DNA of 64,000 bases, taken from NCBI GenBank assembly GCA_949289155.1, contig CASEMX010000004.1:1-64000 (forward strand), read 5' to 3'. Below, one piece after another: positions 1-64,000 of this stretch; the first letter of the stretch is position 1, and every line of letters begins with the position of its first letter. A program made the position numbers and the translations under genes. Under the pieces are notes generated by a model. That model ran no database searches, was not told the DNA's origin, and was given only the letters and a program-made list of their open reading frames with translations. This DNA comes from an uncultured Parabacteroides sp. (GTDB lineage: Bacteria; Bacteroidota; Bacteroidia; Bacteroidales; Tannerellaceae).

Positions 1-4
1 GGTC

Positions 5-45
5 GCCTTCGTCCAGCCAAGGCAATGCCTCCGTCCAGCCAAGGC
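5..45. repeat. Two tandem palindromic units at the window edge
   Basis: Two units with GCCT at one end and AAGGC at the other lie at 5-23 and 27-45, 22 bp apart, around a shared core CGTCCAGCC. They may be the edge of a longer array outside the window. No coding frame here is convincing. The 22-bp spacing resembles the array at 21681-21849. Confidence 0.4.
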
Positions 46-120
46 AAAAGGGTGATTCGCTGCCGGGTTCTCGCCATCCCGGTTTGGCAGTCAGTTTCTG
101 CAGGCACTGACCGAGACTGT

Positions 121-2083
121 CTATTGCGTTATCATTGCCCCACTTTCATTATAGATAATGCTATTCGTAATAACTGCCGTGGGAATAATATCATAATTTG
201 CAGGAAAAGGAGTAGCTCCTGCGCAACCAATGTATGAGGCATGGGAATCACCTTTTGTCGCATGAATCTCTGAATCTGTAATTCTGATTTCATCAAATGA
301 GGTCTGCCTATCTCCTGAACCCGTATCTATTCCTCCTCCAATAGCAGCCGCGCCCAAATTCACACCATCACCACCTCCTTTGACATATACAACCGCATTG
401 CTGATTTCAATGCTTTTTACCTCAGCATCGCCGGCAGCACCGATTCCGGCGCCAAAACTGCCATTTTCTTCATTACTGCTGTTTGCTGTCAAGGTTACGT
501 TTCGGATAATGATTTTTCCACAAGGAATACCGTCCCCGGAGTCTGAATAGCCACCGATGCCGGCAGCGCCATAACCACCTTGAACTGTCAGAGCATCATC
601 TTTGCCACTTCCTTCGATGGTTACGGTAGAACTGTCATCTACAAAAACGCCCGAGGAATTACCACTGGTGCTTACGTGGTTCGATGCCCCTACCACATGG
701 ATAGTTGCATTCGCGCCATTGGTAATGCTGATAGGTGCGCTGACATTTGCTCCGTCCAGATAGATGGTGGGACTACCGCCTGTAATGGTGATTGAACTAC
801 CGAAAGAGCCTTTCAGCACATAGTCTCCTGTACCGTTGATGTTCGTGCTGTTTTCGGTAGTTATGAAATTAACGGCTTGCAGCACCCGCGATGCTGTCAC
901 CTTGCTTCCGTCCGCACGGATAAGGGAGACATCGAGCAATGCCTTGCCGCTGGCTGGGGCGGTGACGGTTATGGTAGCCGTTCCATCATTCAAGGTAGCC
1001 TCTACGCTCCAACCGTTATCAGCACGGGTAGCGATAGCGGTGTTATCGTCCTCTGGGGTGATTTGTGCCACGATAGCGGTGTAGTCCTCATCGAGGGTCA
1101 ACGTAATATTGGATGTCCCATTGGCAGCGACCGTGAGCGTGCCTGTACCTTCGCCAATAGTGATGGACTGGTAGGCAGGGACGCTGATGGTCGTGTTATC
1201 TGCTAAGGTAAAGATATAGTGCGAGCCATCCTCCGAGAGTTCAGGGGCTTCAGCAAAGAAGGAGTCGCCTTTCTCACCCTGTGGTCCTTGTGGACCGGCA
1301 GGACCCGCAGGTCCCTGTGCACCCGTAGAGCCGGAAGAACCCGACGAGGCATTCTCGCCACTGATGCGATACCATGATGCGCCATTGTCCACGCTGAGAT
1401 ACCAAGCACCGGTGTCGGGTGCGGTTTGCTGCGTACCGTCGATACCATAATACGTGCCACTCGTGAGTGCGCTACCTAACTTGATTTGCGGTGTAGGCGC
1501 AGGCGTACCCGGTCTGCCAGTAGAGCCCGGACGCCCGTCTGAACCATCCGCACCATCCTGCCCATCTTCCCCGTCGGCTCCATCCTGTCCGTCCTTGCCA
1601 TCTTCGCCATTCGCACGGATAGGGTTACCGTCGGCATCGGTCATCAGTTCGCCGTTCAAGGTCCAGTACCAGTCGCCTGCTTCGTCCTGCGTAAGGCCAA
1701 TCTGCGGGGTATCGCCCGCCTCGCCTTGCGTACCATTATAGATAGTAATCGGGTCGGAATAGAGGAAGGATATCGTATAGCCGGTCACCTCGTCGCCCAC
1801 CTTGACCGGAGTGACGGAGGTAATCATATCGTTCGTAGTAAGGAGGGTCTGCAGCGCAGCAATATTGTTGTTCGTCTCCGTCTGCCACTGCTCTAACGCC
1901 TCGATGCGGGAGGTATTGCTGTTCACCTGCTCCCAGAGGGCCGTATCGTCATAATCGTCGCACGCAGTGAAGCATAAAGCGGAGCCTAAGAGTACCGCCC
2001 CTAAGCAACGGCGGGAGAGGGTTAGTATGTTAGTAAATGTTAACGGGAAGGGGGGGGGTGAAATAACCTTTATTCGCAGGCAT
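121..2083 (-). CDS. DUF4988-type collagen-like surface lipoprotein, signal peptide out of frame
   Basis: Likely surface-exposed lipoprotein of unknown ligand. The body is open from codon GTG 1926 to the stop at 121 (601 residues). It starts with a DUF4988-like coiled segment (RIEALEQWQTE), followed by two collagen-like Gly-X-Y tracts (around residues 105-145 and 195-225), an immunoglobulin-like region, and a Gly/Ser/Thr-rich C-terminal half that looks like a beta-helix or carbohydrate-binding domain. The same frame continues upstream through a lipobox (LCFTAC, Cys codon 1960-1962) and hydrophobic stretch, but contains no ATG, GTG or TTG. The only good start, ATG at 2081-2083 behind AGGAG, is one base out of frame because of the C9 run at 2050-2058. 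Eight Cs would restore one continuous lipoprotein. As given, the gene is off, mis-assembled, or starts at a rare codon. Function is not recognisable beyond the domains. Confidence 0.75.
2050..2058 (-). repeat. Homopolymeric C9 tract inside the signal-peptide region
   Basis: On the coding (minus) strand nine consecutive C residues lie between the ATG at 2083 and the lipobox at about 1961. The nine-base length puts the start codon out of frame with the lipoprotein body and leads to a stop 30 bases further on. Loss of one C joins the frames. This is the layout expected of a slipped-strand phase switch. Confidence 0.7.
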
Positions 2084-2155
2084 TATCTCCTGCGAATGCA
2101 AGCCCCTCTGTGTATTCGTATTATTCATTGTCGATATGTATTGATGATTCGGCGG

Positions 2156-2186
2156 TAAATGTAGGAAGGATATATGAGATACGCAA
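2156..2186 (-). promoter_or_regulatory. Putative promoter of the collagen-like lipoprotein
   Basis: On the minus strand a TTG (2184-2186) is followed after 20 bases by TACATTTA (2156-2163), a near match to the Bacteroidetes -33 TTTG / -7 TAnnTTTG promoter. It lies about 75 bases upstream of the ATG at 2083. Confidence 0.45.
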
Positions 2187-2289
2187 GGGAATTGCCAATA
2201 TAATTTGACAGAATCAAATATAACCACCCGCTTCCGTATGAGAACATAAGCACATGAGGAGAGCGGGAGGAGGATAAGGAAATGAGACG

Positions 2290-2538
2290 TCAGGCGGAAG
2301 TTCCATGTTCATAAAGGTATTCCGGTGCGAAACCTATTTCATTATTCCAATCAATAGTAAACGGGTCAATGGTAAATCGCCTGAAGTAGTCCAAATCATT
2401 CAGTTTATGACATATACCCTTAGACAATTCACCCGAGAAGTCGAACAGCTTTTCTACGCCGTTGTTGAACCAGATACGGAGCGTATAACCGTCCACATAC
2501 TCAGCATGTGTTACGGTAAGTAGAGCATTTGTTTCCAT
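2290..2538 (-). CDS. DUF2442 domain-containing protein
   Basis: Small protein of 82 residues that matches the DUF2442 pattern by eye: an N-terminal strand with a YVDGYTLRIWFNNG core, the LFDF..L motif, then an FTIDPFTIDWNNEIGFAPEYLY tail typical of the family. Biochemical function is unknown. It lies 7 bases downstream of a DUF4160 gene on the same strand. DUF4160-DUF2442 neighbours are common in bacteria and are sometimes listed as possible toxin-antitoxin-like modules. That assignment is unproven. Confidence 0.8.
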   Translation of the reverse strand: METNALLTVTHAEYVDGYTLRIWFNNGVEKLFDFSGELSKGICHKLNDLDYFRRFTIDPFTIDWNNEIGFAPEYLYEHGTSA

Positions 2539-2545
2539 AGGACAT

Positions 2546-2803
2546 TTATTCTAATGGTTTTATTTTCAAGGGAGCTTCCTGATTAGATAGGCGTATCCAA
2601 TTGTTCATCAATTCTTCTTTATGTAGGTCAAGCCATTCATACACTAAATTCAAGGCCCGACGTGGCATACAGCCTGTCACAATCCCTCCCTCAATGGTTA
2701 CAGTGGCTTTATAGCCTTGATATACTACATGAAAATGAGGCGGATTGTGCTCATTAATATACATGTAGATAATAATTCCATAAAAGCTACTTATCTGCGG
2801 CAT
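2546..2803 (-). CDS. DUF4160 domain-containing protein
   Basis: Protein of 85 residues with the DUF4160 hallmarks: a start with ISSFYGIIIYMY, then the HNPPHFHV motif and a short C-terminal helix (EWLDLHKEELMNNW). Function unknown. First gene of a two-gene unit with the DUF2442 gene and preceded by its own promoter-like sequence at 2834-2864, so it is probably not a read-through tail of the cell-wall operon upstream. The adjacent HxH-like histidines in HNPPHFH might bind metal, which is only an inference. Confidence 0.8.
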   Translation of the reverse strand: MPQISSFYGIIIYMYINEHNPPHFHVVYQGYKATVTIEGGIVTGCMPRRALNLVYEWLDLHKEELMNNWIRLSNQEAPLKIKPLE

Positions 2804-2833
2804 ATATTTCTATTTAGTTGATTTGGATAATTG

Positions 2834-2864
2834 CAAAGGTAATATATTTTCCCCATGTCAACAA
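2834..2864 (-). promoter_or_regulatory. Putative promoter of the DUF4160/DUF2442 pair
   Basis: Minus strand: TTG (2862-2864), 20-base spacer, then TACCTTTG (2834-2841), an exact TAnnTTTG -7 box 30 bases before the DUF4160 start codon. Confidence 0.6.
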
Positions 2865-2870
2865 TTTCTT

Positions 2871-4163
2871 CTATTTCTTTTCTATCACTGACCCTTCATC
2901 AGATTCCACATCCGGAACCCAGTTTTTCAGCTCCTCTTCGGTCACATTCGGGAGCGCAGAGGTAGCCGGCTCCGGAGTCTCTTCCGGGAGCGGGTCCTTC
3001 TCATTGCCGATATTCGCCTCGAATCGGCTTACGCTTAGGATAATGCCGATATAAACGCAACTGATGACCATTGATGTACCTCCTCGACTGATAAGCGGGA
3101 GCGGTTGCCCCGTGACAGGGAATACCCCGACCGCCACTGCCATATTAATCAATGCCTGCGTGACCAGCATTAGTCCGCACCCCAATATCAGGAACTTGGG
3201 GAACAGCCTCTCGCATTTGCGGGCAATGATGGCGACTCGTACCAGAAGCGTCAGGTAAAGGAACAACACGAAGAAGCCCCCCACCAATCCAATCTCTTCG
3301 ATGATGATGGCATAGATAAAATCGGAGTATGCCTGCGGCAAGAAATCGCGCTGCTGGCCATGTCCGGGCAGCTTGCCCAATACGCCGCCCTGAGCGATGG
3401 CAATCTTCGCCAAGTCCTCCTGATAATGCTCGTCCATATCCAATACCAACGTCTTCTCGTCTGCTCCCTCCTCGTAGCGATTCGTTAAGAGCCTTTCAAT
3501 ACGGGCAATCCAAGTATAGATACGTGGTAGGAACTTCTCGACGGTATCCGGAGCTTTTATATATAAAATGGCACTCAAAACAATGGCTGCAATCCCTATT
3601 CCGACTAATTTGGCGATACGCTTGCCACCTACCTGCCCGATAGCCATCATCATCAGCATAATCATGCCCAGCATAATGGCGGTTGAACCATTATTATATA
3701 GGATACAAGCACAGGTAATCCCGACACCTACCAATATATACCAGAACATCTGCTTGCTGCTCAATACATTCCTTCGGCTGAGCACCAATGCCATATAGCA
3801 GACGGAGCAGAGCTTCGCCACTTCGGAAGGCTGGAACGTAATGCCCAAGATACTCAGCCACCGACGTTCCCCGTTTATCTCAACCCCGACGAAAGGAGTG
3901 ATAAGCAGTAGGATAATGGCGATAGGCAGCAACATACCTAATATCACAGAGAAGCGAGTTGACCAGTTATGTATGATTAATACCGCAAAGAAGCCCCCTA
4001 ACAGGAAAGAGGCATGGCGGATAATCGGCGTCCAATAGTTTGCGTTCTTGTATGCAATCGTACTTGTCGCACTAAACACCTCTATGACCGAGATAAGACA
4101 CAGGAACATGAAGATAATCCAGATTCCCCGGTCGCCTTTGAATAATCTACTCGCTAAATTCAT
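2871..4163 (-). CDS. ftsW: FtsW, SEDS-family septal peptidoglycan glycosyltransferase
   Basis: Polytopic inner-membrane protein of 430 residues that polymerises lipid II at the division septum with its partner class B PBP. About ten hydrophobic segments span residues 10-380. The SEDS signature PLISRGGTSMV lies near residue 355, and a hydrophilic acidic tail of about 60 residues follows the last membrane span. Assigned as FtsW rather than RodA because it is the last gene of the rsmH-ftsL-PBP-murE-mraY-murD series, starting about 20 bases after the murD stop. The usual next genes (murG, murC, ftsQ, ftsA, ftsZ) are not downstream here, so the cluster is broken after this gene. Confidence 0.93.
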   Translation of the reverse strand: MNLASRLFKGDRGIWIIFMFLCLISVIEVFSATSTIAYKNANYWTPIIRHASFLLGGFFAVLIIHNWSTRFSVILGMLLPIAIILLLITPFVGVEINGERRWLSILGITFQPSEVAKLCSVCYMALVLSRRNVLSSKQMFWYILVGVGITCACILYNNGSTAIMLGMIMLMMMAIGQVGGKRIAKLVGIGIAAIVLSAILYIKAPDTVEKFLPRIYTWIARIERLLTNRYEEGADEKTLVLDMDEHYQEDLAKIAIAQGGVLGKLPGHGQQRDFLPQAYSDFIYAIIIEEIGLVGGFFVLFLYLTLLVRVAIIARKCERLFPKFLILGCGLMLVTQALINMAVAVGVFPVTGQPLPLISRGGTSMVISCVYIGIILSVSRFEANIGNEKDPLPEETPEPATSALPNVTEEELKNWVPDVESDEGSVIEKK

Positions 4164-4185
4164 CGTTGTTGCCCTCCCTATTTAT

Positions 4186-5523
4186 TTATAAGTTCCGTAC
4201 GCATGCCTTGAATTGCTCGCCTCTGTCCTCATAGCATTTGAACAGGTCGAAGCTGGCACAGCAAGGCGAAAGCAATACCGTATCGCCTTTCTGGGCTACC
4301 CGGTACGCCTGATTGACGGCTTCTTCCATCGAACGGGCATCGCTGATTTGCGCCACCTTCCCATCGAAGAAGTTATGTAACTTGTTATTATCAACACCCA
4401 AGAAAATCAATGCGCGAACCTTCTCTTTTACTAATGCCTCGATTTCGCTGTAATCATTACCTTTGTCTGTACCCCCTAAAATCAGGACTACCGGCGTTGT
4501 CATGGATTGTAATGCATACCAACAAGAGTTTACATTGGTCGCTTTAGAGTCATTAATATATTCTACCCCGCGAACGCGAGCAACCTTCTCTAATCGGTGT
4601 TCTACTCCGGCGAAGTTCATCAGTGAAGCACGGATTTTCTCGTTACGCAGTTCCATGATTTTCGAGGATATGGTCGCAGCCAGCGAATTATATAGGTTAT
4701 GTTTCCCTTGCAATGCCAATAAATCTTGTTCCATAGTGAATGTTCCCTTTTCTGTGTTGACGATAATCTGTTTGTTTTCTGTATATGCCTTTACACCCTC
4801 TTCATAAGTCTCGGCGAAAGGATAAAGAGTTGCTTTCGGACACCGCTTTTTTACCTCACGGGATATGATAGGGTCATCATTCCAATAGATAAACGCGTCA
4901 TCTGAAGTTTGGTTCTGAATGATGCGGAACTTTGCATCTACATAATTCTGCATTTCATAATTGTAACGGTCCAAATGGTCAGGCGTTATATTCAATAACA
5001 CGGCAATATCAGCCTTGAACTTATACATATTGTCCAGTTGGAAGCTGCTCAGCTCGATTACATACACCGGATGAGGGGTTTCTGCCACTTGCAGTGCCAA
5101 GCTGTTCCCGACATTACCCGCCAAACCGGCATCGATTCCTGCTGAAGTCAAAATATGATGCGTTAGGAGTGTTGTTGTTGTCTTTCCGTTGCTTCCCGTA
5201 ATGCATATCATTTTGGCATCTGTGTAGCGTCCGGCAAATTCTATCTCGGAAATAATCGGCGTCCCCTGTTCTTTCAGCTTTTTGATGATAGGCGCTTTGT
5301 CCGGGATACCGGGACTTTTGATGATTTCATCTGCATTTAGGATGTCCGATTCGGTATGTTGTCCCTCTTCCCAACGGATTCCACGTGTTTCCAGCATCTC
5401 TTTGTATTTAGGCTTAATCGTAGAGAGATCAGAAACGAATACGTCGAATCCCTCTTTCTTTGCCAAAATAGCTGCACCGGTTCCACTTTCTCCGGCGCCT
5501 AATATAACTATTCTCTTATTCAT
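4186..5523 (-). CDS. murD: MurD, UDP-N-acetylmuramoyl-L-alanine--D-glutamate ligase
   Basis: Cytoplasmic ATP-dependent ligase adding D-glutamate to UDP-MurNAc-L-Ala. The N-terminal Rossmann-like motif is VILGAGESGTG, the ATP-binding P-loop is GSNGKTTTT (about residues 110-118), the Mur-ligase HLDRY motif follows, and the C-terminal domain carries NDSKATN and a conserved SPCCASFD stretch. The ATG at 5521-5523 is chosen because it gives the canonical MNKRIVILGAGESG start and lies two bases after the mraY stop. An in-frame ATG 60 bases further upstream would overlap mraY and adds a non-conserved leader. Translationally coupled with mraY. Confidence 0.95.
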   Translation of the reverse strand: MNKRIVILGAGESGTGAAILAKKEGFDVFVSDLSTIKPKYKEMLETRGIRWEEGQHTESDILNADEIIKSPGIPDKAPIIKKLKEQGTPIISEIEFAGRYTDAKMICITGSNGKTTTTLLTHHILTSAGIDAGLAGNVGNSLALQVAETPHPVYVIELSSFQLDNMYKFKADIAVLLNITPDHLDRYNYEMQNYVDAKFRIIQNQTSDDAFIYWNDDPIISREVKKRCPKATLYPFAETYEEGVKAYTENKQIIVNTEKGTFTMEQDLLALQGKHNLYNSLAATISSKIMELRNEKIRASLMNFAGVEHRLEKVARVRGVEYINDSKATNVNSCWYALQSMTTPVVLILGGTDKGNDYSEIEALVKEKVRALIFLGVDNNKLHNFFDGKVAQISDARSMEEAVNQAYRVAQKGDTVLLSPCCASFDLFKCYEDRGEQFKACVRNL

Positions 5524-5525
5524 TT

Positions 5526-6785
5526 TTATCTCATCTTTAACGTTACAATCGTGATAACAGCAAGGATAATGCCAATCAACCAAAAACGAACGACAATTTT
5601 TGATTCCGGTACGACATTAAGCGGCTTCTGGATTATCGCTTGAATACCGGCATTCCCTGCCTTTTGAAAATGATGATGCAACGGAGCCATTTTGAAAATG
5701 CGCCGTCCTTCCCCATATTTCCGTTTCGTATATTTGAAATAAACGGTCTGGAATATGACAGACAAACTCTCTGCGAGGAAGATTCCGCAGAGAATAGGTA
5801 TCAATAATTCCTTGCGGATGATTATTGCAAACACAGCAATGATTCCGCCTAACGTCAGACTGCCGGTATCTCCCATAAAGACCTGTGCAGGATAGGCATT
5901 ATACCAAAGGAATCCGACGGTTGCTCCGATAAATGCGGCCGCAAATACTACTAATTCCTCCGCTCCGGGAATAAACATGATATTTAAGAACGAGGCAAAT
6001 TCAAAGTGGGAGGACATATAGGCAAGAATGCCCAATGCTATTCCAATAATCGCTGAGGATCCTGCGGCTAATCCGTCTAACCCGTCGGTCAAATTTGCGC
6101 CATTTGATACAGCCGTGACTACGAATATAACCATTAGGACGAATACAATCCACGCGGCTTCCTCTTTGTATTCTCCTGCCCATCCGACCAATTTCGTATA
6201 ATCAAAATTGTTATTCTTGACGAACGGAATGGTTGTCTTTGTCGATTTCGTTTCGATTGTATGGAAACGGACGTCTTCAATGACATTATCGTGCCGAACT
6301 TCCATATTCTCCTTGATTACGACATCCGGACTGAGGAAAAGTACAAGACCGACAATGAGTCCTAATCCAACTTGACCGATGATTTTGAATTTCCCATGCA
6401 TTCCCTCTTTATTTTTGCGGAATACTTTTATATAATCATCGGCGAATCCTAAAGCACCGAGCCATAGCGTTGTAATAATCATCAGGATTAAATAGATATT
6501 GTCCAATCTGGCGCAAAGCAATGTCGGGATTAATATGGCAATGATAATGATGATTCCTCCCATTGTCGGTGTTCCTTTCTTGCTCATTTGCCCTTCTAAT
6601 CCTAAGTTACGAACTGTCTCCCCGATTTGCAGGTATTGCAGCCGGTCGATAATCCGACGTCCGATTGCCGTTGAGATGAATAACGACAATATTAACGCCA
6701 ACCCTGAGCGGAACGATACATATTTGAACATTCCGGCTCCGGGGAAATCCAGTTGGTCTAAGTAATTAAATAAATAATATAACAT
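5526..6785 (-). CDS. mraY: MraY, phospho-N-acetylmuramoyl-pentapeptide transferase
   Basis: Integral membrane enzyme that forms lipid I by moving phospho-MurNAc-pentapeptide onto undecaprenyl phosphate. At 419 residues it is longer than the roughly 360 of E. coli because of an extra loop (about residues 155-210, [10 protein letters not shown] onward), an insert often seen in Bacteroidetes. Visible signatures: GTPTMGG near the N-terminus, the catalytic ADDYIK aspartates, [12 protein letters not shown], and the histidine cluster APLHHHFQ. About ten transmembrane segments. Lies between murE (77-base gap) and murD (two-base gap) in the cell-wall operon. Confidence 0.96.
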
Positions 6786-6862
6786 TTGTCTTCTTTGTAA
6801 ATATACTCTTTTGTTTCATTGAATCGTTTGTCTGGAACTCTCGCAACCTTATTTGTTGTGAT

Positions 6863-8320
6863 TTATCCCCCAATCAGTTCTCGAATTACCTCCCGGTCAT
6901 CAAAATGATGCTTTACGCCTTTCACCTCTTGGTAATCTTCATGCCCTTTACCGGCGACCAAGATTACATCGCCCTTTTGCGCCAATGCAATAGCGGTCTT
7001 TATTGCCTGTTTCCGGTCAGTGATGCACAATGTTTTCTCCATATCTGCGGGTGAAAGTCCGGCTGCCATGTCTTGAATAATGGTTTCCGGTTCTTCAAAA
7101 CGCGGGTTATCGGACGTCAGAATGACTTGGTCGCTTAATCGGACGGCTTCCCTTGCCATCATGGGGCGTTTTCCTTTGTCACGATTCCCGCCGCAGCCCA
7201 CAACGGTGAGTACGCGTCCGTTTCCGTCCAATACTTCATGGATTCCATTCAATACATTGGTCAACGCATCCGGCGTATGGGCATAATCAACAATAGCCGT
7301 AAATCCTTTCGGCGAACGAATTGTTTCGAATCGTCCCGATACGGAGTGCAATGTGCTCAATATCACTAACACGTCATCCGGTTTTTTCCCTAATGTGACG
7401 GCAGCGCCATAAACCGCTAATAGGTTGTATGCATTGAAGCGTCCGACAAACTGTACGGAAACCTCCCGATTATTAATCAGCATTTCCGTTCCGTCAAAGT
7501 GCGATTCCAATATCTTTCCTTTAAAATCAGCCAATGTCCGCAATGAATAGGTCAGTTTTTTTGCCGCAGTGTTTTGCAACATGACCATACCGGATTTATC
7601 ATCCAAGTTCGTTAGTGCGAATGCGGAAGCCGGTAGTTCATCAAAGAATTTCTTCTTTGCTTTCAGATAATTTTCCACCGTCTTATGGTAATCCAAATGG
7701 TCACGCGTTAGATTAGTAAAGATTCCTCCATTAAAAGAAAGTCCGCTGATACGTTTTTGGTCAATGGAATGGGAGCTAACTTCCATGAAAGCATATTCAC
7801 AACCGGCATCAACCATTCTCGCCATCAGCGAATGGAGCGTCAAAGGGTCAGGAGTTGTGTGCTCGGTAGGCACAGCTTCTGCATCAATATAGTTACAAAC
7901 TGTCGAAATCAATCCGACTTTATGCCCCATCTTCCGGAACATATTATATAATAAGGTTGCGATGGTCGTCTTTCCGTTCGTCCCTGTTACGCCGACAAGG
8001 ATAAGTTTCTCGGAAGGATTGTCATACCACTGCGAAATCAGTTTCCCTAATGCTACAGCCGAATCATTTACACGGATGAAGGTACATTGTCCGGTTGCCT
8101 CTTGGGGAATCTCTTCGCAAACCACAGCTACTGCTCCTTTTTCAATAGCTCCCTTTATATAATTATGTCCATCTACTACGGTTCCACGGACGGCAACGAA
8201 CAAAAAGCCGGGTTCGACTTTCCGTGAATCGGACTGGATACCGGAAATTTCCTTTGAAACGCTTCCTCTAATCTCCGGGTTATCTAAAACCTGAATTAAC
8301 TGTTGTAAATTCATCTTCAT
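6863..8320 (-). CDS. murE: MurE, UDP-MurNAc-tripeptide synthetase (meso-DAP type)
   Basis: Cytoplasmic ligase that adds the third stem-peptide residue to UDP-MurNAc-L-Ala-D-Glu. The P-loop [10 protein letters not shown] is at about residues 110-119, TTPDPL follows near residue 155, and the substrate-selecting motif DNPR is at about residues 404-407. DNPR is the known hallmark of enzymes using meso-diaminopimelate rather than lysine, so the peptidoglycan is predicted to be DAP type. Length of 485 is normal. The ATG overlaps the PBP stop codon by four bases (ATGA), indicating translational coupling. A second ATG two codons downstream could also serve. Confidence 0.96.
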
Positions 8321-10488
8321 TTCAATGTTAATAATATAGTTTGTCCTTTAGACACGCGGGTTCCCGGGCGAATACTTTGCGCTGTCACACGGCCTGAACC
8401 GGACAGTGTAACCCTGAGCCCTGCGCTCTCCAATAAATAAACGGCATCTTTAGCGCCCATTCCGTAAACGGAGGGGACTAAACCATTGATGATGCGTATA
8501 TCTTGTAATTCAAGATTGTTCTTTTCCTTTTCCCGATTTATGCGGACCCATTCCGTCTTCGAGCTATCCACATTTAACTGGATATCCAGTTTGTCCAGCA
8601 CATTCTCAACCGCTCGTTTCTCGCCGGCTTTTGCCATGGGCAAACGAATAGCCGTTGAGTCCGGCAACATCTCCTCTACCGGTATGGAAATATGGCTTGA
8701 ATAGATTTTTTCTGCAATGGTTTTCACTACACCGCCTGACATGGTTCCGCCGGAAGGGTATCCGATGCGTGGTTGCCGGATAACAACGATGCAACTATAC
8801 ATCGGTTTCTCTGCCGGGAAGTATCCGGCGAAAGCGACTTGGTGTCCGGCACGCCGATAGACTCCGCCCGAAGCAATTTGGGCTGTACCGGTCTTTCCGG
8901 CGATTTGGATAATATCGGAATGTACGGCTTTTCCTGTTCCCTGTTCTACGACGCCCAACAACATTTGCTGGATAATGTGCAATGTCTGTTCGGAGCAGAT
9001 GGCAGAATTCAGGACTTCCGGAGAAAAAGAATGGACCGTTTTTCCTCGATGCAGGATTTCTTTCACAAAATATGGGCGTACCATTTTCCCCTCATTGGCG
9101 ATAGCATTATAAAAAGCCAATGTGGAAATCGGGGGAATTTGCGTTTCGTAACCGAAAGACATCCAAGGCAGCGTTGTCTTGGACCAATAGCGCGTTGTAT
9201 CGTCCGGCCGACGGATTTTAGCCCTTCCGGCACCGGGAATGTCCACGCGTAAATCTGCATTCATCCCGATTCGGTACAGTCCCTCCACGAATTTGGTCGG
9301 GTTCTGCTCATATCCTTTCAGAATGGTCTTGGCTACGCCGATATTTGAGGAATACCAGATAGCCTGTTCTACGGTAATTTTCCCATAACCTCCTTTATTC
9401 ATGTTATGGTCTGTCATTCGCGAACCCTTATACATGTATATTCCGTTGCCGACATCCACCGTATCGCCCGGCTGACAGACTCCGTCTTCCAATGCGACCA
9501 TGATAGATGCCACTTTAAAGGTCGAACCCGGCTCAATCTCGTCGGCTACGGCATGATTCATGGTCTCGCCATAGACACCCTCCCGGATTCTTCCTAAATT
9601 TGTTATGGCTTTGATTTCGCCGGTCGCTACTTCCATGACGATTGCCGTTCCGGATGCCGCATCAATCTTTTTCAGCATATCCAAAAGGGACTTTTCCGTG
9701 ATGTCTTGGATATCGATGTCGATGGTTGAGCGGATATCCATTCCTTCGACCGGTTCTTTCTCGGTGACATTCGTCCAGCGCCCTCCGATACGGCGGACCG
9801 AGTTGATTCCCGGTTCCCCTCGCAGCAGAGAATCGTACTGCAATTCCAACCCATTCTTCCCTTTGGTCACGCCGGAGGTATCGATTTCCCCGTAAATATC
9901 CCCGATCGTACGTGATGCCAGCGAGCCGAACGGCTTTTCGCGCTGTACCATTTGTTTCGTATAGAAGCCGCTCTTGAAACGGTTCAGTCGCAAGAAAGGA
10001 TACGTTTTCATCTCTTTCAGGTCGGCATACGAAACCCGCCCGTCACATACCGGATATTGGCGGCTTTTCGATTTCAATCCTCTCAGCAAATGCGCCTTAT
10101 ACCCTGCCGGTGTACGGTCTCTGAATTTATGGGATAGGTATATCGCCAGCGAATCCAGTCCGTTCCGCTTGGAATAAAGGAAGGTATCCCGCAGGAAACC
10201 GTCGGCTTTGAAATCCATATAGGTATAATAGCGCGGCACGCTGGTTGCCATCAGCTTCATATCGTATGAATAAATATTCCCACGGCTGGGCAAGATGCGA
10301 TGGTCCGGCCGTTTCAATCCATTTGCCAGTTCCAGCCATTTATCTTTCTCGACAAAAGCAATCGTGCAGGCTTTGACCACAATCATTGCTGCTAAAACAG
10401 ACAAGATAAGCACGATAATCAAGTACCAAAGGAATATGCGCCCGTTCTTGACCTCTTTGTTGTTTTCTATTTTATTCTCTTCTGCCAT
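8317..10488 (-). CDS. ftsI: FtsI/PBP2-type class B penicillin-binding protein with PASTA domain
   Basis: Septal transpeptidase that cross-links peptidoglycan. Order: short cytoplasmic N-terminus, one membrane anchor (residues 17-40), dimerisation/pedestal domain, then the transpeptidase domain with all three active-site motifs, STFK (322-325), SSN (380-382) and KTGTA (532-536). A C-terminal PASTA domain begins at about residue 660 ([20 protein letters not shown]). 723 residues. Expected to work with FtsW and FtsL encoded in the same operon. Starts two bases after the ftsL stop and overlaps murE by four bases. The active-site motifs look intact. Confidence 0.94.
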
Positions 10489-10490
10489 TT

Positions 10491-10850
10491 TTATTTCTCC
10501 AATTCGTAAGGCGGAGTCTTGGCTCCTTCCAAATCAATGCCCTGTTCTTCTATCAAAACCTCTATTTGCGACTGCCGGCTATGCCCGGTCAGTTCGGAAG
10601 ATATGGATAATGCCTCAAAGCGGACATCGCGCAGTTGCTGTTGCAACCGGTCTATCTCCCTTAGCTTTTGGAGGCAAGTGTAGCGGTTCCCTATGAAAAA
10701 GAAGATAAGAATCACAACTAAGACAATCATCTGCGTGTGGCGAACGATAAAATCCTCTTTTAGGATTCCTCCGCCCAATACATACAGGAAAGTGAGGTGC
10801 TTCCGCTTCTTTTCCGTCGTGTTCTGTTGTTGTTGCTCTTGTGCTTCCAT
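10491..10850 (-). CDS. ftsL: FtsL-like divisome protein
   Basis: 119 residues: a Gln/Lys-rich cytoplasmic tail, a single membrane span (about residues 41-58, MIVLVVILIFFFIG) and a periplasmic heptad-like coiled coil (LQKLREIDRLQQQLRDVRFEAL). This is the shape of FtsL, which bridges FtsW/FtsI and the FtsQ/FtsB complex. Sequence identity in this family is low, so the call rests on topology, size and position between rsmH and the PBP gene. The start ATG overlaps the rsmH stop in a TAATG junction. Confidence 0.85.
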   Translation of the reverse strand: MEAQEQQQQNTTEKKRKHLTFLYVLGGGILKEDFIVRHTQMIVLVVILIFFFIGNRYTCLQKLREIDRLQQQLRDVRFEALSISSELTGHSRQSQIEVLIEEQGIDLEGAKTPPYELEK

Positions 10851-11779
10851 TATGCTTTTTTCTCTGCGATTCTCAATTTTGCGCTTCTTGAACGCGGGTT
10901 CCGTTCGATTTCTTCTGCTGACGGGACGATGACTTTGTTATTGATTAACCGGAAAGGGGAGGAGACATTCCCGAAGAAATCCTGCTCCGCCTTGCCCTCG
11001 AAGTTTCCCGTCTTCAGAAAGTTCTTCACCAGCCGGTCTTCCAACGAATGATAGGTAATCACGACCAGCCGTCCGTTGGGCTTCAGCGTCTTCAGGCTTC
11101 CTTGTAACATCTCTTTTAGGGCACGCATTTCGTCGTTTATCTCAATACGCAATGCCTGAAAAGCCTGAGCCAACACCTTTTTCTCCTTATCTTTCCCGAT
11201 AAACGGCTTAATCGTTTCGACCAAATCGGCAATCGTTCGGAAGGGCTTTGCTGCCCGCGCCTTGACGATAGTTGCCGCCACCTTCCGCGCTGCTTTTAGT
11301 TCTCCGTAAAGGTAGAACACATTGGCTAATGCCTCTTCGGTGTAGGTGTTCAGCATATCGGCAGCTGTCATTCCGGCACGTGTATTCATGCGCATGTCCA
11401 GTTCTCCATCGAAACGGAAGGAAAATCCCCGTTCTTTGTCGTCGAAATGATGGGAAGAGACGCCTAAGTCGGCAAGCAGACCATCGACTTGTCCTGCTAC
11501 CCCGTGATAGCGCATGAAATTATAAAGGTAACGGAAATTGCTCCGGACAAAAGTAAAATGCGGGTCGTCCGGAATGTTCTGTTCTGCGTCGGCATCTTGG
11601 TCGAAGCCGAACAACCGTCCTTTTCCCTCCAGTCGGCGCAGGATTTCGCGCGAATGCCCGCCTCCGCCAAAGGTCACATCCACATAAATTCCCTCCGGCT
11701 GGATAGCCAACCCCTCCAAACTTTCTTGCAATAAGACAGGCACGTGATAAGAATATTCCTGCTGCTCCATTTTACTCAT
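10850..11779 (-). CDS. rsmH: RsmH (MraW), 16S rRNA m4C1402 methyltransferase
   Basis: SAM-dependent N4-cytosine methyltransferase acting on 16S rRNA position 1402. The N-terminus HVPVLLQESLEGL and the SAM motif TFGGGGHSREIL (about residues 35-46) are diagnostic, followed by GLLADLGVSSHHFD and the C-terminal TYHSLEDRLVK. 309 residues, normal. It is the first gene of the cell-wall operon here. The usual upstream regulator gene mraZ is absent and its place is taken by a palindrome array. A second Met three codons downstream is an alternative start. Confidence 0.96.
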   Translation of the reverse strand: MSKMEQQEYSYHVPVLLQESLEGLAIQPEGIYVDVTFGGGGHSREILRRLEGKGRLFGFDQDADAEQNIPDDPHFTFVRSNFRYLYNFMRYHGVAGQVDGLLADLGVSSHHFDDKERGFSFRFDGELDMRMNTRAGMTAADMLNTYTEEALANVFYLYGELKAARKVAATIVKARAAKPFRTIADLVETIKPFIGKDKEKKVLAQAFQALRIEINDEMRALKEMLQGSLKTLKPNGRLVVITYHSLEDRLVKNFLKTGNFEGKAEQDFFGNVSSPFRLINNKVIVPSAEEIERNPRSRSAKLRIAEKKA

Positions 11780-11839
11780 TGTTTTAAACCTTTACTTCTT
11801 CTAAACTTCGTACTTCTTTGATTCGCAAAGCGCTGTCAT

Positions 11840-11871
11840 TTTGAGTTCGTAAAATTACATATTTACTTTTG
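11840..11871 (+). promoter_or_regulatory. Strong plus-strand promoter-like site facing a palindrome array
   Basis: TTTG (11840-11843), exactly 20 bases, then TACTTTTG (11864-11871). Both boxes match the Bacteroidetes consensus. It points rightward, away from rsmH and into the array at 11985-12418. No convincing protein gene follows on the plus strand, so it could drive a non-coding transcript converging on topA. Confidence 0.55.
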
Positions 11872-11984
11872 CACCAGCCAAAAATTGTGTGTGAAAAGTG
11901 AGAAAAAGTTATCAACAGGGTAGAGCGCTCCCGGAGGACCTGTCTCCGGACGTTGTGGCTGCGCAGGCTTTTCGCGAGGGAATG

Positions 11985-12418
11985 CTTCCGGAAACTCCGG
12001 AAGGAATGTCACCGGAAAAACCGTCTCTCCGGAGGCTCCGGAAGGAGTCATTTTCGGAAAATCTTTGTTCCCGGAAGCTCCGGAGGGTTTCAAATTGGGA
12101 AAAACAGAGGTTCCGGAGCCTCCGGAAGGTGTGTCGCTGGAAAAACTGTGCCTCCGGAGACTCCGGTGAGAGTCATTTTGAAAAGTTTGTCTTTCCGGAA
12201 TCTCCGGAAGGTGAAAAAATGCGAAAAACAGAGCTTCCGGAATCTCCGGAACGACGTTTTTTTGAGAATGACCCTTTCCGGAGCTTCCGGAACGGGCGTT
12301 TTTTGGAAAGTGAGGCTTTCCAGAGTCTCCGGAAGGGGAAAAATCGGGAAAAACAGAGCTTTCGGAGCCTCCGGAAGGGCAATCAGACCGGCGCGAATGC
12401 TTCCGGAGCCTCCGGAAA
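11985..12418. repeat. Array A: 11 palindromes with 41-42-bp period
   Basis: Eleven units of the palindrome CTTCCGGAGCCTCCGGAAG (with small changes) start at 11985, 12026, 12068, 12110, 12151, 12192, 12234, 12275, 12317, 12359 and 12400. Steps are 41 or 42 bases, mean 41.5. Spacers are similar but not identical and usually contain A4-A6 or T4-T7 tracts. Degenerate half-units occur at 11930-11950. Several frames stay open through the array on both strands because the unit lacks stops, but none resembles a protein. It lies between rsmH and topA. Confidence 0.95.
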
Positions 12419-12458
12419 AAGTGGCGCGCTATTTGCATTGGCAAGGGCTACCGTCTGT

Positions 12459-14804
12459 TTATTTCTTTTTCGCGGTGGAGGCGGTGCGTTTCTTTTTGGC
12501 AGGTTTCTCCTCCGTTTTTTTAATGATATCCATACATTCCTCTAATGTCATTTCGGCAGGCGTATGGCCACTCTTCGGGATTTTATAATTCGTTCCCTTA
12601 TAAGCGATATAGGGGCCATAGCGTCCGTTCAGAATCTCCAGTTCCGGTTCCTCATCGAACTTCTTGATGAAGCGCTGTTCATCTTTTTCCCGTTTCTGCT
12701 GAATCAGTTCGATGGCCTCGTCCAAAGTAATCGAAATCGGATTGAGGTTTTTCGGAATCGAGACGAATTTCCCGTCATGGCGAATGAAAGGACCGAAGCG
12801 TCCGACGGCAGCGACGACCGTTTTCCCTTCATATTCCCCTAAGGTACGGGGCAAATCGAACAACTTTAACGCCTCTTCCAATGTAATCGTATCGATGGAT
12901 TGTCCTTTCATCAGCGTAGCGAATTGCGGTTTCTCATCGTCTCCCGCCTTCGAGTCGCCAATTTGCACCATCGAGCCGAACTTTCCGAGCTTCACAAAGA
13001 CCGGTTTGCCGCTTTTCGGGTCTGTTCCCAGCAGACGTTCGCCCACTTTGTGTTCCGTGCGGAGCGTGGTTGCCTCCTCAACGATTGGGTGGAATATTTT
13101 GTAGAAATGGTCGATAACCTTTGTCCAATCCGCTTCCCCTTCTGCGATGGCATCGAATTCTTTTTCCACATTGGCTGTGAAATTGTAATCCATCACCAAT
13201 GGGAAATAGGCCATCAGGAAATCATTCACGACCGCGCCGATGTCGGTAGGGACCAGCTTGTTCCGGTCGGCTCCGGTGATTTCGGACTTCTGGCTCTCCT
13301 TAATCCCTTTGCTGTTTAGGGTAATGACCGTAAACGAACGGGTAGTTCCCTCTTTATCCCCTTTGACGACATATCCGCGATTCTGAATCGTCTGGATAGT
13401 CGGTGCATAAGTAGATGGACGCCCGATACCCAATTCTTCCAGCCGGCGTACTAAGCTTGCTTCTGTGTATCGTGGCGGGCGAAGAGTGAATCGTTCCGTT
13501 GCCGTAATCTCTTGCATTTGCAGCACCTCATTCAGTTCCACGCGCGGAAGCAAGCCGTTTTCCTGTTCCTTCTCGTTCTCGTCATCCGTACTCTCGTGAT
13601 ATACCTGTAAGAACCCGTCGAATACGACAACCTCGCCAGTTGCCACGAATTTTTCGCTTACCCCTCCGATAGAAACGGAGATAGTCGTGCGTTCCAACTC
13701 GGCATCCGCCATCTGGCAGGCAATAGTCCGTTTGCGAATCAGGTCATACAGGCGTTTTTCCTGCTCCGTTCCTTTGATTTCTGCATTGGCGATGTAGGTC
13801 GGACGGATAGCTTCGTGCGCCTCTTGCGCCCCCTTGCTCTTGGTATGGTATCTACGGAATTTATAATACTTTTCGCCGAATGTAGAAAGGATAGTTTCTT
13901 TTGCTGTGCCCAATGCCAAGTCGCTCAAGTTGAACGAGTCGGTACGCATGTAAGTAATTAATCCGGACTCATACAGTTTTTGGGCGAGCACCATCGTCTG
14001 CGTTACGGAAAAGCCTAATTTCCGTGCCGCTTCCTGCTGCAACGTAGAGGTAGTGAACGGCGGCGCCGGCGATTTCCGTACCGGTTTGCGGCTGATATCT
14101 TCTATGGTAAACGTCGCATTGCGGCATATTTCCAAGAAGTCATGCACCTCTTCCGCTGTTTTGAAACGTCGGTTCAATTCCGCTTTCAGGAGCGTCGTTC
14201 CATCCGGCAAGAGAAAATTGGCAACCACCCGGAAAGAAGCTTCGGGGACGAAGTCGTTGATTTCGCGCTCCCGTTCTACAATCAGACGGACAGCGACCGA
14301 CTGTACACGTCCTGCCGAGAGCGCCGGTTTTACCTTCTTCCAAAGGATAGGAGAGAGCTGGAACCCGACGATGCGGTCCAACACACGACGTGCTTGTTGG
14401 GCATTTACCAGATTCATATCGATGGCACGCGGTGTTTCGATAGCATGCAGGATGGCCGTCTTGGTAATTTCGTGGAAAACGATGCGGCGCGTGGACTCAG
14501 GCTTCAGTTTCAGGACTTCAGACAAGTGCCAAGAAATAGCTTCTCCTTCGCGGTCTTCATCGGATGCCAACCAAATGACTTCGGATGCTTTGGCTTCGGA
14601 TTTCAATTCGGTGACTAATTTTTTCTTGTCAGCCGGGATTTCATATTGCGGCGCATAATTATGTTCGATATCGATGCTGAATTCTTTTGTTTTCAGGTCG
14701 CGAATATGTCCGTAACTTGACAATACTTTGAAATCTTTCCCTAAGAACTTTTCAATCGTCTTTGCTTTTGCCGGAGATTCCACTATTACCAGATTCTTTT
14801 GCAT
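12459..14804 (-). CDS. topA: TopA, DNA topoisomerase I
   Basis: Type IA topoisomerase relaxing negative supercoils. N-terminal Toprim domain begins LVIVESPAKAKTIEKFLG, with the acidic motif SDEDREGE (81-88). The catalytic tyrosine sits in ITYMRTDS at Tyr285. 781 residues. The C-terminus lacks the cysteine zinc ribbons of the E. coli enzyme and instead has GRFGPFIRHDGKF and GRYGPYIAYKGT repeats (Toprim-C-like) and a Lys-rich tail. Monocistronic on the minus strand, preceded by a good TACATTTG promoter and followed by array A. Confidence 0.96.
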   Translation of the reverse strand: MQKNLVIVESPAKAKTIEKFLGKDFKVLSSYGHIRDLKTKEFSIDIEHNYAPQYEIPADKKKLVTELKSEAKASEVIWLASDEDREGEAISWHLSEVLKLKPESTRRIVFHEITKTAILHAIETPRAIDMNLVNAQQARRVLDRIVGFQLSPILWKKVKPALSAGRVQSVAVRLIVEREREINDFVPEASFRVVANFLLPDGTTLLKAELNRRFKTAEEVHDFLEICRNATFTIEDISRKPVRKSPAPPFTTSTLQQEAARKLGFSVTQTMVLAQKLYESGLITYMRTDSFNLSDLALGTAKETILSTFGEKYYKFRRYHTKSKGAQEAHEAIRPTYIANAEIKGTEQEKRLYDLIRKRTIACQMADAELERTTISVSIGGVSEKFVATGEVVVFDGFLQVYHESTDDENEKEQENGLLPRVELNEVLQMQEITATERFTLRPPRYTEASLVRRLEELGIGRPSTYAPTIQTIQNRGYVVKGDKEGTTRSFTVITLNSKGIKESQKSEITGADRNKLVPTDIGAVVNDFLMAYFPLVMDYNFTANVEKEFDAIAEGEADWTKVIDHFYKIFHPIVEEATTLRTEHKVGERLLGTDPKSGKPVFVKLGKFGSMVQIGDSKAGDDEKPQFATLMKGQSIDTITLEEALKLFDLPRTLGEYEGKTVVAAVGRFGPFIRHDGKFVSIPKNLNPISITLDEAIELIQQKREKDEQRFIKKFDEEPELEILNGRYGPYIAYKGTNYKIPKSGHTPAEMTLEECMDIIKKTEEKPAKKKRTASTAKKK

Positions 14805-14836
14805 AAGTAATTCTATTTCTAATTGGAAATCGGCTG

Positions 14837-14868
14837 CAAATGTACGAGATAATCTTTAAAATATCCAA
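14837..14868 (-). promoter_or_regulatory. Putative topA promoter
   Basis: Minus strand TTG (14866-14868), about 21 bases, then TACATTTG (14837-14844), an exact TAnnTTTG box 33 bases upstream of the topA ATG. Confidence 0.6.
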
Positions 14869-14887
14869 CAGGAATCTTTTCTTTTCC

Positions 14888-14895
14888 TATATTTG
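14888..14895 (+). promoter_or_regulatory. -7 box upstream of the TPR gene
   Basis: TATATTTG fits TAnnTTTG and lies 19 bases before the ATG at 14915. No clear -33 box is visible. Divergent from the topA promoter. Confidence 0.5.
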
Positions 14896-14914
14896 TACAG
14901 AAATAAAGGAAATT

Positions 14915-15178
14915 ATGGACGAAATAAAGCATTTAATTTACGAAGGAAAGCTGGATGAGGCGATTGCCCGGCTGACCGATTATTTAGAAAAGCATCCTGA
15001 TTCGGATGAGGCTTATTATTTGTTAGGCAACGCATGGCGGAAAAAGGGGAATAACCGTTTGGCTTTGAACAATTATCTGGAAGCGATTCATCTGAATCCG
15101 GAGAGTCCCGCGCAGAAAGCCCACGATATGCTTATGGACATCCTCGATTTTTATTATAAAGATATGTATAACCAATAA
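14915..15178 (+). CDS. Small TPR-repeat protein
   Basis: 87 residues containing about two tetratricopeptide repeats (LDEAIARLTDYLEKHPDSDE then AYYLLGNAWRKKGNNRLALN, continuing NYLEAIHLNPES). Such repeats mediate protein-protein contacts, and no specific partner can be read from the sequence. ATG 14915 is chosen because it follows AAGGAAATT and a -7 box; an upstream in-frame ATG at 14840 lies before that promoter. Thirty-three bases separate it from the MBL hydrolase gene, so the two are probably cotranscribed. Confidence 0.8.
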   Translation: MDEIKHLIYEGKLDEAIARLTDYLEKHPDSDEAYYLLGNAWRKKGNNRLALNNYLEAIHLNPESPAQKAHDMLMDILDFYYKDMYNQ

Positions 15179-15211
15179 ATAATAGATGGGAGCAATCTCC
15201 CGACCCAGCGT

Positions 15212-16066
15212 ATGAATATGAAGATAGAAAGTATAGAAACCGGTTACTTTTATGCAGATGGCGGCGCAATGTTCGGTGCGGTCCCGAAACGGGCATGGAG
15301 TCGTAAATATCCGTCGGATGAAATGAATGGTTGTGTCCTTGTGATGCGCTCATTGTTGGTCCGGACGGAGAACAAGTGCATATTGGTGGATACGGGAGTG
15401 GGCGACAAATATTCTTTCCCTGAGCTGAATTATTATCGTTTCTTTCATATAAAAGATTTGCGTGCGGAACTTCTTGCCCGGAATGTCCATCCGGAAGAGA
15501 TAACGGATGTGGTATTGACCCATCTTCATTTCGACCATTGCGGCGGTTGTACGCTCCGCGGCGAGAAAGGATTGCAATCTGTTTTCCCGAATGCGGAATA
15601 TTGGGTGAGCCAAAAGCAGTGGCAGGCCTTCTGCCATCCGCATCCTTTGGAAAAGGATTCTTTCTATCGCGAATTTATGCAACCGATGGAGAAAAACAAC
15701 CAGCTTCGGCTCTTGGATACGGAATATCCGCTTTGTAAAGAGGTCTCTTTGTTGTTGGCAGACGGACATACGGACGGACAGATTGTACCGCTTATCCGGA
15801 CAGAGTCGGAGACAATACTTTTTGCCGGAGATTTAGTTCCTCTGATGGCAAATCTTTCTCCGGAATGGATTTCAGCATACGACCTGAATCCGAAGATTTC
15901 TTATGACGAAAAAGTCCGTTTCCTCAAGATGGCAGCAGATGAAGCAATGCGTATCGTATATTGCCATGATGCGTACGCTTCCTCTTCTAAATTAAAGGAA
16001 ACGACGGGCGGATTGTTCTTGCCGATACGCGAAAGCATCCGGAAATCCTTAGATTATTCTATGTAA
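15212..16066 (+). CDS. MBL-fold metallo-hydrolase
   Basis: Predicted zinc hydrolase of the metallo-beta-lactamase superfamily, 284 residues. The metal-binding motif THLHFDHCGG is at about residues 107-116, with later ligand candidates in LLADGHTDGQ, FAGDLVP and VYCHDAYA. The family includes lactonases and other ester or thioester hydrolases, and substrate cannot be assigned. No signal peptide is seen, so it is probably cytoplasmic. Start is ATG 15212 or the ATG two codons later. The TPR gene is immediately upstream. Confidence 0.9.
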   Translation: MNMKIESIETGYFYADGGAMFGAVPKRAWSRKYPSDEMNGCVLVMRSLLVRTENKCILVDTGVGDKYSFPELNYYRFFHIKDLRAELLARNVHPEEITDVVLTHLHFDHCGGCTLRGEKGLQSVFPNAEYWVSQKQWQAFCHPHPLEKDSFYREFMQPMEKNNQLRLLDTEYPLCKEVSLLLADGHTDGQIVPLIRTESETILFAGDLVPLMANLSPEWISAYDLNPKISYDEKVRFLKMAADEAMRIVYCHDAYASSSKLKETTGGLFLPIRESIRKSLDYSM

Positions 16067-16198
16067 GGCGAGTCGGGCAAATAGCTCAAAGGGCACAATT
16101 ATTGGTCCTTTTGTGGAATTTTGCAAGGGATGTTTGGTAAGCATTCCCATTTTTAATATCTTGGCACGCAGTTTCCGTTTCATGAGAAACACTTATTT

Positions 16199-17779
16199 AT
16201 GTATTTTATAGTCAAAAAAGAGAGGATGAAATATAAGTGGATATTTTTTCTGTTGTTTATCGCTTTGCTTCCGTTGTTATCTCTGCGAGATTATACCGTC
16301 GGAAACGAATTGCGTTATTTAAGTATTGCCGATGAAGCCCTTCGCAATGGGACTTTCTTCGCATTTACCAATCACGGAACCTTTTATGCCGATAAGCCGC
16401 CCCTGTATTTCTGGATAATCATGCTGGGGAAATGGCTTTTCGGCCAGCATTATATGTGGTTTATCTCGCTCTTTTCCTATATCCCGGCAATGGTGATAGC
16501 CTGCATCATGGACCGTTGGTGCGCCCAATCGTTAAATGAAAATTATCGAAGGACCGGAGTGCTGATGTTAATGAGTTGTGGATTGTTTCTCGCGTTGATT
16601 TTTATCCTCCGAATGGACATGCTGATGTGTATGTTCATTACGCTTGCCCTTTATACCTTTTACCGGATGCTAAATGGGGAAGGGAATATGCAAAGAAACG
16701 CTATCCTGTTCCCGCTATTTATCTTTTTGGCGGTATTTACCAAAGGTCCGATAGGAATCCTTGTCCCATTGCTTAGTACGGTGGTTTTTCTTCTGCTGAC
16801 GAAGCGTTTTCGTACGATTGGCAAGTATTGGGGCTGGAAAACATGGGGTATTCTTCTGTTTTGTTTTGCTGCTTGGTTCAGTGCTGCCTATGCGGAAGGC
16901 GGAGCGGAGTATATGAATAATATGCTGTTCCATCAGACTATCGACCGAGCGGTCAATTCTTTCCGACATGACCGTCCTTTCTACCATTATTGCCTGACGA
17001 TTTGGTATGCAATGCTTCCGTGGTCCTTTCTTCTGGCGAGTGTTTTGATTATCTCTGCAATCAAGAAGCCGAAATATACGGAGCTTCAGAAATATTTCCT
17101 GACCATTATCGGAACAACCTTTATCATGTTGTCTTCAATTAGCTCGAAAGTGGATGTATATATGCTTCCTATGTTCCCATTTATCCTATATTTGGCACTG
17201 ATGTTTCTGCCTGACATGGAACGGAACCGTTGGATATTGGCATCGATTACTGTTCCTGCCTCGGTTTTCTTGCTTGCTTTCCCTGCTTATTGGGCCATTA
17301 CTCAGATAGACAAGATGGCTTTTGCGGTCCAGCCTTTATTCTATGCAGCCGCCGGAATATTGAGCCTTGTCGGAGCTTATGCTTTACATATATTATATAG
17401 AAAAAAGCAAACAATACGGGCGATTCAGACGATGGTATTCGGTCTGTTCCTCGCTGCATTCGTGGGAAGCTGGAATATCCCCCGCATAAATGGAGAAATC
17501 GGTTATAAAGAACTTTGTACAAAGGCGCAAGAAGTCGCCAAAGCTCATCAGATTTCCGATTACTATGTTTGGAAGATGCGCCGTCCGGAAAATATGGATG
17601 TGTATCTTCAGAAAGATATCAGAATTACCACACCGGAAGAAATCATGCAATCCGCTCCTCATTCGGCATTGCTTATGGTTCCAGTGAAATATCAATCGGA
17701 ACTCCCTTCTTATTTCGTCAATAAAGAGAGCTATCAGGTCGGGCGGCGCTATCTCATCATAGTTTTATCCGGCTCATAG
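16199..17779 (+). CDS. ArnT-like (PMT-family) membrane glycosyltransferase
   Basis: 526-residue polytopic membrane protein with about 12 hydrophobic segments. The N-terminal loop has NELRYLSIADEAL and DKPPLYFW, matching the ArnT/PMT GT-C fold, in which a polyprenyl-phosphate sugar donor is used outside the inner membrane. E. coli ArnT adds aminoarabinose to lipid A, but the sugar and acceptor here are unknown. The likely true start is the Met at codon 10 (16226, MKYKWIFF), which begins the first membrane segment. Its stop codon lies inside a terminator hairpin shared with the convergent gene. Confidence 0.85.
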   Translation: MYFIVKKERMKYKWIFFLLFIALLPLLSLRDYTVGNELRYLSIADEALRNGTFFAFTNHGTFYADKPPLYFWIIMLGKWLFGQHYMWFISLFSYIPAMVIACIMDRWCAQSLNENYRRTGVLMLMSCGLFLALIFILRMDMLMCMFITLALYTFYRMLNGEGNMQRNAILFPLFIFLAVFTKGPIGILVPLLSTVVFLLLTKRFRTIGKYWGWKTWGILLFCFAAWFSAAYAEGGAEYMNNMLFHQTIDRAVNSFRHDRPFYHYCLTIWYAMLPWSFLLASVLIISAIKKPKYTELQKYFLTIIGTTFIMLSSISSKVDVYMLPMFPFILYLALMFLPDMERNRWILASITVPASVFLLAFPAYWAITQIDKMAFAVQPLFYAAAGILSLVGAYALHILYRKKQTIRAIQTMVFGLFLAAFVGSWNIPRINGEIGYKELCTKAQEVAKAHQISDYYVWKMRRPENMDVYLQKDIRITTPEEIMQSAPHSALLMVPVKYQSELPSYFVNKESYQVGRRYLIIVLSGS

Positions 17780-17794
17780 GTAATAAATGAGCCG
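17770..17794. terminator. Hairpin between convergent glycosyltransferase and NagX-like genes
   Basis: CGGCTCAT (17770-17777) pairs with ATGAGCCG (17787-17794) around a 9-base loop. The left arm includes the stop codon of the glycosyltransferase. AT-rich sequence follows. Confidence 0.55.
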
Positions 17795-17799
17795 CTTTG

Positions 17800-18897
17800 C
17801 TATATTTTAATATAAATCTGCTTTTTATAAAGGATATAACCGGGCAGGAAATTCAGCAATACAAAGAGCAGAGCCCAAACAAGCGATGCTAAGTAATTTC
17901 CGAAGCATGGAGTCAGTATATTCTCCATGGTTGCAGAACAAAGACCGCATGCCGAGAAGCTCATGCCTACTATTTCTGACTGTACATACAGGTAAAGCGG
18001 ATTGATACCGAAGGCTTCGAAGAAAGTCGTCCAGCGTTTCTTCTGGCGAATGTCAATCAAATACATTAATAACGCCAATAACAGTGAGCCGAATCCGCAA
18101 GTCACCAATACGAACGTACTGCTCCATATTTTTTTATTGACCGGAACGCCATAACTTAGCAACAATCCGGAAAAAAGCAGGATAGTTCCTAAAATAAATA
18201 GGTTATTGATAATCAAAGCCGGATTGTTTTTGTGTAAAAGAACCATTCTTCCGACAAACATACCGATTAAGACATGGGCAATACTGCTCATCAGGCTCAA
18301 GATTCCCTCCGGTTCGAATGCGATGTTCGTTCCATTATCCATTACGTCGCGGTACATGTGCGATTCGCCTACGACAGCTCGGTCAATAACTGCCAAGATA
18401 CTGTCTGGAGACATTTCTAAACTGTGTGTTCCAACAACGATTCCTGCGTAAACCACCAATAATGCTGCCGCCGTATGCAGTAAATATTTATGATTTATGC
18501 TTAGCGCAATGACAGAACCAAAGCCGTATGCTAACGCCAAACGTTGCAGTACGCCAAGAATACGCCAGTGTTCCCAGTCAAATCCCTTATTGAGTACCAA
18601 TCCGAAGAGATTGATGAGCATTCCGATAAGAAAAATCAGCACCGTACGTTTCATGATTTTTCCTACACTTGCGTTACTCCAAGCAAAATTATACTTCTGC
18701 AGGGAGAAATAGGCGGATATTCCCATCATAAACATGAAGAAAGGAAACACCATATCCGTTGGCGTAAAACCATTCCAATGGGCGTGTTCCAATGGAGCAT
18801 AGACATAACGCCCATCACCGGCGTTATTTACCAGAATCATCCCGGCAATTGTGATGCCACGCATCACATCTAAGGAAAGCAATCGGTTATTATTCAT
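17800..18897 (-). CDS. NagX-like heparan-alpha-glucosaminide N-acetyltransferase family membrane protein
   Basis: 365 residues with about ten membrane spans. It starts [21 protein letters not shown], then [22 protein letters not shown], the hallmarks of the DUF5009/DUF1624 (YeiB, NagX, HGSNAT) superfamily of transmembrane acyltransferases. In some bacteria NagX transports or modifies N-acetylglucosamine; here the substrate is unknown. Its ATG overlaps the mutS stop by four bases, so it is translated from the mutS message despite having no obvious functional link to mismatch repair. Confidence 0.85.
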
Positions 18898-21527
18898 TTT
18901 CCGTTGATTATTTTTTTTATTTCGTTTAACTTATTCAGTGCTTCAATGGGAGTAAGATTATTTACATCCAAGTTTTTGATTTCGTCGCGTACTTGGCTGA
19001 GTACCGGATCGTCCAGTTGGAAGAAATTTAATTGATAACCGCCTTCCGTCTGGCTTGTTGTTTTCCCTTTCCGTCCGATAGACGAGGTCTTTTGTGCGAT
19101 TCCTTCTTCCTGCCGTTTCTCTGTTTCCAAAATTTTCAGTATTTCATTGGCGCGTTTCACGATGCTTTTCGGCATTCCTGCCATTTTTGCTACGTGAATA
19201 CCGAAACTATGCTCGCTTCCACCCGGAATAAGTTTTCGCAAGAAGATTACTTTGTTGTTTACCTCCTTTACAGAGACATTATAATTCTTAATGCGGGGGA
19301 AAGACCGCTCCATTTCATTCAATTCATGGTAATGGGTGGCAAAAAGTGTTTTGGCATGTGCGTTCGGATGCTCGTGAATATATTCCACGATTGCCCAAGC
19401 AATCGAAATGCCGTCGTATGTACTGGTCCCTCGTCCTAATTCATCGAATAATACAAGGCTGTGTGAGGTCATATTGTTCAGGATATCGGCAGCTTCATTC
19501 ATTTCAACCATAAAAGTTGATTCACCTACCGAAATATTATCCGATGCACCAACTCGGGTAAAGATTTTATCAACCACGCCAATATGCGCGCTTTCCGCCG
19601 GAACGAAGCAACCTATCTGCGCCATCAATGTAATCAGTGCCGTCTGGCGCAATAGTGCAGATTTACCCGCCATGTTCGGTCCGGTAATAATGATAATTTG
19701 CTGTTTGTCCTCATCCAAATAGACATCGTTGGCGATATAGCTTTCTCCGAACGGTAATTGCTTCTCGATTACCGGATGCCGTCCGTTTTTTATATCGATG
19801 ACATCCGATTCGTCCACCAGTGGACGGATGTATTTGTTCGCTTCGGCGGCTTTGGCAAACGAGAGTAGGCAATCCAAACGTCCGATAAGATTCGCATTGC
19901 ATTGGATAGGAGCTATATATTCCGTCAGGCAAAGCACTAATTCGTTGAAGAGCCGTGCTTCCAATGCAAGGATTTTCTCTTCTGCGCCTAATATCTTTTC
20001 TTCGTACTCTTTTAATTCTTCTGTAATGTAGCGTTCGGCATTGACCAGCGTCTGCTTCCGAATCCAATCTGCCGGAACTTTATCTTTGTGAGTGTTCCGC
20101 ACTTCAATATAATAGCCGAACACATTATTAAAAGCAATCTTCAAGCTGGGGATTCCGGTCCGTTCGATTTCCCGTTGTTGGATTTGCAGCAGATAATCTT
20201 TCCCTGAATAGGCGATTGCACGGAGCTCGTCCAGTTCGGCATTTACTCCCTTTGCGATGACCCCTCCTTTATTCAATAGGGTAGGCGGGTCGTTATTGAT
20301 TTCCTTCTCGATGCGGTCACGAATTAGCACGCACAAATTCAGCTGGTCGCTTATGCGGCAGAGCGAAGGTTCGTCACTTTTCTCGCACGCTTGTTTAATG
20401 GGTTCGATGGCTCGGAGCGCAACCTTTAATTGAACCACTTCGCGCGGTGTGACACGCCCTACTGCCACTTTCGAGATGATGCGTTCCAAGTCGCCGATTT
20501 GTTCTAATTCGGCACTGAGCATCTCTTTCATTTCCGGATGCTTAAAGAAATATTCCACGACATTCTGTCGCTCTTCAATCGGCTTGGTATCTTTCAGCGG
20601 AAAAAGAATCCAGCGGCGCAACATTCGCGAACCCATCGGCGAAATGGTTTTGTCGATTACGTCCAGTAGGCTTTTGCCTTCATCGTTCATCGAACAAACC
20701 AGCTCCAAATTGCGCACTGTGAATTTATCTAACCGCACGTAACGCTCCTCTTCGATGCGGGTGAGTGCCGTAATGTGCGAAATATGCGTGTGTTGTGTTT
20801 GGTCCAAATAATACAATATCGCTCCGGAAGCGATGATTCCCAGACGTAGATGCTGCACGCCGAAGCCTTTCAAACTCTTTGTCTCGAAATGTTTCAGCAA
20901 ACGGTCGTTGGCTGCGTCAAAGGTGAAAATCCAATCGTCCATCTCATAGCAGAACGAATGTGCGCCGAAGAGTTCGTCAAAGCGTTTCTTGTAATTCCGT
21001 TCGATGAGCACCTCTTTAGGCGAGAAATTGTTCAACAGCTTATCCACATAGTCGGTTGTCCCCTCTGCGGTCAGGAATTCTCCGGTAGAGATATCCAGAA
21101 AGGCAATACCGCATTGGTTTTTCTCGAAATGGATAGCCGCGAGGAAATTATTTTCTTTATGGTTCAGGATATTGTCGTTGATGGAAACACCCGGCGTAAC
21201 TAATTCGGTGATGCCACGTTTCACCAGCTTCTTTGCCAATTTCGGATCCTCCAGCTGGTCACATATTGCGACTCGTTTCCCTGCGCGTACTAATTTCGGC
21301 AAATAGGAGTCGAGCGCATGATACGGGAATCCAGCCATCTCGATGAATTGGCTCGTGCCGTTAGACCGTCGCGTTTGGACGATGCCCAATATTTCCGCTC
21401 CGCTCACAGCGTCTTCACCATACATTTCATAAAAATCGCCTACACGAAACAACAGGATAGCGTCGGGATGCTTCGCTTTTATCTCGAAGTATTGTTTCAT
21501 CAAAGGAGTTTCTACAATCTTTACCAC
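18894..21527 (-). CDS. mutS: MutS, DNA mismatch repair ATPase
   Basis: 877 residues, the size of mismatch-recognising MutS1. The N-terminal mismatch-binding motif is present ([16 protein letters not shown], with the Phe that stacks on mispaired bases). The ATPase domain shows GPNMAGKS (about residue 615), [17 protein letters not shown] and the ATHYHEL switch. A C-terminal dimerisation tail follows. The gene looks intact, so the homopolymer runs elsewhere in the window are not explained by a broken mutS. Two-gene unit with the NagX-like gene downstream. Confidence 0.97.
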
Positions 21528-21555
21528 GATATTGTTCTTTTCTATTTAATCCAAG

Positions 21556-21563
21556 CAAAAGTA
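21556..21563 (-). promoter_or_regulatory. -7 box of mutS
   Basis: CAAAAGTA on the plus strand is TACTTTTG on the minus strand, an exact TAnnTTTG box 29 bases before the mutS ATG. No clear -33 box. Confidence 0.45.
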
Positions 21564-21680
21564 AAATAAATTTGCGAAACCGAGAAATCAGGCTGCGGAA
21601 ATATCCTGCGCCCTACGGCTCTTTCATTTAAAACAGCTTTAATAATCCTCAAACGGCTCCGTATAGAAGTTCTCATTTCC

Positions 21681-21849
21681 CTATCGTAGAACCTGACAAG
21701 TGCATACGAAGAGTTCGACAAGTCTCCCTCGTAGCGACCGGAAAGTCTCCCTCGTAGCGAGGTCGGTCGCTACGATATAGAGAGGTCAGTCGCTACGATA
21801 TGCGCTTGTTGGTCGCTACGATATAGACTTTTCAGGTTCTACGATATGC
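21681..21849. repeat. Array E: eight 22-23-bp units arranged as one large inverted repeat
   Basis: Four units containing TCGTAGCGACC or variants (starting about 21681, 21703, 21726, 21749) face inverted copies ending about 21780, 21803, 21825 and 21847. The centre is CGTAGCGA-GGTCGG-TCGCTACG. Outer ends also match (ATCGTAGAACCTG against CAGGTTCTACGAT). The whole can fold into one long hairpin or cruciform. It fills most of the gap between mutS (starts 21527) and the SulP gene (ends 21915), both on the minus strand. Confidence 0.85.
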
Positions 21850-21914
21850 AGTTTTTGAATGCTTAGGGAGGAATATAAAAACTGCTTACGAAGCTTTGTG
21901 TCCTAATTCCTCTG

Positions 21915-23603
21915 TCAGCGCTTCTCGATTTCCTCCCTCGCCTTAGCTACTGCTTCATTAATATTGCTGCAGATGTTTTCTTTGCCTAAAAGTTCGTAGA
22001 AGCCGGACTTTTCCAATGCACGATGTACTTTTTCGTTTACGCCCGAAAGGATGATGTGTATCTTCTCCTTTTGCGACATTTCGCAGAGGTTAGTCAGGTT
22101 GTGTATGCCGGTCGAATCGATAAATGGGACCTTACGCATTCGGATGATGCGGATTTTCGGTCGGTCGCCCAGTTGTGCCATTGTTTCCTCGAACTTTGTT
22201 GCGATACCGAAGAAATAGGGTCCGTTGATTTCATAAACCTCTACACCTTTCGGCAGCACCAGATGCTCTTCGTGAACCTCTAAGTCCGATTCTAAATTCG
22301 GGTCGATTTCATCTCGAATCACCGAAATCTCGGTAGTCTCCATCACACGCTTCATAAAGAGGACGCAGGCAATCAGCAGTCCGACTTCGATGGCAATCGT
22401 CAAGTCGAAGATGACCGTCAGGAAGAAGGTGATGAGTAGTACCGTGACATCTGACTTCGGATTATTTAACAGCGCTTTGAACGTGCGCCACCCGCTCATG
22501 TTGTAAGAAACGATGACTAAAACGCCCGCGAGGCAGGCCATTGGAATATATTGCGCCAAAGGCATCAGGAAAAGCAGGATGAGCAGCAATACGCCGGCAT
22601 GGACAATGCCGGAAATAGGTGTGCGTCCTCCGTTATTGATGTTGGTCATTGTACGGGCAATGGCTCCGGTCGCCGGAATACCGCCGAAGATAGGTGAGAA
22701 TAGGTTTGCCACGCCTTGTGCAATCAGCTCTGTATTTGAATTATGTCGGTCGCCAATGACACCGTCGGCTACTGTTGCCGAAAGCAGTGATTCGATAGCA
22801 CCTAATACAGCAATCGTTACCGCCACGGGGAAAAGATTCTTCACGGCTTCCCAATCCAATGCCGGAACCGATGCGCCTGGAAGTTGCGATTGGATACTGA
22901 AGCGGTCGCCAATGGTGTCGATGCAGTTGATTCCATAGTACGTTTTCAAACCATATACGGCAATCGTTACCACAATAATGGCAATCAGCGAACCCGGAAT
23001 CTTCTTCAAAAACTTCGGTGTAAGAGCAATAATCAGGATGCTAACCAAGCTGACCGCTGCATTCCACCAATTCACTGTGTCGAAATGACGGAAATACATC
23101 ATCCACTTCCCGATAAAGTCGCCCGGTATCTTTTCTCCATGAAAATCTAAGCCGAAGATATCAGCAATCTGTGTTGTAAAGATAGTTACGGCAATACCGC
23201 TGGTGAAGCCTACAATAATCGGATAGGGGATAAACTTAATCACAGTTCCCAATCGGAAGAATCCTAAGACGATTAACAGGATTCCTGCCATCATCGTCGC
23301 GACCATTAATCCTTCGATACCATATTCTTGTATGATACCATATATAATTACAATAAATGCGCCGGTAGGTCCGCCAATTTGTACCTTGCTCCCTCCTAAG
23401 AAGGAGATGATGAATCCGGCGACGATTGCTGTTATAATACCCTTCTCCGGACTCACGCCCGAAGCAATACCGAAAGCGATTGCCAGCGGCAACGCTACAA
23501 TTCCTACGATAATTCCCGCCATCAAATCGGTTGTGAAGTCTGCTTTAGTGTAATGTTTCAACACGGAAAATAATCGAGGATGAAAATCAATCTTACTGTT
23601 CAT
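21915..23603 (-). CDS. SulP-family anion transporter with STAS domain
   Basis: Inner-membrane SLC26/SulP carrier, 562 residues from ATG 23603. About 10-12 membrane segments occupy residues 25-420 (DLMAGIIVGIVALPLAIAFGIASG is the typical first signature, GPTGAFIVIIYGII the second). A cytoplasmic STAS domain follows (about residues 440-550, with VPFIDSTGIHNL around its regulatory Ser/Thr). Substrate may be sulfate, bicarbonate or a dicarboxylate and is not evident. An upstream in-frame ATG at 23684 would add a non-conserved leader overlapping the -7 box, so it is rejected. Monocistronic. Confidence 0.92.
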   Translation of the reverse strand: MNSKIDFHPRLFSVLKHYTKADFTTDLMAGIIVGIVALPLAIAFGIASGVSPEKGIITAIVAGFIISFLGGSKVQIGGPTGAFIVIIYGIIQEYGIEGLMVATMMAGILLIVLGFFRLGTVIKFIPYPIIVGFTSGIAVTIFTTQIADIFGLDFHGEKIPGDFIGKWMMYFRHFDTVNWWNAAVSLVSILIIALTPKFLKKIPGSLIAIIVVTIAVYGLKTYYGINCIDTIGDRFSIQSQLPGASVPALDWEAVKNLFPVAVTIAVLGAIESLLSATVADGVIGDRHNSNTELIAQGVANLFSPIFGGIPATGAIARTMTNINNGGRTPISGIVHAGVLLLILLFLMPLAQYIPMACLAGVLVIVSYNMSGWRTFKALLNNPKSDVTVLLITFFLTVIFDLTIAIEVGLLIACVLFMKRVMETTEISVIRDEIDPNLESDLEVHEEHLVLPKGVEVYEINGPYFFGIATKFEETMAQLGDRPKIRIIRMRKVPFIDSTGIHNLTNLCEMSQKEKIHIILSGVNEKVHRALEKSGFYELLGKENICSNINEAVAKAREEIEKR

Positions 23604-23632
23604 TTTATCCGTTAATTTAGAAAATGGGAGCG

Positions 23633-23640
23633 CAAAAGTA
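23633..23640 (-). promoter_or_regulatory. -7 box of the SulP gene
   Basis: CAAAAGTA on plus is TACTTTTG on minus, 30 bases before the chosen start at 23603. It supports that start over the ATG at 23684. Confidence 0.5.
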
Positions 23641-23671
23641 GAAAAAAACAGGAAATTTACGGAGAGGATAG

Positions 23672-23703
23672 TTGGACATTCCAATAAAAAAAGTCTATTT
23701 TTG
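23672..23703 (+). promoter_or_regulatory. Promoter of the SIS isomerase gene
   Basis: TTG (23672-23674), 21 bases, then TATTTTTG (23696-23703). Matches the Bacteroidetes promoter and lies 26 bases before ATG 23730. Confidence 0.6.
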
Positions 23704-23729
23704 TGATGGAATTACTAAATAGACGATAA

Positions 23730-24341
23730 ATGATAACAAACGAAATTGTCGCGTTATTGGAACAAGAGGCGAATGCCGTACGGAATATACCAGTTTCTAC
23801 TCGCTATGAAGAGGCGGTGAATCTAATAGTCGAACATGTCCATAAATTAGGAGGGAAACTTATCACCAGCGGAATGGGAAAGGCAGGGCAAATCGCAATG
23901 AATATCGCAACCACATTCAGTTCGACCGGTACGCCGGCATCATTCCTGCATCCGAGCGAAGCACAACATGGCGATTTGGGTATCGTGCGGGAGAATGATA
24001 TTATGCTGTTGATATCCAATTCCGGGAAAACACGCGAATTGGTAGAACTGGTCAGTTTGACGCGCGGATTAGTCCCGGATATGAAGTTTATCGTCATTAC
24101 GGGTAATCCGGAAAGTGCATTGGCAAAAGAGGCAACGATTTGTTTGCCGACAGGCTCGCCGGCCGAAGTGTGTCCGTTAGGCTTGACGCCGACAACCTCT
24201 ACGACGGTAATGACCGTAATCGGCGATATCTTGGTAGTCGGTACGATGAAGAAGATTAATTTCACCAATAAGGATTATGCGAAACGGCATCATGGAGGGT
24301 ATTTAGGCTCGAAAAGCCGCGAGCAAAGCCGGAATGAATAA
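23730..24341 (+). CDS. SIS-domain sugar-phosphate isomerase, KdsD/HPI-like without CBS domains
   Basis: 203 residues, a single sugar isomerase (SIS) domain. Motifs ITSGMGKAGQIAMNIATT, FLHPSEAQHGDLG and LLISNSGKTRELVEL are those of the KpsF/GutQ arabinose-5-phosphate isomerases. Those enzymes normally carry two CBS domains and reach about 320 residues; here the protein ends after the SIS fold, as in 6-phospho-3-hexuloisomerases and other short relatives. It probably interconverts ketose and aldose phosphates; D-arabinose 5-phosphate for Kdo synthesis is one possibility. A PfkB kinase gene starts 19 bases downstream, so the two probably act in one sugar pathway. Confidence 0.85.
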   Translation: MITNEIVALLEQEANAVRNIPVSTRYEEAVNLIVEHVHKLGGKLITSGMGKAGQIAMNIATTFSSTGTPASFLHPSEAQHGDLGIVRENDIMLLISNSGKTRELVELVSLTRGLVPDMKFIVITGNPESALAKEATICLPTGSPAEVCPLGLTPTTSTTVMTVIGDILVVGTMKKINFTNKDYAKRHHGGYLGSKSREQSRNE

Positions 24342-24360
24342 GCAATAGCGGAAAAGGATT

Positions 24361-25266
24361 ATGAGAAAGGTAATCGGTATTGGTGAAACTATTTTAGATA
24401 TTGTATTCAAAGGGAACCAGCCTTATGCTGCCGTTCCCGGAGGTTCTGTTTTCAATGGTTTGGTTTCTTTAGGACGTTTGGGCGAAGAGGTGCTTTTCAT
24501 TAGTGAGATAGGTAACGACCGGGTTGGTGATATGATTCAATCTTTTATGGAAGAGAATCATATATCTACCGAATATGTCGATCGTTTTCCGGATGGGAAG
24601 AGTCCGTTATCGTTAGCTTTCCTTGATGAGAACCGGAATGCCAATTACATTTTCTATAAAGATTACCCGAAGCAGCGTTTGGAAGTTCCTCTTCCTCCGA
24701 TTGAAGAAGATGATATCTTTATCTTTGGCTCTTACTATTCTTTGAATCCGGCCTTACGTAAACGGGTGTGTGAGTTCATCGAATATGCGCGGGAAAAAGG
24801 CGCGATTCTCTATTATGACCCGAACTTCCGGAAGGCGCATGCGCATGAAGCTATCCATGTCATGCCTTCTGTTTTGGAGAACTTCGAATATGCGGATATC
24901 GTAAGAGGCTCGGATGAAGATTTCCTGAACTTATTCGGCGAGACCGATTTGGACAAGGTTTATCAAGAACATATTCAGTTTTATTGCAATCTGTTTTTGA
25001 CTACCCGAGGGGAAGAAGGTGTGGACCTTCGGACTCCGGAAATGAAACTGCATTTCGATACGCCGCATGTCCAACCGCTGAGTACCATCGGAGCAGGGGA
25101 TAATTTCAATGCCGGTGTTTTGTATGGGTTGCTTAAATACAATATTCGAAAGAGGGATTTGCCCTCTCTCTCTGCTGAAGATTGGGAAAAGGTTATCCGG
25201 TGTGGCATTGAATTGGCTGTTGAGGTGTGTCAGAGTTACGATAACTATATCGCCCGGCGGAAATGA
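24361..25266 (+). CDS. PfkB-family carbohydrate kinase
   Basis: 301-residue ribokinase-fold sugar kinase. N-terminal GIGETILDIVF and the PGGSVFNGLVSLGRLG motif bind substrate. The C-terminal signature TIGAGDNFNAGVLYG holds the anion hole and the catalytic Asp in GAGD. Fructokinase-like by overall pattern, but the sugar cannot be fixed by eye. Directly downstream of the SIS isomerase and 27 bases upstream of a phosphatase-like lipoprotein, suggesting one transcript. Confidence 0.9.
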   Translation: MRKVIGIGETILDIVFKGNQPYAAVPGGSVFNGLVSLGRLGEEVLFISEIGNDRVGDMIQSFMEENHISTEYVDRFPDGKSPLSLAFLDENRNANYIFYKDYPKQRLEVPLPPIEEDDIFIFGSYYSLNPALRKRVCEFIEYAREKGAILYYDPNFRKAHAHEAIHVMPSVLENFEYADIVRGSDEDFLNLFGETDLDKVYQEHIQFYCNLFLTTRGEEGVDLRTPEMKLHFDTPHVQPLSTIGAGDNFNAGVLYGLLKYNIRKRDLPSLSAEDWEKVIRCGIELAVEVCQSYDNYIARRK

Positions 25267-25293
25267 TAACTTAGGATAAGAATTCTCGGCTGT

Positions 25294-26358
25294 ATGATGA
25301 AGATGAATCGATATATAATAGGAATTGCAAGCCTCCTGTTTATCCTGACAGGTTGTTCGTCTCACTCATGCGATGTCCATACGCTTTGTATGCGTGACGA
25401 AATCGGGAATTACATCATCAAATGGGAAACCAATCCTCAAATCGCAGGCACAGTAAAGATTTACGTATCCGATACGCCGGGCAAATTCGACATGTCGCAG
25501 CCGGCTATCTATGCCCATATAGAAGATGGCGTTACGCGATACGTAACGCAAGACAATCTGAGCCGGCGGTATTTCCGGCTGACGTTTAATGACCATTGCG
25601 TGACGGATGTCGCTGCCCGCTATTCCTTCATGGACCATATCCAGAACTTCCGCGATTTTGGCGGTTATACGACACAAAAGGGGAAGCAAATGAAGTGGGG
25701 GATGATTTACCGTTCCGGGCGTATCGGCAAGTTGAGCGACCGTGATTCTTTGCGGATGCTTTCGACTGGAATCAAGACCTTGCTTGATTTGCGGACAGAG
25801 GAAGAGGTAGCACAAGCTCCGATTTATTTTCCCGGCATTCAGATTATCCATCTGCCTATTCCAAGAGGGAATCAGGAGGAAATCCTGACGCGTCTGCGGG
25901 AGAATACCATCCGTAAGGGCGACGGGCTTCTTTATATGGAGGATACTTATATCCGGTTTGTTTCGAAATACACTGCCGACTTTGCCCGTGTCTTTCCGTT
26001 CTTATTGGATGAAAAGAACTATCCGATTCTGATTCATGGCGATTTGGGCAAAGACCGTACCGGTTTCCTTGCCTCTTTGTTGCTGACAATAGTTGGTGTT
26101 CCACATGAAACAGTCCAGACCGATTATTTGGATTCGAACCGCTATATCGACCCCAGTTTTATGTTCGGCACAGTCTCTTCGTTGAGCACAGACGCGCAAG
26201 AGACCATGACGGTATTGCTTTCCGTCAATGAGTCCTTCCTCGATGCTGCTTATCGGGAGATAGAGAAGCAGTACGGTTCCTTCGAAAATTATGTCGATGA
26301 GGGATTAGGATTATCTGCTAAAAAACAAGAAAAGTTGAAAGATATCCTGTTGAGATAG
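25294..26358 (+). CDS. Tyr/dual-specificity phosphatase-like lipoprotein lacking the catalytic Cys
   Basis: 354 residues. An N-terminal lipoprotein signal (FILTGC, lipobox Cys at about residue 21) predicts periplasmic anchoring. A strand-rich region is followed by a phosphatase domain of the PF13350-like type (NFRDFGGY, MIYRSGRIGKL, TLLDLRTEEE). The active-site loop should read HCxxGKDRTG but is HGDLGKDRTG: codon 249 is GGC (26038-26040) where a Cys would be TGC. The Arg and the rest of the P-loop are intact. As read, the protein could bind phosphate but should not form the cysteinyl-phosphate intermediate. It could be a pseudophosphatase, a recent mutation, or a base error. Follows the PfkB gene. 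Confidence 0.85.
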   Translation: MMKMNRYIIGIASLLFILTGCSSHSCDVHTLCMRDEIGNYIIKWETNPQIAGTVKIYVSDTPGKFDMSQPAIYAHIEDGVTRYVTQDNLSRRYFRLTFNDHCVTDVAARYSFMDHIQNFRDFGGYTTQKGKQMKWGMIYRSGRIGKLSDRDSLRMLSTGIKTLLDLRTEEEVAQAPIYFPGIQIIHLPIPRGNQEEILTRLRENTIRKGDGLLYMEDTYIRFVSKYTADFARVFPFLLDEKNYPILIHGDLGKDRTGFLASLLLTIVGVPHETVQTDYLDSNRYIDPSFMFGTVSSLSTDAQETMTVLLSVNESFLDAAYREIEKQYGSFENYVDEGLGLSAKKQEKLKDILLR

Positions 26359-26380
26359 AATGCGGCTCGTAAGATTTGCC

Positions 26381-26388
26381 TACCTTTG
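26381..26388 (+). promoter_or_regulatory. -7 box of the DEAD-box helicase gene
   Basis: TACCTTTG, an exact match to TAnnTTTG in the common Bacteroidetes context CCTACCTTTGCG, 43 bases before the TTG start codon at 26431. Confidence 0.6.
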
Positions 26389-26430
26389 CGCCATTTTTAA
26401 GAGGTTTTATATTATTTATCCAGACGAGAT

Positions 26431-28185
26431 TTGAAAACATTTGAAGAATTAGGAGTTGCCGCACCTATCCTAAAGGCAATTCAAGAGATGGGGTATGAAT
26501 CCCCTATGCCCGTCCAAGAGGAAGTGATTCCTTTTCTATTGGGTGATGATAACGATGTAATCGCTTTGGCGCAGACCGGAACAGGCAAGACTGCCGCATT
26601 CGGGTTACCTATCATACAGAAAATCGACGTAGAGAATTATCAGCCGCAGGCGTTGGTGTTGTGCCCTACCCGCGAACTCTGCCTGCAGATTGCCGATGAT
26701 TTGAATGACTATTCCAAGTATATCGACCACCTCCGCGTATTGCCGGTCTATGGCGGGTCAAGCATCGAGAGCCAGATTAAGACCCTGAAACGGGGTGTGC
26801 ATATCGTGGTCGCTACGCCGGGGCGTCTGCTGGACTTGATGAACCGGAAGACGGTCGATTTGAGTGCTATCCGGAATGTCATCATGGATGAGGCGGATGA
26901 GATGCTGAACATGGGCTTCTCGGAGAGTATCGATGCAATTCTGGCTGCCGTTCCGGAGACACGGAACATGTTGCTCTTCTCGGCTACCATGCCACAGGGC
27001 ATTGCTTCGATTACGAAGAAGTATATGGATAATCCGAAAGAGATTGTCATTGGCAGGAAGAATGAAGGGAACAAGAACATCCGCGATATTTATTATATGG
27101 TACGCGCGCAGGACAAATACCTTGCCTTGAAGCGTATCGCCGACTTCTATCCGAATATCTACGGCATCATCTTCTGCCGCACTCGTAAGGAGACGCAGGA
27201 GATTGCCGACAAGCTGATTCAGGATGGCTATAATGCCGATTCGTTGCATGGCGAACTGAGTCAGGCGCAGCGTGACTATGTGATGCAGAAGTTCCGCATC
27301 AAGAACCTGCAGCTGTTGGTGGCTACGGATGTGGCGGCTCGCGGACTGGATGTGGACGACCTGACGCACGTCATCAATTACGGGTTGCCGGACGAGGTGG
27401 AGTCTTATACGCACCGCCGGGGTCGTACGGGCCGTGCCGGAAAGACCGGTATCTCTATCTCCATCTGCCATGTGCGTGAGAAGGGGAAGATTAAAGAAAT
27501 CGAACGCATCATCAATAAGAAATTCGAGAAGGGCGAAATGCCTTCGGGCAAGGAAATCTGCGCCAAGCAGCTGTTCAACCTTGTGGACCAAATCGAGAAG
27601 GTGAAGGTCAACGAAGAGGAAATCGCCGAACTGATGCCGCAAATCTATCGTAAACTGGAATGGCTGGACAAGGAGGATATCATCAAGCGCATGGTGTCGC
27701 TGGAGTTCAATCGGATGATTGATTATTACAAGGATGCGGACGAAATCGAGACGGTGGACGAGAAGGTGTCGCGCCGCGAACGGAACGGCAAGCGCGGCCG
27801 TCAGGCTGAGGAGGGCTTCGTGCGGCTGTTCATCAATTTCGGCAAGAAGGATGGCATGTTCACCAATCAGCTTATTGAGCTGGTCAACCGTTGCGTGAAG
27901 GGGAAGGTGCGCATCGGCCGCATCGACCTGATGGAGAATTTCTCCTTCTTCGAAGTGGAAGAGGAGGAGGCGCGCCGCGTGGTGAAGACGATGAACGGCT
28001 TCGAACTGGATGGTCGCCGCATCTCGGTGGAGTTTGCGCAGGAGAAAAAGGAGGAGCTGGAAAAAGAGGGGAAAGGGAAGTCCCGCAAACGCCGCAGTAC
28101 TGCCCAGAACCGCTTCATGCGTACGCAGCATAAGTCGTCGAAGAAAAAGGAGAAAAAGGACAAGAAGGGGAAAGGGAAAAAGTGA
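26431..28185 (+). CDS. DEAD-box RNA helicase with C-terminal RNA-binding domain (DeaD/CsdA-like)
   Basis: 584-residue ATP-dependent RNA helicase. Q motif FEELGVAAPILKAIQEMGYESP, P-loop AQTGTGKT (47-54), PTRELCLQ, DEAD box in MDEADEM, SAT in FSATMP, ARGLDVDDLTHV and HRRGRTGRAGK in the second RecA domain. A DbpA-type RNA-binding domain spans about residues 455-535 (VRLFINFGKKDGMF onward), followed by a Lys/Arg-rich tail that probably adds RNA affinity. Similar proteins act in ribosome assembly or cold adaptation. The start codon is TTG, chosen because MKTFEELGV is the usual beginning and no in-frame ATG is nearby. Confidence 0.94.
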   Translation: MKTFEELGVAAPILKAIQEMGYESPMPVQEEVIPFLLGDDNDVIALAQTGTGKTAAFGLPIIQKIDVENYQPQALVLCPTRELCLQIADDLNDYSKYIDHLRVLPVYGGSSIESQIKTLKRGVHIVVATPGRLLDLMNRKTVDLSAIRNVIMDEADEMLNMGFSESIDAILAAVPETRNMLLFSATMPQGIASITKKYMDNPKEIVIGRKNEGNKNIRDIYYMVRAQDKYLALKRIADFYPNIYGIIFCRTRKETQEIADKLIQDGYNADSLHGELSQAQRDYVMQKFRIKNLQLLVATDVAARGLDVDDLTHVINYGLPDEVESYTHRRGRTGRAGKTGISISICHVREKGKIKEIERIINKKFEKGEMPSGKEICAKQLFNLVDQIEKVKVNEEEIAELMPQIYRKLEWLDKEDIIKRMVSLEFNRMIDYYKDADEIETVDEKVSRRERNGKRGRQAEEGFVRLFINFGKKDGMFTNQLIELVNRCVKGKVRIGRIDLMENFSFFEVEEEEARRVVKTMNGFELDGRRISVEFAQEKKEELEKEGKGKSRKRRSTAQNRFMRTQHKSSKKKEKKDKKGKGKK

Positions 28186-28227
28186 CATTTCTTGCTGGCT
28201 GTGCGCCGGCGTTCTGAATAATTTGTC

Positions 28228-28235
28228 TACCTTTG
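28228..28235 (+). promoter_or_regulatory. -7 box in the gap after the helicase gene
   Basis: TACCTTTG in the context GTCTACCTTTGCG, nearly the same as the helicase promoter context at 26381. It lies 43 bases after the helicase stop and points toward the terminator at 28267 and array B. Confidence 0.45.
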
Positions 28236-28241
28236 CGTCAG

Positions 28242-28309
28242 CATTTGGAAACGGAAAAGTGGTGATTCTGCGTGGAGTGTTTCGATAAACATTCTGCGCA
28301 GATTTTTTT
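28242..28309 (+). ncRNA. Candidate small RNA between a -7 box and an intrinsic terminator
   Basis: A predicted start about 7 bases after the -7 box at 28228-28235 and the T7 run ending at 28309 would give a transcript of about 65-70 nt with no start codon context. The spacing is typical of a small RNA, but the same terminator could simply end the helicase message. Confidence 0.3.
28267..28309 (+). terminator. Rho-independent terminator after the helicase gene
   Basis: TCTGCG (28267-28272) pairs with CGCAGA (28297-28302), with an inner TGTTT/AAACA stem, followed directly by T7 (28303-28309). Confidence 0.7.
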
Positions 28310-28317
28310 ATGTCCGG

Positions 28318-28751
28318 AGCTACTGCGCCGCGCAGTAGCTTGGATTTTGGCAGAAAAAAGCTTCTGAGCGGCTCAGAAGCTGTGTCGGCAGAAAAACAGG
28401 GTTTCTGAGTCACTCAGAAGTTATGTTGTCGAAAAAATGGTGCTTCTGAGTCACTCGGAAGGAATGGTTTTTAAAAGGATAGTGCTTCTGAGTCGCTCAG
28501 AAAGGGTGGTTTTTAAAATGCAGTGCTTCCGAGTCACTCAGAAGGAGGTGGTTTTTAAAATACACTGCTTCTGAGTCACTCAGAAAGGCTTCTGTTTAAA
28601 AAAATAGGGCTTCCGAGTCACTCAGAAGAGGTAGTTTTTAAAATACATAGCTTCTGAGTCACTCAGAAGGAGAATTTTTCTCCGGACATAGGTTCTGAGT
28701 CACTCAGAAATAGTAATTTTGAGGAGTCAAGGCTTCTGAGTCACTCGGAAG
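28318..28751. repeat. Array B: 11 palindromes with 41-42-bp period
   Basis: The first unit (28318-28340) is a different palindrome, AGCTACTGCG...CGCAGTAGCT, close to the array C motif. Ten units of GCTTCTGAGTCACTCAGAAG and variants start at 28360, 28401, 28442, 28484, 28525, 28567, 28609, 28650, 28691 and 28732, steps 41-42, mean 41.3. Spacers usually carry GTTTTTAAAA or an A-run in the middle. It lies between the helicase gene and a GLUG surface protein, both on the plus strand. Confidence 0.95.
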
Positions 28752-28817
28752 GCAAGTTGGGCAGAAATCAGGGAGACGGACCGGGTCCAGCCTCTTATTA
28801 ATAACCATTTAAATTAT

Positions 28818-30185
28818 ATGCACATGAAAAAATTTTTTACTTTGGTGGCGGCGTTGTTGCCGCTGATGGGTGTAACGGCTCAAAATTGGGAAGGCGCGGG
28901 AACGGCAGCCGACCCGTACCGGATTGCCTCGACCGACGATATGCAGGCGTTGGCGGAGGAGGTAAATAGCGGAAACAGCTATGCCGGCACGTATTTTTCG
29001 TTGGAAGGCGACGTGAGCAGCTCGATGATTGGTGCGGATGGCGCGTCTTTCATGGGGACATTCGACGGGAATAACCATACCGTCACGCTGGACCTGACTT
29101 CGGGCGGTGAATACATCGGGTTGTTCGGATATGTGGAAAATGCAACTATCCGCGAGGTGAAGGTGGCAGGGCAATTGACTGGGCATGACGATATAGGCTA
29201 TAATGGCTTCGGCGGCGTGGTAGGCTATGCGAAGAATAGCTTGATTGAGAATTGCGAGAACAGCGCGACGCTCTCCTGCTACTATAAATATAACGGAGGT
29301 ATCTGCGGGTATAGCGAGAACAGCACCATCCAATACTGTACGAACAGCGGGGCGGTCATGGCAAAGAGCGATAACCAAGACCGTTCGGGCGGTATCTGCG
29401 GAACGAACGACGGCGGGACGATTATCGGCTGTACCAACACCGGCAGCGTCAGTGGTGATGATGGCGTAGGCGGCATTGCCGGTCGGCATGAAAATGGAGC
29501 GACCACGCGCAGTTGCGTCAATTCGGGAGCCGTGAAGGGCGATTTATTTGTTGGCGGCATTGTCGGTGAGCTGTATGAGAACCCTTCTCTCCGTGCGGCT
29601 ACGGCAGATATCGTGTATTGTTATAACAGTGGAGCGGTAACCGGAAACGAATCAGTGGGCGGAATTGCCGGCGATTTGGAGAACAATGCCATCACCGCCT
29701 CTTATAACGTAGGGCAAGTGACAGGGACCACCTCAGTAGGCGGAATTGCCGGGAATCCCAATACCTCCGTCATTACCGATTGTGCTTATCTGACCGGAAC
29801 CCTGCATGGCGCAGAAGAGGATGCGAATGCCCAAGATGCTGCCGCATTAGCCAAAGAGATGGCAACGGTATTTACAAGTGAAAATGGCTGGGCATCGGCT
29901 CCGGAATTAGCACTCAATGGAACCTTCAGCGACCCGACCGTGGCAGTAAGTAGCTCGGAAGAGCCGGAAAAACCGACGGCTATCGAAGTGGTAGAGGGCG
30001 TAAAGGTCTATGCCATGAATGGCAGCCTGTATGTGCAGACTCCGCAGCCGATGAAGGTGATGGTGGTATCGCTTACCGGCTCGATTGTAAAGGAGGGAAC
30101 ACTGGCAGGCACGCAATCCTACTCGCTGTCGCGTGGCATTTATATCGTCAAAGTGGGCGAGCAGTGCTTCAAGGTGCGCATCTGA
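28818..30185 (+). CDS. Secreted GLUG-repeat protein with C-terminal sorting-like tail
   Basis: 455 residues. Signal peptide MKKFFTLVAALLPLMGVTA, with cleavage probably before QNWEGAG. Residues 20-330 contain repeats of about 25-30 residues with cores such as VGGIAGDLENNAITASYN and GGICGTNDGGTIIGC, the GLUG pattern predicted to stack as a beta-helix. A C-terminal domain of about 75 residues (VEGVKVYAMNGSLYVQTPQ to GIYIVKVGEQCFKVRI) resembles the beta-sandwich tails used by type IX secretion substrates; export by that route is an inference. A near-identical tail ends the protein at 49563-51554. Adhesin or surface structural role possible. Start is ATG 28818 or the ATG two codons later. Confidence 0.85.
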   Translation: MHMKKFFTLVAALLPLMGVTAQNWEGAGTAADPYRIASTDDMQALAEEVNSGNSYAGTYFSLEGDVSSSMIGADGASFMGTFDGNNHTVTLDLTSGGEYIGLFGYVENATIREVKVAGQLTGHDDIGYNGFGGVVGYAKNSLIENCENSATLSCYYKYNGGICGYSENSTIQYCTNSGAVMAKSDNQDRSGGICGTNDGGTIIGCTNTGSVSGDDGVGGIAGRHENGATTRSCVNSGAVKGDLFVGGIVGELYENPSLRAATADIVYCYNSGAVTGNESVGGIAGDLENNAITASYNVGQVTGTTSVGGIAGNPNTSVITDCAYLTGTLHGAEEDANAQDAAALAKEMATVFTSENGWASAPELALNGTFSDPTVAVSSSEEPEKPTAIEVVEGVKVYAMNGSLYVQTPQPMKVMVVSLTGSIVKEGTLAGTQSYSLSRGIYIVKVGEQCFKVRI

Positions 30186-30196
30186 TACTATCTATG

Positions 30197-30235
30197 AATG
30201 GGCAATCCGAATCAGAGAGGGATGGGTTGCCCATT
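30197..30235. terminator. Bidirectional hairpin between GLUG gene and yidD
   Basis: AATGGGCAA (30197-30205) pairs with TTGCCCATT (30227-30235), followed by CTCTTT on the plus strand. It sits between convergent genes. Confidence 0.6.
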
Positions 30236-30239
30236 CTCT

Positions 30240-30461
30240 TTAAGGGACCGGGTCATATCCGCTGCCTCCCCACGGATGGCATCGGAGGATGCGCCTGACC
30301 GCCAAGTATAATCCTTTGAAAGGTCCATGCTTTTTCAGTGCCTGTACAGCATATTCCGAGCAGGTCGGCGTAAAGCGGCAGGTCGGCGGCTTCAAAGGCG
30401 AAATGCAATACTTGTAAAAATAGATGGGGAGCAGTAAAAGGTAAGTCAGTAGCTTTCTCAT
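30240..30461 (-). CDS. yidD: YidD, membrane protein insertion efficiency factor
   Basis: 73 residues, hydrophobic N-terminus ([20 protein letters not shown]), then the diagnostic [19 protein letters not shown] with its paired cysteines and [12 protein letters not shown] at the end. YidD assists YidC-dependent insertion of membrane proteins. Overlaps the rnpA stop by four bases, the conserved rnpA-yidD pairing. Confidence 0.96.
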
Positions 30462-30847
30462 TGCATTTTCTCCCGCAGGATACGGAAAGCCTTGTTCATA
30501 GCCTTCTCCATCTCCGCGAAGGAGGCGATTTGATTGTCCAAATAGATGAAAGCAACCAATAGTTGCTTGTCGGCAGCGGTCAGATTGTCCGTCAACTCCT
30601 GCTTATGGAGGCGGAACGACTCGCGTATTTTCCGTTTGATGAGGTTGCGCTTGACTGCGCGTTTGAATTTCTTTTTGGGGACACTGATTAAAATGGAAAC
30701 AGGTACACTTAGCCTCTTTTCTACCGGAAGATAAACCACCCGCAGTGGATACGCTATAAAGGATTGTCCCTGAAGAAACAATAAGTCGATATAACGTTTC
30801 CACGACAGGCGCTCGGCTTTAGACAAAGTGTACCTGCGTTCTGTCAT
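30458..30847 (-). CDS. rnpA: RnpA, ribonuclease P protein component
   Basis: Basic 129-residue protein subunit of RNase P, which helps the catalytic RNA bind pre-tRNA leaders. The hallmark RNR motif region reads [15 protein letters not shown] (about residues 64-78). ATG 30847 gives the expected N-terminus [14 protein letters not shown] and lies two bases after the hemD stop. The longer in-frame reading to 30985 overlaps hemD and has no conservation signature. Operon DUF4271-hemD-rnpA-yidD. Confidence 0.95.
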
Positions 30848-30849
30848 TC

Positions 30850-31608
30850 TTATTTTTCTCCTACCTCTTTCTTTAGATATTGTTCTAAGGCGGCCGTCAT
30901 GGAAGGCGCTTCCGGAGTAGGAGCGACTACATCCAATCGTAATCCTGCCTCTTTGACTGCCTTTGCAGTTGTAGGACCGAAGCATCCGATGCGGATATCG
31001 TTCTGTTCAAAGTTCGGGAAGTTCTTCAATAACGAAGAGATTCCTGCCGGACTGAAGAAAACCAACATGTCATAATCGAATTTCTCATCGGCAGCGAAGT
31101 CGTTGCTTACCGTACGATACATCACGGCTTCAGTAAAATTGATTTTCTTGGCTTCCAGTTGTAATTTCAAATCGTCTTTGTGTACGTCGGATACCGGAAC
31201 TAAGTATTTCTCTTTCGGATGCTTTGCGATGATGGTTACCAAATCATCCTGCTTTCCGGTCTGTGCGAAGAAAATCTTGCGTTTTCTGTACACAATATAT
31301 TTCTGAAGATAGACCGCGATGGCTTCTGTCATACAGAAATACTTCATGGTTTCCGGGATAGTAACTCGGAGTTCTTCACACAAGCGAAAGAAATGGTCGA
31401 TACCGGTACGTGCAGTAAATACAACGGCAGTGTAATCCAGAATTGAAATTCGCTGTTGTCTGAATTCCTTTGAAGATAAGGGTTCAACCTTGATAAACGG
31501 GCGGAAATCTATTTCTACTCCATATTTTTCTGCAATATCGAAATAAGGCGATTTCTCTGATGCCGGCTTAGGTTGTGATACTAATAATTTTTTGATGGTC
31601 AATGCCAT
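30850..31608 (-). CDS. hemD: HemD-like uroporphyrinogen-III synthase
   Basis: 252 residues, two-lobed HemD fold predicted. Recognisable segments are LLVSQPKP at the N-terminus, AVVFTARTGIDHFF, then VFFSPAGISSLL and IGCFGPTTAKAVKEAGL in the second half. The enzyme inverts ring D of hydroxymethylbilane during tetrapyrrole synthesis. HemD is poorly conserved in sequence, so the call rests on these motifs and on the Bacteroidetes gene order hemD-rnpA-yidD. Overlaps the upstream DUF4271 gene by ten bases. Confidence 0.88.
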   Translation of the reverse strand: MALTIKKLLVSQPKPASEKSPYFDIAEKYGVEIDFRPFIKVEPLSSKEFRQQRISILDYTAVVFTARTGIDHFFRLCEELRVTIPETMKYFCMTEAIAVYLQKYIVYRKRKIFFAQTGKQDDLVTIIAKHPKEKYLVPVSDVHKDDLKLQLEAKKINFTEAVMYRTVSNDFAADEKFDYDMLVFFSPAGISSLLKNFPNFEQNDIRIGCFGPTTAKAVKEAGLRLDVVAPTPEAPSMTAALEQYLKKEVGEK

Positions 31609-32318
31609 AAAGCACTCTTCTCAATAAAGTTATACAAATAAATAAAGCCCTTATACAATATCAAAACGGGCAAAATTTCATGGGCGCAAAGGTACAAACT
31701 TAAATAGAATAAATCGAACTTTTTTGTGTAAAATAAACGTAGCGACTTGTAAATTATTACAAACCGGCATGAAATATAAAGAAAAACGAACAGAGCGACA
31801 AGAAAATGGTAAGAATTCCCAACAAATACTTGCCAAATGACAGGAATATACAGTGATATTCCCCAGATGCCGATGGCGGAGTTATAATTTAACTTCCATT
31901 GCCGGTGATATTCTTCATCGGCAAAGGTGTAGATGAGGAGATAATAGATGGCACGCCGGAACAGATAATACACAAGTACCAACAGAAAGGAACCGGTAAT
32001 GGATACCGCCAGCTTCTTCTCATCTAAGTTGTAGAGCAATCCGGAATGATAGGCGCTCAGGAATGCGGAGATTCCCGACAAGAGCAGCGCCTGAAATGTC
32101 ATGAATCCGTTGAAGAACTTGTTATAATAGACGGACATGTCGGTATTGGCTCCCGCTTTGCCTAAAGTGGCGATGCAACGCAGCATCTTTAGGAATGATT
32201 TGGTATGTAAACGGACATTGAGGGCAAAGAAGAGGAGCAGTATGCCCAAAATGGTGAATAATGTGTCCTCGATTAATTGTCCGCTCCATAAGCGAATACC
32301 GACATATCCTTCGAACAT
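31599..32318 (-). CDS. DUF4271 domain-containing membrane protein
   Basis: 239 residues with about six or seven transmembrane segments and a typical C-terminal half (CRFVIIYKSLRLFY...LYLCAHEILPVLILYKGF). This matches DUF4271, a Bacteroidetes family of unknown function that usually precedes hemD. Overlaps hemD by ten bases and lies 19 bases after pfkA. Confidence 0.85.
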   Translation of the reverse strand: MFEGYVGIRLWSGQLIEDTLFTILGILLLFFALNVRLHTKSFLKMLRCIATLGKAGANTDMSVYYNKFFNGFMTFQALLLSGISAFLSAYHSGLLYNLDEKKLAVSITGSFLLVLVYYLFRRAIYYLLIYTFADEEYHRQWKLNYNSAIGIWGISLYIPVIWQVFVGNSYHFLVALFVFLYISCRFVIIYKSLRLFYTKKFDLFYLSLYLCAHEILPVLILYKGFIYLYNFIEKSALWH

Positions 32319-32337
32319 CTTTATTGTGCCGTTGATT

Positions 32338-33351
32338 TTATATACCGAATGAAATACCCATTCTCTTTCCTTGTACGACCAAATCGTTTTCTGGCGTAAC
32401 CAATTTGAGTTTTCCGGCCACCTCTTTGAGCGGAATGGAATCTATCCGGCTATCTTTGACGCAAACCATGCAGCCGAATTTCCCATTGGCGATTAGCTCT
32501 GCCGCATAGCCGCCTAAGCGAGTTGCAAGGATACGGTCGAATGGCGAAGGGTTCCCGCCTCGTTGGATATATCCTAAGACAGTTTTGCGGGTTTCGAGTC
32601 CGGTTTTTTCTTCTATCTCATGCGTCAGAAAATCGGTCGCTTTCTTTTTGTCTGCCATCTTAACGCCTTCTGCCACAACTACGATGGAATATAATTTCCC
32701 TTTCTGTGCCCGGCGGAGAATCGCTTCGTTCACCTTGTCCGGGTCGAATCCTAATTCGGGAAGAAGGATTACATCGGCTCCGCCTGCCATACCGGCGTGC
32801 AAAGCAATCCATCCGGCACGGTGACCCATAACCTCAACCAACATGACACGTTTGTGGGAACTTGCTGTTGAGTGCAATCGGTCGATAGCTTCCGTAGCGA
32901 TATTGACCGCTGTGTCGAATCCGAAGGTAATTTCTGTTCCCCAAATATCATTATCGATGGTTTTGGGTAAGCCGATAACGTTCAATCCGTGCTCTGCTAG
33001 CAGATTTGTTGTCTTTTGAGTGCCGTTCCCTCCGATGCAGACCAGACAATCCAGTCCTAATTCTTGGTAAGCTTGTGTAATAGCCCGCGATTTCTCTTGG
33101 TCCATGGAGGTTAGCATCTCCCGGAATCCCTTTTCCCGGGAGGTTCCTAAGATGGTTCCGCCCAGATTGAGGATACCCGACAGGCTCCGTTCGTCCAACG
33201 GTTCGATGTCTTTGTTCAATAGTCCGGAAAAGCCGCCATGAATTCCAACCACTTCCATTCCGTACTGCGTAATAGCGGTTTTCCCGACTCCGCGAATCGT
33301 TGCATTGATGCCCGGACAGTCACCGCCTGATGAAAGAATACCAATTTTCAT
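32338..33351 (-). CDS. pfkA: 6-phosphofructokinase (PfkA family)
   Basis: 337 residues. Glycolytic phosphorylation of fructose 6-phosphate. N-terminal GILSSGGDCPGINATIRG, phosphoryl-donor site CIGGNGTQ, catalytic PKTIDNDIWGT, and sugar-site EVMGHRAGWIALHAG with LLPE. The two positions used to tell donors apart give a mixed answer: Gly after GGN as in ATP enzymes (E. coli Gly104), Lys in PKTIDND as in PPi-type enzymes (Gly124 in E. coli). Such G/K combinations occur in ATP-using enzymes of a separate clade. The GGDG Asp is Asn here. The mRNA leader is about 140 bases and contains an inverted repeat. First gene of the block leading to DUF4271-hemD-rnpA-yidD. Confidence 0.93.
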   Translation of the reverse strand: MKIGILSSGGDCPGINATIRGVGKTAITQYGMEVVGIHGGFSGLLNKDIEPLDERSLSGILNLGGTILGTSREKGFREMLTSMDQEKSRAITQAYQELGLDCLVCIGGNGTQKTTNLLAEHGLNVIGLPKTIDNDIWGTEITFGFDTAVNIATEAIDRLHSTASSHKRVMLVEVMGHRAGWIALHAGMAGGADVILLPELGFDPDKVNEAILRRAQKGKLYSIVVVAEGVKMADKKKATDFLTHEIEEKTGLETRKTVLGYIQRGGNPSPFDRILATRLGGYAAELIANGKFGCMVCVKDSRIDSIPLKEVAGKLKLVTPENDLVVQGKRMGISFGI

Positions 33352-33391
33352 TGTGTCTTTTAGTTTATTGTGTTTTATTTCTCTTAGAATT

Positions 33392-33465
33392 TAGGAGTTA
33401 ATAGTTGGTAGTTAGCTGTTGGGATTTGAAAATGAGAATATAGAACTATTAACTACCAACTCCTA
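33392..33465 (-). repeat. Inverted repeat in the pfkA leader
   Basis: TAGGAGTTAATAGTTGGTAG (33392-33411) is complementary in shuffled blocks to CTATTAACTACCAACTCCTA (33446-33465). It lies between the -7 box at 33496-33503 and the pfkA ATG at 33351, so the transcript would carry a long stem-loop. Some blocks repeat again at 33466-33480. Confidence 0.55.
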
Positions 33466-33495
33466 ACTTCTAACTACCAGCTTCAAGTTTCTGAG

Positions 33496-33503
33496 CAAAG
33501 GTA
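33496..33503 (-). promoter_or_regulatory. -7 box of pfkA
   Basis: CAAAGGTA on plus is TACCTTTG on minus, an exact TAnnTTTG box. It predicts a pfkA leader of about 140 bases. Confidence 0.5.
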
Positions 33504-33615
33504 TAAATAAAAAGAAAATAATGGCGTAGGCTGCCGGATTTAGTTGGATAAAAAGTTTGTATGGCGTCATTAACTGAACTTTTTTCTCGGCAGGAAATAA
33601 ACTTTTTGTCGGCAG

Positions 33616-33666
33616 GTTTTCAACTTATATTGGGATGTTTTCAACTTTCTGTTGAATGTTTTCAAC
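33616..33666 (+). repeat. Three GTTTTCAAC repeats spaced exactly 21 bp
   Basis: GTTTTCAAC occurs at 33616-33624, 33637-33645 and 33658-33666. The middle copy also forms the palindrome TTCAACTTTCTGTTGAA. They end 30 bases before the -7 box of the GH3-family gene, in position for an operator. Confidence 0.6.
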
Positions 33667-33696
33667 AATCTGTGCATAAGTAACCGGTGAAATATC

Positions 33697-33704
33697 TATC
33701 TTTG
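33697..33704 (+). promoter_or_regulatory. -7 box of the GH3-family gene
   Basis: TATCTTTG fits TAnnTTTG and lies 21 bases before ATG 33726. Confidence 0.6.
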
Positions 33705-33725
33705 CTTCCGGATTAAAAGAAGCCT

Positions 33726-35237
33726 ATGGATGTCCTTACGCATATTATATATCAATACTTCCGTCCGAGGCAACAAGCCATCGGCCGTTTTGCTGAAGAT
33801 GCCGGACAAATTCAGTCCGAGCAACTGATGCATTTGGTGCGCAAAGCCGAGCGTACCGCTTGGGGACGAAAGTATGACTATCGGAGTATCCGGACCTATG
33901 CTGATTTCGCTGGGCGCTTCCCGGTGCAAACCTACGATCAGGTCAAAGGAGAGATTAAACGGATGATAAATGGCGAGGCGGATGTGCTTTGGCCCGGCCG
34001 TTGCCGCTGGTTTGCCAAGAGCAGCGGGACGACAAGCGACAAAAGCAAGTTTCTGCCGGTTACTTCCGATATTCTTCGCCATTGCCATTACCAAGGTGGT
34101 TTCGATACGGTTTCGCTTTATTTGCGGAATCATCCGGAAAGCCGCTTTTTTCATCATAAAGGGTTGATATTGGGTGGAAGCCATAGCCCGTCGCCTTTGA
34201 ACAGGTCGGCTCATTGCGGCGACCTCTCGGCAGTATTGCTCCAGAATCTAAATCCGTTGGTCAATTTGGTGCGTGTCCCGAAGAAGGAAACGATTTTGAT
34301 GGACGAATGGGAGAGCAAAATAAAGGCTATCGTGGAGCAAACCTATCAGGCAGATGTAAATAGTCTGTCGGGCGTCCCGTCGTGGATGCTGGTTCTCCTT
34401 AAAGCGATTCTGAAGAAGGCGGGAAAGCAATATGTTACGGAGGTCTGGCCCAATTTGGAAGTATTCTTTCACGGAGGCATCAGTTTCGAGCCTTATCGGG
34501 AGCAATATAAGCAGCTGATTCCTTCGGATAAGATGCAGTATATGGAGACTTATAACGCTTCGGAGGGATTTTTTGGCATTCAGGACGACCCAGCCGATCC
34601 GTCTCTCCTGTTGATGCTGGATTATGAGGTATTCTTTGAGTTTATTCCGGTAAATGAATTGGATGCTGACAATCCGAAAGTCCTGCCTTTACAGGAGGTG
34701 GAGACCGGAAAGAATTATGCGATGGTAATTACTACGTCCGGCGGATTATGGCGCTATTTAATTGGTGATACCATCCGTTTTACTTCGCGGAATCCTTACA
34801 AGTTCATTATCTCCGGCAGGACAAAACATTTTATCAATGCTTTCGGTGAGGAATTAATGGTCAATAATGCCGACCAGGCCATCCGGATTACGTGCCAGAA
34901 AACGGGTGCGATTGTCAAGGAGTACACCGTCGCCCCGCTCTTCCTCTTGGATAAGGCGAAGGGAAAGCATCAATGGTTGATAGAATTCGAGAAGGCTCCG
35001 GAATCGCTGGAGGATTTCGCTCGCCTGTTGGATGAGACATTGAAAGGGTTGAATTCAGATTACGAAGCAAAGCGTTATAAAGAGATATCGCTCCAGCCGC
35101 TGGAGGTTATCATAGCACGCGAGGGACTTTTTTATGCGTGGCTGAATAGCAAAGGCAAGTTAGGTGGGCAACATAAAATCCCCCGTTTATCCAATGACCG
35201 GATTATCTTGGAGGAGCTGCTCCGGTTGAATAGGTAA
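33726..35237 (+). CDS. GH3-family acyl-adenylate/amidosynthetase-like protein
   Basis: 503 residues. The sequence follows the GH3 (auxin-responsive promoter family) layout: KSSGTTSDKSKFLPVT is the ATP-binding signature, METYNASEGFFGIQ and LIGDTIRFTS are later adenylation motifs. In plants GH3 enzymes adenylate acyl acids and conjugate them to amino acids; bacterial homologues are common in Bacteroidetes but their substrates are largely unknown. No signal peptide, probably cytoplasmic. Monocistronic and divergent from pfkA. Confidence 0.9.
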   Translation: MDVLTHIIYQYFRPRQQAIGRFAEDAGQIQSEQLMHLVRKAERTAWGRKYDYRSIRTYADFAGRFPVQTYDQVKGEIKRMINGEADVLWPGRCRWFAKSSGTTSDKSKFLPVTSDILRHCHYQGGFDTVSLYLRNHPESRFFHHKGLILGGSHSPSPLNRSAHCGDLSAVLLQNLNPLVNLVRVPKKETILMDEWESKIKAIVEQTYQADVNSLSGVPSWMLVLLKAILKKAGKQYVTEVWPNLEVFFHGGISFEPYREQYKQLIPSDKMQYMETYNASEGFFGIQDDPADPSLLLMLDYEVFFEFIPVNELDADNPKVLPLQEVETGKNYAMVITTSGGLWRYLIGDTIRFTSRNPYKFIISGRTKHFINAFGEELMVNNADQAIRITCQKTGAIVKEYTVAPLFLLDKAKGKHQWLIEFEKAPESLEDFARLLDETLKGLNSDYEAKRYKEISLQPLEVIIAREGLFYAWLNSKGKLGGQHKIPRLSNDRIILEELLRLNR

Positions 35238-35288
35238 AATCCAGTTCTTTTTAATTGAAAGTCGGGTAATTTTTGTTCATAAAAGGAA

Positions 35289-35341
35289 TTGACCAGTAAA
35301 CAAGTTGACAAAAGCTGTTTGTCTACTTGTGAGCTGGTCAA
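35289..35341. terminator. Long hairpin between convergent GH3 and nadA
   Basis: TTGACCAG (35289-35296) pairs with CTGGTCAA (35334-35341), with inner stems ACAAGT/ACTTGT and GACAAA/TTTGTC. There is no T-run, so it may act as a bidirectional terminator or an RNA stabiliser. Confidence 0.5.
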
Positions 35342-35363
35342 TCCGTTAATGGAATATTTGTGG

Positions 35364-36284
35364 TTAAGGCATCATTCGTTGGATAGGCACGATAGCACGG
35401 TCACGAAGTTCCTGCGGGATACGTACTATATATTGCTCTTTCTCAAGCGCCTCCAGCAAATTTTCCAAAGTCACTTTTTTCATCTCTTTGCAAATCAGGT
35501 CAGGATGAATCGGAATAAACTCTTTGTCTGGATTGTCCGAACGAAGCTTATGCAGTGTCCCTAACTCTGTCGCAATTACGAAGCGTTGTTTCGGCGAATG
35601 CTTGGCATGGTTCAGAATACCCGCAGTAGAGTACATAAAGGTCCGTGGGTGATTCAAAACTCGCTCGTCGTGCGAACAACTGGCCTCTGGATGAATTAAT
35701 ATATCGGCATCCGGATATTGTTCGAGGGCTTGAAGCACCATTTCGGCATTGATGGGTTGATGTACGCAGCAACAGGCATTCCAGATTTCCATCTCCCGTT
35801 CCGTTACTTGCTGGATATACGCGCCGAGATTGCGGTCCGGACCAAATAAAATTTTTCGTCCTGCCGGAAGATTCCGTACAACCGACAAAGCATTCGAGGA
35901 GGTGCAGCAATAGTCTGTTTCAGCCTTTACTTCTGCCGTTGTATTGACATAACTGACCACCAACCCTTCCGGGTTCTTTTGCTTCCATAGCGCTAAATCT
36001 TTTCCCGTAACGCCTTCAGCCAACGAACAACCCGCATCGGGAACTGGAATCAATACTTTCTTTTGCGGAGAAATTATAGCTGCGGTTTCTGCCATAAAAT
36101 GTACGCCGCAGAAAACGATGATATCCGCTTCCGTTTTTCCAGCCTCTTGCGACAAACCGAGCGAATCGCCTAAATAATCGGCTACGTCTTGAATTTCCGG
36201 ACGCGTATAATAATGCACCAAGATAACGGCATTCTTTTCTGCTTTTAATTGTTGGATGCGGGCGATGATGTCTTCCTTTTTCAT
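35364..36284 (-). CDS. nadA: NadA, quinolinate synthase
   Basis: 306 residues. [4Fe-4S] enzyme condensing iminoaspartate with dihydroxyacetone phosphate to quinolinate. Three cluster-ligating cysteines appear in FCGVHFMAE, DYCCTSSNA and EASCSHDE. Substrate motifs HYYTRPEIQ and GPDRNLGAY are present. Last gene of nadB-nadC-nadA, starting one base after the nadC stop. Confidence 0.96.
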   Translation of the reverse strand: MKKEDIIARIQQLKAEKNAVILVHYYTRPEIQDVADYLGDSLGLSQEAGKTEADIIVFCGVHFMAETAAIISPQKKVLIPVPDAGCSLAEGVTGKDLALWKQKNPEGLVVSYVNTTAEVKAETDYCCTSSNALSVVRNLPAGRKILFGPDRNLGAYIQQVTEREMEIWNACCCVHQPINAEMVLQALEQYPDADILIHPEASCSHDERVLNHPRTFMYSTAGILNHAKHSPKQRFVIATELGTLHKLRSDNPDKEFIPIHPDLICKEMKKVTLENLLEALEKEQYIVRIPQELRDRAIVPIQRMMP

Positions 36285-36285
36285 A

Positions 36286-37125
36286 TTATGCTTCGATGAT
36301 ATTCATGCTGATATCCATTGCTTTTACCGAATGCGTCAATGCTCCGACGCTAATATAGTCAACTCCTGTAGCAGCAACTCCTTTCAGACGTGGAATATCC
36401 ATATTGCCTGATGCTTCAGTCTTGGCTCTTCCGGCAATCAATTTGACAGCTTCGCTCATGGCTTCGTTACTCATATTATCGAACATGATGATATCTGCTC
36501 CGCATTCGACAGCTAGCTTCACCTCTTCCAAGTTTGTCGTTTCTACTTCGAGCTTAATACTTAACGGCAGGTTCCGACGAGCAGCAGCTACGGCATTTGG
36601 AATGCCTCCGGCTATCTTAATGTGATTATCTTTGAGCATAATCATATCATAAAGGCCCATGCGGTGATTTTGTCCGCCTCCGTCATGAACAGCCATCTTA
36701 TCTAAGACGCGCATCCCCGGAGCTGTCTTTCGTGTGTCCAATAATTGGGTATGCGTACCCTCTAATTCTTTTACGAAAGTCGCTGTTGCCGTTGCAATAC
36801 CCGACATACGTTGTAAAATATTCAAGGATAATCGTTCACCTAATAGCAGCGTACGGTAACTGCAACGGATACGTAAGATGATATCGCCTTTTTTAACCAT
36901 TGTGCCATCGGCAACTAAAGGCTCCCAACAGATATCTTTTTCGAATCGTTCGTAAACTCGTTTGATAATGCTGAGTCCGGAGATGACGCCATCCGCTTTG
37001 GCTTTCATTTCTGCTACTGCTTGAGAATGCATTGGGATAATTGCATTGGTCGAAATGTCTCCTGTGGCAATATCCTCGTCAATTGCCAGATCTAATAATC
37101 GCTCGATAAGTGAATCGTAGTTCAT
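36286..37125 (-). CDS. nadC: NadC, nicotinate-nucleotide pyrophosphorylase (carboxylating)
   Basis: 279 residues. Converts quinolinate plus PRPP to nicotinate mononucleotide. Diagnostic motifs: EDIATGDIST at the N-terminus, LNILQRMSGIAT, LDTRKTAPGMR, HRMGLYDMIMLKDNH, and the C-terminal ISVGALTHSVKAMDISM. Middle gene of the NAD operon, 35 bases after nadB. Confidence 0.97.
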   Translation of the reverse strand: MNYDSLIERLLDLAIDEDIATGDISTNAIIPMHSQAVAEMKAKADGVISGLSIIKRVYERFEKDICWEPLVADGTMVKKGDIILRIRCSYRTLLLGERLSLNILQRMSGIATATATFVKELEGTHTQLLDTRKTAPGMRVLDKMAVHDGGGQNHRMGLYDMIMLKDNHIKIAGGIPNAVAAARRNLPLSIKLEVETTNLEEVKLAVECGADIIMFDNMSNEAMSEAVKLIAGRAKTEASGNMDIPRLKGVAATGVDYISVGALTHSVKAMDISMNIIEA

Positions 37126-37160
37126 AGCTTTTTATTTAATGGTGAGTATAATGTTTATTC

Positions 37161-38759
37161 TTATTCTTTAGTCATGTTCATTCGGAATTTCCCCTGTGTA
37201 TCGACTGGAAGTGTCCGAATCTCGTGGTCCTTTTGCTGAATAATATGGAAAAGATAAGCCTCATCATTCGCTTTTGGGAAATCTGCGCGGAAATGTCCCC
37301 CTCGACTCTCCTTTCGGTACAGCGCCGAACGGATAATTAAGCGTGCCACGGTCTGAAGATTATCTGCAGCCAACGAATAATATTCATATTTTTCCTCTAA
37401 TTGCGGATTTTTTAATGCGTCGAGTTTTCGTAATCCTTCGCGCAATCCTTCTTCTGTTCGGATAATTCCGGCATGTTGCATCATTATGTTGGCAACTTTC
37501 CCTTTTAATTCGTTATAAGTCTTCTGATTTGTGGAATTCATATGGTAAATTGGTTCCACTTGCGGGAATGATTCCGTCCGGCGATTCTGAAGGGAATCTT
37601 CCACTGCCCGTTTGCCGAAGACCAAACATTCGATAAGTGAATTGGATGCTAAGCGGTTTGCACCCATAATACCCGACGAAGCTAATTCGCCGCATACATA
37701 TAAATGCGGAATATTACTACGTCCTGAAAGGTCTGTTTTGACACCGCCAACCGTATAATGAGCAGCTGGAGCAACCGGAATTTTATCTGTCATATCGAAT
37801 CCTAACTCTTCGCATTTTTCAAAGATATTCGGGAAACGTTTCTTAATCATTTCCGGTGGAAGATGCTTTAATGACAGGTAAACGTATTCTTGATTGTGCT
37901 CTTGCATTTGCTGATAAATACATTGTGCTACGATATCTCGCGGAGCCAATTCCGCCAATTCATGTTTTCCTACCATGAATCGTTCGCCTTGTTGGTTATA
38001 TAATCGCGCACCTTCTCCGCGAACGGCTTCACTTACCAGATAAGCGTCTCCCGTTGGTGTATACATTGCTGTCGGATGAAACTGGATAAATTCCATATCT
38101 TCGATTAAACAGCCGGCCCGATAGGCTAAAGCCAAGCCGTCTCCGATTGTAGTGTGTGGATTGGTGGTCCGTTTATATAGGGCAGCCGTTCCTCCGGCAG
38201 TCAGAAAGACATTGTGTGCAAAAAAGAGCTCTTCTTTTCCTTTATTGAAGTCCCATGCCCGGACGCCATAACAACCCTTTTCGTCGCATAACAGGTCAAT
38301 TACGGCATGATTATCGAATATCGAAATGGTCGGACATTGCAATACTTCGCTAATCATGAAGTTTGTTACCATTTTCCCAGTTGCATCTCCTCCGGCATGG
38401 AGGATTCGTTTGTGGTGATGCCCTCCTTCTAATCCCAAAGCGATAGTCCCATTTTCTGTATCGAAGCGCATTCCCTCTTCTATCAGTTCATGAATCCGTT
38501 GAGGTCCTTCGTTTACCAGAACTTCTACCGCCGGATAGTCGCATAAACCGCGTCCTGCGGTAATTGTGTCTTGAAAATGGAAAAGAGGGGCGTCTCCTTC
38601 AGCTGTAACGGCAGCGATTCCTCCTTGAGCAAAGTAAGAATTGCTCTCGCGAACGTTCGATTTAGTAAGTAGCGCCACATTCCCATGTTTAGACGCCAAA
38701 AAAGCAGCATATAGTCCTGCTAAACCGCTTCCTACTAAGATATAATCATACGTAAACAT
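37161..38759 (-). CDS. nadB: NadB, L-aspartate oxidase
   Basis: 532 residues. FAD flavoprotein oxidising L-aspartate to iminoaspartate, the first step of de novo NAD synthesis. N-terminal dinucleotide fold LVGSGLAGLYAAFLAS, then SNSYFAQGGIAAV, GGHHHKRILHAGGDATG, the substrate-binding EFIQFHPTAMY, and GGVKTDLSGR. Because this organism is probably anaerobic, fumarate is the likely electron acceptor (inference). First gene of nadB-nadC-nadA. The -7 box lies so close to the ATG that the leader may be only a few bases. Confidence 0.96.
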   Translation of the reverse strand: MFTYDYILVGSGLAGLYAAFLASKHGNVALLTKSNVRESNSYFAQGGIAAVTAEGDAPLFHFQDTITAGRGLCDYPAVEVLVNEGPQRIHELIEEGMRFDTENGTIALGLEGGHHHKRILHAGGDATGKMVTNFMISEVLQCPTISIFDNHAVIDLLCDEKGCYGVRAWDFNKGKEELFFAHNVFLTAGGTAALYKRTTNPHTTIGDGLALAYRAGCLIEDMEFIQFHPTAMYTPTGDAYLVSEAVRGEGARLYNQQGERFMVGKHELAELAPRDIVAQCIYQQMQEHNQEYVYLSLKHLPPEMIKKRFPNIFEKCEELGFDMTDKIPVAPAAHYTVGGVKTDLSGRSNIPHLYVCGELASSGIMGANRLASNSLIECLVFGKRAVEDSLQNRRTESFPQVEPIYHMNSTNQKTYNELKGKVANIMMQHAGIIRTEEGLREGLRKLDALKNPQLEEKYEYYSLAADNLQTVARLIIRSALYRKESRGGHFRADFPKANDEAYLFHIIQQKDHEIRTLPVDTQGKFRMNMTKE

Positions 38760-38767
38760 TGTATTAT

Positions 38768-38775
38768 CAAAGGTA
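38768..38775 (-). promoter_or_regulatory. -7 box of the nadBCA operon
   Basis: CAAAGGTA on plus is TACCTTTG on minus, ending only 8 bases before the nadB ATG (38759). If used, the mRNA would be almost leaderless. Confidence 0.45.
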
Positions 38776-38897
38776 AATTTGCGCGAAAATACAAAGATTC
38801 TCCATTTTAGGCAAGAGAAAATGCTTTTCCTCTATTCATTTTGTGGAGAGCTTATGATAAACCGGGTATTTTGTCTGGATATTTATCGGTTATTTTT

Positions 38898-38941
38898 ATC
38901 CGGCAATCCATGATTTTTTATAAAATAACGGATTACCGGAT
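38898..38941. terminator. Hairpin downstream of the GNAT gene
   Basis: ATCCGGCAATCC (38898-38909) pairs with GGATTACCGGAT (38930-38941) with one mismatch and an AT-rich loop. No T-run follows on the minus strand. It separates the GNAT gene from the nad operon. Confidence 0.45.
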
Positions 38942-38967
38942 AAAATATGGGCATAGACGCCGATAGA

Positions 38968-39519
38968 TTATTCTTTTGTTCCCGGTAATAACTTTCTGGG
39001 TTGGCGATAGACTGTTTCTTTTATTTTTTCGATGTAGGAAACAATTTTAGGTGATTCGTCTGTTCCCATAATCCATAGCGGGCATGCCTCTTCTTCCTTG
39101 ATATAAGAGGGCTGAACATAGTCTTTATAAATCACTTTATAGCCATTTCGTTCATAAAAACCGATTCGGCGGCACGCCATTTCCTCAATCGCTGGCTCTA
39201 CTTCCAAGAGCTGCAGTTTATTTAGGTGAGTTTTCCAATAAGCGAGGATTTGCTGTCCGATTTTTCGGTTTCGTATTTCCGGAAAGACAGCCAAATGTTC
39301 CATATAATAGAACGCTCCTAAATCCCAATAGGCGGCTAAACCGCATAATTCCCCATTCTCTTCTACGGCATTGAAATACATTTCCGGCGTTTCCGCCAAC
39401 ATCCGTTCCAATTGATGCCTGTCTCTTCTCTCTTCTGGCGGGAATGATTCCGTATAAAGTGTAACCAGACGTTCCCATGCCGAATCATTTGCGTTTGTAA
39501 TTCTTCTTAACTCTATCAT
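38968..39519 (-). CDS. GNAT-family N-acetyltransferase
   Basis: 183 residues from ATG 39519. The GNAT fold is seen in MEHLAVFPEIRNRKIGQQILAYW, where the segment NRKIGQQ matches the acetyl-CoA pyrophosphate loop, and GFYERNGYKVIYK near the C-terminus. Acceptor unknown. ATG 39519 (MIELRRITNAND) is preferred over the ATG ten codons upstream because GNAT proteins usually start directly with the first strand. Divergent from parC. Confidence 0.85.
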   Translation of the reverse strand: MIELRRITNANDSAWERLVTLYTESFPPEERRDRHQLERMLAETPEMYFNAVEENGELCGLAAYWDLGAFYYMEHLAVFPEIRNRKIGQQILAYWKTHLNKLQLLEVEPAIEEMACRRIGFYERNGYKVIYKDYVQPSYIKEEEACPLWIMGTDESPKIVSYIEKIKETVYRQPRKLLPGTKE

Positions 39520-39546
39520 AAACCTAATCTTGTTTGGAAATTTCGT

Positions 39547-39554
39547 CAAATATA
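39547..39554 (-). promoter_or_regulatory. -7 box of the GNAT gene
   Basis: CAAATATA on plus is TATATTTG on minus, an exact TAnnTTTG box 27 bases before ATG 39519. It overlaps the upstream alternative start, supporting the shorter protein. Confidence 0.5.
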
Positions 39555-39622
39555 AGACAAAATTCCGTATATTTACAGCGAATTTCGCTTAAGAAAAAGA
39601 AGAAGGAAGACTGGAAAGGAAT

Positions 39623-42355
39623 ATGAGACCAGAAAATTTAGATGACAATAGAGTATCGCAAGACAATCTGCCAGAGAATAATACATCTCATCCGTCGCAG
39701 GAAACAGAAGAGGGAGCCGTAGCACAAGGACATTCGGAGTATAAGGTCCCGGATAAGGGAGGAGACCGGATTACACACCATCTTTCCGGAATGTATCAGA
39801 GTTGGTTTTTGGATTATGCTTCTTATGTTATCTTGGAACGTGCCGTGCCGCATATCAACGATGGATTAAAACCTGTACAACGTCGAATCCTCCATTCCAT
39901 GAAACGGTTGGATGACGGACGTTACAATAAAGTCGCGAATATTGTTGGGCATACTATGCAATTTCATCCGCATGGAGATGCTTCTATCGGAGATGCTTTG
40001 GTGCAATTAGGGCAGAAAGATTTGCTAATCGATTGTCAAGGGAACTGGGGTAACATATTGACGGGCGACAGCGCTGCAGCTCCGCGTTATATTGAGGCGC
40101 GTCTTTCAAAATTTGCTTTGGAAACGGTTTTTAATCCAAAGACTACACTTTGGCAAGCCTCTTATGACGGACGAAACCGCGAACCGGTTACGCTGCCGGT
40201 CAAATTCCCGCTGCTTTTGGCGCAAGGCGTAGAAGGTATTGCCGTCGGACTTTCTTCAAAAATCCTGCCCCATAATTTCAACGAACTGTTAGATGCATCG
40301 ATAGCCTATTTGAAAGGAGAGAATTTCGCCCTGTATCCTGATTTCCAAACGGGAGGTTATATCGATGTAAGCAAATATAATGACGGAGAACGCGGAGGTT
40401 CGGTGAAAATCCGGGCGAAAATCAGCAAATTGGATAATAAAACCTTGGTGATTTCCGAGATTCCTTATGGGAGAACGACTTCTTCTGTCATCGAGTCTAT
40501 TTTAAAAGCGAACGAAAAGGGTAAAATCAAGATTAAAAAGGTCGACGACAATACCGCAAAGCATGTTGAAATTTTAGTACACCTTGCTCCGGGCGTTTCG
40601 TCGGATAAAACGATTGATGCGTTGTATGCGTTTACGGATTGTGAGATTAGTATTTCTCCAAATTGTTGTGTTATCAAGGATGATAAGCCCCATTTCCTAA
40701 CGGTAAGCGATGTATTGCGCCATTCCGCCGATAATACGTTGGCTTTGTTGCGTCGCGAGCTGGAAATAGAGAAGGAAGAGCTGGAGGAGACGCTTTTCTT
40801 CTCATCTTTAGAGAAAATTTTCATTGAGGAACGGATTTATAAAGACCGGGAATTTGAACAGGCGGCTTCTATGGACGAGGCGGTGGCTCATATTGACCGG
40901 CGTTTGGAACCCTTTAAACCGAAATTGATTCGAGAAGTAACGCGCGATGATATTTTAAAACTGATGGAAATCAAGATGGGACGTATCTTGAAGTTCAATT
41001 CCGCGAAGTGCGATGAACAAATTCTCCAGATTCAAGCGGATATAGCCCGCATTAATGACCATTTGGCGCATATTGTCGATTATACCATCCAATGGTTTGC
41101 TACACTAAAGGAAAAATATGGAAAGAATTACCCGCGTTTGACAGAAATACGCAATTTCGATACGATTGAAGCTACGAAAGTTGTCGAAGCCAATGAGAAG
41201 CTGTATATCAATCGGACGGAAGGTTTTATCGGAACCTCTTTGAAAAAGGACGAATTCGTGTGCAATTGTTCGGATATCGACGATATTATTATCTTTTATC
41301 GCTCGGGAATTTATAAAATAGTCAAGGTCGCCGAGAAAATGTTTGTCGGGAAAGATGTCCTTTATTTGAATGTCTTTAAGAAGAACGATAATCGTACGAT
41401 TTATAATGTGATTTATCGTGACGGAAAGCATGGAACCAATTATATTAAGCGGTTCGCCATCACCAATAGCAGTCGCGATAAGGAATATACTCTGACCAAA
41501 GGCACACCGGACTCACGTATTCTCTATTTTAGTGCGAATGCAAATGGAGAAGCTGAAACCGTAAAAGTAATATTAAAGCCGAAACCTCGCCAGAAACTGT
41601 TGGTTTTCGAAAAAGATTTTAGCCAAGTACCGATTCGTGGGCGTGGCTCTATCGGATTAACGCTTACGAAAGCAGAAATCCATAAAATTTCATTGAAACA
41701 GCGAGGCAGTTCGACATTAGGAGGGCGTATGGTTTGGTTTGACCGGGATGTTTTGCGCCTGAATTATGATGGCAGGGGCGAAGAATTGGGCGAATTCCAA
41801 AGCGAAGACCTTATTTTGGTTATTCGGAAGAATGGAGAGTTTTATACCACTAATTTTGATTTGAGCAATCACTATGAAAATGATATTTTGACCATAGAAA
41901 AGTTCTTGCCGAACAAGATATGGACGTTGGTTTTGTATGATGCTGACCAGAAATATCCCTACTTGAAGCGTTTCCAATTGGAAAGCGGCAGTACCCGTAG
42001 GAATATATTGGGCGATAATCCGAAAAGTACTTTATATCTGCTGACGGATGAATGTTATCCGCGTATCGAAGTCGTCTTCGGTGGAAATGATGCGTTCCGT
42101 CCTCCCATGATTGTAGATGCCGAAGAGTTTATTTCCGTGAAGAGTTTCAAAGCGAAAGGGAAACGCTTGACCACTTATCAGATAGAGACCGTAAATGAAT
42201 TGGAGCCGACGCGCTTCCCGGAGCCGGAATCGAAAGAGGATGCGGAGAAAACAGAAGAGATGACCAACTTGGCGGATGAGTCGAAGGAACCGGATGAGAA
42301 CCCGGAGGATTTGCGGGATGAGATTTTGGGACAAATGAAACTGTTTACCGATTGA
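39623..42355 (+). CDS. parC: ParC-like topoisomerase IV subunit A
   Basis: 910 residues, type IIA topoisomerase A subunit. The DNA gate begins YASYVILERAVPHINDGLKPVQRRIL, followed by HPHGDASIGDALVQL and the catalytic tyrosine in AAAPRYIEARLS (Tyr156). The C-terminal half is a beta-pinwheel-like domain (repeated blades such as GRGSIGLTLTKAEIHKISL) without the GyrA-box motif, then an acidic tail of about 60 residues. On this basis ParC (decatenation) is preferred over GyrA. The neighbouring B subunit gene is not in the window. Divergent from a GNAT gene. Confidence 0.88.
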   Translation: MRPENLDDNRVSQDNLPENNTSHPSQETEEGAVAQGHSEYKVPDKGGDRITHHLSGMYQSWFLDYASYVILERAVPHINDGLKPVQRRILHSMKRLDDGRYNKVANIVGHTMQFHPHGDASIGDALVQLGQKDLLIDCQGNWGNILTGDSAAAPRYIEARLSKFALETVFNPKTTLWQASYDGRNREPVTLPVKFPLLLAQGVEGIAVGLSSKILPHNFNELLDASIAYLKGENFALYPDFQTGGYIDVSKYNDGERGGSVKIRAKISKLDNKTLVISEIPYGRTTSSVIESILKANEKGKIKIKKVDDNTAKHVEILVHLAPGVSSDKTIDALYAFTDCEISISPNCCVIKDDKPHFLTVSDVLRHSADNTLALLRRELEIEKEELEETLFFSSLEKIFIEERIYKDREFEQAASMDEAVAHIDRRLEPFKPKLIREVTRDDILKLMEIKMGRILKFNSAKCDEQILQIQADIARINDHLAHIVDYTIQWFATLKEKYGKNYPRLTEIRNFDTIEATKVVEANEKLYINRTEGFIGTSLKKDEFVCNCSDIDDIIIFYRSGIYKIVKVAEKMFVGKDVLYLNVFKKNDNRTIYNVIYRDGKHGTNYIKRFAITNSSRDKEYTLTKGTPDSRILYFSANANGEAETVKVILKPKPRQKLLVFEKDFSQVPIRGRGSIGLTLTKAEIHKISLKQRGSSTLGGRMVWFDRDVLRLNYDGRGEELGEFQSEDLILVIRKNGEFYTTNFDLSNHYENDILTIEKFLPNKIWTLVLYDADQKYPYLKRFQLESGSTRRNILGDNPKSTLYLLTDECYPRIEVVFGGNDAFRPPMIVDAEEFISVKSFKAKGKRLTTYQIETVNELEPTRFPEPESKEDAEKTEEMTNLADESKEPDENPEDLRDEILGQMKLFTD

Positions 42356-43209
42356 TGTGGCATCGACTTCTCATAGGATTCGTTTTCGGGCTGACTTGTG
42401 GGCAACTTTTGCATGCGCAGTCGGATGAGACGTTTTATCCGGTAAATGCGGCGACGATGGTTGGCGCAGGGGGATATAATTTAATGGATACTTACCTGAC
42501 GCCCGGAAGTCATATTGCCTATAAGGGTTGGGGTTTGCGGGTGTTGGACGAACGGATGAAGATAACCAAGCTTGCCGACCATCGGATATCCCGGCAACAG
42601 TTGGTGAATGTGGATTTTTCTTTTACCGAGAACGAAGCGAAGACGACGAGGGCGATGAGCGGTTTTGTGGATTATACGTTAGGTTATCATTATCGTTTCG
42701 AGCCTTTGCCAAATCTGCGTCTGTTGGCGGGAGCCTCTTTGCATGCGATGGCGGGTTTTGTCTATTATATGCGCTCCAGTAACAATCCTGCTTCGGCAAA
42801 GGCAGACTTGGATTTGAATATTTCTGCCCTTGCGCTTTATCATCTTCAGATCCGCGATTATCCGCTGACGTTTCGCTACCAATTCGAAATCCCGTTTGCA
42901 GGCATTCTGTTCTCTCCGCATGCCGGGCAATCCTATTACGAAATATTCAATTTGGGAAATAATTCCGGGATTGTCCCTTTTACCTCTTTCCACAATAAGC
43001 AGGCGATGAAGAATTACCTGACGGTCGATTTCCCGATAGGGAAGTTTACCTTCCGTGCCAGTTATCTGAACAGTTTGTACTATTTGAATGTGAACGGCAT
43101 CCGCAGCCATATCCTATCGAACTCTTTTGTCATCGGGTTTGTCAAGGAATTTATCGCGTTTAGAGGGAAACGGGTACATAAAAACCGATACAACAGTGCA
43201 TATTATTAA
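42355..43209 (+). CDS. DUF3316-type outer-membrane protein
   Basis: 284 residues. Signal peptide MWHRLLIGFVFGLTCGQLLHA with cleavage near AQS. The mature part has alternating strands ending in aromatic residues (YHYRFEPLPNLRLLAGASL, FTFRASYLNSLYYL), as in an outer-membrane barrel, and the motif DTYLTPGSHIAYKGWGLRV that suggests DUF3316. Function unknown. The ATG overlaps the parC stop (TGATG), so it is cotranslated with parC. A TTG one codon upstream is possible but less likely. Confidence 0.75.
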   Translation: MWHRLLIGFVFGLTCGQLLHAQSDETFYPVNAATMVGAGGYNLMDTYLTPGSHIAYKGWGLRVLDERMKITKLADHRISRQQLVNVDFSFTENEAKTTRAMSGFVDYTLGYHYRFEPLPNLRLLAGASLHAMAGFVYYMRSSNNPASAKADLDLNISALALYHLQIRDYPLTFRYQFEIPFAGILFSPHAGQSYYEIFNLGNNSGIVPFTSFHNKQAMKNYLTVDFPIGKFTFRASYLNSLYYLNVNGIRSHILSNSFVIGFVKEFIAFRGKRVHKNRYNSAYY

Positions 43210-43220
43210 TAAGTGAAGCG

Positions 43221-44228
43221 ATGAAACGGGTCTGGATGATAATATTGCCGGTGGTGTTGCTGTTCTTTCTGCTCTCTTGCCAGAAAACAGACGAATATAC
43301 GGTGGATGCGCGCGAGAATTTTGAGGCATTATGGAAAATATTGGACGAAAATTATTGCTTCTTTTCCTATAAAGAGGTGGATTGGGATGAGGTGCACGAC
43401 CGGTATTCGGCGCAAATTATGGATACGATGAACCAATACGCGCTGTTCGATGTCTTGGCGGATATGTTGGCCGAACTGAAAGACGGGCATACGAACCTCT
43501 ATTCCAGCTTCGATGTGGCGCGTTATTGGGATTGGTATCAGGATTATCCTCCTAATTTCTATGAAGAGTTGAATGAGAAATATCTGGGGAAGGATTATAA
43601 AATAGCTGGTGGATTGAAATACCGGAAGATGGCGAACGATTCCATTGGTTATGTGCGCTATTCCAGCTTTTCCAGTGGCTTGGGCGAGAGCAATCTGGAC
43701 TATATGTTTTATTATTTCCGCGATTGCAAGGGCTTGATTATCGATATCCGGAACAATGGCGGAGGCGCGCTGACCTATTCCGAACGTTTTGCGTCGCGCT
43801 TCATCGAGGAAAAGACCTTGGTCGGGTATGTCCAATATAAACAGGGCAAGGGGCATGATGATTTTTCCGAGCCCTATCCGATTGAATTGGCTCCGTCGGC
43901 TTATATCCGCTGGTTGCGTCCGGTGATTGTCCTTACGAACCGCCATTGTTATAGCGCCGCGAATGATTTTGTCCAGAAGATGCGTACTTTCCCTCAGGTC
44001 CTTATCTTGGGCGACCGTACCGGCGGCGGGAGCGGATTCCCTTTTACCTCCGAACTACCCAACGGCTGGACGGTCCGTTTCTCCGCATGTCCGATGTTGG
44101 ATGCCGACAAACAGTTGACGGAATTCGGAATCGACCCGGATGTCTCGGTCGCTATTTCTGAAGAGGATTTATTGGAGGGAATAGATACGATAATCGAGGA
44201 GGCTATCCGATTATTGATGGAAAACTAA
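43221..44228 (+). CDS. S41-family peptidase lipoprotein
   Basis: 335 residues. Lipoprotein signal with lipobox LLSC (Cys about 20), then an S41 (tail-specific/C-terminal processing) protease domain: LKDGHTNLY, YVRYSSFSSG, LIIDIRNNGGGALTYSERFA, and the nucleophile Ser in NRHCYSAANDFV, with GDRTGGGSGFPF downstream. No PDZ domain is evident. Predicted periplasmic or outer-membrane-anchored protease. Eleven bases after the DUF3316 gene, so the parC-DUF3316-S41 genes form one transcript. Confidence 0.9.
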   Translation: MKRVWMIILPVVLLFFLLSCQKTDEYTVDARENFEALWKILDENYCFFSYKEVDWDEVHDRYSAQIMDTMNQYALFDVLADMLAELKDGHTNLYSSFDVARYWDWYQDYPPNFYEELNEKYLGKDYKIAGGLKYRKMANDSIGYVRYSSFSSGLGESNLDYMFYYFRDCKGLIIDIRNNGGGALTYSERFASRFIEEKTLVGYVQYKQGKGHDDFSEPYPIELAPSAYIRWLRPVIVLTNRHCYSAANDFVQKMRTFPQVLILGDRTGGGSGFPFTSELPNGWTVRFSACPMLDADKQLTEFGIDPDVSVAISEEDLLEGIDTIIEEAIRLLMEN

Positions 44229-44258
44229 GAAGCAGCCCTCCGAAAACGCATCCCAATA

Positions 44259-44490
44259 GTGGGAAATCATTTCCGAAATCTCGGAAATATAATAAAAGTT
44301 TTTTGGAATTATTTCTGCTAACGTTTTTTTATAATCAAAATGTTTTGAAAGCATTTCCGCAATCGTTTTCGTTAATAAAAATATTTTGGAAGCATTTCTC
44401 CATACGTTTTTTCACAATAAAACTATTTTGATTGTATTTCTCCAACCATTTTAATCATCTAAAACGATTTTGGGGCTATTTCTGAGGTCT
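44259..44490. repeat. Array D: six AT-rich units with 41-42-bp period
   Basis: Units resembling TTTTGGAAGCATTTCTCC, followed by about 22 bases containing ACGTTTTTT and AATAAAA, start at 44259, 44301, 44343, 44384, 44426 and 44468 (steps 42, 42, 41, 42, 42). Short dyads such as CAAAATGTTTTG span the unit junctions. It lies between the convergent S41 and sppA genes, just left of their terminator. Confidence 0.88.
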
Positions 44491-44515
44491 TGTTGGAAGG
44501 ATAAAAATAAAAAGA

Positions 44516-44556
44516 AGAGGGGACGCCCTCTTTTTTGTGGCGTCCCCTCTGTTTTT
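44516..44556. terminator. Strong bidirectional terminator between S41 and sppA
   Basis: AGAGGGGACGCC (44516-44527) pairs perfectly with GGCGTCCCCTCT (44539-44550) and is followed by GTTTTT on plus; the minus-strand side is also T-rich. Confidence 0.85.
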
Positions 44557-44560
44557 CTGC

Positions 44561-46330
44561 TTATAAAGCTTGCATTGTATAAGGCATCCGGGCTTGGACT
44601 CCGGTGTTGGTTTTCATTTCTTGGATGGTTGAATAGATTTTGAATTCATCTCCCAAGATAGACTTGACTACCGAGAGTTTGGCTTCGCCTAAAGCCTTCT
44701 CCATATACTTCGTAAAGAAGTCTTTTTCGCTGTTTGCCTTCGTTACCGAATAGTCCGTGATTCCTGCCAAGGCAGCCGCCTCTTCGATGGCAACATCCAT
44801 ACCGCCGATTTTGTCCACCAATCCGCGAGCCAGCGCCTGCTCACCGGTCCAGACACGTCCCTGACCGATGTGGTCGATAGAATCTTTGCTCATACCTCTT
44901 CCGTCCGAGCAGCGCGTCAGGAACAAATCGTAGGTCATTTCAACGCCACGCTGGATTAATGCCTTCTCATCATCGCGCATTGGCCGGGTCATATCCCCTA
45001 AGTCGGCATAAGTATTGGTTTTGACGATGTCCGTCTTTACTCCTAACAAATCTTTTGTTCCGGACATGTTCGGAACCACGCCGAATACGCCAATAGAACC
45101 GGTCAATGTTGTTTTCTCAGCCACAATTTTATTCGCAGCACATGAGATATAATAACCGCCCGATGCCGCATAATCTCCCATCGATACGACAATCGGTTTC
45201 TTCTCTTTCAATTCAGTTACCGCTTTCCAGATTTGTTCAGAGATATAAGCGCTGCCGCCCGGCGAATTTACGCGGAATACCACCGCCTTGACCTTTTCGT
45301 CGCCGGCCAATTTGCGCAGTTCGTCCGCCATATCCTCCGAAATAATAGAAGCTTGGGAACCCATCAAAGAGTTGTCGGCTTCCTGAATGGAACCCTCGGC
45401 ATACAGCACGGCAATCTTGTCCTCTTTCTCTTTTTTATCGGATTTGACCGCCAACATATTCTTGACGCTTGCCGTAACCATTTTCTTATCTACTTCCTGT
45501 CCTGCCATACGTTTCACACAGTCTTCCGCCTCTTTCCGATAACGCAGTCCATCGACCAATTTATAATCGACCAACGTCTGTGCCTCGCCCATAGCCAGCC
45601 CTTCATTCAGGAAGCGCTCCATATCTTGCTGGGATATTTCCCGGGAAGCGCAGATGCCTCCGGTCATATTTCCCCAAATGCTACCAAGGAAGGAGGTAAG
45701 CTGTTCGCGGTTCGCGTCACTGAATTTATCCATGAAATAGGGCTCGACGGCGCTTTTGTAGGTTCCCACTTTGAAAATGTAGTATTCGATACCCAATTTG
45801 GCAGCAAAGTCTTTGATGAAAATGCCTTGGGATGCCAAACCGACCAGTCCGATTCCGCCTTGCGGATTGACAAATACCGAATCGGCTACGCTTGCCAAGT
45901 AATAACACCCTTGCGAATACATATCGGAATAGGACACGATGAATTTCCCGCTCGTTTTGAAGTCCTCTAATTCCCGCCGAATCGCTTCGAAGCTGGCAAA
46001 TCCGCCGCTCATGCCGGCCGCATCGATGTAAATACCCTTTATCTTCGGATTTGCTTTAGCCGCACGGATGGCTTTTACTACGTCGCGCAACGCATACGAC
46101 TCGTCATCGCCACCCATTAAGCTGCCGAAGGGATTTTCCTGTGTCTGGTCAGTCAGGCTTCCCTTCAAACTTAGCTTTAATACCGAATTGTCTTTCGGTT
46201 TGAATTCAGAACTTGAGCTGCCAGAAGCGGCAATGCCCATAAGTATCGCAAAGCCGACGAACATGAGCACGCCGATTGCGATCAATACCCCCAACACGGA
46301 GGCGAACATGGTCTTGAAAAATTGTTTCAT
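44561..46330 (-). CDS. sppA: SppA, signal peptide peptidase (67K type)
   Basis: 589 residues, inner-membrane S49 protease degrading cleaved signal peptides. One N-terminal membrane anchor (residues 10-34). Two tandem S49 domains as in E. coli SppA. The catalytic Lys is in VGTYKSAVEPYF (first domain), the nucleophile Ser in GDYAASGGYYIS (second domain), and SPGGSAYISEQIW precedes it. All key residues look intact. Followed by the terminator at 44516-44556; DUF2461 gene upstream, 21 bases away. Confidence 0.94.
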   Translation of the reverse strand: MKQFFKTMFASVLGVLIAIGVLMFVGFAILMGIAASGSSSSEFKPKDNSVLKLSLKGSLTDQTQENPFGSLMGGDDESYALRDVVKAIRAAKANPKIKGIYIDAAGMSGGFASFEAIRRELEDFKTSGKFIVSYSDMYSQGCYYLASVADSVFVNPQGGIGLVGLASQGIFIKDFAAKLGIEYYIFKVGTYKSAVEPYFMDKFSDANREQLTSFLGSIWGNMTGGICASREISQQDMERFLNEGLAMGEAQTLVDYKLVDGLRYRKEAEDCVKRMAGQEVDKKMVTASVKNMLAVKSDKKEKEDKIAVLYAEGSIQEADNSLMGSQASIISEDMADELRKLAGDEKVKAVVFRVNSPGGSAYISEQIWKAVTELKEKKPIVVSMGDYAASGGYYISCAANKIVAEKTTLTGSIGVFGVVPNMSGTKDLLGVKTDIVKTNTYADLGDMTRPMRDDEKALIQRGVEMTYDLFLTRCSDGRGMSKDSIDHIGQGRVWTGEQALARGLVDKIGGMDVAIEEAAALAGITDYSVTKANSEKDFFTKYMEKALGEAKLSVVKSILGDEFKIYSTIQEMKTNTGVQARMPYTMQAL

Positions 46331-46351
46331 ACAATTGATTTTATTTGATAA

Positions 46352-47023
46352 TTAAACTTTTCCTAAATATTCATCCACCGTGTAGTTGAGGAAACGGTTG
46401 AATGGCTGGAGCAATCGGAAATCTTCTACCGCCTGTTCCATCCAATCCTTCTGAAGGAAGAACTCATCCGGTTTTGAACAATATACGCAGAAATCTTTAT
46501 GTCGCAGGATATCGCCATGAGCGGCATCTTCCGGGAAACCGACCGGCATACGTTTCAATACTTCTCCGTCCAACGAGGGATACACCGCTTTGAACTTCGG
46601 CTCTTCCAATATCTCTACAAATTCTTCCATATTGTCGTAAATATCTTTCCGGAGCATTTTCAATAGGGCAGGGGGAGGACACCAGATGCCTCCGGAGAGG
46701 AGACTATTACCCGGTTCCATGTGGAGATAATAGCCGCCATATTCACTGTTCTTCCCGCCGATGGCGATATATGCCGCAAAATGTTGTTTGTAGGGCAGTT
46801 TGTTCGGCGAAAAACGGATGTCGCGATAAATACGGAATAGGCAACTCTTCGCTTCCGTCCCGGCAATTTGCGGGTCGAATAGGGCGATACGGTCAATCAA
46901 TTCCTGCACCTCCGAAAGGAAATACTGCCGCAGCGCATCGAAACGTGTTTTGTTTTCCTGAAACCACGTCCGGTTGTTATTCAGACGCAGCTCTTTTAAA
47001 AAGTCAAATATCTGTTCGTTCAT
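46352..47023 (-). CDS. DUF2461 family protein
   Basis: 223 residues matching DUF2461: FDFLKELRLNNNRTWFQENKTRF at the start, LFRIYRDIRFSPNKLPYKQHFAAYI, then GGYYLHMEPGNSLLSGGIWCPP. Function unknown. Cytoplasmic by lack of signal or membrane segments. Upstream of sppA in a likely two-gene transcript; two TAnnTTTG-like boxes lie at 47045-47052 and 47085-47092 on the minus strand. Confidence 0.9.
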   Translation of the reverse strand: MNEQIFDFLKELRLNNNRTWFQENKTRFDALRQYFLSEVQELIDRIALFDPQIAGTEAKSCLFRIYRDIRFSPNKLPYKQHFAAYIAIGGKNSEYGGYYLHMEPGNSLLSGGIWCPPPALLKMLRKDIYDNMEEFVEILEEPKFKAVYPSLDGEVLKRMPVGFPEDAAHGDILRHKDFCVYCSKPDEFFLQKDWMEQAVEDFRLLQPFNRFLNYTVDEYLGKV

Positions 47024-47223
47024 CTTTCTCTTTATTTATATCTGCAAACATACGTAAAAAATCCATATCTTGCTTTCGTTGAGACAAAAGTAGGGCTACT
47101 TTTTGGGTTGGAAGGTTATCGGAACGTTATTTTTAGGTTAAAATGCGGAAAGAAATAGCAGAAAGGAGAGAGGAATACCATTTTTCTTTACAAACAGACA
47201 ATTCTGTCGTGCAAAGGAACGGT

Positions 47224-47231
47224 TATTTTTG
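47224..47231 (+). promoter_or_regulatory. -7 box of the metallophosphatase gene
   Basis: TATTTTTG fits TAnnTTTG and lies 26 bases before ATG 47258. Confidence 0.5.
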
Positions 47232-47257
47232 CAGCACGATTGGATAATTAGAACGAT

Positions 47258-48066
47258 ATGTTTGATAGATTGTATCAGTTATTGCTTTTGGGCTGTTTAT
47301 GTATGCTTTCTTCGTGCGAGTTGATTGATTATCATCCTTACGATGGGAAATTGTCCGATGATATAAGAGATATCAATGGCATGAATATCCCGCGAATCGA
47401 ACAGGCAACGGATGGGAAAGACACGATTCGCTTTGTGTTGTTTGGCGATACGCAGCGGAGCTATGATGAGACCGAAGATTTCGTGCAGCATATCAATCCC
47501 CGGCGGGACAGTATCGACTTCTTGATTCACGGGGGCGATTATACGGAGTTCGGTACGACGGCAGAATATGATTGGACCGCAGATATTCTGGCGGAATTGC
47601 AGATTCCCTTTGTCGGATTGATTGGAAATCATGATGTGTTAGGGAATGGCGATAGCGTTTTTGAGGAGCTTTTCGGAGCGGATAACTTCTCTTTTGTGGC
47701 AGGTGGCGTTAAGTTTGTCTGTTTGAATACGAATGCCTTGGATATGACTATTCGAATCCTATGCCGGACTTTGAGTTTATTCTCTCTGAATTGGAAAAGA
47801 GGAATGCCGAACGGACCGTGGTGGTGATGCATGCGCCTCCGGGCAGCGACCAATTCAATAATAATGTGAAACAGGTCTTTCAGGAATATATCAAACGCTT
47901 CCCTTCGTTGCAGTTCTGCCTTCATGCGCATAACCATAACGTACAGGTCACGGATATTTTCGGAGATGGCATCATTTATTATGGATGTGCCAATATCGGG
48001 AAGCGTAATTACCTTCGTTTTACCCTAACCCCTAACGGTTATACTTATGAGTCGGTGGATTTTTAA
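47258..48066 (+). pseudogene. Metallophosphatase lipoprotein split by a one-base frameshift
   Basis: The first reading frame (47258 to about 47742) encodes a lipoprotein signal (MLSSC) and the calcineurin-like metal motifs FGDTQ, HGGDY and GNHD. The second, starting in another frame at about 47743, encodes YDYSNPMPDFEF, then VVMHAPPG and CLHAHNHN, the remaining metal ligands, and runs to 48066. The two halves join if one base is added in the GA at 47741-47742 (codon GAA or GAG). Together they give about 270 residues, a normal size. As written the first frame runs on to a stop at 47827 and lacks the C-terminal histidines. Either recently inactivated or a single-base sequencing error. Overlaps the next gene by 20 bases. 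Confidence 0.88.
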
Positions 48067-48679
48067 AGGAATAGGAATGGCGTTTTGCCTGATGGCGCTC
48101 CCTTTGCATGCCCAAGAAGAGACACTTTATCAGGAGCGTGTCGGCAGGTATAAGGCACGTTGGGAGAAATTCATCCCGCGTTACAGCAAATTGCAGTTCG
48201 CCGGTTCGATGGGATTGCTCTCTGTCGGTACGGGCTGGGATTATTACCGGAATCATTGGGAGACGGATGTGATGTTAGGCTTTATTCCTGCGTATGCCGA
48301 CGATAATGCGAAGTTTACCTTTACCTTCAAGCAGAATTATTTCCCGTGGAATATTCGGCTGAACGACCGTTTCTCCTTCGAACCGTTGGCTTGCGGCGCG
48401 TATATCAATATCTTGCTCGATAGGGAATTCTGGGGAAAGCAGCCGGACAAGTACCCTGAGGGCTATTATTGGTTTTCTACGCGCTTCCGCTTCCATGCTT
48501 TCGTGGGCGAACGGATTACCCTGAAGTTGAACGAAGACAGTAGCTGGCATAAATCCATCTCATTCTTCTACGAACTGAGCACCTGCGATTTGTATCTAAT
48601 CAATAAGATGGGGAATCGGACGTTACGCCCCCGCGATTTCCTCAGCCTCTCCTTCGGATTGAAGTTGCAGATATTCTGA
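48047..48679 (+). CDS. Secreted outer-membrane-type protein of unknown function
   Basis: 210 residues. Signal peptide GIGMAFCLMALPLHA with cleavage before QEET. The mature region alternates strands with aromatic residues (WDYYRNHWETDVMLGFIPAY, FTFTFKQNYFPWNIRLNDRF, FLSLSFGLKLQIF at the C-terminus ending in Phe), as expected for a small outer-membrane barrel. No family recognised with certainty. Overlaps the metallophosphatase reading frame by 20 bases and is probably cotranscribed with it. Confidence 0.75.
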   Translation: MSRWIFKGIGMAFCLMALPLHAQEETLYQERVGRYKARWEKFIPRYSKLQFAGSMGLLSVGTGWDYYRNHWETDVMLGFIPAYADDNAKFTFTFKQNYFPWNIRLNDRFSFEPLACGAYINILLDREFWGKQPDKYPEGYYWFSTRFRFHAFVGERITLKLNEDSSWHKSISFFYELSTCDLYLINKMGNRTLRPRDFLSLSFGLKLQIF

Positions 48680-48686
48680 GTAACAA

Positions 48687-48727
48687 AGAGACTCAGCGCA
48701 ATTAACAGTTAAAAGCGCTGAGCCTCT
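48687..48727. terminator. Bidirectional terminator between convergent genes
   Basis: AGAGACTCAGCGC (48687-48699) pairs with GCGCTGAGCCTCT (48715-48727) with one mismatch, around an AT-rich loop. Confidence 0.7.
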
Positions 48728-48742
48728 GTGTTTCATTGTTTA

Positions 48743-49261
48743 TTACGGTTCCAGTACCGACAAGATATCAAAGTACATCGCTTGTGTATCGCCCTGCTCT
48801 TTTGTCGGAGTCAGTTTCTTAAATCCATTCCGCTCATAGAACGGAACGGCGGTCAGATAGGCATCGACCGTCAAGAAACGGAATTGGGAATAGCCGGGGT
48901 CTTGTAACAAACTCTGTTTAATTACAAACATCATGTGCTTTCCCAATCCCTGATTGTGATACAAATTAGAAATAGCAAAGCGTCCAAGTTTTACGGCAGG
49001 ATAGCTTCCGAAATGCTTCGCATGAGGAAACAACTTTTTAATCTTACGCCAATCGCTATTCGCTACTTCTTGCCTCGACAACTTATCATTAAGCAGACAG
49101 AAATAACCTATAATCTGGTCTCCTTCGCAAAATAAATAAGTTTTAGCCAATCGGCTTTTCATAAACAGTTTGGCATCATTGCACAAAAAGCCATTCAATG
49201 CAGCATCTCCGCAATCGAATGGCTTCATTTCATAGTCGGAGGTCAGTTGAATCAGTTCCAT
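48743..49261 (-). CDS. GNAT acetyltransferase resembling TacT-type toxins
   Basis: 172 residues. The N-terminus (MKPFDCGDAALNGFLCNDA) has the F-CG---LN-FL signature of TacT/AtaT-like GNAT toxins, followed by KLGRFAISNLYHNQGLGKHMM with the acetyl-CoA loop NQGLGKH, and a C-terminal YERNGFKKL with the catalytic-type Tyr. Known TacT-like enzymes acetylate aminoacyl-tRNA and are neutralised by a small DNA-binding partner. Here a 58-residue gene lies five bases upstream on the same strand, which fits a toxin-antitoxin layout. A housekeeping acetyltransferase role cannot be excluded. Confidence 0.85.
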   Translation of the reverse strand: MELIQLTSDYEMKPFDCGDAALNGFLCNDAKLFMKSRLAKTYLFCEGDQIIGYFCLLNDKLSRQEVANSDWRKIKKLFPHAKHFGSYPAVKLGRFAISNLYHNQGLGKHMMFVIKQSLLQDPGYSQFRFLTVDAYLTAVPFYERNGFKKLTPTKEQGDTQAMYFDILSVLEP

Positions 49262-49266
49262 TGCGT

Positions 49267-49443
49267 TCAGATTTTGATTGTTAGATTTAATGCTTTACAA
49301 GCTTCTTCATAACCTTTGCGCAACGCTTCTGCATTCGCCCGACGCTCTTCTTTGCTCATGTTGTCCACGCGCTTCATTTCTTCTTCGAAGCGGCGTGCGT
49401 CTTCCCCGTACAGTATAGGGGTCTCTTTCCATGGGAATTTCAT
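49267..49443 (-). CDS. Small charged helical protein (58 aa) upstream of the GNAT gene
   Basis: A short frame from ATG 49443 to TGA 49267. The protein begins MKFPWKETPILYGEDARRF and continues with a highly charged, probably helical stretch (EEEMKRVDNMSKEERRANAE). No ribbon-helix-helix DUF1778 pattern, the usual TacA antitoxin, is evident. It ends five bases before the GNAT start, and a TATCTTTG box lies 33 bases upstream of its ATG. Family not recognised; a partner or antitoxin of the GNAT protein is an inference from position. Confidence 0.7.
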   Translation of the reverse strand: MKFPWKETPILYGEDARRFEEEMKRVDNMSKEERRANAEALRKGYEEACKALNLTIKI

Positions 49444-49475
49444 AGTTATTCTTTTTTATGGTTTGTACTCGATTG

Positions 49476-49483
49476 CAAAGATA
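49476..49483 (-). promoter_or_regulatory. -7 box of the small-protein/GNAT unit
   Basis: CAAAGATA on plus is TATCTTTG on minus, an exact TAnnTTTG box 32 bases before ATG 49443. Confidence 0.5.
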
Positions 49484-49562
49484 GTGATACTTTCCGGTTT
49501 TAAACACAAAGGCAATTTTGTGTCTCAAAATAATTGCCTTGCGTCTGTTCTCTATGTTTGGC

Positions 49563-51554
49563 TTAGTTCCTAACCTTAACCCGCTGCTCGCCTATACATA
49601 TTATATAGATACCTCTTGGCAGGTCGTAGCGTTGCAATCCCACTTGCGTTTCGTTCTTCAGAACTGCGCCGCTGATGGAGAAGATTTGCACTTGCTCCTG
49701 CGTTGGGGTCTGCACGTAGATGCTGCCGTCTTTGGAATATACCTTCACGCCTTCAAGTTCCTCCATTCCGGTCGGGGTTTCTTCTTCCTCCTCTACTACT
49801 CCATCCACTGTGATATAGATATCCGTGTAGATATTCTTGACTTCATAGATTCCCTCGTCGTTGGGTTCGATGATGTCTGTTGTTCCGAATAGGCTGCGTT
49901 TTACTTTTACCGTCATGTTTTCGTCCGTGTATCCTTCGGCTATGTCGATGGTGAAGGTCATGCTTTGCCCTTCCCGTACCACCGTGCTGCTGGCCTCTAC
50001 CGTTACGCCCTTACATTCCTCTACCACTATATTATAGTATTCCGGATAGTCGGGGATGGTTGGGGTATCGGGTTCCTCCGGGTCTGTGGGTTCCTCGGGC
50101 TTGTCTTGGAGCGTACCTGTAATCGTTATGGGTGACGTTTCCGTGCCTTGGATGGTGTAGGGCAGTTCGGGGTTCCACACATAGATTTTGCCCTCCGGAG
50201 CGATGGCCTCTGCTGGTGCTTCGATTACGTCATTCTTATTGCCATATATTGTCTCTGTCTTTTCATTTCCATCCGAAGCAGTGTAGGTAAGTGTTACGGT
50301 ATATATCTTGCAGGCTTCACGTTCCTCCTCGCTCAGGCAGCTGAGGGGCACAGGGAAACTGTTTCCATCCAGCTTCTGCCCCCATGCGTCTCCGAGCAAA
50401 TGCGCTACCTCGCCACTGGCGTATTCTTTTTCAGTTTTCGACTTAACGTTCTCTTCTTGGTTATTATCATCATCACCAATACCCTTATCGCAACTACTAT
50501 CTAAATAGTAGCAGTTCGATACTTCATCATAATTATCCCCCACGATGCCGCCGACTTCAGCGTCATCACCTCCTGTCACCGTGCCGCTGTTGGAGCAGTT
50601 TGATACCGTGGCATAATAATTCCACCCCACGATGCCGCCGACACGAGCGTCATCACTTCCTGTCACCGTGCCGCTGTTGGAGCAGTTCGATACTTCATCA
50701 TAATTATCCCCCACGATGCCGCCGACACGAGCGTCATCACCTGTTCCTGTCACCGCCCCGCTGTTGGAGCAGTTCGATACTTCATCATAATTATCCCCCA
50801 CGATGCCGCCGACACCAGCGAATTCACCTGTTCCTGTCACCGTGCCATTGTTGGTGCAGTTCGATACTTCACCCTCATTATCCCCCACGATGCCGCCGAC
50901 AGCATAAGCATTATCACCTCCTGTCACCGTGCCACTGTTAGAGCAGTTCGATACCTCACTATTATAGCTATTCCCTACGATGCCGCCGACATAAGCCCGA
51001 TAATCTGTCCCCGTTACCGTACCGCTGTTAGAACAGTTCGATATCGTTCCAGCCTTATTATCCCCCACGATGCCGCCGACATAATCCGCCGCTTTAATGT
51101 AGCTGTCCGTCACGGAGAGGTTCTGTATTGTAGCGCCCTCGCCGTCAACGTAACCGAAGAGGCCTTGATAATCGCTATTGTTATTGATATAGATGCCGCT
51201 GATGGTGTGGTTTTGCCCGTCGAAAGTGCCTTTGAATTTATTTGTGTTGTTGCCTATCGCTGTCCATTGCTTGAAGTTCGAGCCATCACCGTTCAATTCT
51301 CCACTCTCAGTCAAAACATTTTCATTGAAGGTGATATTTTGTGTTAGTTTGATAGTCTTGCCCTCGAAAGTATTCCCATTGTTCACCAACTTCGCCAAGC
51401 CTGCTAATTCGGCAGCGGTGGAGATTTCAAATGAAGATTCCGAATCGTTATACCAAGTTATATCTGCCTCATCTATCCAATTCTTCGTCTGCCCCGCAGC
51501 AGGGAGGATGGTGCAGAGGGTTATAAATAGGAACAAAGTAAAAATCTTTCTCAT
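49563..51554 (-). CDS. Secreted GLUG-repeat protein with DNA-level tandem repeats
   Basis: 663 residues. Signal peptide MRKIFTLFLFITLCTILPAAG. Residues 130-330 hold seven GLUG-type repeats of about 28-29 residues, core VGGIVGDNYDEVSNCSNSG, several nearly identical at the DNA level and therefore prone to copy-number change. Then an Ig-like region, a Pro/Glu/Asp linker (DKPEEPTDPEEPDTPTIPDY), another beta domain, and a C-terminal sorting-like tail (LEGVKVYSKDGSIYVQTPT to RGIYIICIGEQRVKVRN) very close to that of the protein at 28818-30185. Predicted to be exported, perhaps by a type IX system (inference), with a surface or adhesive role. Confidence 0.87.
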   Translation of the reverse strand: MRKIFTLFLFITLCTILPAAGQTKNWIDEADITWYNDSESSFEISTAAELAGLAKLVNNGNTFEGKTIKLTQNITFNENVLTESGELNGDGSNFKQWTAIGNNTNKFKGTFDGQNHTISGIYINNNSDYQGLFGYVDGEGATIQNLSVTDSYIKAADYVGGIVGDNKAGTISNCSNSGTVTGTDYRAYVGGIVGNSYNSEVSNCSNSGTVTGGDNAYAVGGIVGDNEGEVSNCTNNGTVTGTGEFAGVGGIVGDNYDEVSNCSNSGAVTGTGDDARVGGIVGDNYDEVSNCSNSGTVTGSDDARVGGIVGWNYYATVSNCSNSGTVTGGDDAEVGGIVGDNYDEVSNCYYLDSSCDKGIGDDDNNQEENVKSKTEKEYASGEVAHLLGDAWGQKLDGNSFPVPLSCLSEEEREACKIYTVTLTYTASDGNEKTETIYGNKNDVIEAPAEAIAPEGKIYVWNPELPYTIQGTETSPITITGTLQDKPEEPTDPEEPDTPTIPDYPEYYNIVVEECKGVTVEASSTVVREGQSMTFTIDIAEGYTDENMTVKVKRSLFGTTDIIEPNDEGIYEVKNIYTDIYITVDGVVEEEEETPTGMEELEGVKVYSKDGSIYVQTPTQEQVQIFSISGAVLKNETQVGLQRYDLPRGIYIICIGEQRVKVRN

Positions 51555-51663
51555 GTGTCTCTAAGTTTTAAGCCCCACCAAACCTCCCCAGATGGGAGGC
51601 TTATTGAGGATAAGGAAGATTTTCTTTGATAAGGGGGAGAGGGGGAAATGCGGGCAGCGGAGC

Positions 51664-51836
51664 TGTCCAACTATGCTTAACCGTCTGCGCGAGCGATAGC
51701 GAGCCTGCGGTTTTTATACCGCGAGCCGAGATGCCGCATTCGACCTCTTCGAGGCCGTTTCTTGGGGCATCCTTTCCCGCAGGTTCGCTCCGCTCACCAG
51801 CCGGTTACGCATCGTGAGCCGGTTCCACCGGCTTAT
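51664..51836. repeat. Partial copy of the foldback element core
   Basis: Shares with the element at 53420-54146 the blocks CTATGCTTAACCG (51671 onward), GAGCCTGCGG, TCGACCTCTTCGAGGCCGT (51740-51758) and a GCAGG-CTCGC-like arm at 51780-51790. Within the 450-base gap 51555-52004 I see no gene; the rest holds short A/G-rich tracts and no other clear feature. Confidence 0.6.
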
Positions 51837-52004
51837 TCCAACACCTTTTCCACCTTGTCAAAGAACACTTTCCCACCCTGCATTCAGGGCTTCGAGTTAA
51901 TAAATCATTTATTTCTTTTTAAAACCCCAAGCTGAAGCCTGGGGCAATTCATATTTTGTTTAAATGTATTGCCGTAGGTTTCAACCTGCGGCGAAGGAGT
52001 TGTT

Positions 52005-52814
52005 TTATTCAACAGGCTCCTCCGGAGTCGGTTCCGGTTCATCGCCGCCCTCCTCGTGCGCCTTCTTCTGCGCCTCGCTCATTTTGAGCGTTGTCTTGTA
52101 GTTGCTGGTGACGGCATTCATTTCCTGCATCAGTTGCTTGACAAACGTCACGGTGTCCTCTTGGCCCGTCGTCAGCGAAGCGATGATACCGCTGGCGCGG
52201 ATAGCATCCTGAATTTCCACCAAGGTTTCATCCGCCAACTTGCGCAATTCGTTGGTCGTTATCTCCTGCTTACGCGCATACTTTGCCTGCACGCGCGCCG
52301 CCTTCGTCGCTGCAAACGCATTGTTTGCCGTCTCGAGGCTGGTCAGGATAGGCTCCAAGTTCAACGTCTTGACCGCTTCCGCATTCTCCTCCTTGCGCAG
52401 GTCCTCCAGCAGGCCGCGAATCGACGCCGTCTCCGCATCGTCCGGCAGGTCCTGAATACCCTTGTAGGGGCGAATCACGATGTCCAACAACTGTGCAGCC
52501 GCCTTGACCGCCGCATCCAACGCCACCAGACCGCTTGCTGCCAGCACGAACAACAACGACAACAGCCGGTCGCGCTCCGATTCCTGCGCCGTCGTCTCCT
52601 GCGTGTCGAGGCTCGCCTGCGCCACCTTGTTGCGGTCGTTCAGCTCATCCACATAGTTCTTATACTCCAACATTTTCGCCGCCGTGACATGCACCCGCTC
52701 TTCGAGCGTCCCCCGCGAGTCCAGCACCTTGTACTCGTCCGCGTGATATGCGGCGTGCAACGCGTTACTATACCGCGTCGAGTAGTTCCCTTCAAATAAT
52801 GGAAATCTTGCCAT
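52005..52814 (-). CDS. DUF6261-like helical protein
   Basis: 269 residues, almost entirely helical and Ala/Glu-rich. It begins MARFPLFEGNYSTRYSNALHAAYHADEYKVLD and resembles the DUF6261 proteins common in Parabacteroides-type genomes (recognised by overall pattern, so moderate certainty). No signal peptide. The C-terminal tail is Pro/Glu-rich (GGDEPEPTPEEPVE). Higher GC and simpler composition than its neighbours. Function unknown. Preceded by array C, with no strong promoter box visible. Confidence 0.7.
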   Translation of the reverse strand: MARFPLFEGNYSTRYSNALHAAYHADEYKVLDSRGTLEERVHVTAAKMLEYKNYVDELNDRNKVAQASLDTQETTAQESERDRLLSLLFVLAASGLVALDAAVKAAAQLLDIVIRPYKGIQDLPDDAETASIRGLLEDLRKEENAEAVKTLNLEPILTSLETANNAFAATKAARVQAKYARKQEITTNELRKLADETLVEIQDAIRASGIIASLTTGQEDTVTFVKQLMQEMNAVTSNYKTTLKMSEAQKKAHEEGGDEPEPTPEEPVE

Positions 52815-52886
52815 AATTCATTATCATTTAATTGTTAAAGATTCATCTTTTTACCTCTTCAGAGGCTTTGTTTTTCCCAATTTCGA

Positions 52887-53155
52887 GCTACTGTACACTA
52901 CGGTAGCCCTGTCTTTCCGAAAACCCTCCTACTGTACACTGCAGAAGCTCGGTTTTTCCGGCGACCCTTCTACTGCAGACTACAGTAGCTCTGTTTTTGC
53001 CCGATTCCGAGCTACTGTACACTACGGTAGCTCTGTCTTTCCAAAAACCTTTCTACCGTACACTGCAGAAGCCCTGTTTTCGCCCGATATCAAGCTGCCG
53101 TACACTACAGTAGCCCGGTTTTTCCGGCGACATAGCTACTGCAGACTACAGTAGC
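52887..53155. repeat. Array C: seven palindromes with 41-42-bp period
   Basis: Units of the type GCTACTG-N7-CGGTAGC start at 52887, 52928, 52969, 53011, 53052, 53094 and 53135 (steps 41, 41, 42, 41, 42, 41, mean 41.3). Each is followed by a 20-base spacer with CTGTTTTT or CGGTTTTT near its start. A shorter palindrome, ACCTCTTCAGAGGC at about 52852, lies at the place of a preceding unit. The array lies between the DUF6261 start and the terminator at 53165-53210. Confidence 0.95.
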
Positions 53156-53164
53156 TCCGAAACG

Positions 53165-53210
53165 CAAAAAGCCCGCGTGCGGTGTCGGTCGTTGACACTG
53201 CACGCGGGCT
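53165..53210 (-). terminator. Rho-independent terminator of the 33-residue ORF transcript
   Basis: AGCCCGCGTGC (53170-53180) pairs with GCACGCGGGCT (53200-53210), with an inner GGTGTC/GACACT stem. On the minus strand it is followed by T5. Confidence 0.85.
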
Positions 53211-53245
53211 TACATTATTTTCGTATTCTTCTATATCATTGTAAA

Positions 53246-53347
53246 TCAGCGAATTACCCCCCCCCCCACCATGCGCTCTATGCCTGTAACAGCCAAGCAG
53301 TTAGCTGCCGGGATAGATTCGGAAGTAGGATAATTTGCTGTTCTCAT
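53246..53347 (-). CDS. 33-residue small ORF ending in a G11 tract
   Basis: ATG 53347 starts a peptide MRTANYPTSESIPAANCLAV and continues TGIERMVGGGVIR to TGA at 53246. It has its own promoter (53370-53399) 23 bases upstream and its own terminator (53165-53210), so it is a free-standing transcript of about 200 nt. The final Gly codons come from an 11-base G run at 53257-53267; a change in run length would replace the C-terminus and extend the frame toward array C. No family recognised. Could also be a small RNA. Confidence 0.45.
   Translation of the reverse strand: MRTANYPTSESIPAANCLAVTGIERMVGGGVIR
53257..53267 (-). repeat. Homopolymeric G11 tract (C11 on plus)
   Basis: Eleven C residues on the plus strand. 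It lies in the last codons of the small ORF at 53246-53347. Length errors here would shift its reading frame. Confidence 0.8.
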
Positions 53348-53369
53348 GTTCTGTTTGTTTGATTTGCGC

Positions 53370-53399
53370 CAAAGATAGGGATTTAAATTGAATATCAAA
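53370..53399 (-). promoter_or_regulatory. Promoter of the 33-residue ORF
   Basis: Minus strand TTTG (53396-53399), 18 bases, then TATCTTTG (53370-53377), an exact -7 box 23 bases before ATG 53347. Confidence 0.6.
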
Positions 53400-53419
53400 A
53401 ATTTTTGATGTTCTTTTTG

Positions 53420-54146
53420 CTTGACCAAAAAGAACCAAAAAGTCAAGGCTGCGCCTGCTTCGCTACTCACTCCCTTCATTCCGCTGTTCGCGTTGCAAAC
53501 TCGCGCTTCGCGCTCAAACAAGCGACGCTCTCGGTCGCTCCATTCCGGTCGTTCGCTTTACGCTCACCAGCCGAGGCCAAATCTAATAGCTCCCCTGCCT
53601 CTTAGGGGAGCTGCCCGGAGGGCTGAGGGGTAATCTCGCTCTCGCCTTCGGCATCGGGTTTCGAAAGCCGGTGAAACCGGCTAACTATGCTTAACCGGCT
53701 GCGCGAGGCAATGCCGAGCCTGCGGTATAAGGCGGTACATATATCGGGCCTCGAAGAGGTCCAACCGGACAATTCGACCTCTTCGAGGCCGTATCTTGAA
53801 GCAATTACTTCAGCCGCAGGCTCGCGCCGCTCGCCCGCGGTTAAGCATCATTGGACGGCTCCGCCGCCCTACATATATTATATACTCCCATAAATTGAAA
53901 GAAAGGAGCCTCGATGCCGAAGGCGAGAGAAAGATTACCCCTCAGCCCTCCGGGCAGCTCCCCTAAGAGGCAGGGGAGCTATTAAATTGGCCTCGGCTGG
54001 TGAGCGTAAAGCGAACGACTGGAATGGAGCGGCAGGAAGCTCGGCTGTTTGAGCGCGAAGCGCGAGTTTGCAACGCGAACAGCGGAATGCAGGGAGTGAG
54101 TAGCGAAGCAGGCGCAGCCTTGATTTTTTGGTTCTTTTTGGTCAAG
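53420..54146. repeat. Large foldback (inverted-repeat) element
   Basis: Arms of about 235 bp, 53420-53656 and 53912-54146, are inverted copies with few differences. Outer ends read CTTGACCAAAAAGAACC and its complement, inner ends GCCTTCGGCATCG and its complement. The 255-bp centre also has nested dyads: CTATGCTTAACCGGCTGCGC against a GCGGTTAAGCAT arm, and GGCCTCGAAGAGGTC against GACCTCTTCGAGGCC. The open frames inside are mirror copies without protein character. No transposase is present. The region 54147-54271 to the next gene holds nothing clear. Confidence 0.9.
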
Positions 54147-54271
54147 CCAGAAAGTAGGGTCCTTTTGCAATAAGGCAAAAGAAAATTTGCGAATTGATGA
54201 AATTAGTCGTTATTTTGCAAAACAAGAACGTACAGGACCTTGTTTATTAATCATTATCAAGAATAATTTGC

Positions 54272-54568
54272 ATGGAGAAAGTCTTAAAGAAGAAATTAAT
54301 TATTTCCAAAAAAGGAAATCGATTCATCTTTTCTGATAAAAATACAGGAAAGCCTCTATTTCATGTAACAGATTCTCCGACCTATGCAGCATTTGATTTG
54401 GACAAACCTATTTTGTCAGGCGTGGGGAGCCTTTTCAATGTAGCGGGGAATTATTATTCTTTTCGGAAGTATTTAGCCAATAATGACGATAGCAAAGCAA
54501 TGGCTTCTGATTGGGAAAAAGTAGGCATGGCTTTCTTGGATGCATTATCTGTTTCTAAAAATAAATAA
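54272..54568 (+). CDS. Hypothetical 98-residue protein
   Basis: Starts MEKVLKKKLIISKKGNRF, then FSDKNTGKPLFHVTDSP. Basic N-terminus, no signal peptide or membrane span, a probable small alpha/beta protein. Family not recognised. AT-richer than nearby genes. It is three bases upstream of the DUF2335 gene, so the two are an operon. It lies directly beside the foldback element, so the pair may be an accessory insertion (inference). Confidence 0.75.
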   Translation: MEKVLKKKLIISKKGNRFIFSDKNTGKPLFHVTDSPTYAAFDLDKPILSGVGSLFNVAGNYYSFRKYLANNDDSKAMASDWEKVGMAFLDALSVSKNK

Positions 54569-54570
54569 CT

Positions 54571-55122
54571 ATGGAAAATGAACAATCAAACGAACAAGAG
54601 GCAAAATTAACTCAGCAAGAGCATACGGTGTTAAACAATTTAAAGGAAGAAGGCATTGAGATTTCCACTAACGACGTTTCGGAAGTTCTTGAATCATTGC
54701 CTGAAGATAAACGCCGTGTCATCGTCGGAGCATTATATGCCGTCGAAGCCTCTTCGTCTTTCAGAGGGCCTTTGCCTCCTCCTGAAATATTAAAGGAATA
54801 CGAAAGCATTTTGCCCGGAGCATCCGAACGTATTTTAACGATGGCCGAAAAACAACAAGACCATAGAATAAGCATAGAAAAAACAATTGTTGACAGACAA
54901 ACCAAACAAAGTGGACACGGACAGACTTGGGGTGGCATTTTAACCATACTGCTTTGTTTCATCACTGTTTTCTTAGGCTATTACGGGCATGATGTCTTAG
55001 CAGGATTCATTGGAACAACAACAATTATTGGATTAGCTACCATTTTTGTTTTGCATAAAGCTCCTCCAAAACCAAACAAAGAGAAAGATGAGGTAAATGA
55101 GGAAGAAACAACGAGCGATTGA
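54571..55122 (+). CDS. DUF2335 family membrane protein
   Basis: 183 residues. An N-terminal soluble region is followed by the DUF2335 signature FRGPLPPPEILKEYESILPG and ERILTMAEKQQDHR, then two C-terminal hydrophobic spans (TILLCFITVFLGYYG and FIGTTTIIGLATIFVL) and a short charged tail. Known only as a predicted membrane protein family, often in accessory regions. Function unknown. Cotranscribed with the 98-residue protein gene. Confidence 0.85.
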   Translation: MENEQSNEQEAKLTQQEHTVLNNLKEEGIEISTNDVSEVLESLPEDKRRVIVGALYAVEASSSFRGPLPPPEILKEYESILPGASERILTMAEKQQDHRISIEKTIVDRQTKQSGHGQTWGGILTILLCFITVFLGYYGHDVLAGFIGTTTIIGLATIFVLHKAPPKPNKEKDEVNEEETTSD

Positions 55123-55208
55123 TGCAAACTTGCCTGACATCGAAGAAATGCAGATAAAAGAGAATTATGATAACTATCTTTTGTCTGCATTTCTTTTATC
55201 ATATAGCC

Positions 55209-55811
55209 TCACTTTCCATTAGCCTCCTCCTCGGTTTTTATCTGTTCCAAGATTTCATTGATTCGGCGTTTGGTGTTCCGGTTATGGATGATTCCGCCAA
55301 TCAGTCCGCATATTCCGCCGATGATTCCGCCGGTCAAGAGGGGCATCCGCATATCGCTTTCTACGAAGCGTAAGGATTCAATGACGAACCATGTGAACCA
55401 GCAGCAGAGGAAGGGGATGCTGAACTTGAGCCAATTGGCATTCGATTGTTTCAGGCGCAGCAGTTTCCAGCTTACTTCCAACAGATTTTTCTCCAACAGG
55501 TCTCTTGGCTGGATGAATTGCTGTTGGTAAAGCATGTATCCGATGGCAATCAAAAAGAATAACGAGGTAACAATCCGGTACGATAACGAAAAGCCGGCCA
55601 TCGAGAATGCCCAATAACAATAGGGGATACCGAACAACGCTACTCCGCCGATGATGAACAAATCCTTTCGGAGCTTTCCTGCCTTCTCGCTCATGGTGCG
55701 GCGTACCAATCGGTCGTTGATAATCTTTTGACGGTCTAATTTCGACTTCAACAAATCCATTTGCTGCTTCATTTCATCCAGTTCCAAGTCTCTATCCAAA
55801 TTCTTTTCCAT
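55209..55811 (-). CDS. Membrane protein paired with an ECF sigma factor
   Basis: 200 residues. An N-terminal coiled-coil-like cytoplasmic region (ELDEMKQQMDLLKSKLDRQ) is followed by about four membrane spans and a basic C-terminal helix. It lies 15 bases downstream of an ECF sigma gene, in the place where anti-sigma factors usually sit. No zinc-binding anti-sigma motif (HxxxCxxC) is visible, so the role as regulator is a positional inference. Family not recognised. Confidence 0.75.
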   Translation of the reverse strand: MEKNLDRDLELDEMKQQMDLLKSKLDRQKIINDRLVRRTMSEKAGKLRKDLFIIGGVALFGIPYCYWAFSMAGFSLSYRIVTSLFFLIAIGYMLYQQQFIQPRDLLEKNLLEVSWKLLRLKQSNANWLKFSIPFLCCWFTWFVIESLRFVESDMRMPLLTGGIIGGICGLIGGIIHNRNTKRRINEILEQIKTEEEANGK

Positions 55812-55826
55812 AATTTCCTGTAGTTT

Positions 55827-56306
55827 TTAATCGTTCGACATATTCTTCAATTCAATCCGGATGCGGAAGAGGCGCACTGAAACATTCTTTGTGCTGATGC
55901 CTACAATCGCCCCGATTTCCTCATAACTGATACCCTCCAGCCAGAGCAATACAATCGCCCGGTCCAAAGGTTTCAGCCGGTGGATGCGCCGGTAGAGTTG
56001 CCGGATTTGTTTCGACTCGTCATCCTTGTCGTGAAACAAATCGATGTCCATGCTCAGCGGGACCGTCTTGTGCCTTTTCTTTTTCCGCTCCGAAGAGATG
56101 CAGGTATTGAAACTGACCTTCCAAATCCACGTGTCGATACCGCTGAGCCTCTTGAACGAGGAGTAGCCTTTCCAGAGATTAATCAGCACCTCTTGGAAAA
56201 GGTCGTTCACCTCGTCCGAATCGTTGGAGAACATAAAGCATACCGTATAAATGGTATTTTTATGCTCCTGAACCATTCTTTCGAAATCTGTCTTTACTGT
56301 GTCCAT
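55827..56306 (-). CDS. ECF-type RNA polymerase sigma factor
   Basis: 159 residues. Sigma-70 region 2 is seen in NDLFQEVLINLWKGYSSF and IDTWIWKVSFNTCISSERKKK, and region 4 in HRLKPLDRAIVLLWLEGISY followed by EEIGAIVGISTKNVSVRLFRIR (helix-turn-helix). No region 1.1 or 3, as expected for ECF sigmas. Probably activated by an envelope signal through the membrane protein encoded just downstream. Target promoters are not evident. The 254-base gap upstream of its start contains only the pepD terminator. Confidence 0.93.
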   Translation of the reverse strand: MDTVKTDFERMVQEHKNTIYTVCFMFSNDSDEVNDLFQEVLINLWKGYSSFKRLSGIDTWIWKVSFNTCISSERKKKRHKTVPLSMDIDLFHDKDDESKQIRQLYRRIHRLKPLDRAIVLLWLEGISYEEIGAIVGISTKNVSVRLFRIRIELKNMSND

Positions 56307-56478
56307 ACATTGTTTGCTTGTTTCTGCACGTTAGACGCCCGGAGGGGTTGGAAAACTACAGGAAAATGAAAAAATTTCCCTTTTCTTTTTTCAAAGGGAA
56401 GGGGAGAGGCTCCGCGAAAATAACCGATATTTCTTCGAATAAAAAGAGAACATTGTGCCAGCAGCGAGAATAGTAAAC

Positions 56479-56535
56479 AAGAAACACGGAGCGATTAATT
56501 TTTAATTGTTAATTATTAATTGCTCCGTGTTTCTT
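56479..56535 (-). terminator. Terminator of pepD
   Basis: AAGAAACACGGAGC (56479-56492) pairs perfectly with GCTCCGTGTTTCTT (56522-56535) across an AT-rich loop, 26 bases downstream of the pepD stop. Confidence 0.75.
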
Positions 56536-56560
56536 ATTTATTCATTCGCTTCTCGCCTCC

Positions 56561-58015
56561 TCAGATTTTCTCCAGCGTACGCTTAATCAGTTCCCACGTA
56601 TGCTGTACGGACGCGATGCGTACCCGTTCGTCGGGCGAGTGCGGATGCTCCAAGTCCGGACCAATCGATATCATGTCCATATCGGGATAGACGCCTTGGA
56701 TGATTCCGCATTCCAGACCGGCGTGCATCACTTTCACTTCCGGTTCTACGCCGAACAGTTCGTGATACGTCTGTTTCATTAAGCCGAGAATCGGCGAATC
56801 TATATTGGGTTGCCAGCCGTTGTAGCCGCCCGTCTCTTCCACCTTTGCGCCCGCCATGGCAAAGATGCTCTCCAGACTGGAGCAGAGCGCGTCTTTCCGG
56901 CTTTCGGATGAGCTGCGAATCAGCAGCTTTATCTCTATCAATTCGTTCGACGTCTTGACGATGGCGAGGTTCGACGAGGATTCGACCGTGCCGGGAAAGT
57001 CGTGGAGCATCGTAATCACTCCGTTCTGGCATCCTTCGATGGCATTAATCAAATCATCCTGTATCTCTTCGGGGATTAATGTTGCCGGCAGTTCTGCCAT
57101 TTCAGCCGAGAAGCAGATATTGTCCTCGATTCCGGCATATTCCTCGCGGTACATGTCCTGATAATCCGAAACCAGCTCCCACAACGCCTCGACATTGTCG
57201 CCCGGAATCGTGACCACTGCCTCCGCTTCGCGCGGGATGGCGTTCCGCAAGTTTCCGCCCTCCACTGCCGAGAGGCGGGCGCCATAATCGCAGACTGCCT
57301 CTTTCAGGAAGCGGAACATCAGTTTGTTGGCATTGGCGCGTCCCAGATGGATATCCACGCCCGAATGTCCGCCCTTCAATCCCGTCAGGCGCAGCCGTAC
57401 TGCCACGTCCCCTTCCGGGATATAGGTATCTTCTTTAAATTGGAACGTGACGTTCATATCCGCACCTCCTGCGCAACCCACGAACAGCTCTCCCTCTTTT
57501 TCCGAATCGCAATTCAGCAGGATATCCCCTTTCAGGAAGCCGGGCTTCAGGCTGAACGCACCGTCCATCCCTTCCTCTTCATCAATCGTAAACAATGCCT
57601 CGACGGGACCATGCTCCAGCGAATTATCTGCCAGCACCGCCATCGCCAATGCCGCGCCGATGCCATTGTCCGCGCCCAGCGTCGTCTCGCGCGCCTTTAC
57701 CCATTCCCCGTCGATATACGCGTCAATCGGGTCAGTCAGGAAATCATGTTTCACGGAAGAATTCTTTTGGGGGACCATATCCAGATGCGCCTGCAGCGTC
57801 ACCGTCTTGCGGTTCTCCCTGCCCGGCGTCGCCGGCTTCCGGATTAATACATTTCCGGCTGCGTCCTGCCGGGTTTCCAATCCCAAGTTCTTACCGAACT
57901 CGGTTACAAAACGTGCCACCGCAGCTGTATGTCCTGTCGGACGCGGAATTTGGGTTAGTTCATAAAAATAGTTCCACACCGCTTGCGGCAATAGATTTTT
58001 GATTTCAGCTGACAT
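56561..58015 (-). CDS. pepD: PepD, aminoacyl-histidine dipeptidase (M20C)
   Basis: 484 residues, cytosolic zinc dipeptidase cleaving Xaa-His and related dipeptides. The metal site is seen in LQAHLDMVPQK (His and catalytic Asp), ADNGIGAA, the catalytic-base motif DEEEGMDGAF, and C-terminal MHAGLECGI. The inserted lid domain carries GGHSGVDIHLGRANANK. Length and order match PepD. Start is the ATG at 58015. Monocistronic between its terminator and array F. Confidence 0.95.
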   Translation of the reverse strand: MSAEIKNLLPQAVWNYFYELTQIPRPTGHTAAVARFVTEFGKNLGLETRQDAAGNVLIRKPATPGRENRKTVTLQAHLDMVPQKNSSVKHDFLTDPIDAYIDGEWVKARETTLGADNGIGAALAMAVLADNSLEHGPVEALFTIDEEEGMDGAFSLKPGFLKGDILLNCDSEKEGELFVGCAGGADMNVTFQFKEDTYIPEGDVAVRLRLTGLKGGHSGVDIHLGRANANKLMFRFLKEAVCDYGARLSAVEGGNLRNAIPREAEAVVTIPGDNVEALWELVSDYQDMYREEYAGIEDNICFSAEMAELPATLIPEEIQDDLINAIEGCQNGVITMLHDFPGTVESSSNLAIVKTSNELIEIKLLIRSSSESRKDALCSSLESIFAMAGAKVEETGGYNGWQPNIDSPILGLMKQTYHELFGVEPEVKVMHAGLECGIIQGVYPDMDMISIGPDLEHPHSPDERVRIASVQHTWELIKRTLEKI

Positions 58016-58076
58016 AATTTCTTCTATTAAATGGTTGTTTTATGGCAAAAATGAAGCATAACGGACCAAAAACGGA

Positions 58077-58290
58077 GCTGGAAAGTCTCTCCCGCGCGCC
58101 GGAGACGTTTTCCCAAAGCTGGAAAGTCTCTCCCGCGCGCCGGAGACATTTTTCCCAAAGCTGGAAAGTCTCTCCTGCGCGCCGGGGACGTTTTCCCAAA
58201 GCTGGAAAGTCTCTCCCGCGCGCCGGAGACGTTTTCCCAAGGCTGGAAAGTCTCTCCCGCGCGAGCCCGGCAAGGTTTCCAGAGCCGTTT
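58077..58290. repeat. Array F: five near-identical 41-42-bp units
   Basis: Units starting GCTGGAAAGTCTCTCCCGCG begin at 58077, 58118, 58160, 58201 and 58242 (steps 41, 42, 41, 41). Each contains an imperfect 22-bp palindrome, GTCTC...GAGAC with a GCGCGC centre, then CGTTTTCCCAAA. These are the most uniform units of the five 41-bp arrays. The last unit diverges and, with TTTCCAGAGCC then GTTTTT, makes a terminator-like hairpin on the plus strand (58241-58292). It lies between the flippase and pepD genes, both minus strand. Confidence 0.95.
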
Positions 58291-58310
58291 TTATGTCATT
58301 TATACTCATT

Positions 58311-59303
58311 TTATTGCTTATTCCTATTCAAAATGGGCAACGCCGCCACGCCGAACAGACCGCAAAGCCCGGTCCACACCGTCTGCACCGTATGCACCAC
58401 CAACGCGAATGCCGCCGCATCGTTCTCGTTCACGCCGAAACAGGCCAAAGTCGAAATCACCATGAAATGCCACGGACCTATCCCGCCCTGCACCGGGACT
58501 GCCACGCCGATGCTGCTCATGGTAAACGCAATCAGTCCGACCGACACACCCAAGTCGCGCGTGAAGTCGAAAGCATAGAAGGTTATATAAAAATAGAGAA
58601 AATAACCCAGCCAGATAAGCAGCGTCTGCAACAGGAACAGGCCTTTGCGCTCCATAATCCAGACACTCTTGATTCCGGTCCACACGTTCTGCAACATGCC
58701 CTTCGCTTTCTGAACCAGCGTAAAATTACTCAAATATTTAAATACGAACCAAACAGCGGCAATAAAAAATACGGCGATGGCATAAATCCAGATGGAATTG
58801 AACATCGAACGGAAGCCCTCAATCAATTCCGGGTTCTTATGGAAGAAGTCGAGAAAGAAATCGATGTGGAACATGACGATGGAGAGCGTGATGAGTCCGA
58901 CCATGATGGTATCGCTCACGCGGTCAATCAGCAATGTCCCCAAAAGCTTGGTAAACGAGATATTGTCATATTTGGTCACCATCCCGCAGCGCCAGACCTC
59001 GCCGACACGGGGCAGCACCAGATTGACGGCATAATTGCCCAGCACGGCATAAACGGCATTGCGCATCCGGAATTTCTCGCCCAACGAGCGAATCAGCAAT
59101 CCCCACCGGAAACCGCGCACGACGTTCGCCCCCAAACCGAAAAGCAACGAGAAAAGGATGATTTTATAATCGACGCCGCTCTTTATCACCCGCCAGATTT
59201 CGGTAATATCCATATTGCGGTAGAGGAACCAGAGCAGCAAACAGCCTAAAGCTAGAGGAAGAAATATCTTGATAATTGTGCGAAATACACTTTTTAAATC
59301 CAT
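58311..59303 (-). CDS. YbhN/LPG-synthase-like flippase-domain membrane protein
   Basis: 330 residues with about eight membrane spans. Motifs GANVVRGFRWGLLIRSLGEK, GNYAVNLVLPRVGEVWRCGMV and LLIDRVSDTIMV are the signatures of the lysylphosphatidylglycerol synthase transmembrane (UPF0104) family. It lacks the C-terminal synthetase domain of MprF, so it is a membrane-only member, possibly moving a lipid or polyprenyl-linked substrate. Divergent from ksgA. It ends 20 bases from array F. Confidence 0.9.
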   Translation of the reverse strand: MDLKSVFRTIIKIFLPLALGCLLLWFLYRNMDITEIWRVIKSGVDYKIILFSLLFGLGANVVRGFRWGLLIRSLGEKFRMRNAVYAVLGNYAVNLVLPRVGEVWRCGMVTKYDNISFTKLLGTLLIDRVSDTIMVGLITLSIVMFHIDFFLDFFHKNPELIEGFRSMFNSIWIYAIAVFFIAAVWFVFKYLSNFTLVQKAKGMLQNVWTGIKSVWIMERKGLFLLQTLLIWLGYFLYFYITFYAFDFTRDLGVSVGLIAFTMSSIGVAVPVQGGIGPWHFMVISTLACFGVNENDAAAFALVVHTVQTVWTGLCGLFGVAALPILNRNKQ

Positions 59304-59332
59304 CGGACGCTAATAGTTTGTTAATTTATTCC

Positions 59333-59340
59333 TACTTTTG
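59333..59340 (+). promoter_or_regulatory. -7 box of ksgA
   Basis: TACTTTTG, an exact TAnnTTTG box, 57 bases before ATG 59398. Confidence 0.5.
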
Positions 59341-59347
59341 TGTCGGG

Positions 59348-59355
59348 CAAAGATA
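59348..59355 (-). promoter_or_regulatory. -7 box of the flippase gene
   Basis: CAAAGATA on plus is TATCTTTG on minus, 44 bases before the ATG at 59303. It lies eight bases from the divergent ksgA box, so the two promoters overlap. Confidence 0.5.
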
Positions 59356-59397
59356 AGCATATTATTTTAATATAAACCTATTACGTAAAAGAAGTGA

Positions 59398-60183
59398 ATG
59401 AGATTAGTTAAACCGAAAAAAGCATTAGGGCAACATTTCCTGAAAGATTTGCAAATAGCCCAGCGGATTGCGAATACATTGGCAGACTATAAAGGGACCC
59501 CCGTTTTGGAAATCGGTCCGGGAATGGGCGTATTGACCCAGTTCTTGCTGGAGGAGGGACATGACCTGAAAGTAGTGGAGCTGGACAGTGAATCGGTAGC
59601 CTATCTGGAGCAAAACTTCCCCGACCTGAAAGGCCGCATCATCGCCCAAGACTTTTTGAAGCTGGATTTGTCGCAGTTGTATCCGGACCGTTTCTGTGTC
59701 ATCGGAAATTATCCCTACAATATCTCCAGCCAAATATTCTTCAAGGTATTGGACTACAAAGAGCAAATCCCATGCTGTTCGGGCATGATTCAGAAGGAGG
59801 TGGCAGAGCGCTTGGCCTCGGCTCCGGGAAGCAAGGCATACGGTATCATCTCCGTATTGCTGCAGGCATGGTACGACATCGAATATCTCTTCACCGTCAG
59901 CGAACAGGTATTCAATCCGCCGCCCAAAGTGAAAAGCGCGGTAATCCGCATGACCCGCAACAGCCGCACCGAATTAGGCTGCGATGAAAAGCTGTTCAAG
60001 ACCGTTGTCAAAACAACCTTCAACCAGCGGCGCAAGACGTTACGGAATTCCATCAAGCCGATACTGGGGAAAGATTTCCCGGATTACCATCTCCCCATCT
60101 TCGACAAACGCCCGGAGCAACTTTCGGTCGAACAATTTATCGAGCTGACGAAATTGGTGAGCCGCTATATAATAAAGGAATAA
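59398..60183 (+). CDS. rsmA: RsmA (KsgA), 16S rRNA dimethyladenosine transferase
   Basis: 261 residues. Dimethylates A1518 and A1519 of 16S rRNA. N-terminal KKALGQHFL, SAM site LEIGPGMGVLT, acidic loop VVELDSESVAYLE, and catalytic NYPYNISSQIFFK. The C-terminal small domain with TFNQRRKTLRNS is complete. First of a plus-strand series ksgA, an EptA-like gene, mgtE and aroB. Confidence 0.97.
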   Translation: MRLVKPKKALGQHFLKDLQIAQRIANTLADYKGTPVLEIGPGMGVLTQFLLEEGHDLKVVELDSESVAYLEQNFPDLKGRIIAQDFLKLDLSQLYPDRFCVIGNYPYNISSQIFFKVLDYKEQIPCCSGMIQKEVAERLASAPGSKAYGIISVLLQAWYDIEYLFTVSEQVFNPPPKVKSAVIRMTRNSRTELGCDEKLFKTVVKTTFNQRRKTLRNSIKPILGKDFPDYHLPIFDKRPEQLSVEQFIELTKLVSRYIIKE

Positions 60184-60222
60184 AAAGACAAGCGCAGACG
60201 AACAAGAGCAACGTAGAATAAA

Positions 60223-61923
60223 ATGAGCAACATTCGGAATATATTGTCTATCCTGTTTCCGTCCAACCGATATGGATGGATGCTTATTCTATTCTTGCTG
60301 TTGCTCCTGCCTAATTTTTCTGTCGCCTTTTTGGGGAGCGATTTAAGCGGAAACCTGTTCAAGCAAATTGCCTACCTGTCTTTCTCTGTCCTGTTATTTT
60401 TGATTCCGATTTTATTCTTAAAAGCCCGGACATATTTTGTATTTGCCAGTATTTTTCTGTGGTTGGCTCCGATAGAAATCGGACATATCCTGTTTTGCCG
60501 GATGCCTGTATCCGTCGGTCTGATGTCTGCCATCCTCCATACGACGCAACAAGAAGCCTCCGAATTCATTCGCTCCGTATGGATTTATATCATTCCTATT
60601 GTCTGTATCCTCGGACTTTATTATTGGATACTTTTCCGAAAAATAGAAAACAAACCGCTGTTGACAGGAAAAGGGAAAATCCTATTTGCCGGATTCTTCC
60701 TCATCTTCAATTTAGCACTCTTCATCGAAATGTGGAGGCTCGCCAGCTTTACGGATGCAGATTATACCCGGATGGAGAGAACCGTCGATTCGTTTAAATC
60801 GAAATATCGGAAAGTTTATCCCTGCGATTTGCTTTGGGCTACCTCAGAAGTCTTACGGACTGAACGTGCCATCAAACAAATGAATGAGCAGCTCCGCGAT
60901 TTCTCTTTCCATGCTTACCTCCGGCAACCGATAGCGGAACGGGAGCTTTATGTATTGGTTATCGGAGAGTCTGCCCGCTACGGGAACTTTTCCATTAATG
61001 GGTATGAACGGGAGACCTCGCCTTTATTGGCCGGAACGGAGAATTTGATTTCTTACAGCCAAGTATTATCAACAGCCAATCTCACGGAGACAGCCCTCCG
61101 GCAGATGCTTACTCGCGCTACGCCCTGGCAACAGGAGAAAGCTTACCAAGAGAAAGCGCTGACCGATGCATTCCGCGAATGCGGTTTCCATACGGCGTGG
61201 ATAGGAAATCAATCGGCGAAAGATGATTTCATCCAACGCATCGTGTCGAATATGGATGCGCATTTCTTTTCCACTACCGATTATGATGCAACGGCAAATT
61301 ATGATGAGAAACTATTGCCGCACTTCGATAAGATACTCCGGCAAAATCATCAAAAGCAGTTCGTCGTTATCCATACGTTAGGGAGTCATTTCCGATATAA
61401 TGCGCGTTATCCCGAATCGTTCACCCGCTTTACGCCGGCATTACAGACCTTTACCGATTACGGCATAGTCAATGCGGCAAATAAGGAACTCTTGGTAAAT
61501 AGTTATGACAATACGATTTGCTATACGGATTCCATTCTCCATGAGATTATACAACGCGTGGCAAATACGCAATCCGTGAGCGCGGTCGTCTATATATCGG
61601 ACCATGCAGAGAATCTTTATGACGATGACCGGGAATTGGCCATGCACGGCAGCACGACACCGACGAAATATGAGCTGCATGTCCCATTATTCATCTGGAC
61701 ATCGGAATCGTATAAGCAGGCCCGCAAAGAAAAAGCCTGCGCCTTGCAACAACATAAAGCCTGTAAAGTAAGCACAACGAATCTGTTCCCTTCGCTGTTG
61801 GATATTGCCGGTATCGCTTATCCGGAAGAGGAACTGCAACTGAGTATCGCTTCTTCTTGTTTTCAGGAAGACAGCGTGTGGTATATTATAACTCCTGACA
61901 AGCGCGTCATTAAAATGAAGTAA
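60223..61923 (+). CDS. EptA/CptA-like phosphoethanolamine transferase
   Basis: 566 residues. Five N-terminal membrane spans (residues 14-170), then a periplasmic sulfatase-fold domain beginning YVLVIGESARYGNFSINGYERETSPLL. The nucleophile Thr is probably in STANLTETALRQML, and metal ligands are in VVYISDHAENLYDD and LAMHGS. Members move phosphoethanolamine from phosphatidylethanolamine onto lipid A or core sugars, which can raise polymyxin resistance. The usual DHGE motif reads DHAE. Acceptor unknown. Starts 39 bases after ksgA. Confidence 0.87.
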   Translation: MSNIRNILSILFPSNRYGWMLILFLLLLLPNFSVAFLGSDLSGNLFKQIAYLSFSVLLFLIPILFLKARTYFVFASIFLWLAPIEIGHILFCRMPVSVGLMSAILHTTQQEASEFIRSVWIYIIPIVCILGLYYWILFRKIENKPLLTGKGKILFAGFFLIFNLALFIEMWRLASFTDADYTRMERTVDSFKSKYRKVYPCDLLWATSEVLRTERAIKQMNEQLRDFSFHAYLRQPIAERELYVLVIGESARYGNFSINGYERETSPLLAGTENLISYSQVLSTANLTETALRQMLTRATPWQQEKAYQEKALTDAFRECGFHTAWIGNQSAKDDFIQRIVSNMDAHFFSTTDYDATANYDEKLLPHFDKILRQNHQKQFVVIHTLGSHFRYNARYPESFTRFTPALQTFTDYGIVNAANKELLVNSYDNTICYTDSILHEIIQRVANTQSVSAVVYISDHAENLYDDDRELAMHGSTTPTKYELHVPLFIWTSESYKQARKEKACALQQHKACKVSTTNLFPSLLDIAGIAYPEEELQLSIASSCFQEDSVWYIITPDKRVIKMK

Positions 61924-61925
61924 TT

Positions 61926-63272
61926 ATGGTAGAGTTGACGAAAGAATACATAGAGAATCTGAAGCAAATCATCGAAGAGAAAGATGACGTAAAGGCAAAA
62001 GAGCTGCTCAAAGATTTATACCCTGCAGATATTGCGGAACTGTATAAGGATTTGGATTTGCAGGAGGCGATTTATCTCTATCTGTTGATGGATGGAGAAA
62101 AAGCCGCCGATGTCTTGATGGAACTCGATGAAGAGGACCGTCATAAATTGTTGAAAGAGCTTCCGAACGAGTTAATCGCTAAACGTTTCGTCGATAACAT
62201 GGATACCGACGATGCCGTTGATTTGATGCGTGAGTTGGATGAAGACACGCAGGAAGAGATTCTCTCGCATATCGAAGACGTGGAGCAGGCAGGGGATATC
62301 GTTGACTTGTTGAAATACGATGAGGATACCGCCGGCGGTCTGATGGGTACGGAGATGATTGTAGTCAACGAGAATTGGAGTATGCCCAAATGTATCGACG
62401 AGATGCGCAAGCAGGCGGAGGATATGGATGAGATTTATTACGTCTATGTCGTGGATGATGACGACCGCCTCCGCGGAGTGCTTCCGCTCAAGAAGCTGAT
62501 TACGAATCCTTCGGTCTCAAAAATCAAGCATGTCATGAAGAAAGACCCGATTGCGGTGCATGATAGCGACAGCATCGAAGAGGTAGCCGAGACGATTGAG
62601 AAATACGACCTCGTTGCGCTGCCGGTTATCGATAGCATCGGGCGATTGGTGGGGCGTATCAGTGTCGATGACGTCATGGATGAGGTGCGCGAACAGCACG
62701 AACGCGATTATCAGTTGGCTTCGGGTATCTCGCAGGACGTAGAGACATCGGATAATATCTTCACGCAGACGGCGGCGCGCCTTCCGTGGCTTTTGATTGG
62801 AATGATTGGGGGACTGAGCAACTCCATCATCCTTGGGGGATTTGAAAATGGAATCGCGACAAATCCGAAAATGGCGCTCTTCATTCCGCTTATCGGAGGT
62901 ACGGGCGGAAACGTCGGGATTCAATCTTCGGCAATTGTCGTGCAGGGCTTGGCAAACAATACCCTGAAGGAGGGAAACATCTTCGCGCAGGTAATGAAGG
63001 AGAGCGTCGTGTCGATTATCAATGCCAGCATCATCAGTTTGGTGGTGTTTGTCTATAACTTTTTCATGTTGGGCGACCGTGCTATTACGGCGTCCGTTTC
63101 GCTCAGTCTGTTTGCCGTCGTGATGTTCGCCAGCATCTTCGGGACGTTAGTGCCCTTGCTTTTGGATAAAATGAAGGTGGACCCCGCGCTCGCGACCGGT
63201 CCGTTCATTACGATTTCGAATGACATTATCGGAATGCTTATCTATATGTTCATTGCTTCGGCTTTGATGTGA
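61926..63272 (+). CDS. mgtE: MgtE, magnesium transporter
   Basis: 448 residues. The N-terminal superhelical MgtE_N domain (MELDEEDRHKLLKELPNELI), a CBS pair (residues about 130-255, with the Mg-sensing YDEDTAGGLMGTEM entry and VALPVIDSIGRLVGRISVDDVMDE), then five transmembrane helices with the pore motif GGTGGNVGIQSS. Intracellular Mg closes the channel through the CBS domains. Starts two bases after the EptA-like stop, so the two are translationally coupled. Confidence 0.96.
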   Translation: MVELTKEYIENLKQIIEEKDDVKAKELLKDLYPADIAELYKDLDLQEAIYLYLLMDGEKAADVLMELDEEDRHKLLKELPNELIAKRFVDNMDTDDAVDLMRELDEDTQEEILSHIEDVEQAGDIVDLLKYDEDTAGGLMGTEMIVVNENWSMPKCIDEMRKQAEDMDEIYYVYVVDDDDRLRGVLPLKKLITNPSVSKIKHVMKKDPIAVHDSDSIEEVAETIEKYDLVALPVIDSIGRLVGRISVDDVMDEVREQHERDYQLASGISQDVETSDNIFTQTAARLPWLLIGMIGGLSNSIILGGFENGIATNPKMALFIPLIGGTGGNVGIQSSAIVVQGLANNTLKEGNIFAQVMKESVVSIINASIISLVVFVYNFFMLGDRAITASVSLSLFAVVMFASIFGTLVPLLLDKMKVDPALATGPFITISNDIIGMLIYMFIASALM

Positions 63273-63298
63273 TTATATTTATTGAATCGTTTAAAAAT

Positions 63299-64000
63299 AT
63301 GGAGAACAAACAGCAAGTCGTCATTTGTCAGGATTTATCGGCAGAATTGCAAGCCTTCCTGACGGATTTGGATTATGATAAATTGTTCGTATTGACCGAT
63401 ACGAATACAAAAGAGAAATGCTTCCCGCTCGTGAAGGATATCCCGCAGCTGAGAGAGGCGGCGCAGATTACCGTGCCTGCCACCGACCTCAACAAGACGT
63501 TGGATTCGCTCGCTTCGATTTGGACGCAGCTTTCGGAGGGCGGCGCGACGCGCCATTCGCTGCTGCTGAATTTAGGCGGCGGGATGGTGACGGACATGGG
63601 CGGATTCGCGGGGGCTACGTTCAAGCGCGGTATCCGCACGGTCAATGTCCCGACAACGCTCATGGCCTCGGTGGATGCAGCCGTTGGCGGAAAGACGGGG
63701 ATTAATTTCCACGGGCTGAAGAATGAAATCGGGGCGTTTTATCCGCCGCTATGCGTCTTTATCGATTGCGAATTTCTCCGCACACTGGACCGAGATAATA
63801 TCCTCTCCGGTTATGCGGAAATGATTAAACACGGGCTCATCAGTTCGATGGAGGTCTATACGCCCGTCCTCCTCTACGATATCGACACCATGAATTATCA
63901 ATACCTCAACACGCTGGTGGCGCAATCGGTTGCCGTGAAGGAGGACTTCGTCGCGCAGGACCCGAAAGAACGCGGCATTCGGAAGGCGTTGAATTTCGGG
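63299..64000 (+). CDS. aroB: AroB, 3-dehydroquinate synthase (partial, cut by window end)
   Basis: 234 residues visible and no stop before 64000, so the gene continues outside. NAD- and Zn-dependent cyclisation of DAHP in the shikimate pathway. Seen: LGGGMVTDMGGFAGATFKRG (nucleotide-binding), VPTTLMASVDAAVGGKTGIN, LKNEIGAFYPP, and SGYAEMIKHGL. The final visible residues ALNFG are the start of the usual NFGHT zinc motif. ATG 63299 follows mgtE by 26 bases. Last of the ksgA-eptA-like-mgtE-aroB series here. Confidence 0.95.
   Translation, partial: MENKQQVVICQDLSAELQAFLTDLDYDKLFVLTDTNTKEKCFPLVKDIPQLREAAQITVPATDLNKTLDSLASIWTQLSEGGATRHSLLLNLGGGMVTDMGGFAGATFKRGIRTVNVPTTLMASVDAAVGGKTGINFHGLKNEIGAFYPPLCVFIDCEFLRTLDRDNILSGYAEMIKHGLISSMEVYTPVLLYDIDTMNYQYLNTLVAQSVAVKEDFVAQDPKERGIRKALNFG

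Follow-up and report, generated by a model that had tools for sequence, protein, structure and literature searches.

Several Parabacteroides species carry a class of tandem arrays built from a 41-42-bp quasi-palindromic unit, in which two dyads typically sit some 20.8 bp from each other. On its outer flanks each dyad has pyrimidines 5' and purines 3', the purine/pyrimidine (R/Y) blocks follow a 10.4-bp phase, and base identity is nearly free both within and between species. The arrays were first noticed in the window, a stretch of 64,000 nucleotides from an uncultured Parabacteroides sp., for which a preliminary description proposed that selection or copying is directed at length and symmetry, irrespective of sequence. 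The present analysis supports that proposal and replicates it in other species.

All five arrays of the window were found near the positions first given, none with an assigned strand, and their fixed period was borne out, with main self-match lags of 41/42, 83 and 124/125. Array A (11984..12418, about 10 units of 41-42 bp) lies in the gap between rsmH (10850-11779, minus strand) and topA (12459-14804, minus strand). Array B (28318..28751, about 10 units) separates a DEAD-box helicase gene from a GLUG-motif gene; its main dyad is CTTCTGAG TCA CTCAGAAG, and its A/T spacer holds a second dyad half a unit off the main one. Array C (52886..53157, about 6.5 units) has the main dyad GCTACTGTA CAC TACAGTAGC and lies upstream of a DUF6261 gene (52005-52814, minus strand). 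Array D (44259..44490) is AT-rich (GC 0.26) and sits between convergent genes for an S41 peptidase (43221-44228, plus strand) and an S49 peptidase (44561-46330, minus strand). Array F (58076..58290, about 5 units, 93% matches) is bordered by an M20 peptidase gene (56561-58015, minus strand) and a lysylphosphatidylglycerol-synthase-like gene (58311-59303, minus strand).

Clear palindromes had been described in A, B, C and F. With perfect arms in TRF units measured against shuffles, the palindromes are strong in B (p 0.007) and C (p 0.002), but the units of A (p 0.13, covering 12244-12338 only), D (p 0.147) and F (p 0.40) score no better than shuffled ones. The arrays had also been called unrelated, which holds for A, C, D and F, each a singleton among 37 sampled loci, but not for B, whose unit belongs to a six-locus family. 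With one centre base left free, the exact B core occurs at 8 places in its own genome and in none of 24 other genomes (15 of the same genus, 9 of other families). An A/T run in the spacer did not prove to be a common rule; more general are the second, half-unit dyad and the helical-phase R/Y blocks.

A scan of 464 kb of the Parabacteroides genome, with loci counted per four-lag bin, extended the excess at lags 40-43 well beyond the window. There were 37 loci in this bin and the neighbouring bins were almost empty (1 locus at lags 28-31, 2 at 32-35, 1 at 36-39, 6 at 44-47, 3 at 48-51 and 4 at 52-55); a second peak of 15 loci lay at lags 20-23. Called ORFs overlap at least half of 4 of the 37 loci. 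One, L020 8388, is a low-complexity repeat within a 711-base gene and was dropped as coding; L013 13211, L013 18703 and L026 17855 were retained, their ORFs being judged over-extended or spurious. Coding repeats were rejected as a general source: neither 41 nor 125 is divisible by 3, and only this one locus was dropped. This leaves 36 intergenic arrays. Arrays occupy 12,950 of some 64,900 intergenic bases sampled in this genome, roughly a fifth. A second species, G009, has 36 arrays in 440 kb and none at lags 24-39 or 48-59. Unit similarity between the two species is barely above chance (mean 0.528, shuffled 0.500).

The unit of about 41.5 bp bears a dyad and spans about four helical turns, the fit being approximate since a period of 41 gives turns of 10.25 bp and a period of 42 turns of 10.5 bp. 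Clustering at 66% identity gave 29 unit families in the source genome (from 42 TRF arrays) and 31 in G009 (from 38). Dyads exceed those of shuffled units with z of 8.7 and 9.2 in these two sets, and 7.8 in 23 families pooled from other lineages after removal of units whose self-similarity at 21 bp exceeded 70%. An antipodal second dyad outscores the average of its own shuffled versions in 21 of the 29 families (p 1e-4) and 27 of the 31 (p 2e-5), as well as in 33 of the 42 source arrays with relatives kept (p 5e-6); in the pooled lineages it is not significant (12/23, p 0.12). R/Y Fourier power at n/4 (10.4 bp) reaches z of 10.5, 4.5 and 4.4 in the source genome, G009 and the other lineages respectively, and arrays of 21-22 or 23-24 bp show no such peak. 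The outer R/Y pattern, at -6 to -9 from the dyad, is equal in the source genome and G009; the inner patterns differ.

Main-dyad parity matches unit-length parity: odd units are odd-centred by 13 to 3 and even units even-centred by 19 to 4, with 4 ties (p 1.8e-4). The rule is weaker in G009 alone (4:3 and 13:5). Left out of this count were L049, L076, L093, L034 and those 21-bp arrays that had been read as 42; since L034 and L093 represent a single array, that array is wholly absent from it. Half-unit swaps, seen by eye in three arrays, preserve the spacing, and two units each recur inverted at a second locus. After removal of the duplicate loci L049, L076 and L093, compensatory double changes in the arrays were no more frequent than chance predicts (11 observed, null mean 9.7).

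The preliminary description placed the arrays between genes, mostly at operon ends. They are intergenic, with 0 of 36 in G009 inside a called gene, and they lie nearer to stop codons (median 27 bp in the source genome, 46.5 bp in G009) than to start codons (121 and 111 bp); array C, however, is upstream of a minus-strand gene and not at a 3' end. Comparison of the same gaps in relatives, proposed at the outset, showed that the gap of array F is without an array in 29 of 29 relatives examined; F resembles extra DNA in a gap lacking such DNA elsewhere. Downstream of topA, no match at lags 40-43 was found in 68 loci scanned, some of them from one genome twice and two with fewer than 200 bases; in L038 and L063 the end of topA overlaps a weak match at lag 42 (67/120). 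Only in 2 of these 68 loci was rsmH found downstream of topA, at 2.8 kb. The gaps of B and D are not comparable because, among 29 relatives each, their own neighbour gene is never beside the query gene. A gene-pair comparison over the sampled stretches yielded only two informative gaps, and the alignment for one of them (L020 with L176) was excluded because its orientation was wrong. Arrays at one gap vary between species, and array-rich and array-poor species are interspersed within the genus, with 5 changes on the tree.

The explanation we favour, with a probability of about 0.4, is a DNA-level lattice of twofold-symmetric sites in a BIME-like position, which conserves length and symmetry rather than sequence. 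Phased protein-binding sites, one of three mechanisms first suggested, fit best. As to function, we infer that an array would act as double-stranded DNA, presenting twofold-symmetric sites every two turns on one helix face. The arrays would be bound cooperatively by a putative dimeric protein, architectural or DNA-bending, which recognises shape or symmetry, mainly just past stop codons, by analogy with the binding of gyrase and IHF by BIMEs. The spacing would be kept because off-phase units do not bind. Slippage or recombination would homogenise the units, half-units being exchanged as blocks. Because each array is quasi-palindromic it might extrude hairpins, and such arrays may perhaps be better tolerated where the SbcCD nuclease has been lost or altered. 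The prominence of lags 40-43 in two heavily sampled species favours the lattice, as do the dyad excess, the antipodal dyads, the R/Y phase, the outer R/Y pattern common to the source genome and G009, the parity rule, the half-unit swaps, the lack of a G-U preference in sense RNA, the absence of G009 arrays from called genes and the closeness to stop codons. Against it, the second dyad is not significant in the pooled lineages, compensatory changes stay at chance level, the inner R/Y patterns differ, the parity rule is weaker in G009, the helical fit is approximate and not followed by the 21-24-bp class, and array D has no clear dyad. The kept R/Y pattern could also stem from shared ancestry, transitions being the most frequent kind of mutation, and unit similarity between the two species is slightly above that of shuffles. 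The SbcCD component of the explanation is opposed by the 3 of 7 array-rich genomes that keep SbcCD, by the 2 of 19 array-poor genomes that lack it and by the phylogenetically independent pairs given below.

A selfish or neutral palindromic minisatellite is possible, if somewhat less probable. Here a replication or recombination process would make units of about 41.5 bp, one example being template switching at hairpins, a process that yields palindromes too. The arrays would spread and homogenise, accumulating in hosts whose hairpin repair is weak through SbcCD loss, and length would be set by the copying machine and not by function. The scatter of array-rich genomes over the genus, the differences between species at the same gap and the chance level of within-array covariation are all in its favour. 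So is the gene content of the hosts: SbcD and SbcC are both missing in array-rich G000, G045, G020 and G015, giving 4 of 7 rich against 2 of 19 poor genomes (Fisher one-sided p 0.028) in a table that omits G048, G052, G043, G049 and G051, where arrays were not sampled, and in which arrays scoring nearly equally at lag 20/21 are excluded from the counts. Yet array-rich G009, G003 and G010 retain SbcD, array-poor G001 and G023 are without it, and phylogenetically independent pairs give p 0.25. Loss of this hairpin nuclease is only suggestive of a partial link with the arrays, and was rejected as their sole cause. On its own, a minisatellite also leaves two features unaccounted for, the 10.4-bp phase of the R/Y blocks and the closeness to stop codons.

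Units made by a dedicated enzyme, whose gene should track with the arrays, had also been proposed. Of the two candidate enzymes examined, IS200/Y1 transposases and reverse transcriptases, neither tracks the arrays. The Y1 transposase domain PF01797 has one match in the source genome and none in array-rich G003, G009, G010 and G015 (25 genomes searched, G020 and G045 not included). Both enzymes were rejected as makers, since several array-rich genomes contain no match to them.

Common descent with concerted evolution appears unlikely. One ancestral 41-42-bp family would have dispersed long ago and drifted in sequence, its length persisting because indels are rare. Families within a genome do share units and swapped half-units, and the slight residual similarity across species points the same way. 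P. gingivalis is a related Bacteroidales species, and its 41-nt repeats also speak for common descent. However, with similarity close to saturation, the adjacent lag bins hold almost nothing, and such divergence would be expected to have let indels spread the length. In the relatives scanned, moreover, the gaps orthologous to those of A and F yielded no array.

We consider it improbable that the arrays work in transcripts as tandem RNA hairpins, whether terminators, stabilisers or processed small RNAs, a role raised in the preliminary description that gained no support. They do tend to follow stop codons, and three-unit pieces of 4 of the 5 window arrays fold better than shuffles (single strand, DNA parameters), the exception being array D as single-stranded DNA (z +0.78). 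The expected sense-strand preference for G-U is nevertheless absent, imperfect pairs in codirectional gaps comprising 28 G-U and 45 A-C, and an RNA role would give no reason for R/Y blocks in helical phase. Known RNA families found no support either, with no Rfam match within the window at gathering score.

Slightly less probable still are internal repeats of MITEs moved by insertion-sequence transposases, like MITE464/PgRS and BrickBuilt of P. gingivalis: repeats of matching length in those elements, the two units found in opposite orientations and the appearance of array F as extra DNA would agree, but 150-bp flanks contained an IS5-type terminal repeat pattern at 0 of 72 arrays, the commonest 9-mer in the 72 source-array flanks occurred in 4 (shuffles 2-3), and array families differ in sequence.

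In these arrays a rule of length, symmetry and helical phase outlives near-complete sequence turnover. To our knowledge, bacterial repeat classes are defined by sequence. It is conceivable, though doubtful, that the arrays represent a bacterial satellite-DNA system set by geometry, in which helical spacing and twofold symmetry, with hardly any regard to sequence, are what the cell uses to recognise DNA, to maintain it and perhaps to copy it. Each locus and species would then have its own unit on a common 41-42-bp plan. Such a system would parallel satellites of nucleosome length, with a lattice of dimeric protein at two helical turns as its base. The arrays point to an unrecognised architectural protein, or to an unrecognised process that fixes repeat length. 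Since array-rich and array-poor species are closely related, the question can be tested directly.

Our search of the open-licence literature found no description of sequence-independent 41-42-bp arrays in Parabacteroides or Bacteroidales, but the initial view that no standard element class applies was too strong. BIMEs are extragenic, palindromic, regularly spaced, mosaic and species-specific, with binding of gyrase by BIME-2 and an interaction between IHF and the DNA between REPs (PMC2817692). The Parabacteroides arrays share the extragenic position, palindromic units and regular spacing. They differ in having no single REP sequence but dozens of unit families per sample (29 and 31, where REPs are one or few conserved sequences in more than 100 dispersed copies), in a unit length fixed across families, and in the absence of a cognate RAYT (Y1) transposase from the four array-rich genomes named above. 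PMC4596501 reports 41-nt internal tandem repeats for MITE464/PgRS and 23-nt repeats for BrickBuilt; these are likewise intergenic, with tandem units of 41 or 22/23 nt as in Parabacteroides. They are, in that account, single-sequence families with IS5-like terminal repeats, whereas the Parabacteroides arrays comprise many unrelated units and lack such ends, a GAGACnnTTnCA-like end being sought with one regular expression built from a table of that paper. CRISPR/spacer arrays have a comparable regular period and partly palindromic repeat, but were rejected as there is no invariant repeat with diverse spacers and whole units are alike within an array. With VNTRs and minisatellites the arrays share tandem, homogenised units; unlike these, they keep to one narrow length class and obey rules on dyads and helical phase, across loci and species whose sequences are unrelated.

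The five intergenic tandem arrays of the window, A (11984..12418), B (28318..28751), C (52886..53157), D (44259..44490) and F (58076..58290), are all real and lie where the preliminary description placed them, and the dominant self-match lags in each are 41/42, 83 and 124/125. The window comes from a Parabacteroides-like genome: the topA gene adjoining array A has 76-83% identity to topA of named Parabacteroides records, with P. faecalis the best match. The home genome of the window (G000; 2.88 Mb, 75 contigs) was sampled over 464 kb, comprising the window and 20 further stretches, and every locus matching at 64 or more of 120 positions was counted, in bins of 4 lags. Lags 40-43 yielded 37 loci, lags 20-23 yielded 15, lags 44-47 yielded 6, and the remaining bins 0-4 each, multiples at 80-87 and 120-127 excepted. 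A second, heavily sampled Parabacteroides species (G009) has 36 loci at lags 40-43 in 440 kb, 13 at 20-23, 5 at 44-47 and none in bins 24-39 and 48-59. The excess at lags 40-43 is present in both genomes; the preliminary description had suggested a genome-wide scan at lags 41-42.

One G000 locus (L020, 8388) was left out as coding, leaving 36; three others overlapping called ORFs were retained, as those ORFs were judged spurious or over-extended. These 36 arrays cover 12,950 bases, and the sampled intergenic DNA amounts to ~64,900 bases by a simple gene caller. None of the 36 G009 arrays is contained in a called gene. Arrays occupy codirectional, convergent and divergent gaps, at a median distance from a facing stop codon of 27 bp (G000) or 46.5 bp (G009) and from a facing start codon of 121 bp or 111 bp, respectively. 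Other repeats are also found. An 87-bp tandem repeat (50510-51081) lies within a long minus-strand ORF (49563-51554) and so gives a 29-residue protein repeat, a run of 11 C just past array C (53257-53267) is a possible slippage tract, a weak 21-bp-period repeat (TTTTCAAC) lies upstream of a GH3-family gene (33581-33666), and another stretch (L009, 8739-9546) holds 4.8 copies of a 167-bp tandem repeat with 94% matches.

The units of the arrays are dissimilar and nevertheless have length, dyads and purine/pyrimidine (R/Y) phase in common. Clustering at 66% identity gave 29 unit families from 42 TRF arrays in G000 and 31 from 38 in G009, and on average a G009 unit reaches a best similarity of 0.528 to the G000 units, versus 0.500 for shuffled units. 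The best one-unit lag is 40 in 2, 41 in 33 and 42 in 37 of 72 arrays, which were preselected by lag 40-43, so that the unbiased evidence on length is the bin counts. The mean best dyad exceeds shuffles with z of 8.7 (G000), 9.2 (G009) and 7.8 (23 families pooled from G045+G020, G003, G010 and G015), and with perfect arms only, 21 of 42 G000 units are above shuffles at p<0.05. A further dyad, offset by half a unit, is stronger than the shuffle mean in 21 of 29 G000 families (p 1e-4) and 27 of 31 G009 families (p 2e-5); in the pooled lineages it is so in 12 of 23, which is not significant (p 0.12). R/Y blocks recur with a quarter-unit period of 10.4 bp (z 10.5 in G000, 4.5 in G009, 4.4 in the pooled lineages). 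At positions -6 to -9 relative to the dyad, both G000 and G009 have pyrimidines, and closer to the centre their patterns are unlike. The dyad is mostly base-centred in units of odd length and mostly bond-centred where the length is even (p 1.8e-4; 43/45 families counted), a rule that is weaker in G009 alone. Arrays of 21-24 bp have dyads as well (z 9.7 and 6.0) and lack the 10.4-bp R/Y periodicity.

Turnover of sequence is extensive. The exact core of array B occurs at 8 places in G000 and in none of 24 further genomes, a set that includes 15 from the same genus. Two units were each seen in opposite orientation at two loci, and in three arrays, judged by eye, blocks of units exchange one half-unit hairpin for another with spacing kept. 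The two genes flanking array F are neighbours in every one of the 29 relatives examined, and in each of these the gap is without an array; aligned with 11 of them, array F appears as extra DNA. Of 38 genomes in the genus, 37 carry the gene used for this comparison. Next to topA, the divergent gap is 110 bp long in G000 and contains an array in G020.

Array-rich genomes carry 117 (G045), 82 (G009), 78 (G000), 62 (G003), 60 (G020), 44 (G010) and 25 (G015) arrays per Mb, and 19 array-poor species showed none in the 18-80 kb sampled from each. Mapped onto a tree built from four concatenated proteins, this distribution needs 5 changes. Array-poor does not mean array-free, since G011, G017 and G004 each have one lag-42 match (76, 77 and 67 of 120) outside those samples, and arrays in fragmented assemblies such as G044 may be hidden from the counts.

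SbcD (TIGR00619) is absent above cut-off from 8 of 38 genomes: array-rich G000, G045, G020 and G015 (an assembly only 76% complete), array-poor G001 and G023, and G048 and G052, which were not sampled for arrays. For SbcC (TIGR00618), scored on the best 15 candidates or fewer per genome (best 15 of 21 in G000), the matches listed for these eight are none or have E-values of 1e-9 to 1e-3 only; the pattern rests on E-values, as the curated cut-off is reached in no genome among the matches listed. SbcCD is absent from 4 of 7 array-rich versus 2 of 19 array-poor genomes (Fisher one-sided p 0.028), and among phylogenetically independent pairs 3 support the association, 0.2 oppose it and 1.8 show no difference (p 0.25, with pairs too few to reach 0.05). 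SbcCD cleaves DNA hairpins, so its loss would fit extruding palindromic arrays, and a link to tolerance of such arrays is suggestive. Within the genus these genes appear to have been lost several times, the tree requiring 6 changes, and G005, G009, G010, G043, G049 and G051 have a longer SbcC and a lower-scoring SbcD.

The arrays are most simply explained as a lattice of sites with twofold symmetry in double-stranded DNA, along which a putative shape-reading protein would bind, because length, symmetry and helical phase are kept across near-complete sequence turnover and there is no RNA signature. The main rival is that a mutational process may set unit length. Among mobile-element enzymes, a Y1 transposase is present in G000 and was not found in array-rich G003, G009, G010 or G015 (G020 and G045 were outside that search); reverse transcriptase was not found in G000, G003, G009, G010 or G015 and was found in G020 and G045. 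IS5-like ends were found at none of the 72 arrays. Separately, G019 has a reverse-transcriptase gene in at least 13 copies with identical scores, resembling a mobile intron, or an element of similar kind, that spread recently. The tandem hairpin RNA of the preliminary description is not borne out, as imperfect pairs on the sense strand of codirectional arrays comprise fewer G-U (28) than A-C (45; 35 other) and an RNA-level signal is absent. Within arrays, compensatory double changes do not rise above the null level (11 vs 9.7), so the symmetry shows when families are compared and does not show as covariation inside an array.

A general description of such arrays was not found in the open literature searched. 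BIMEs and RAYTs are described in PMC2817692. The portion of PMC4596501 consulted reports a repeat length of 23 nt for BrickBuilt and 41 nt for MITE464/PgRS, several repeats of 41, 23 and 22 nt in P. gingivalis W83, and no homology between 23- and 41-nt units; a fixed-length rule across unrelated units is not stated in that portion. Arrays of 22-bp period occur at Prevotella and Bacteroidaceae loci (L084, L088, L090, L091) and, being seen outside Parabacteroides, make the 21-24-bp class wider than the 41-42-bp class in our sample. The window itself holds a 23-bp-period array (21680-21860) whose halves are mutually inverted (TCGTAGCGACC / GGTCGCTACGA) and which is reminiscent of P. gingivalis BrickBuilt.
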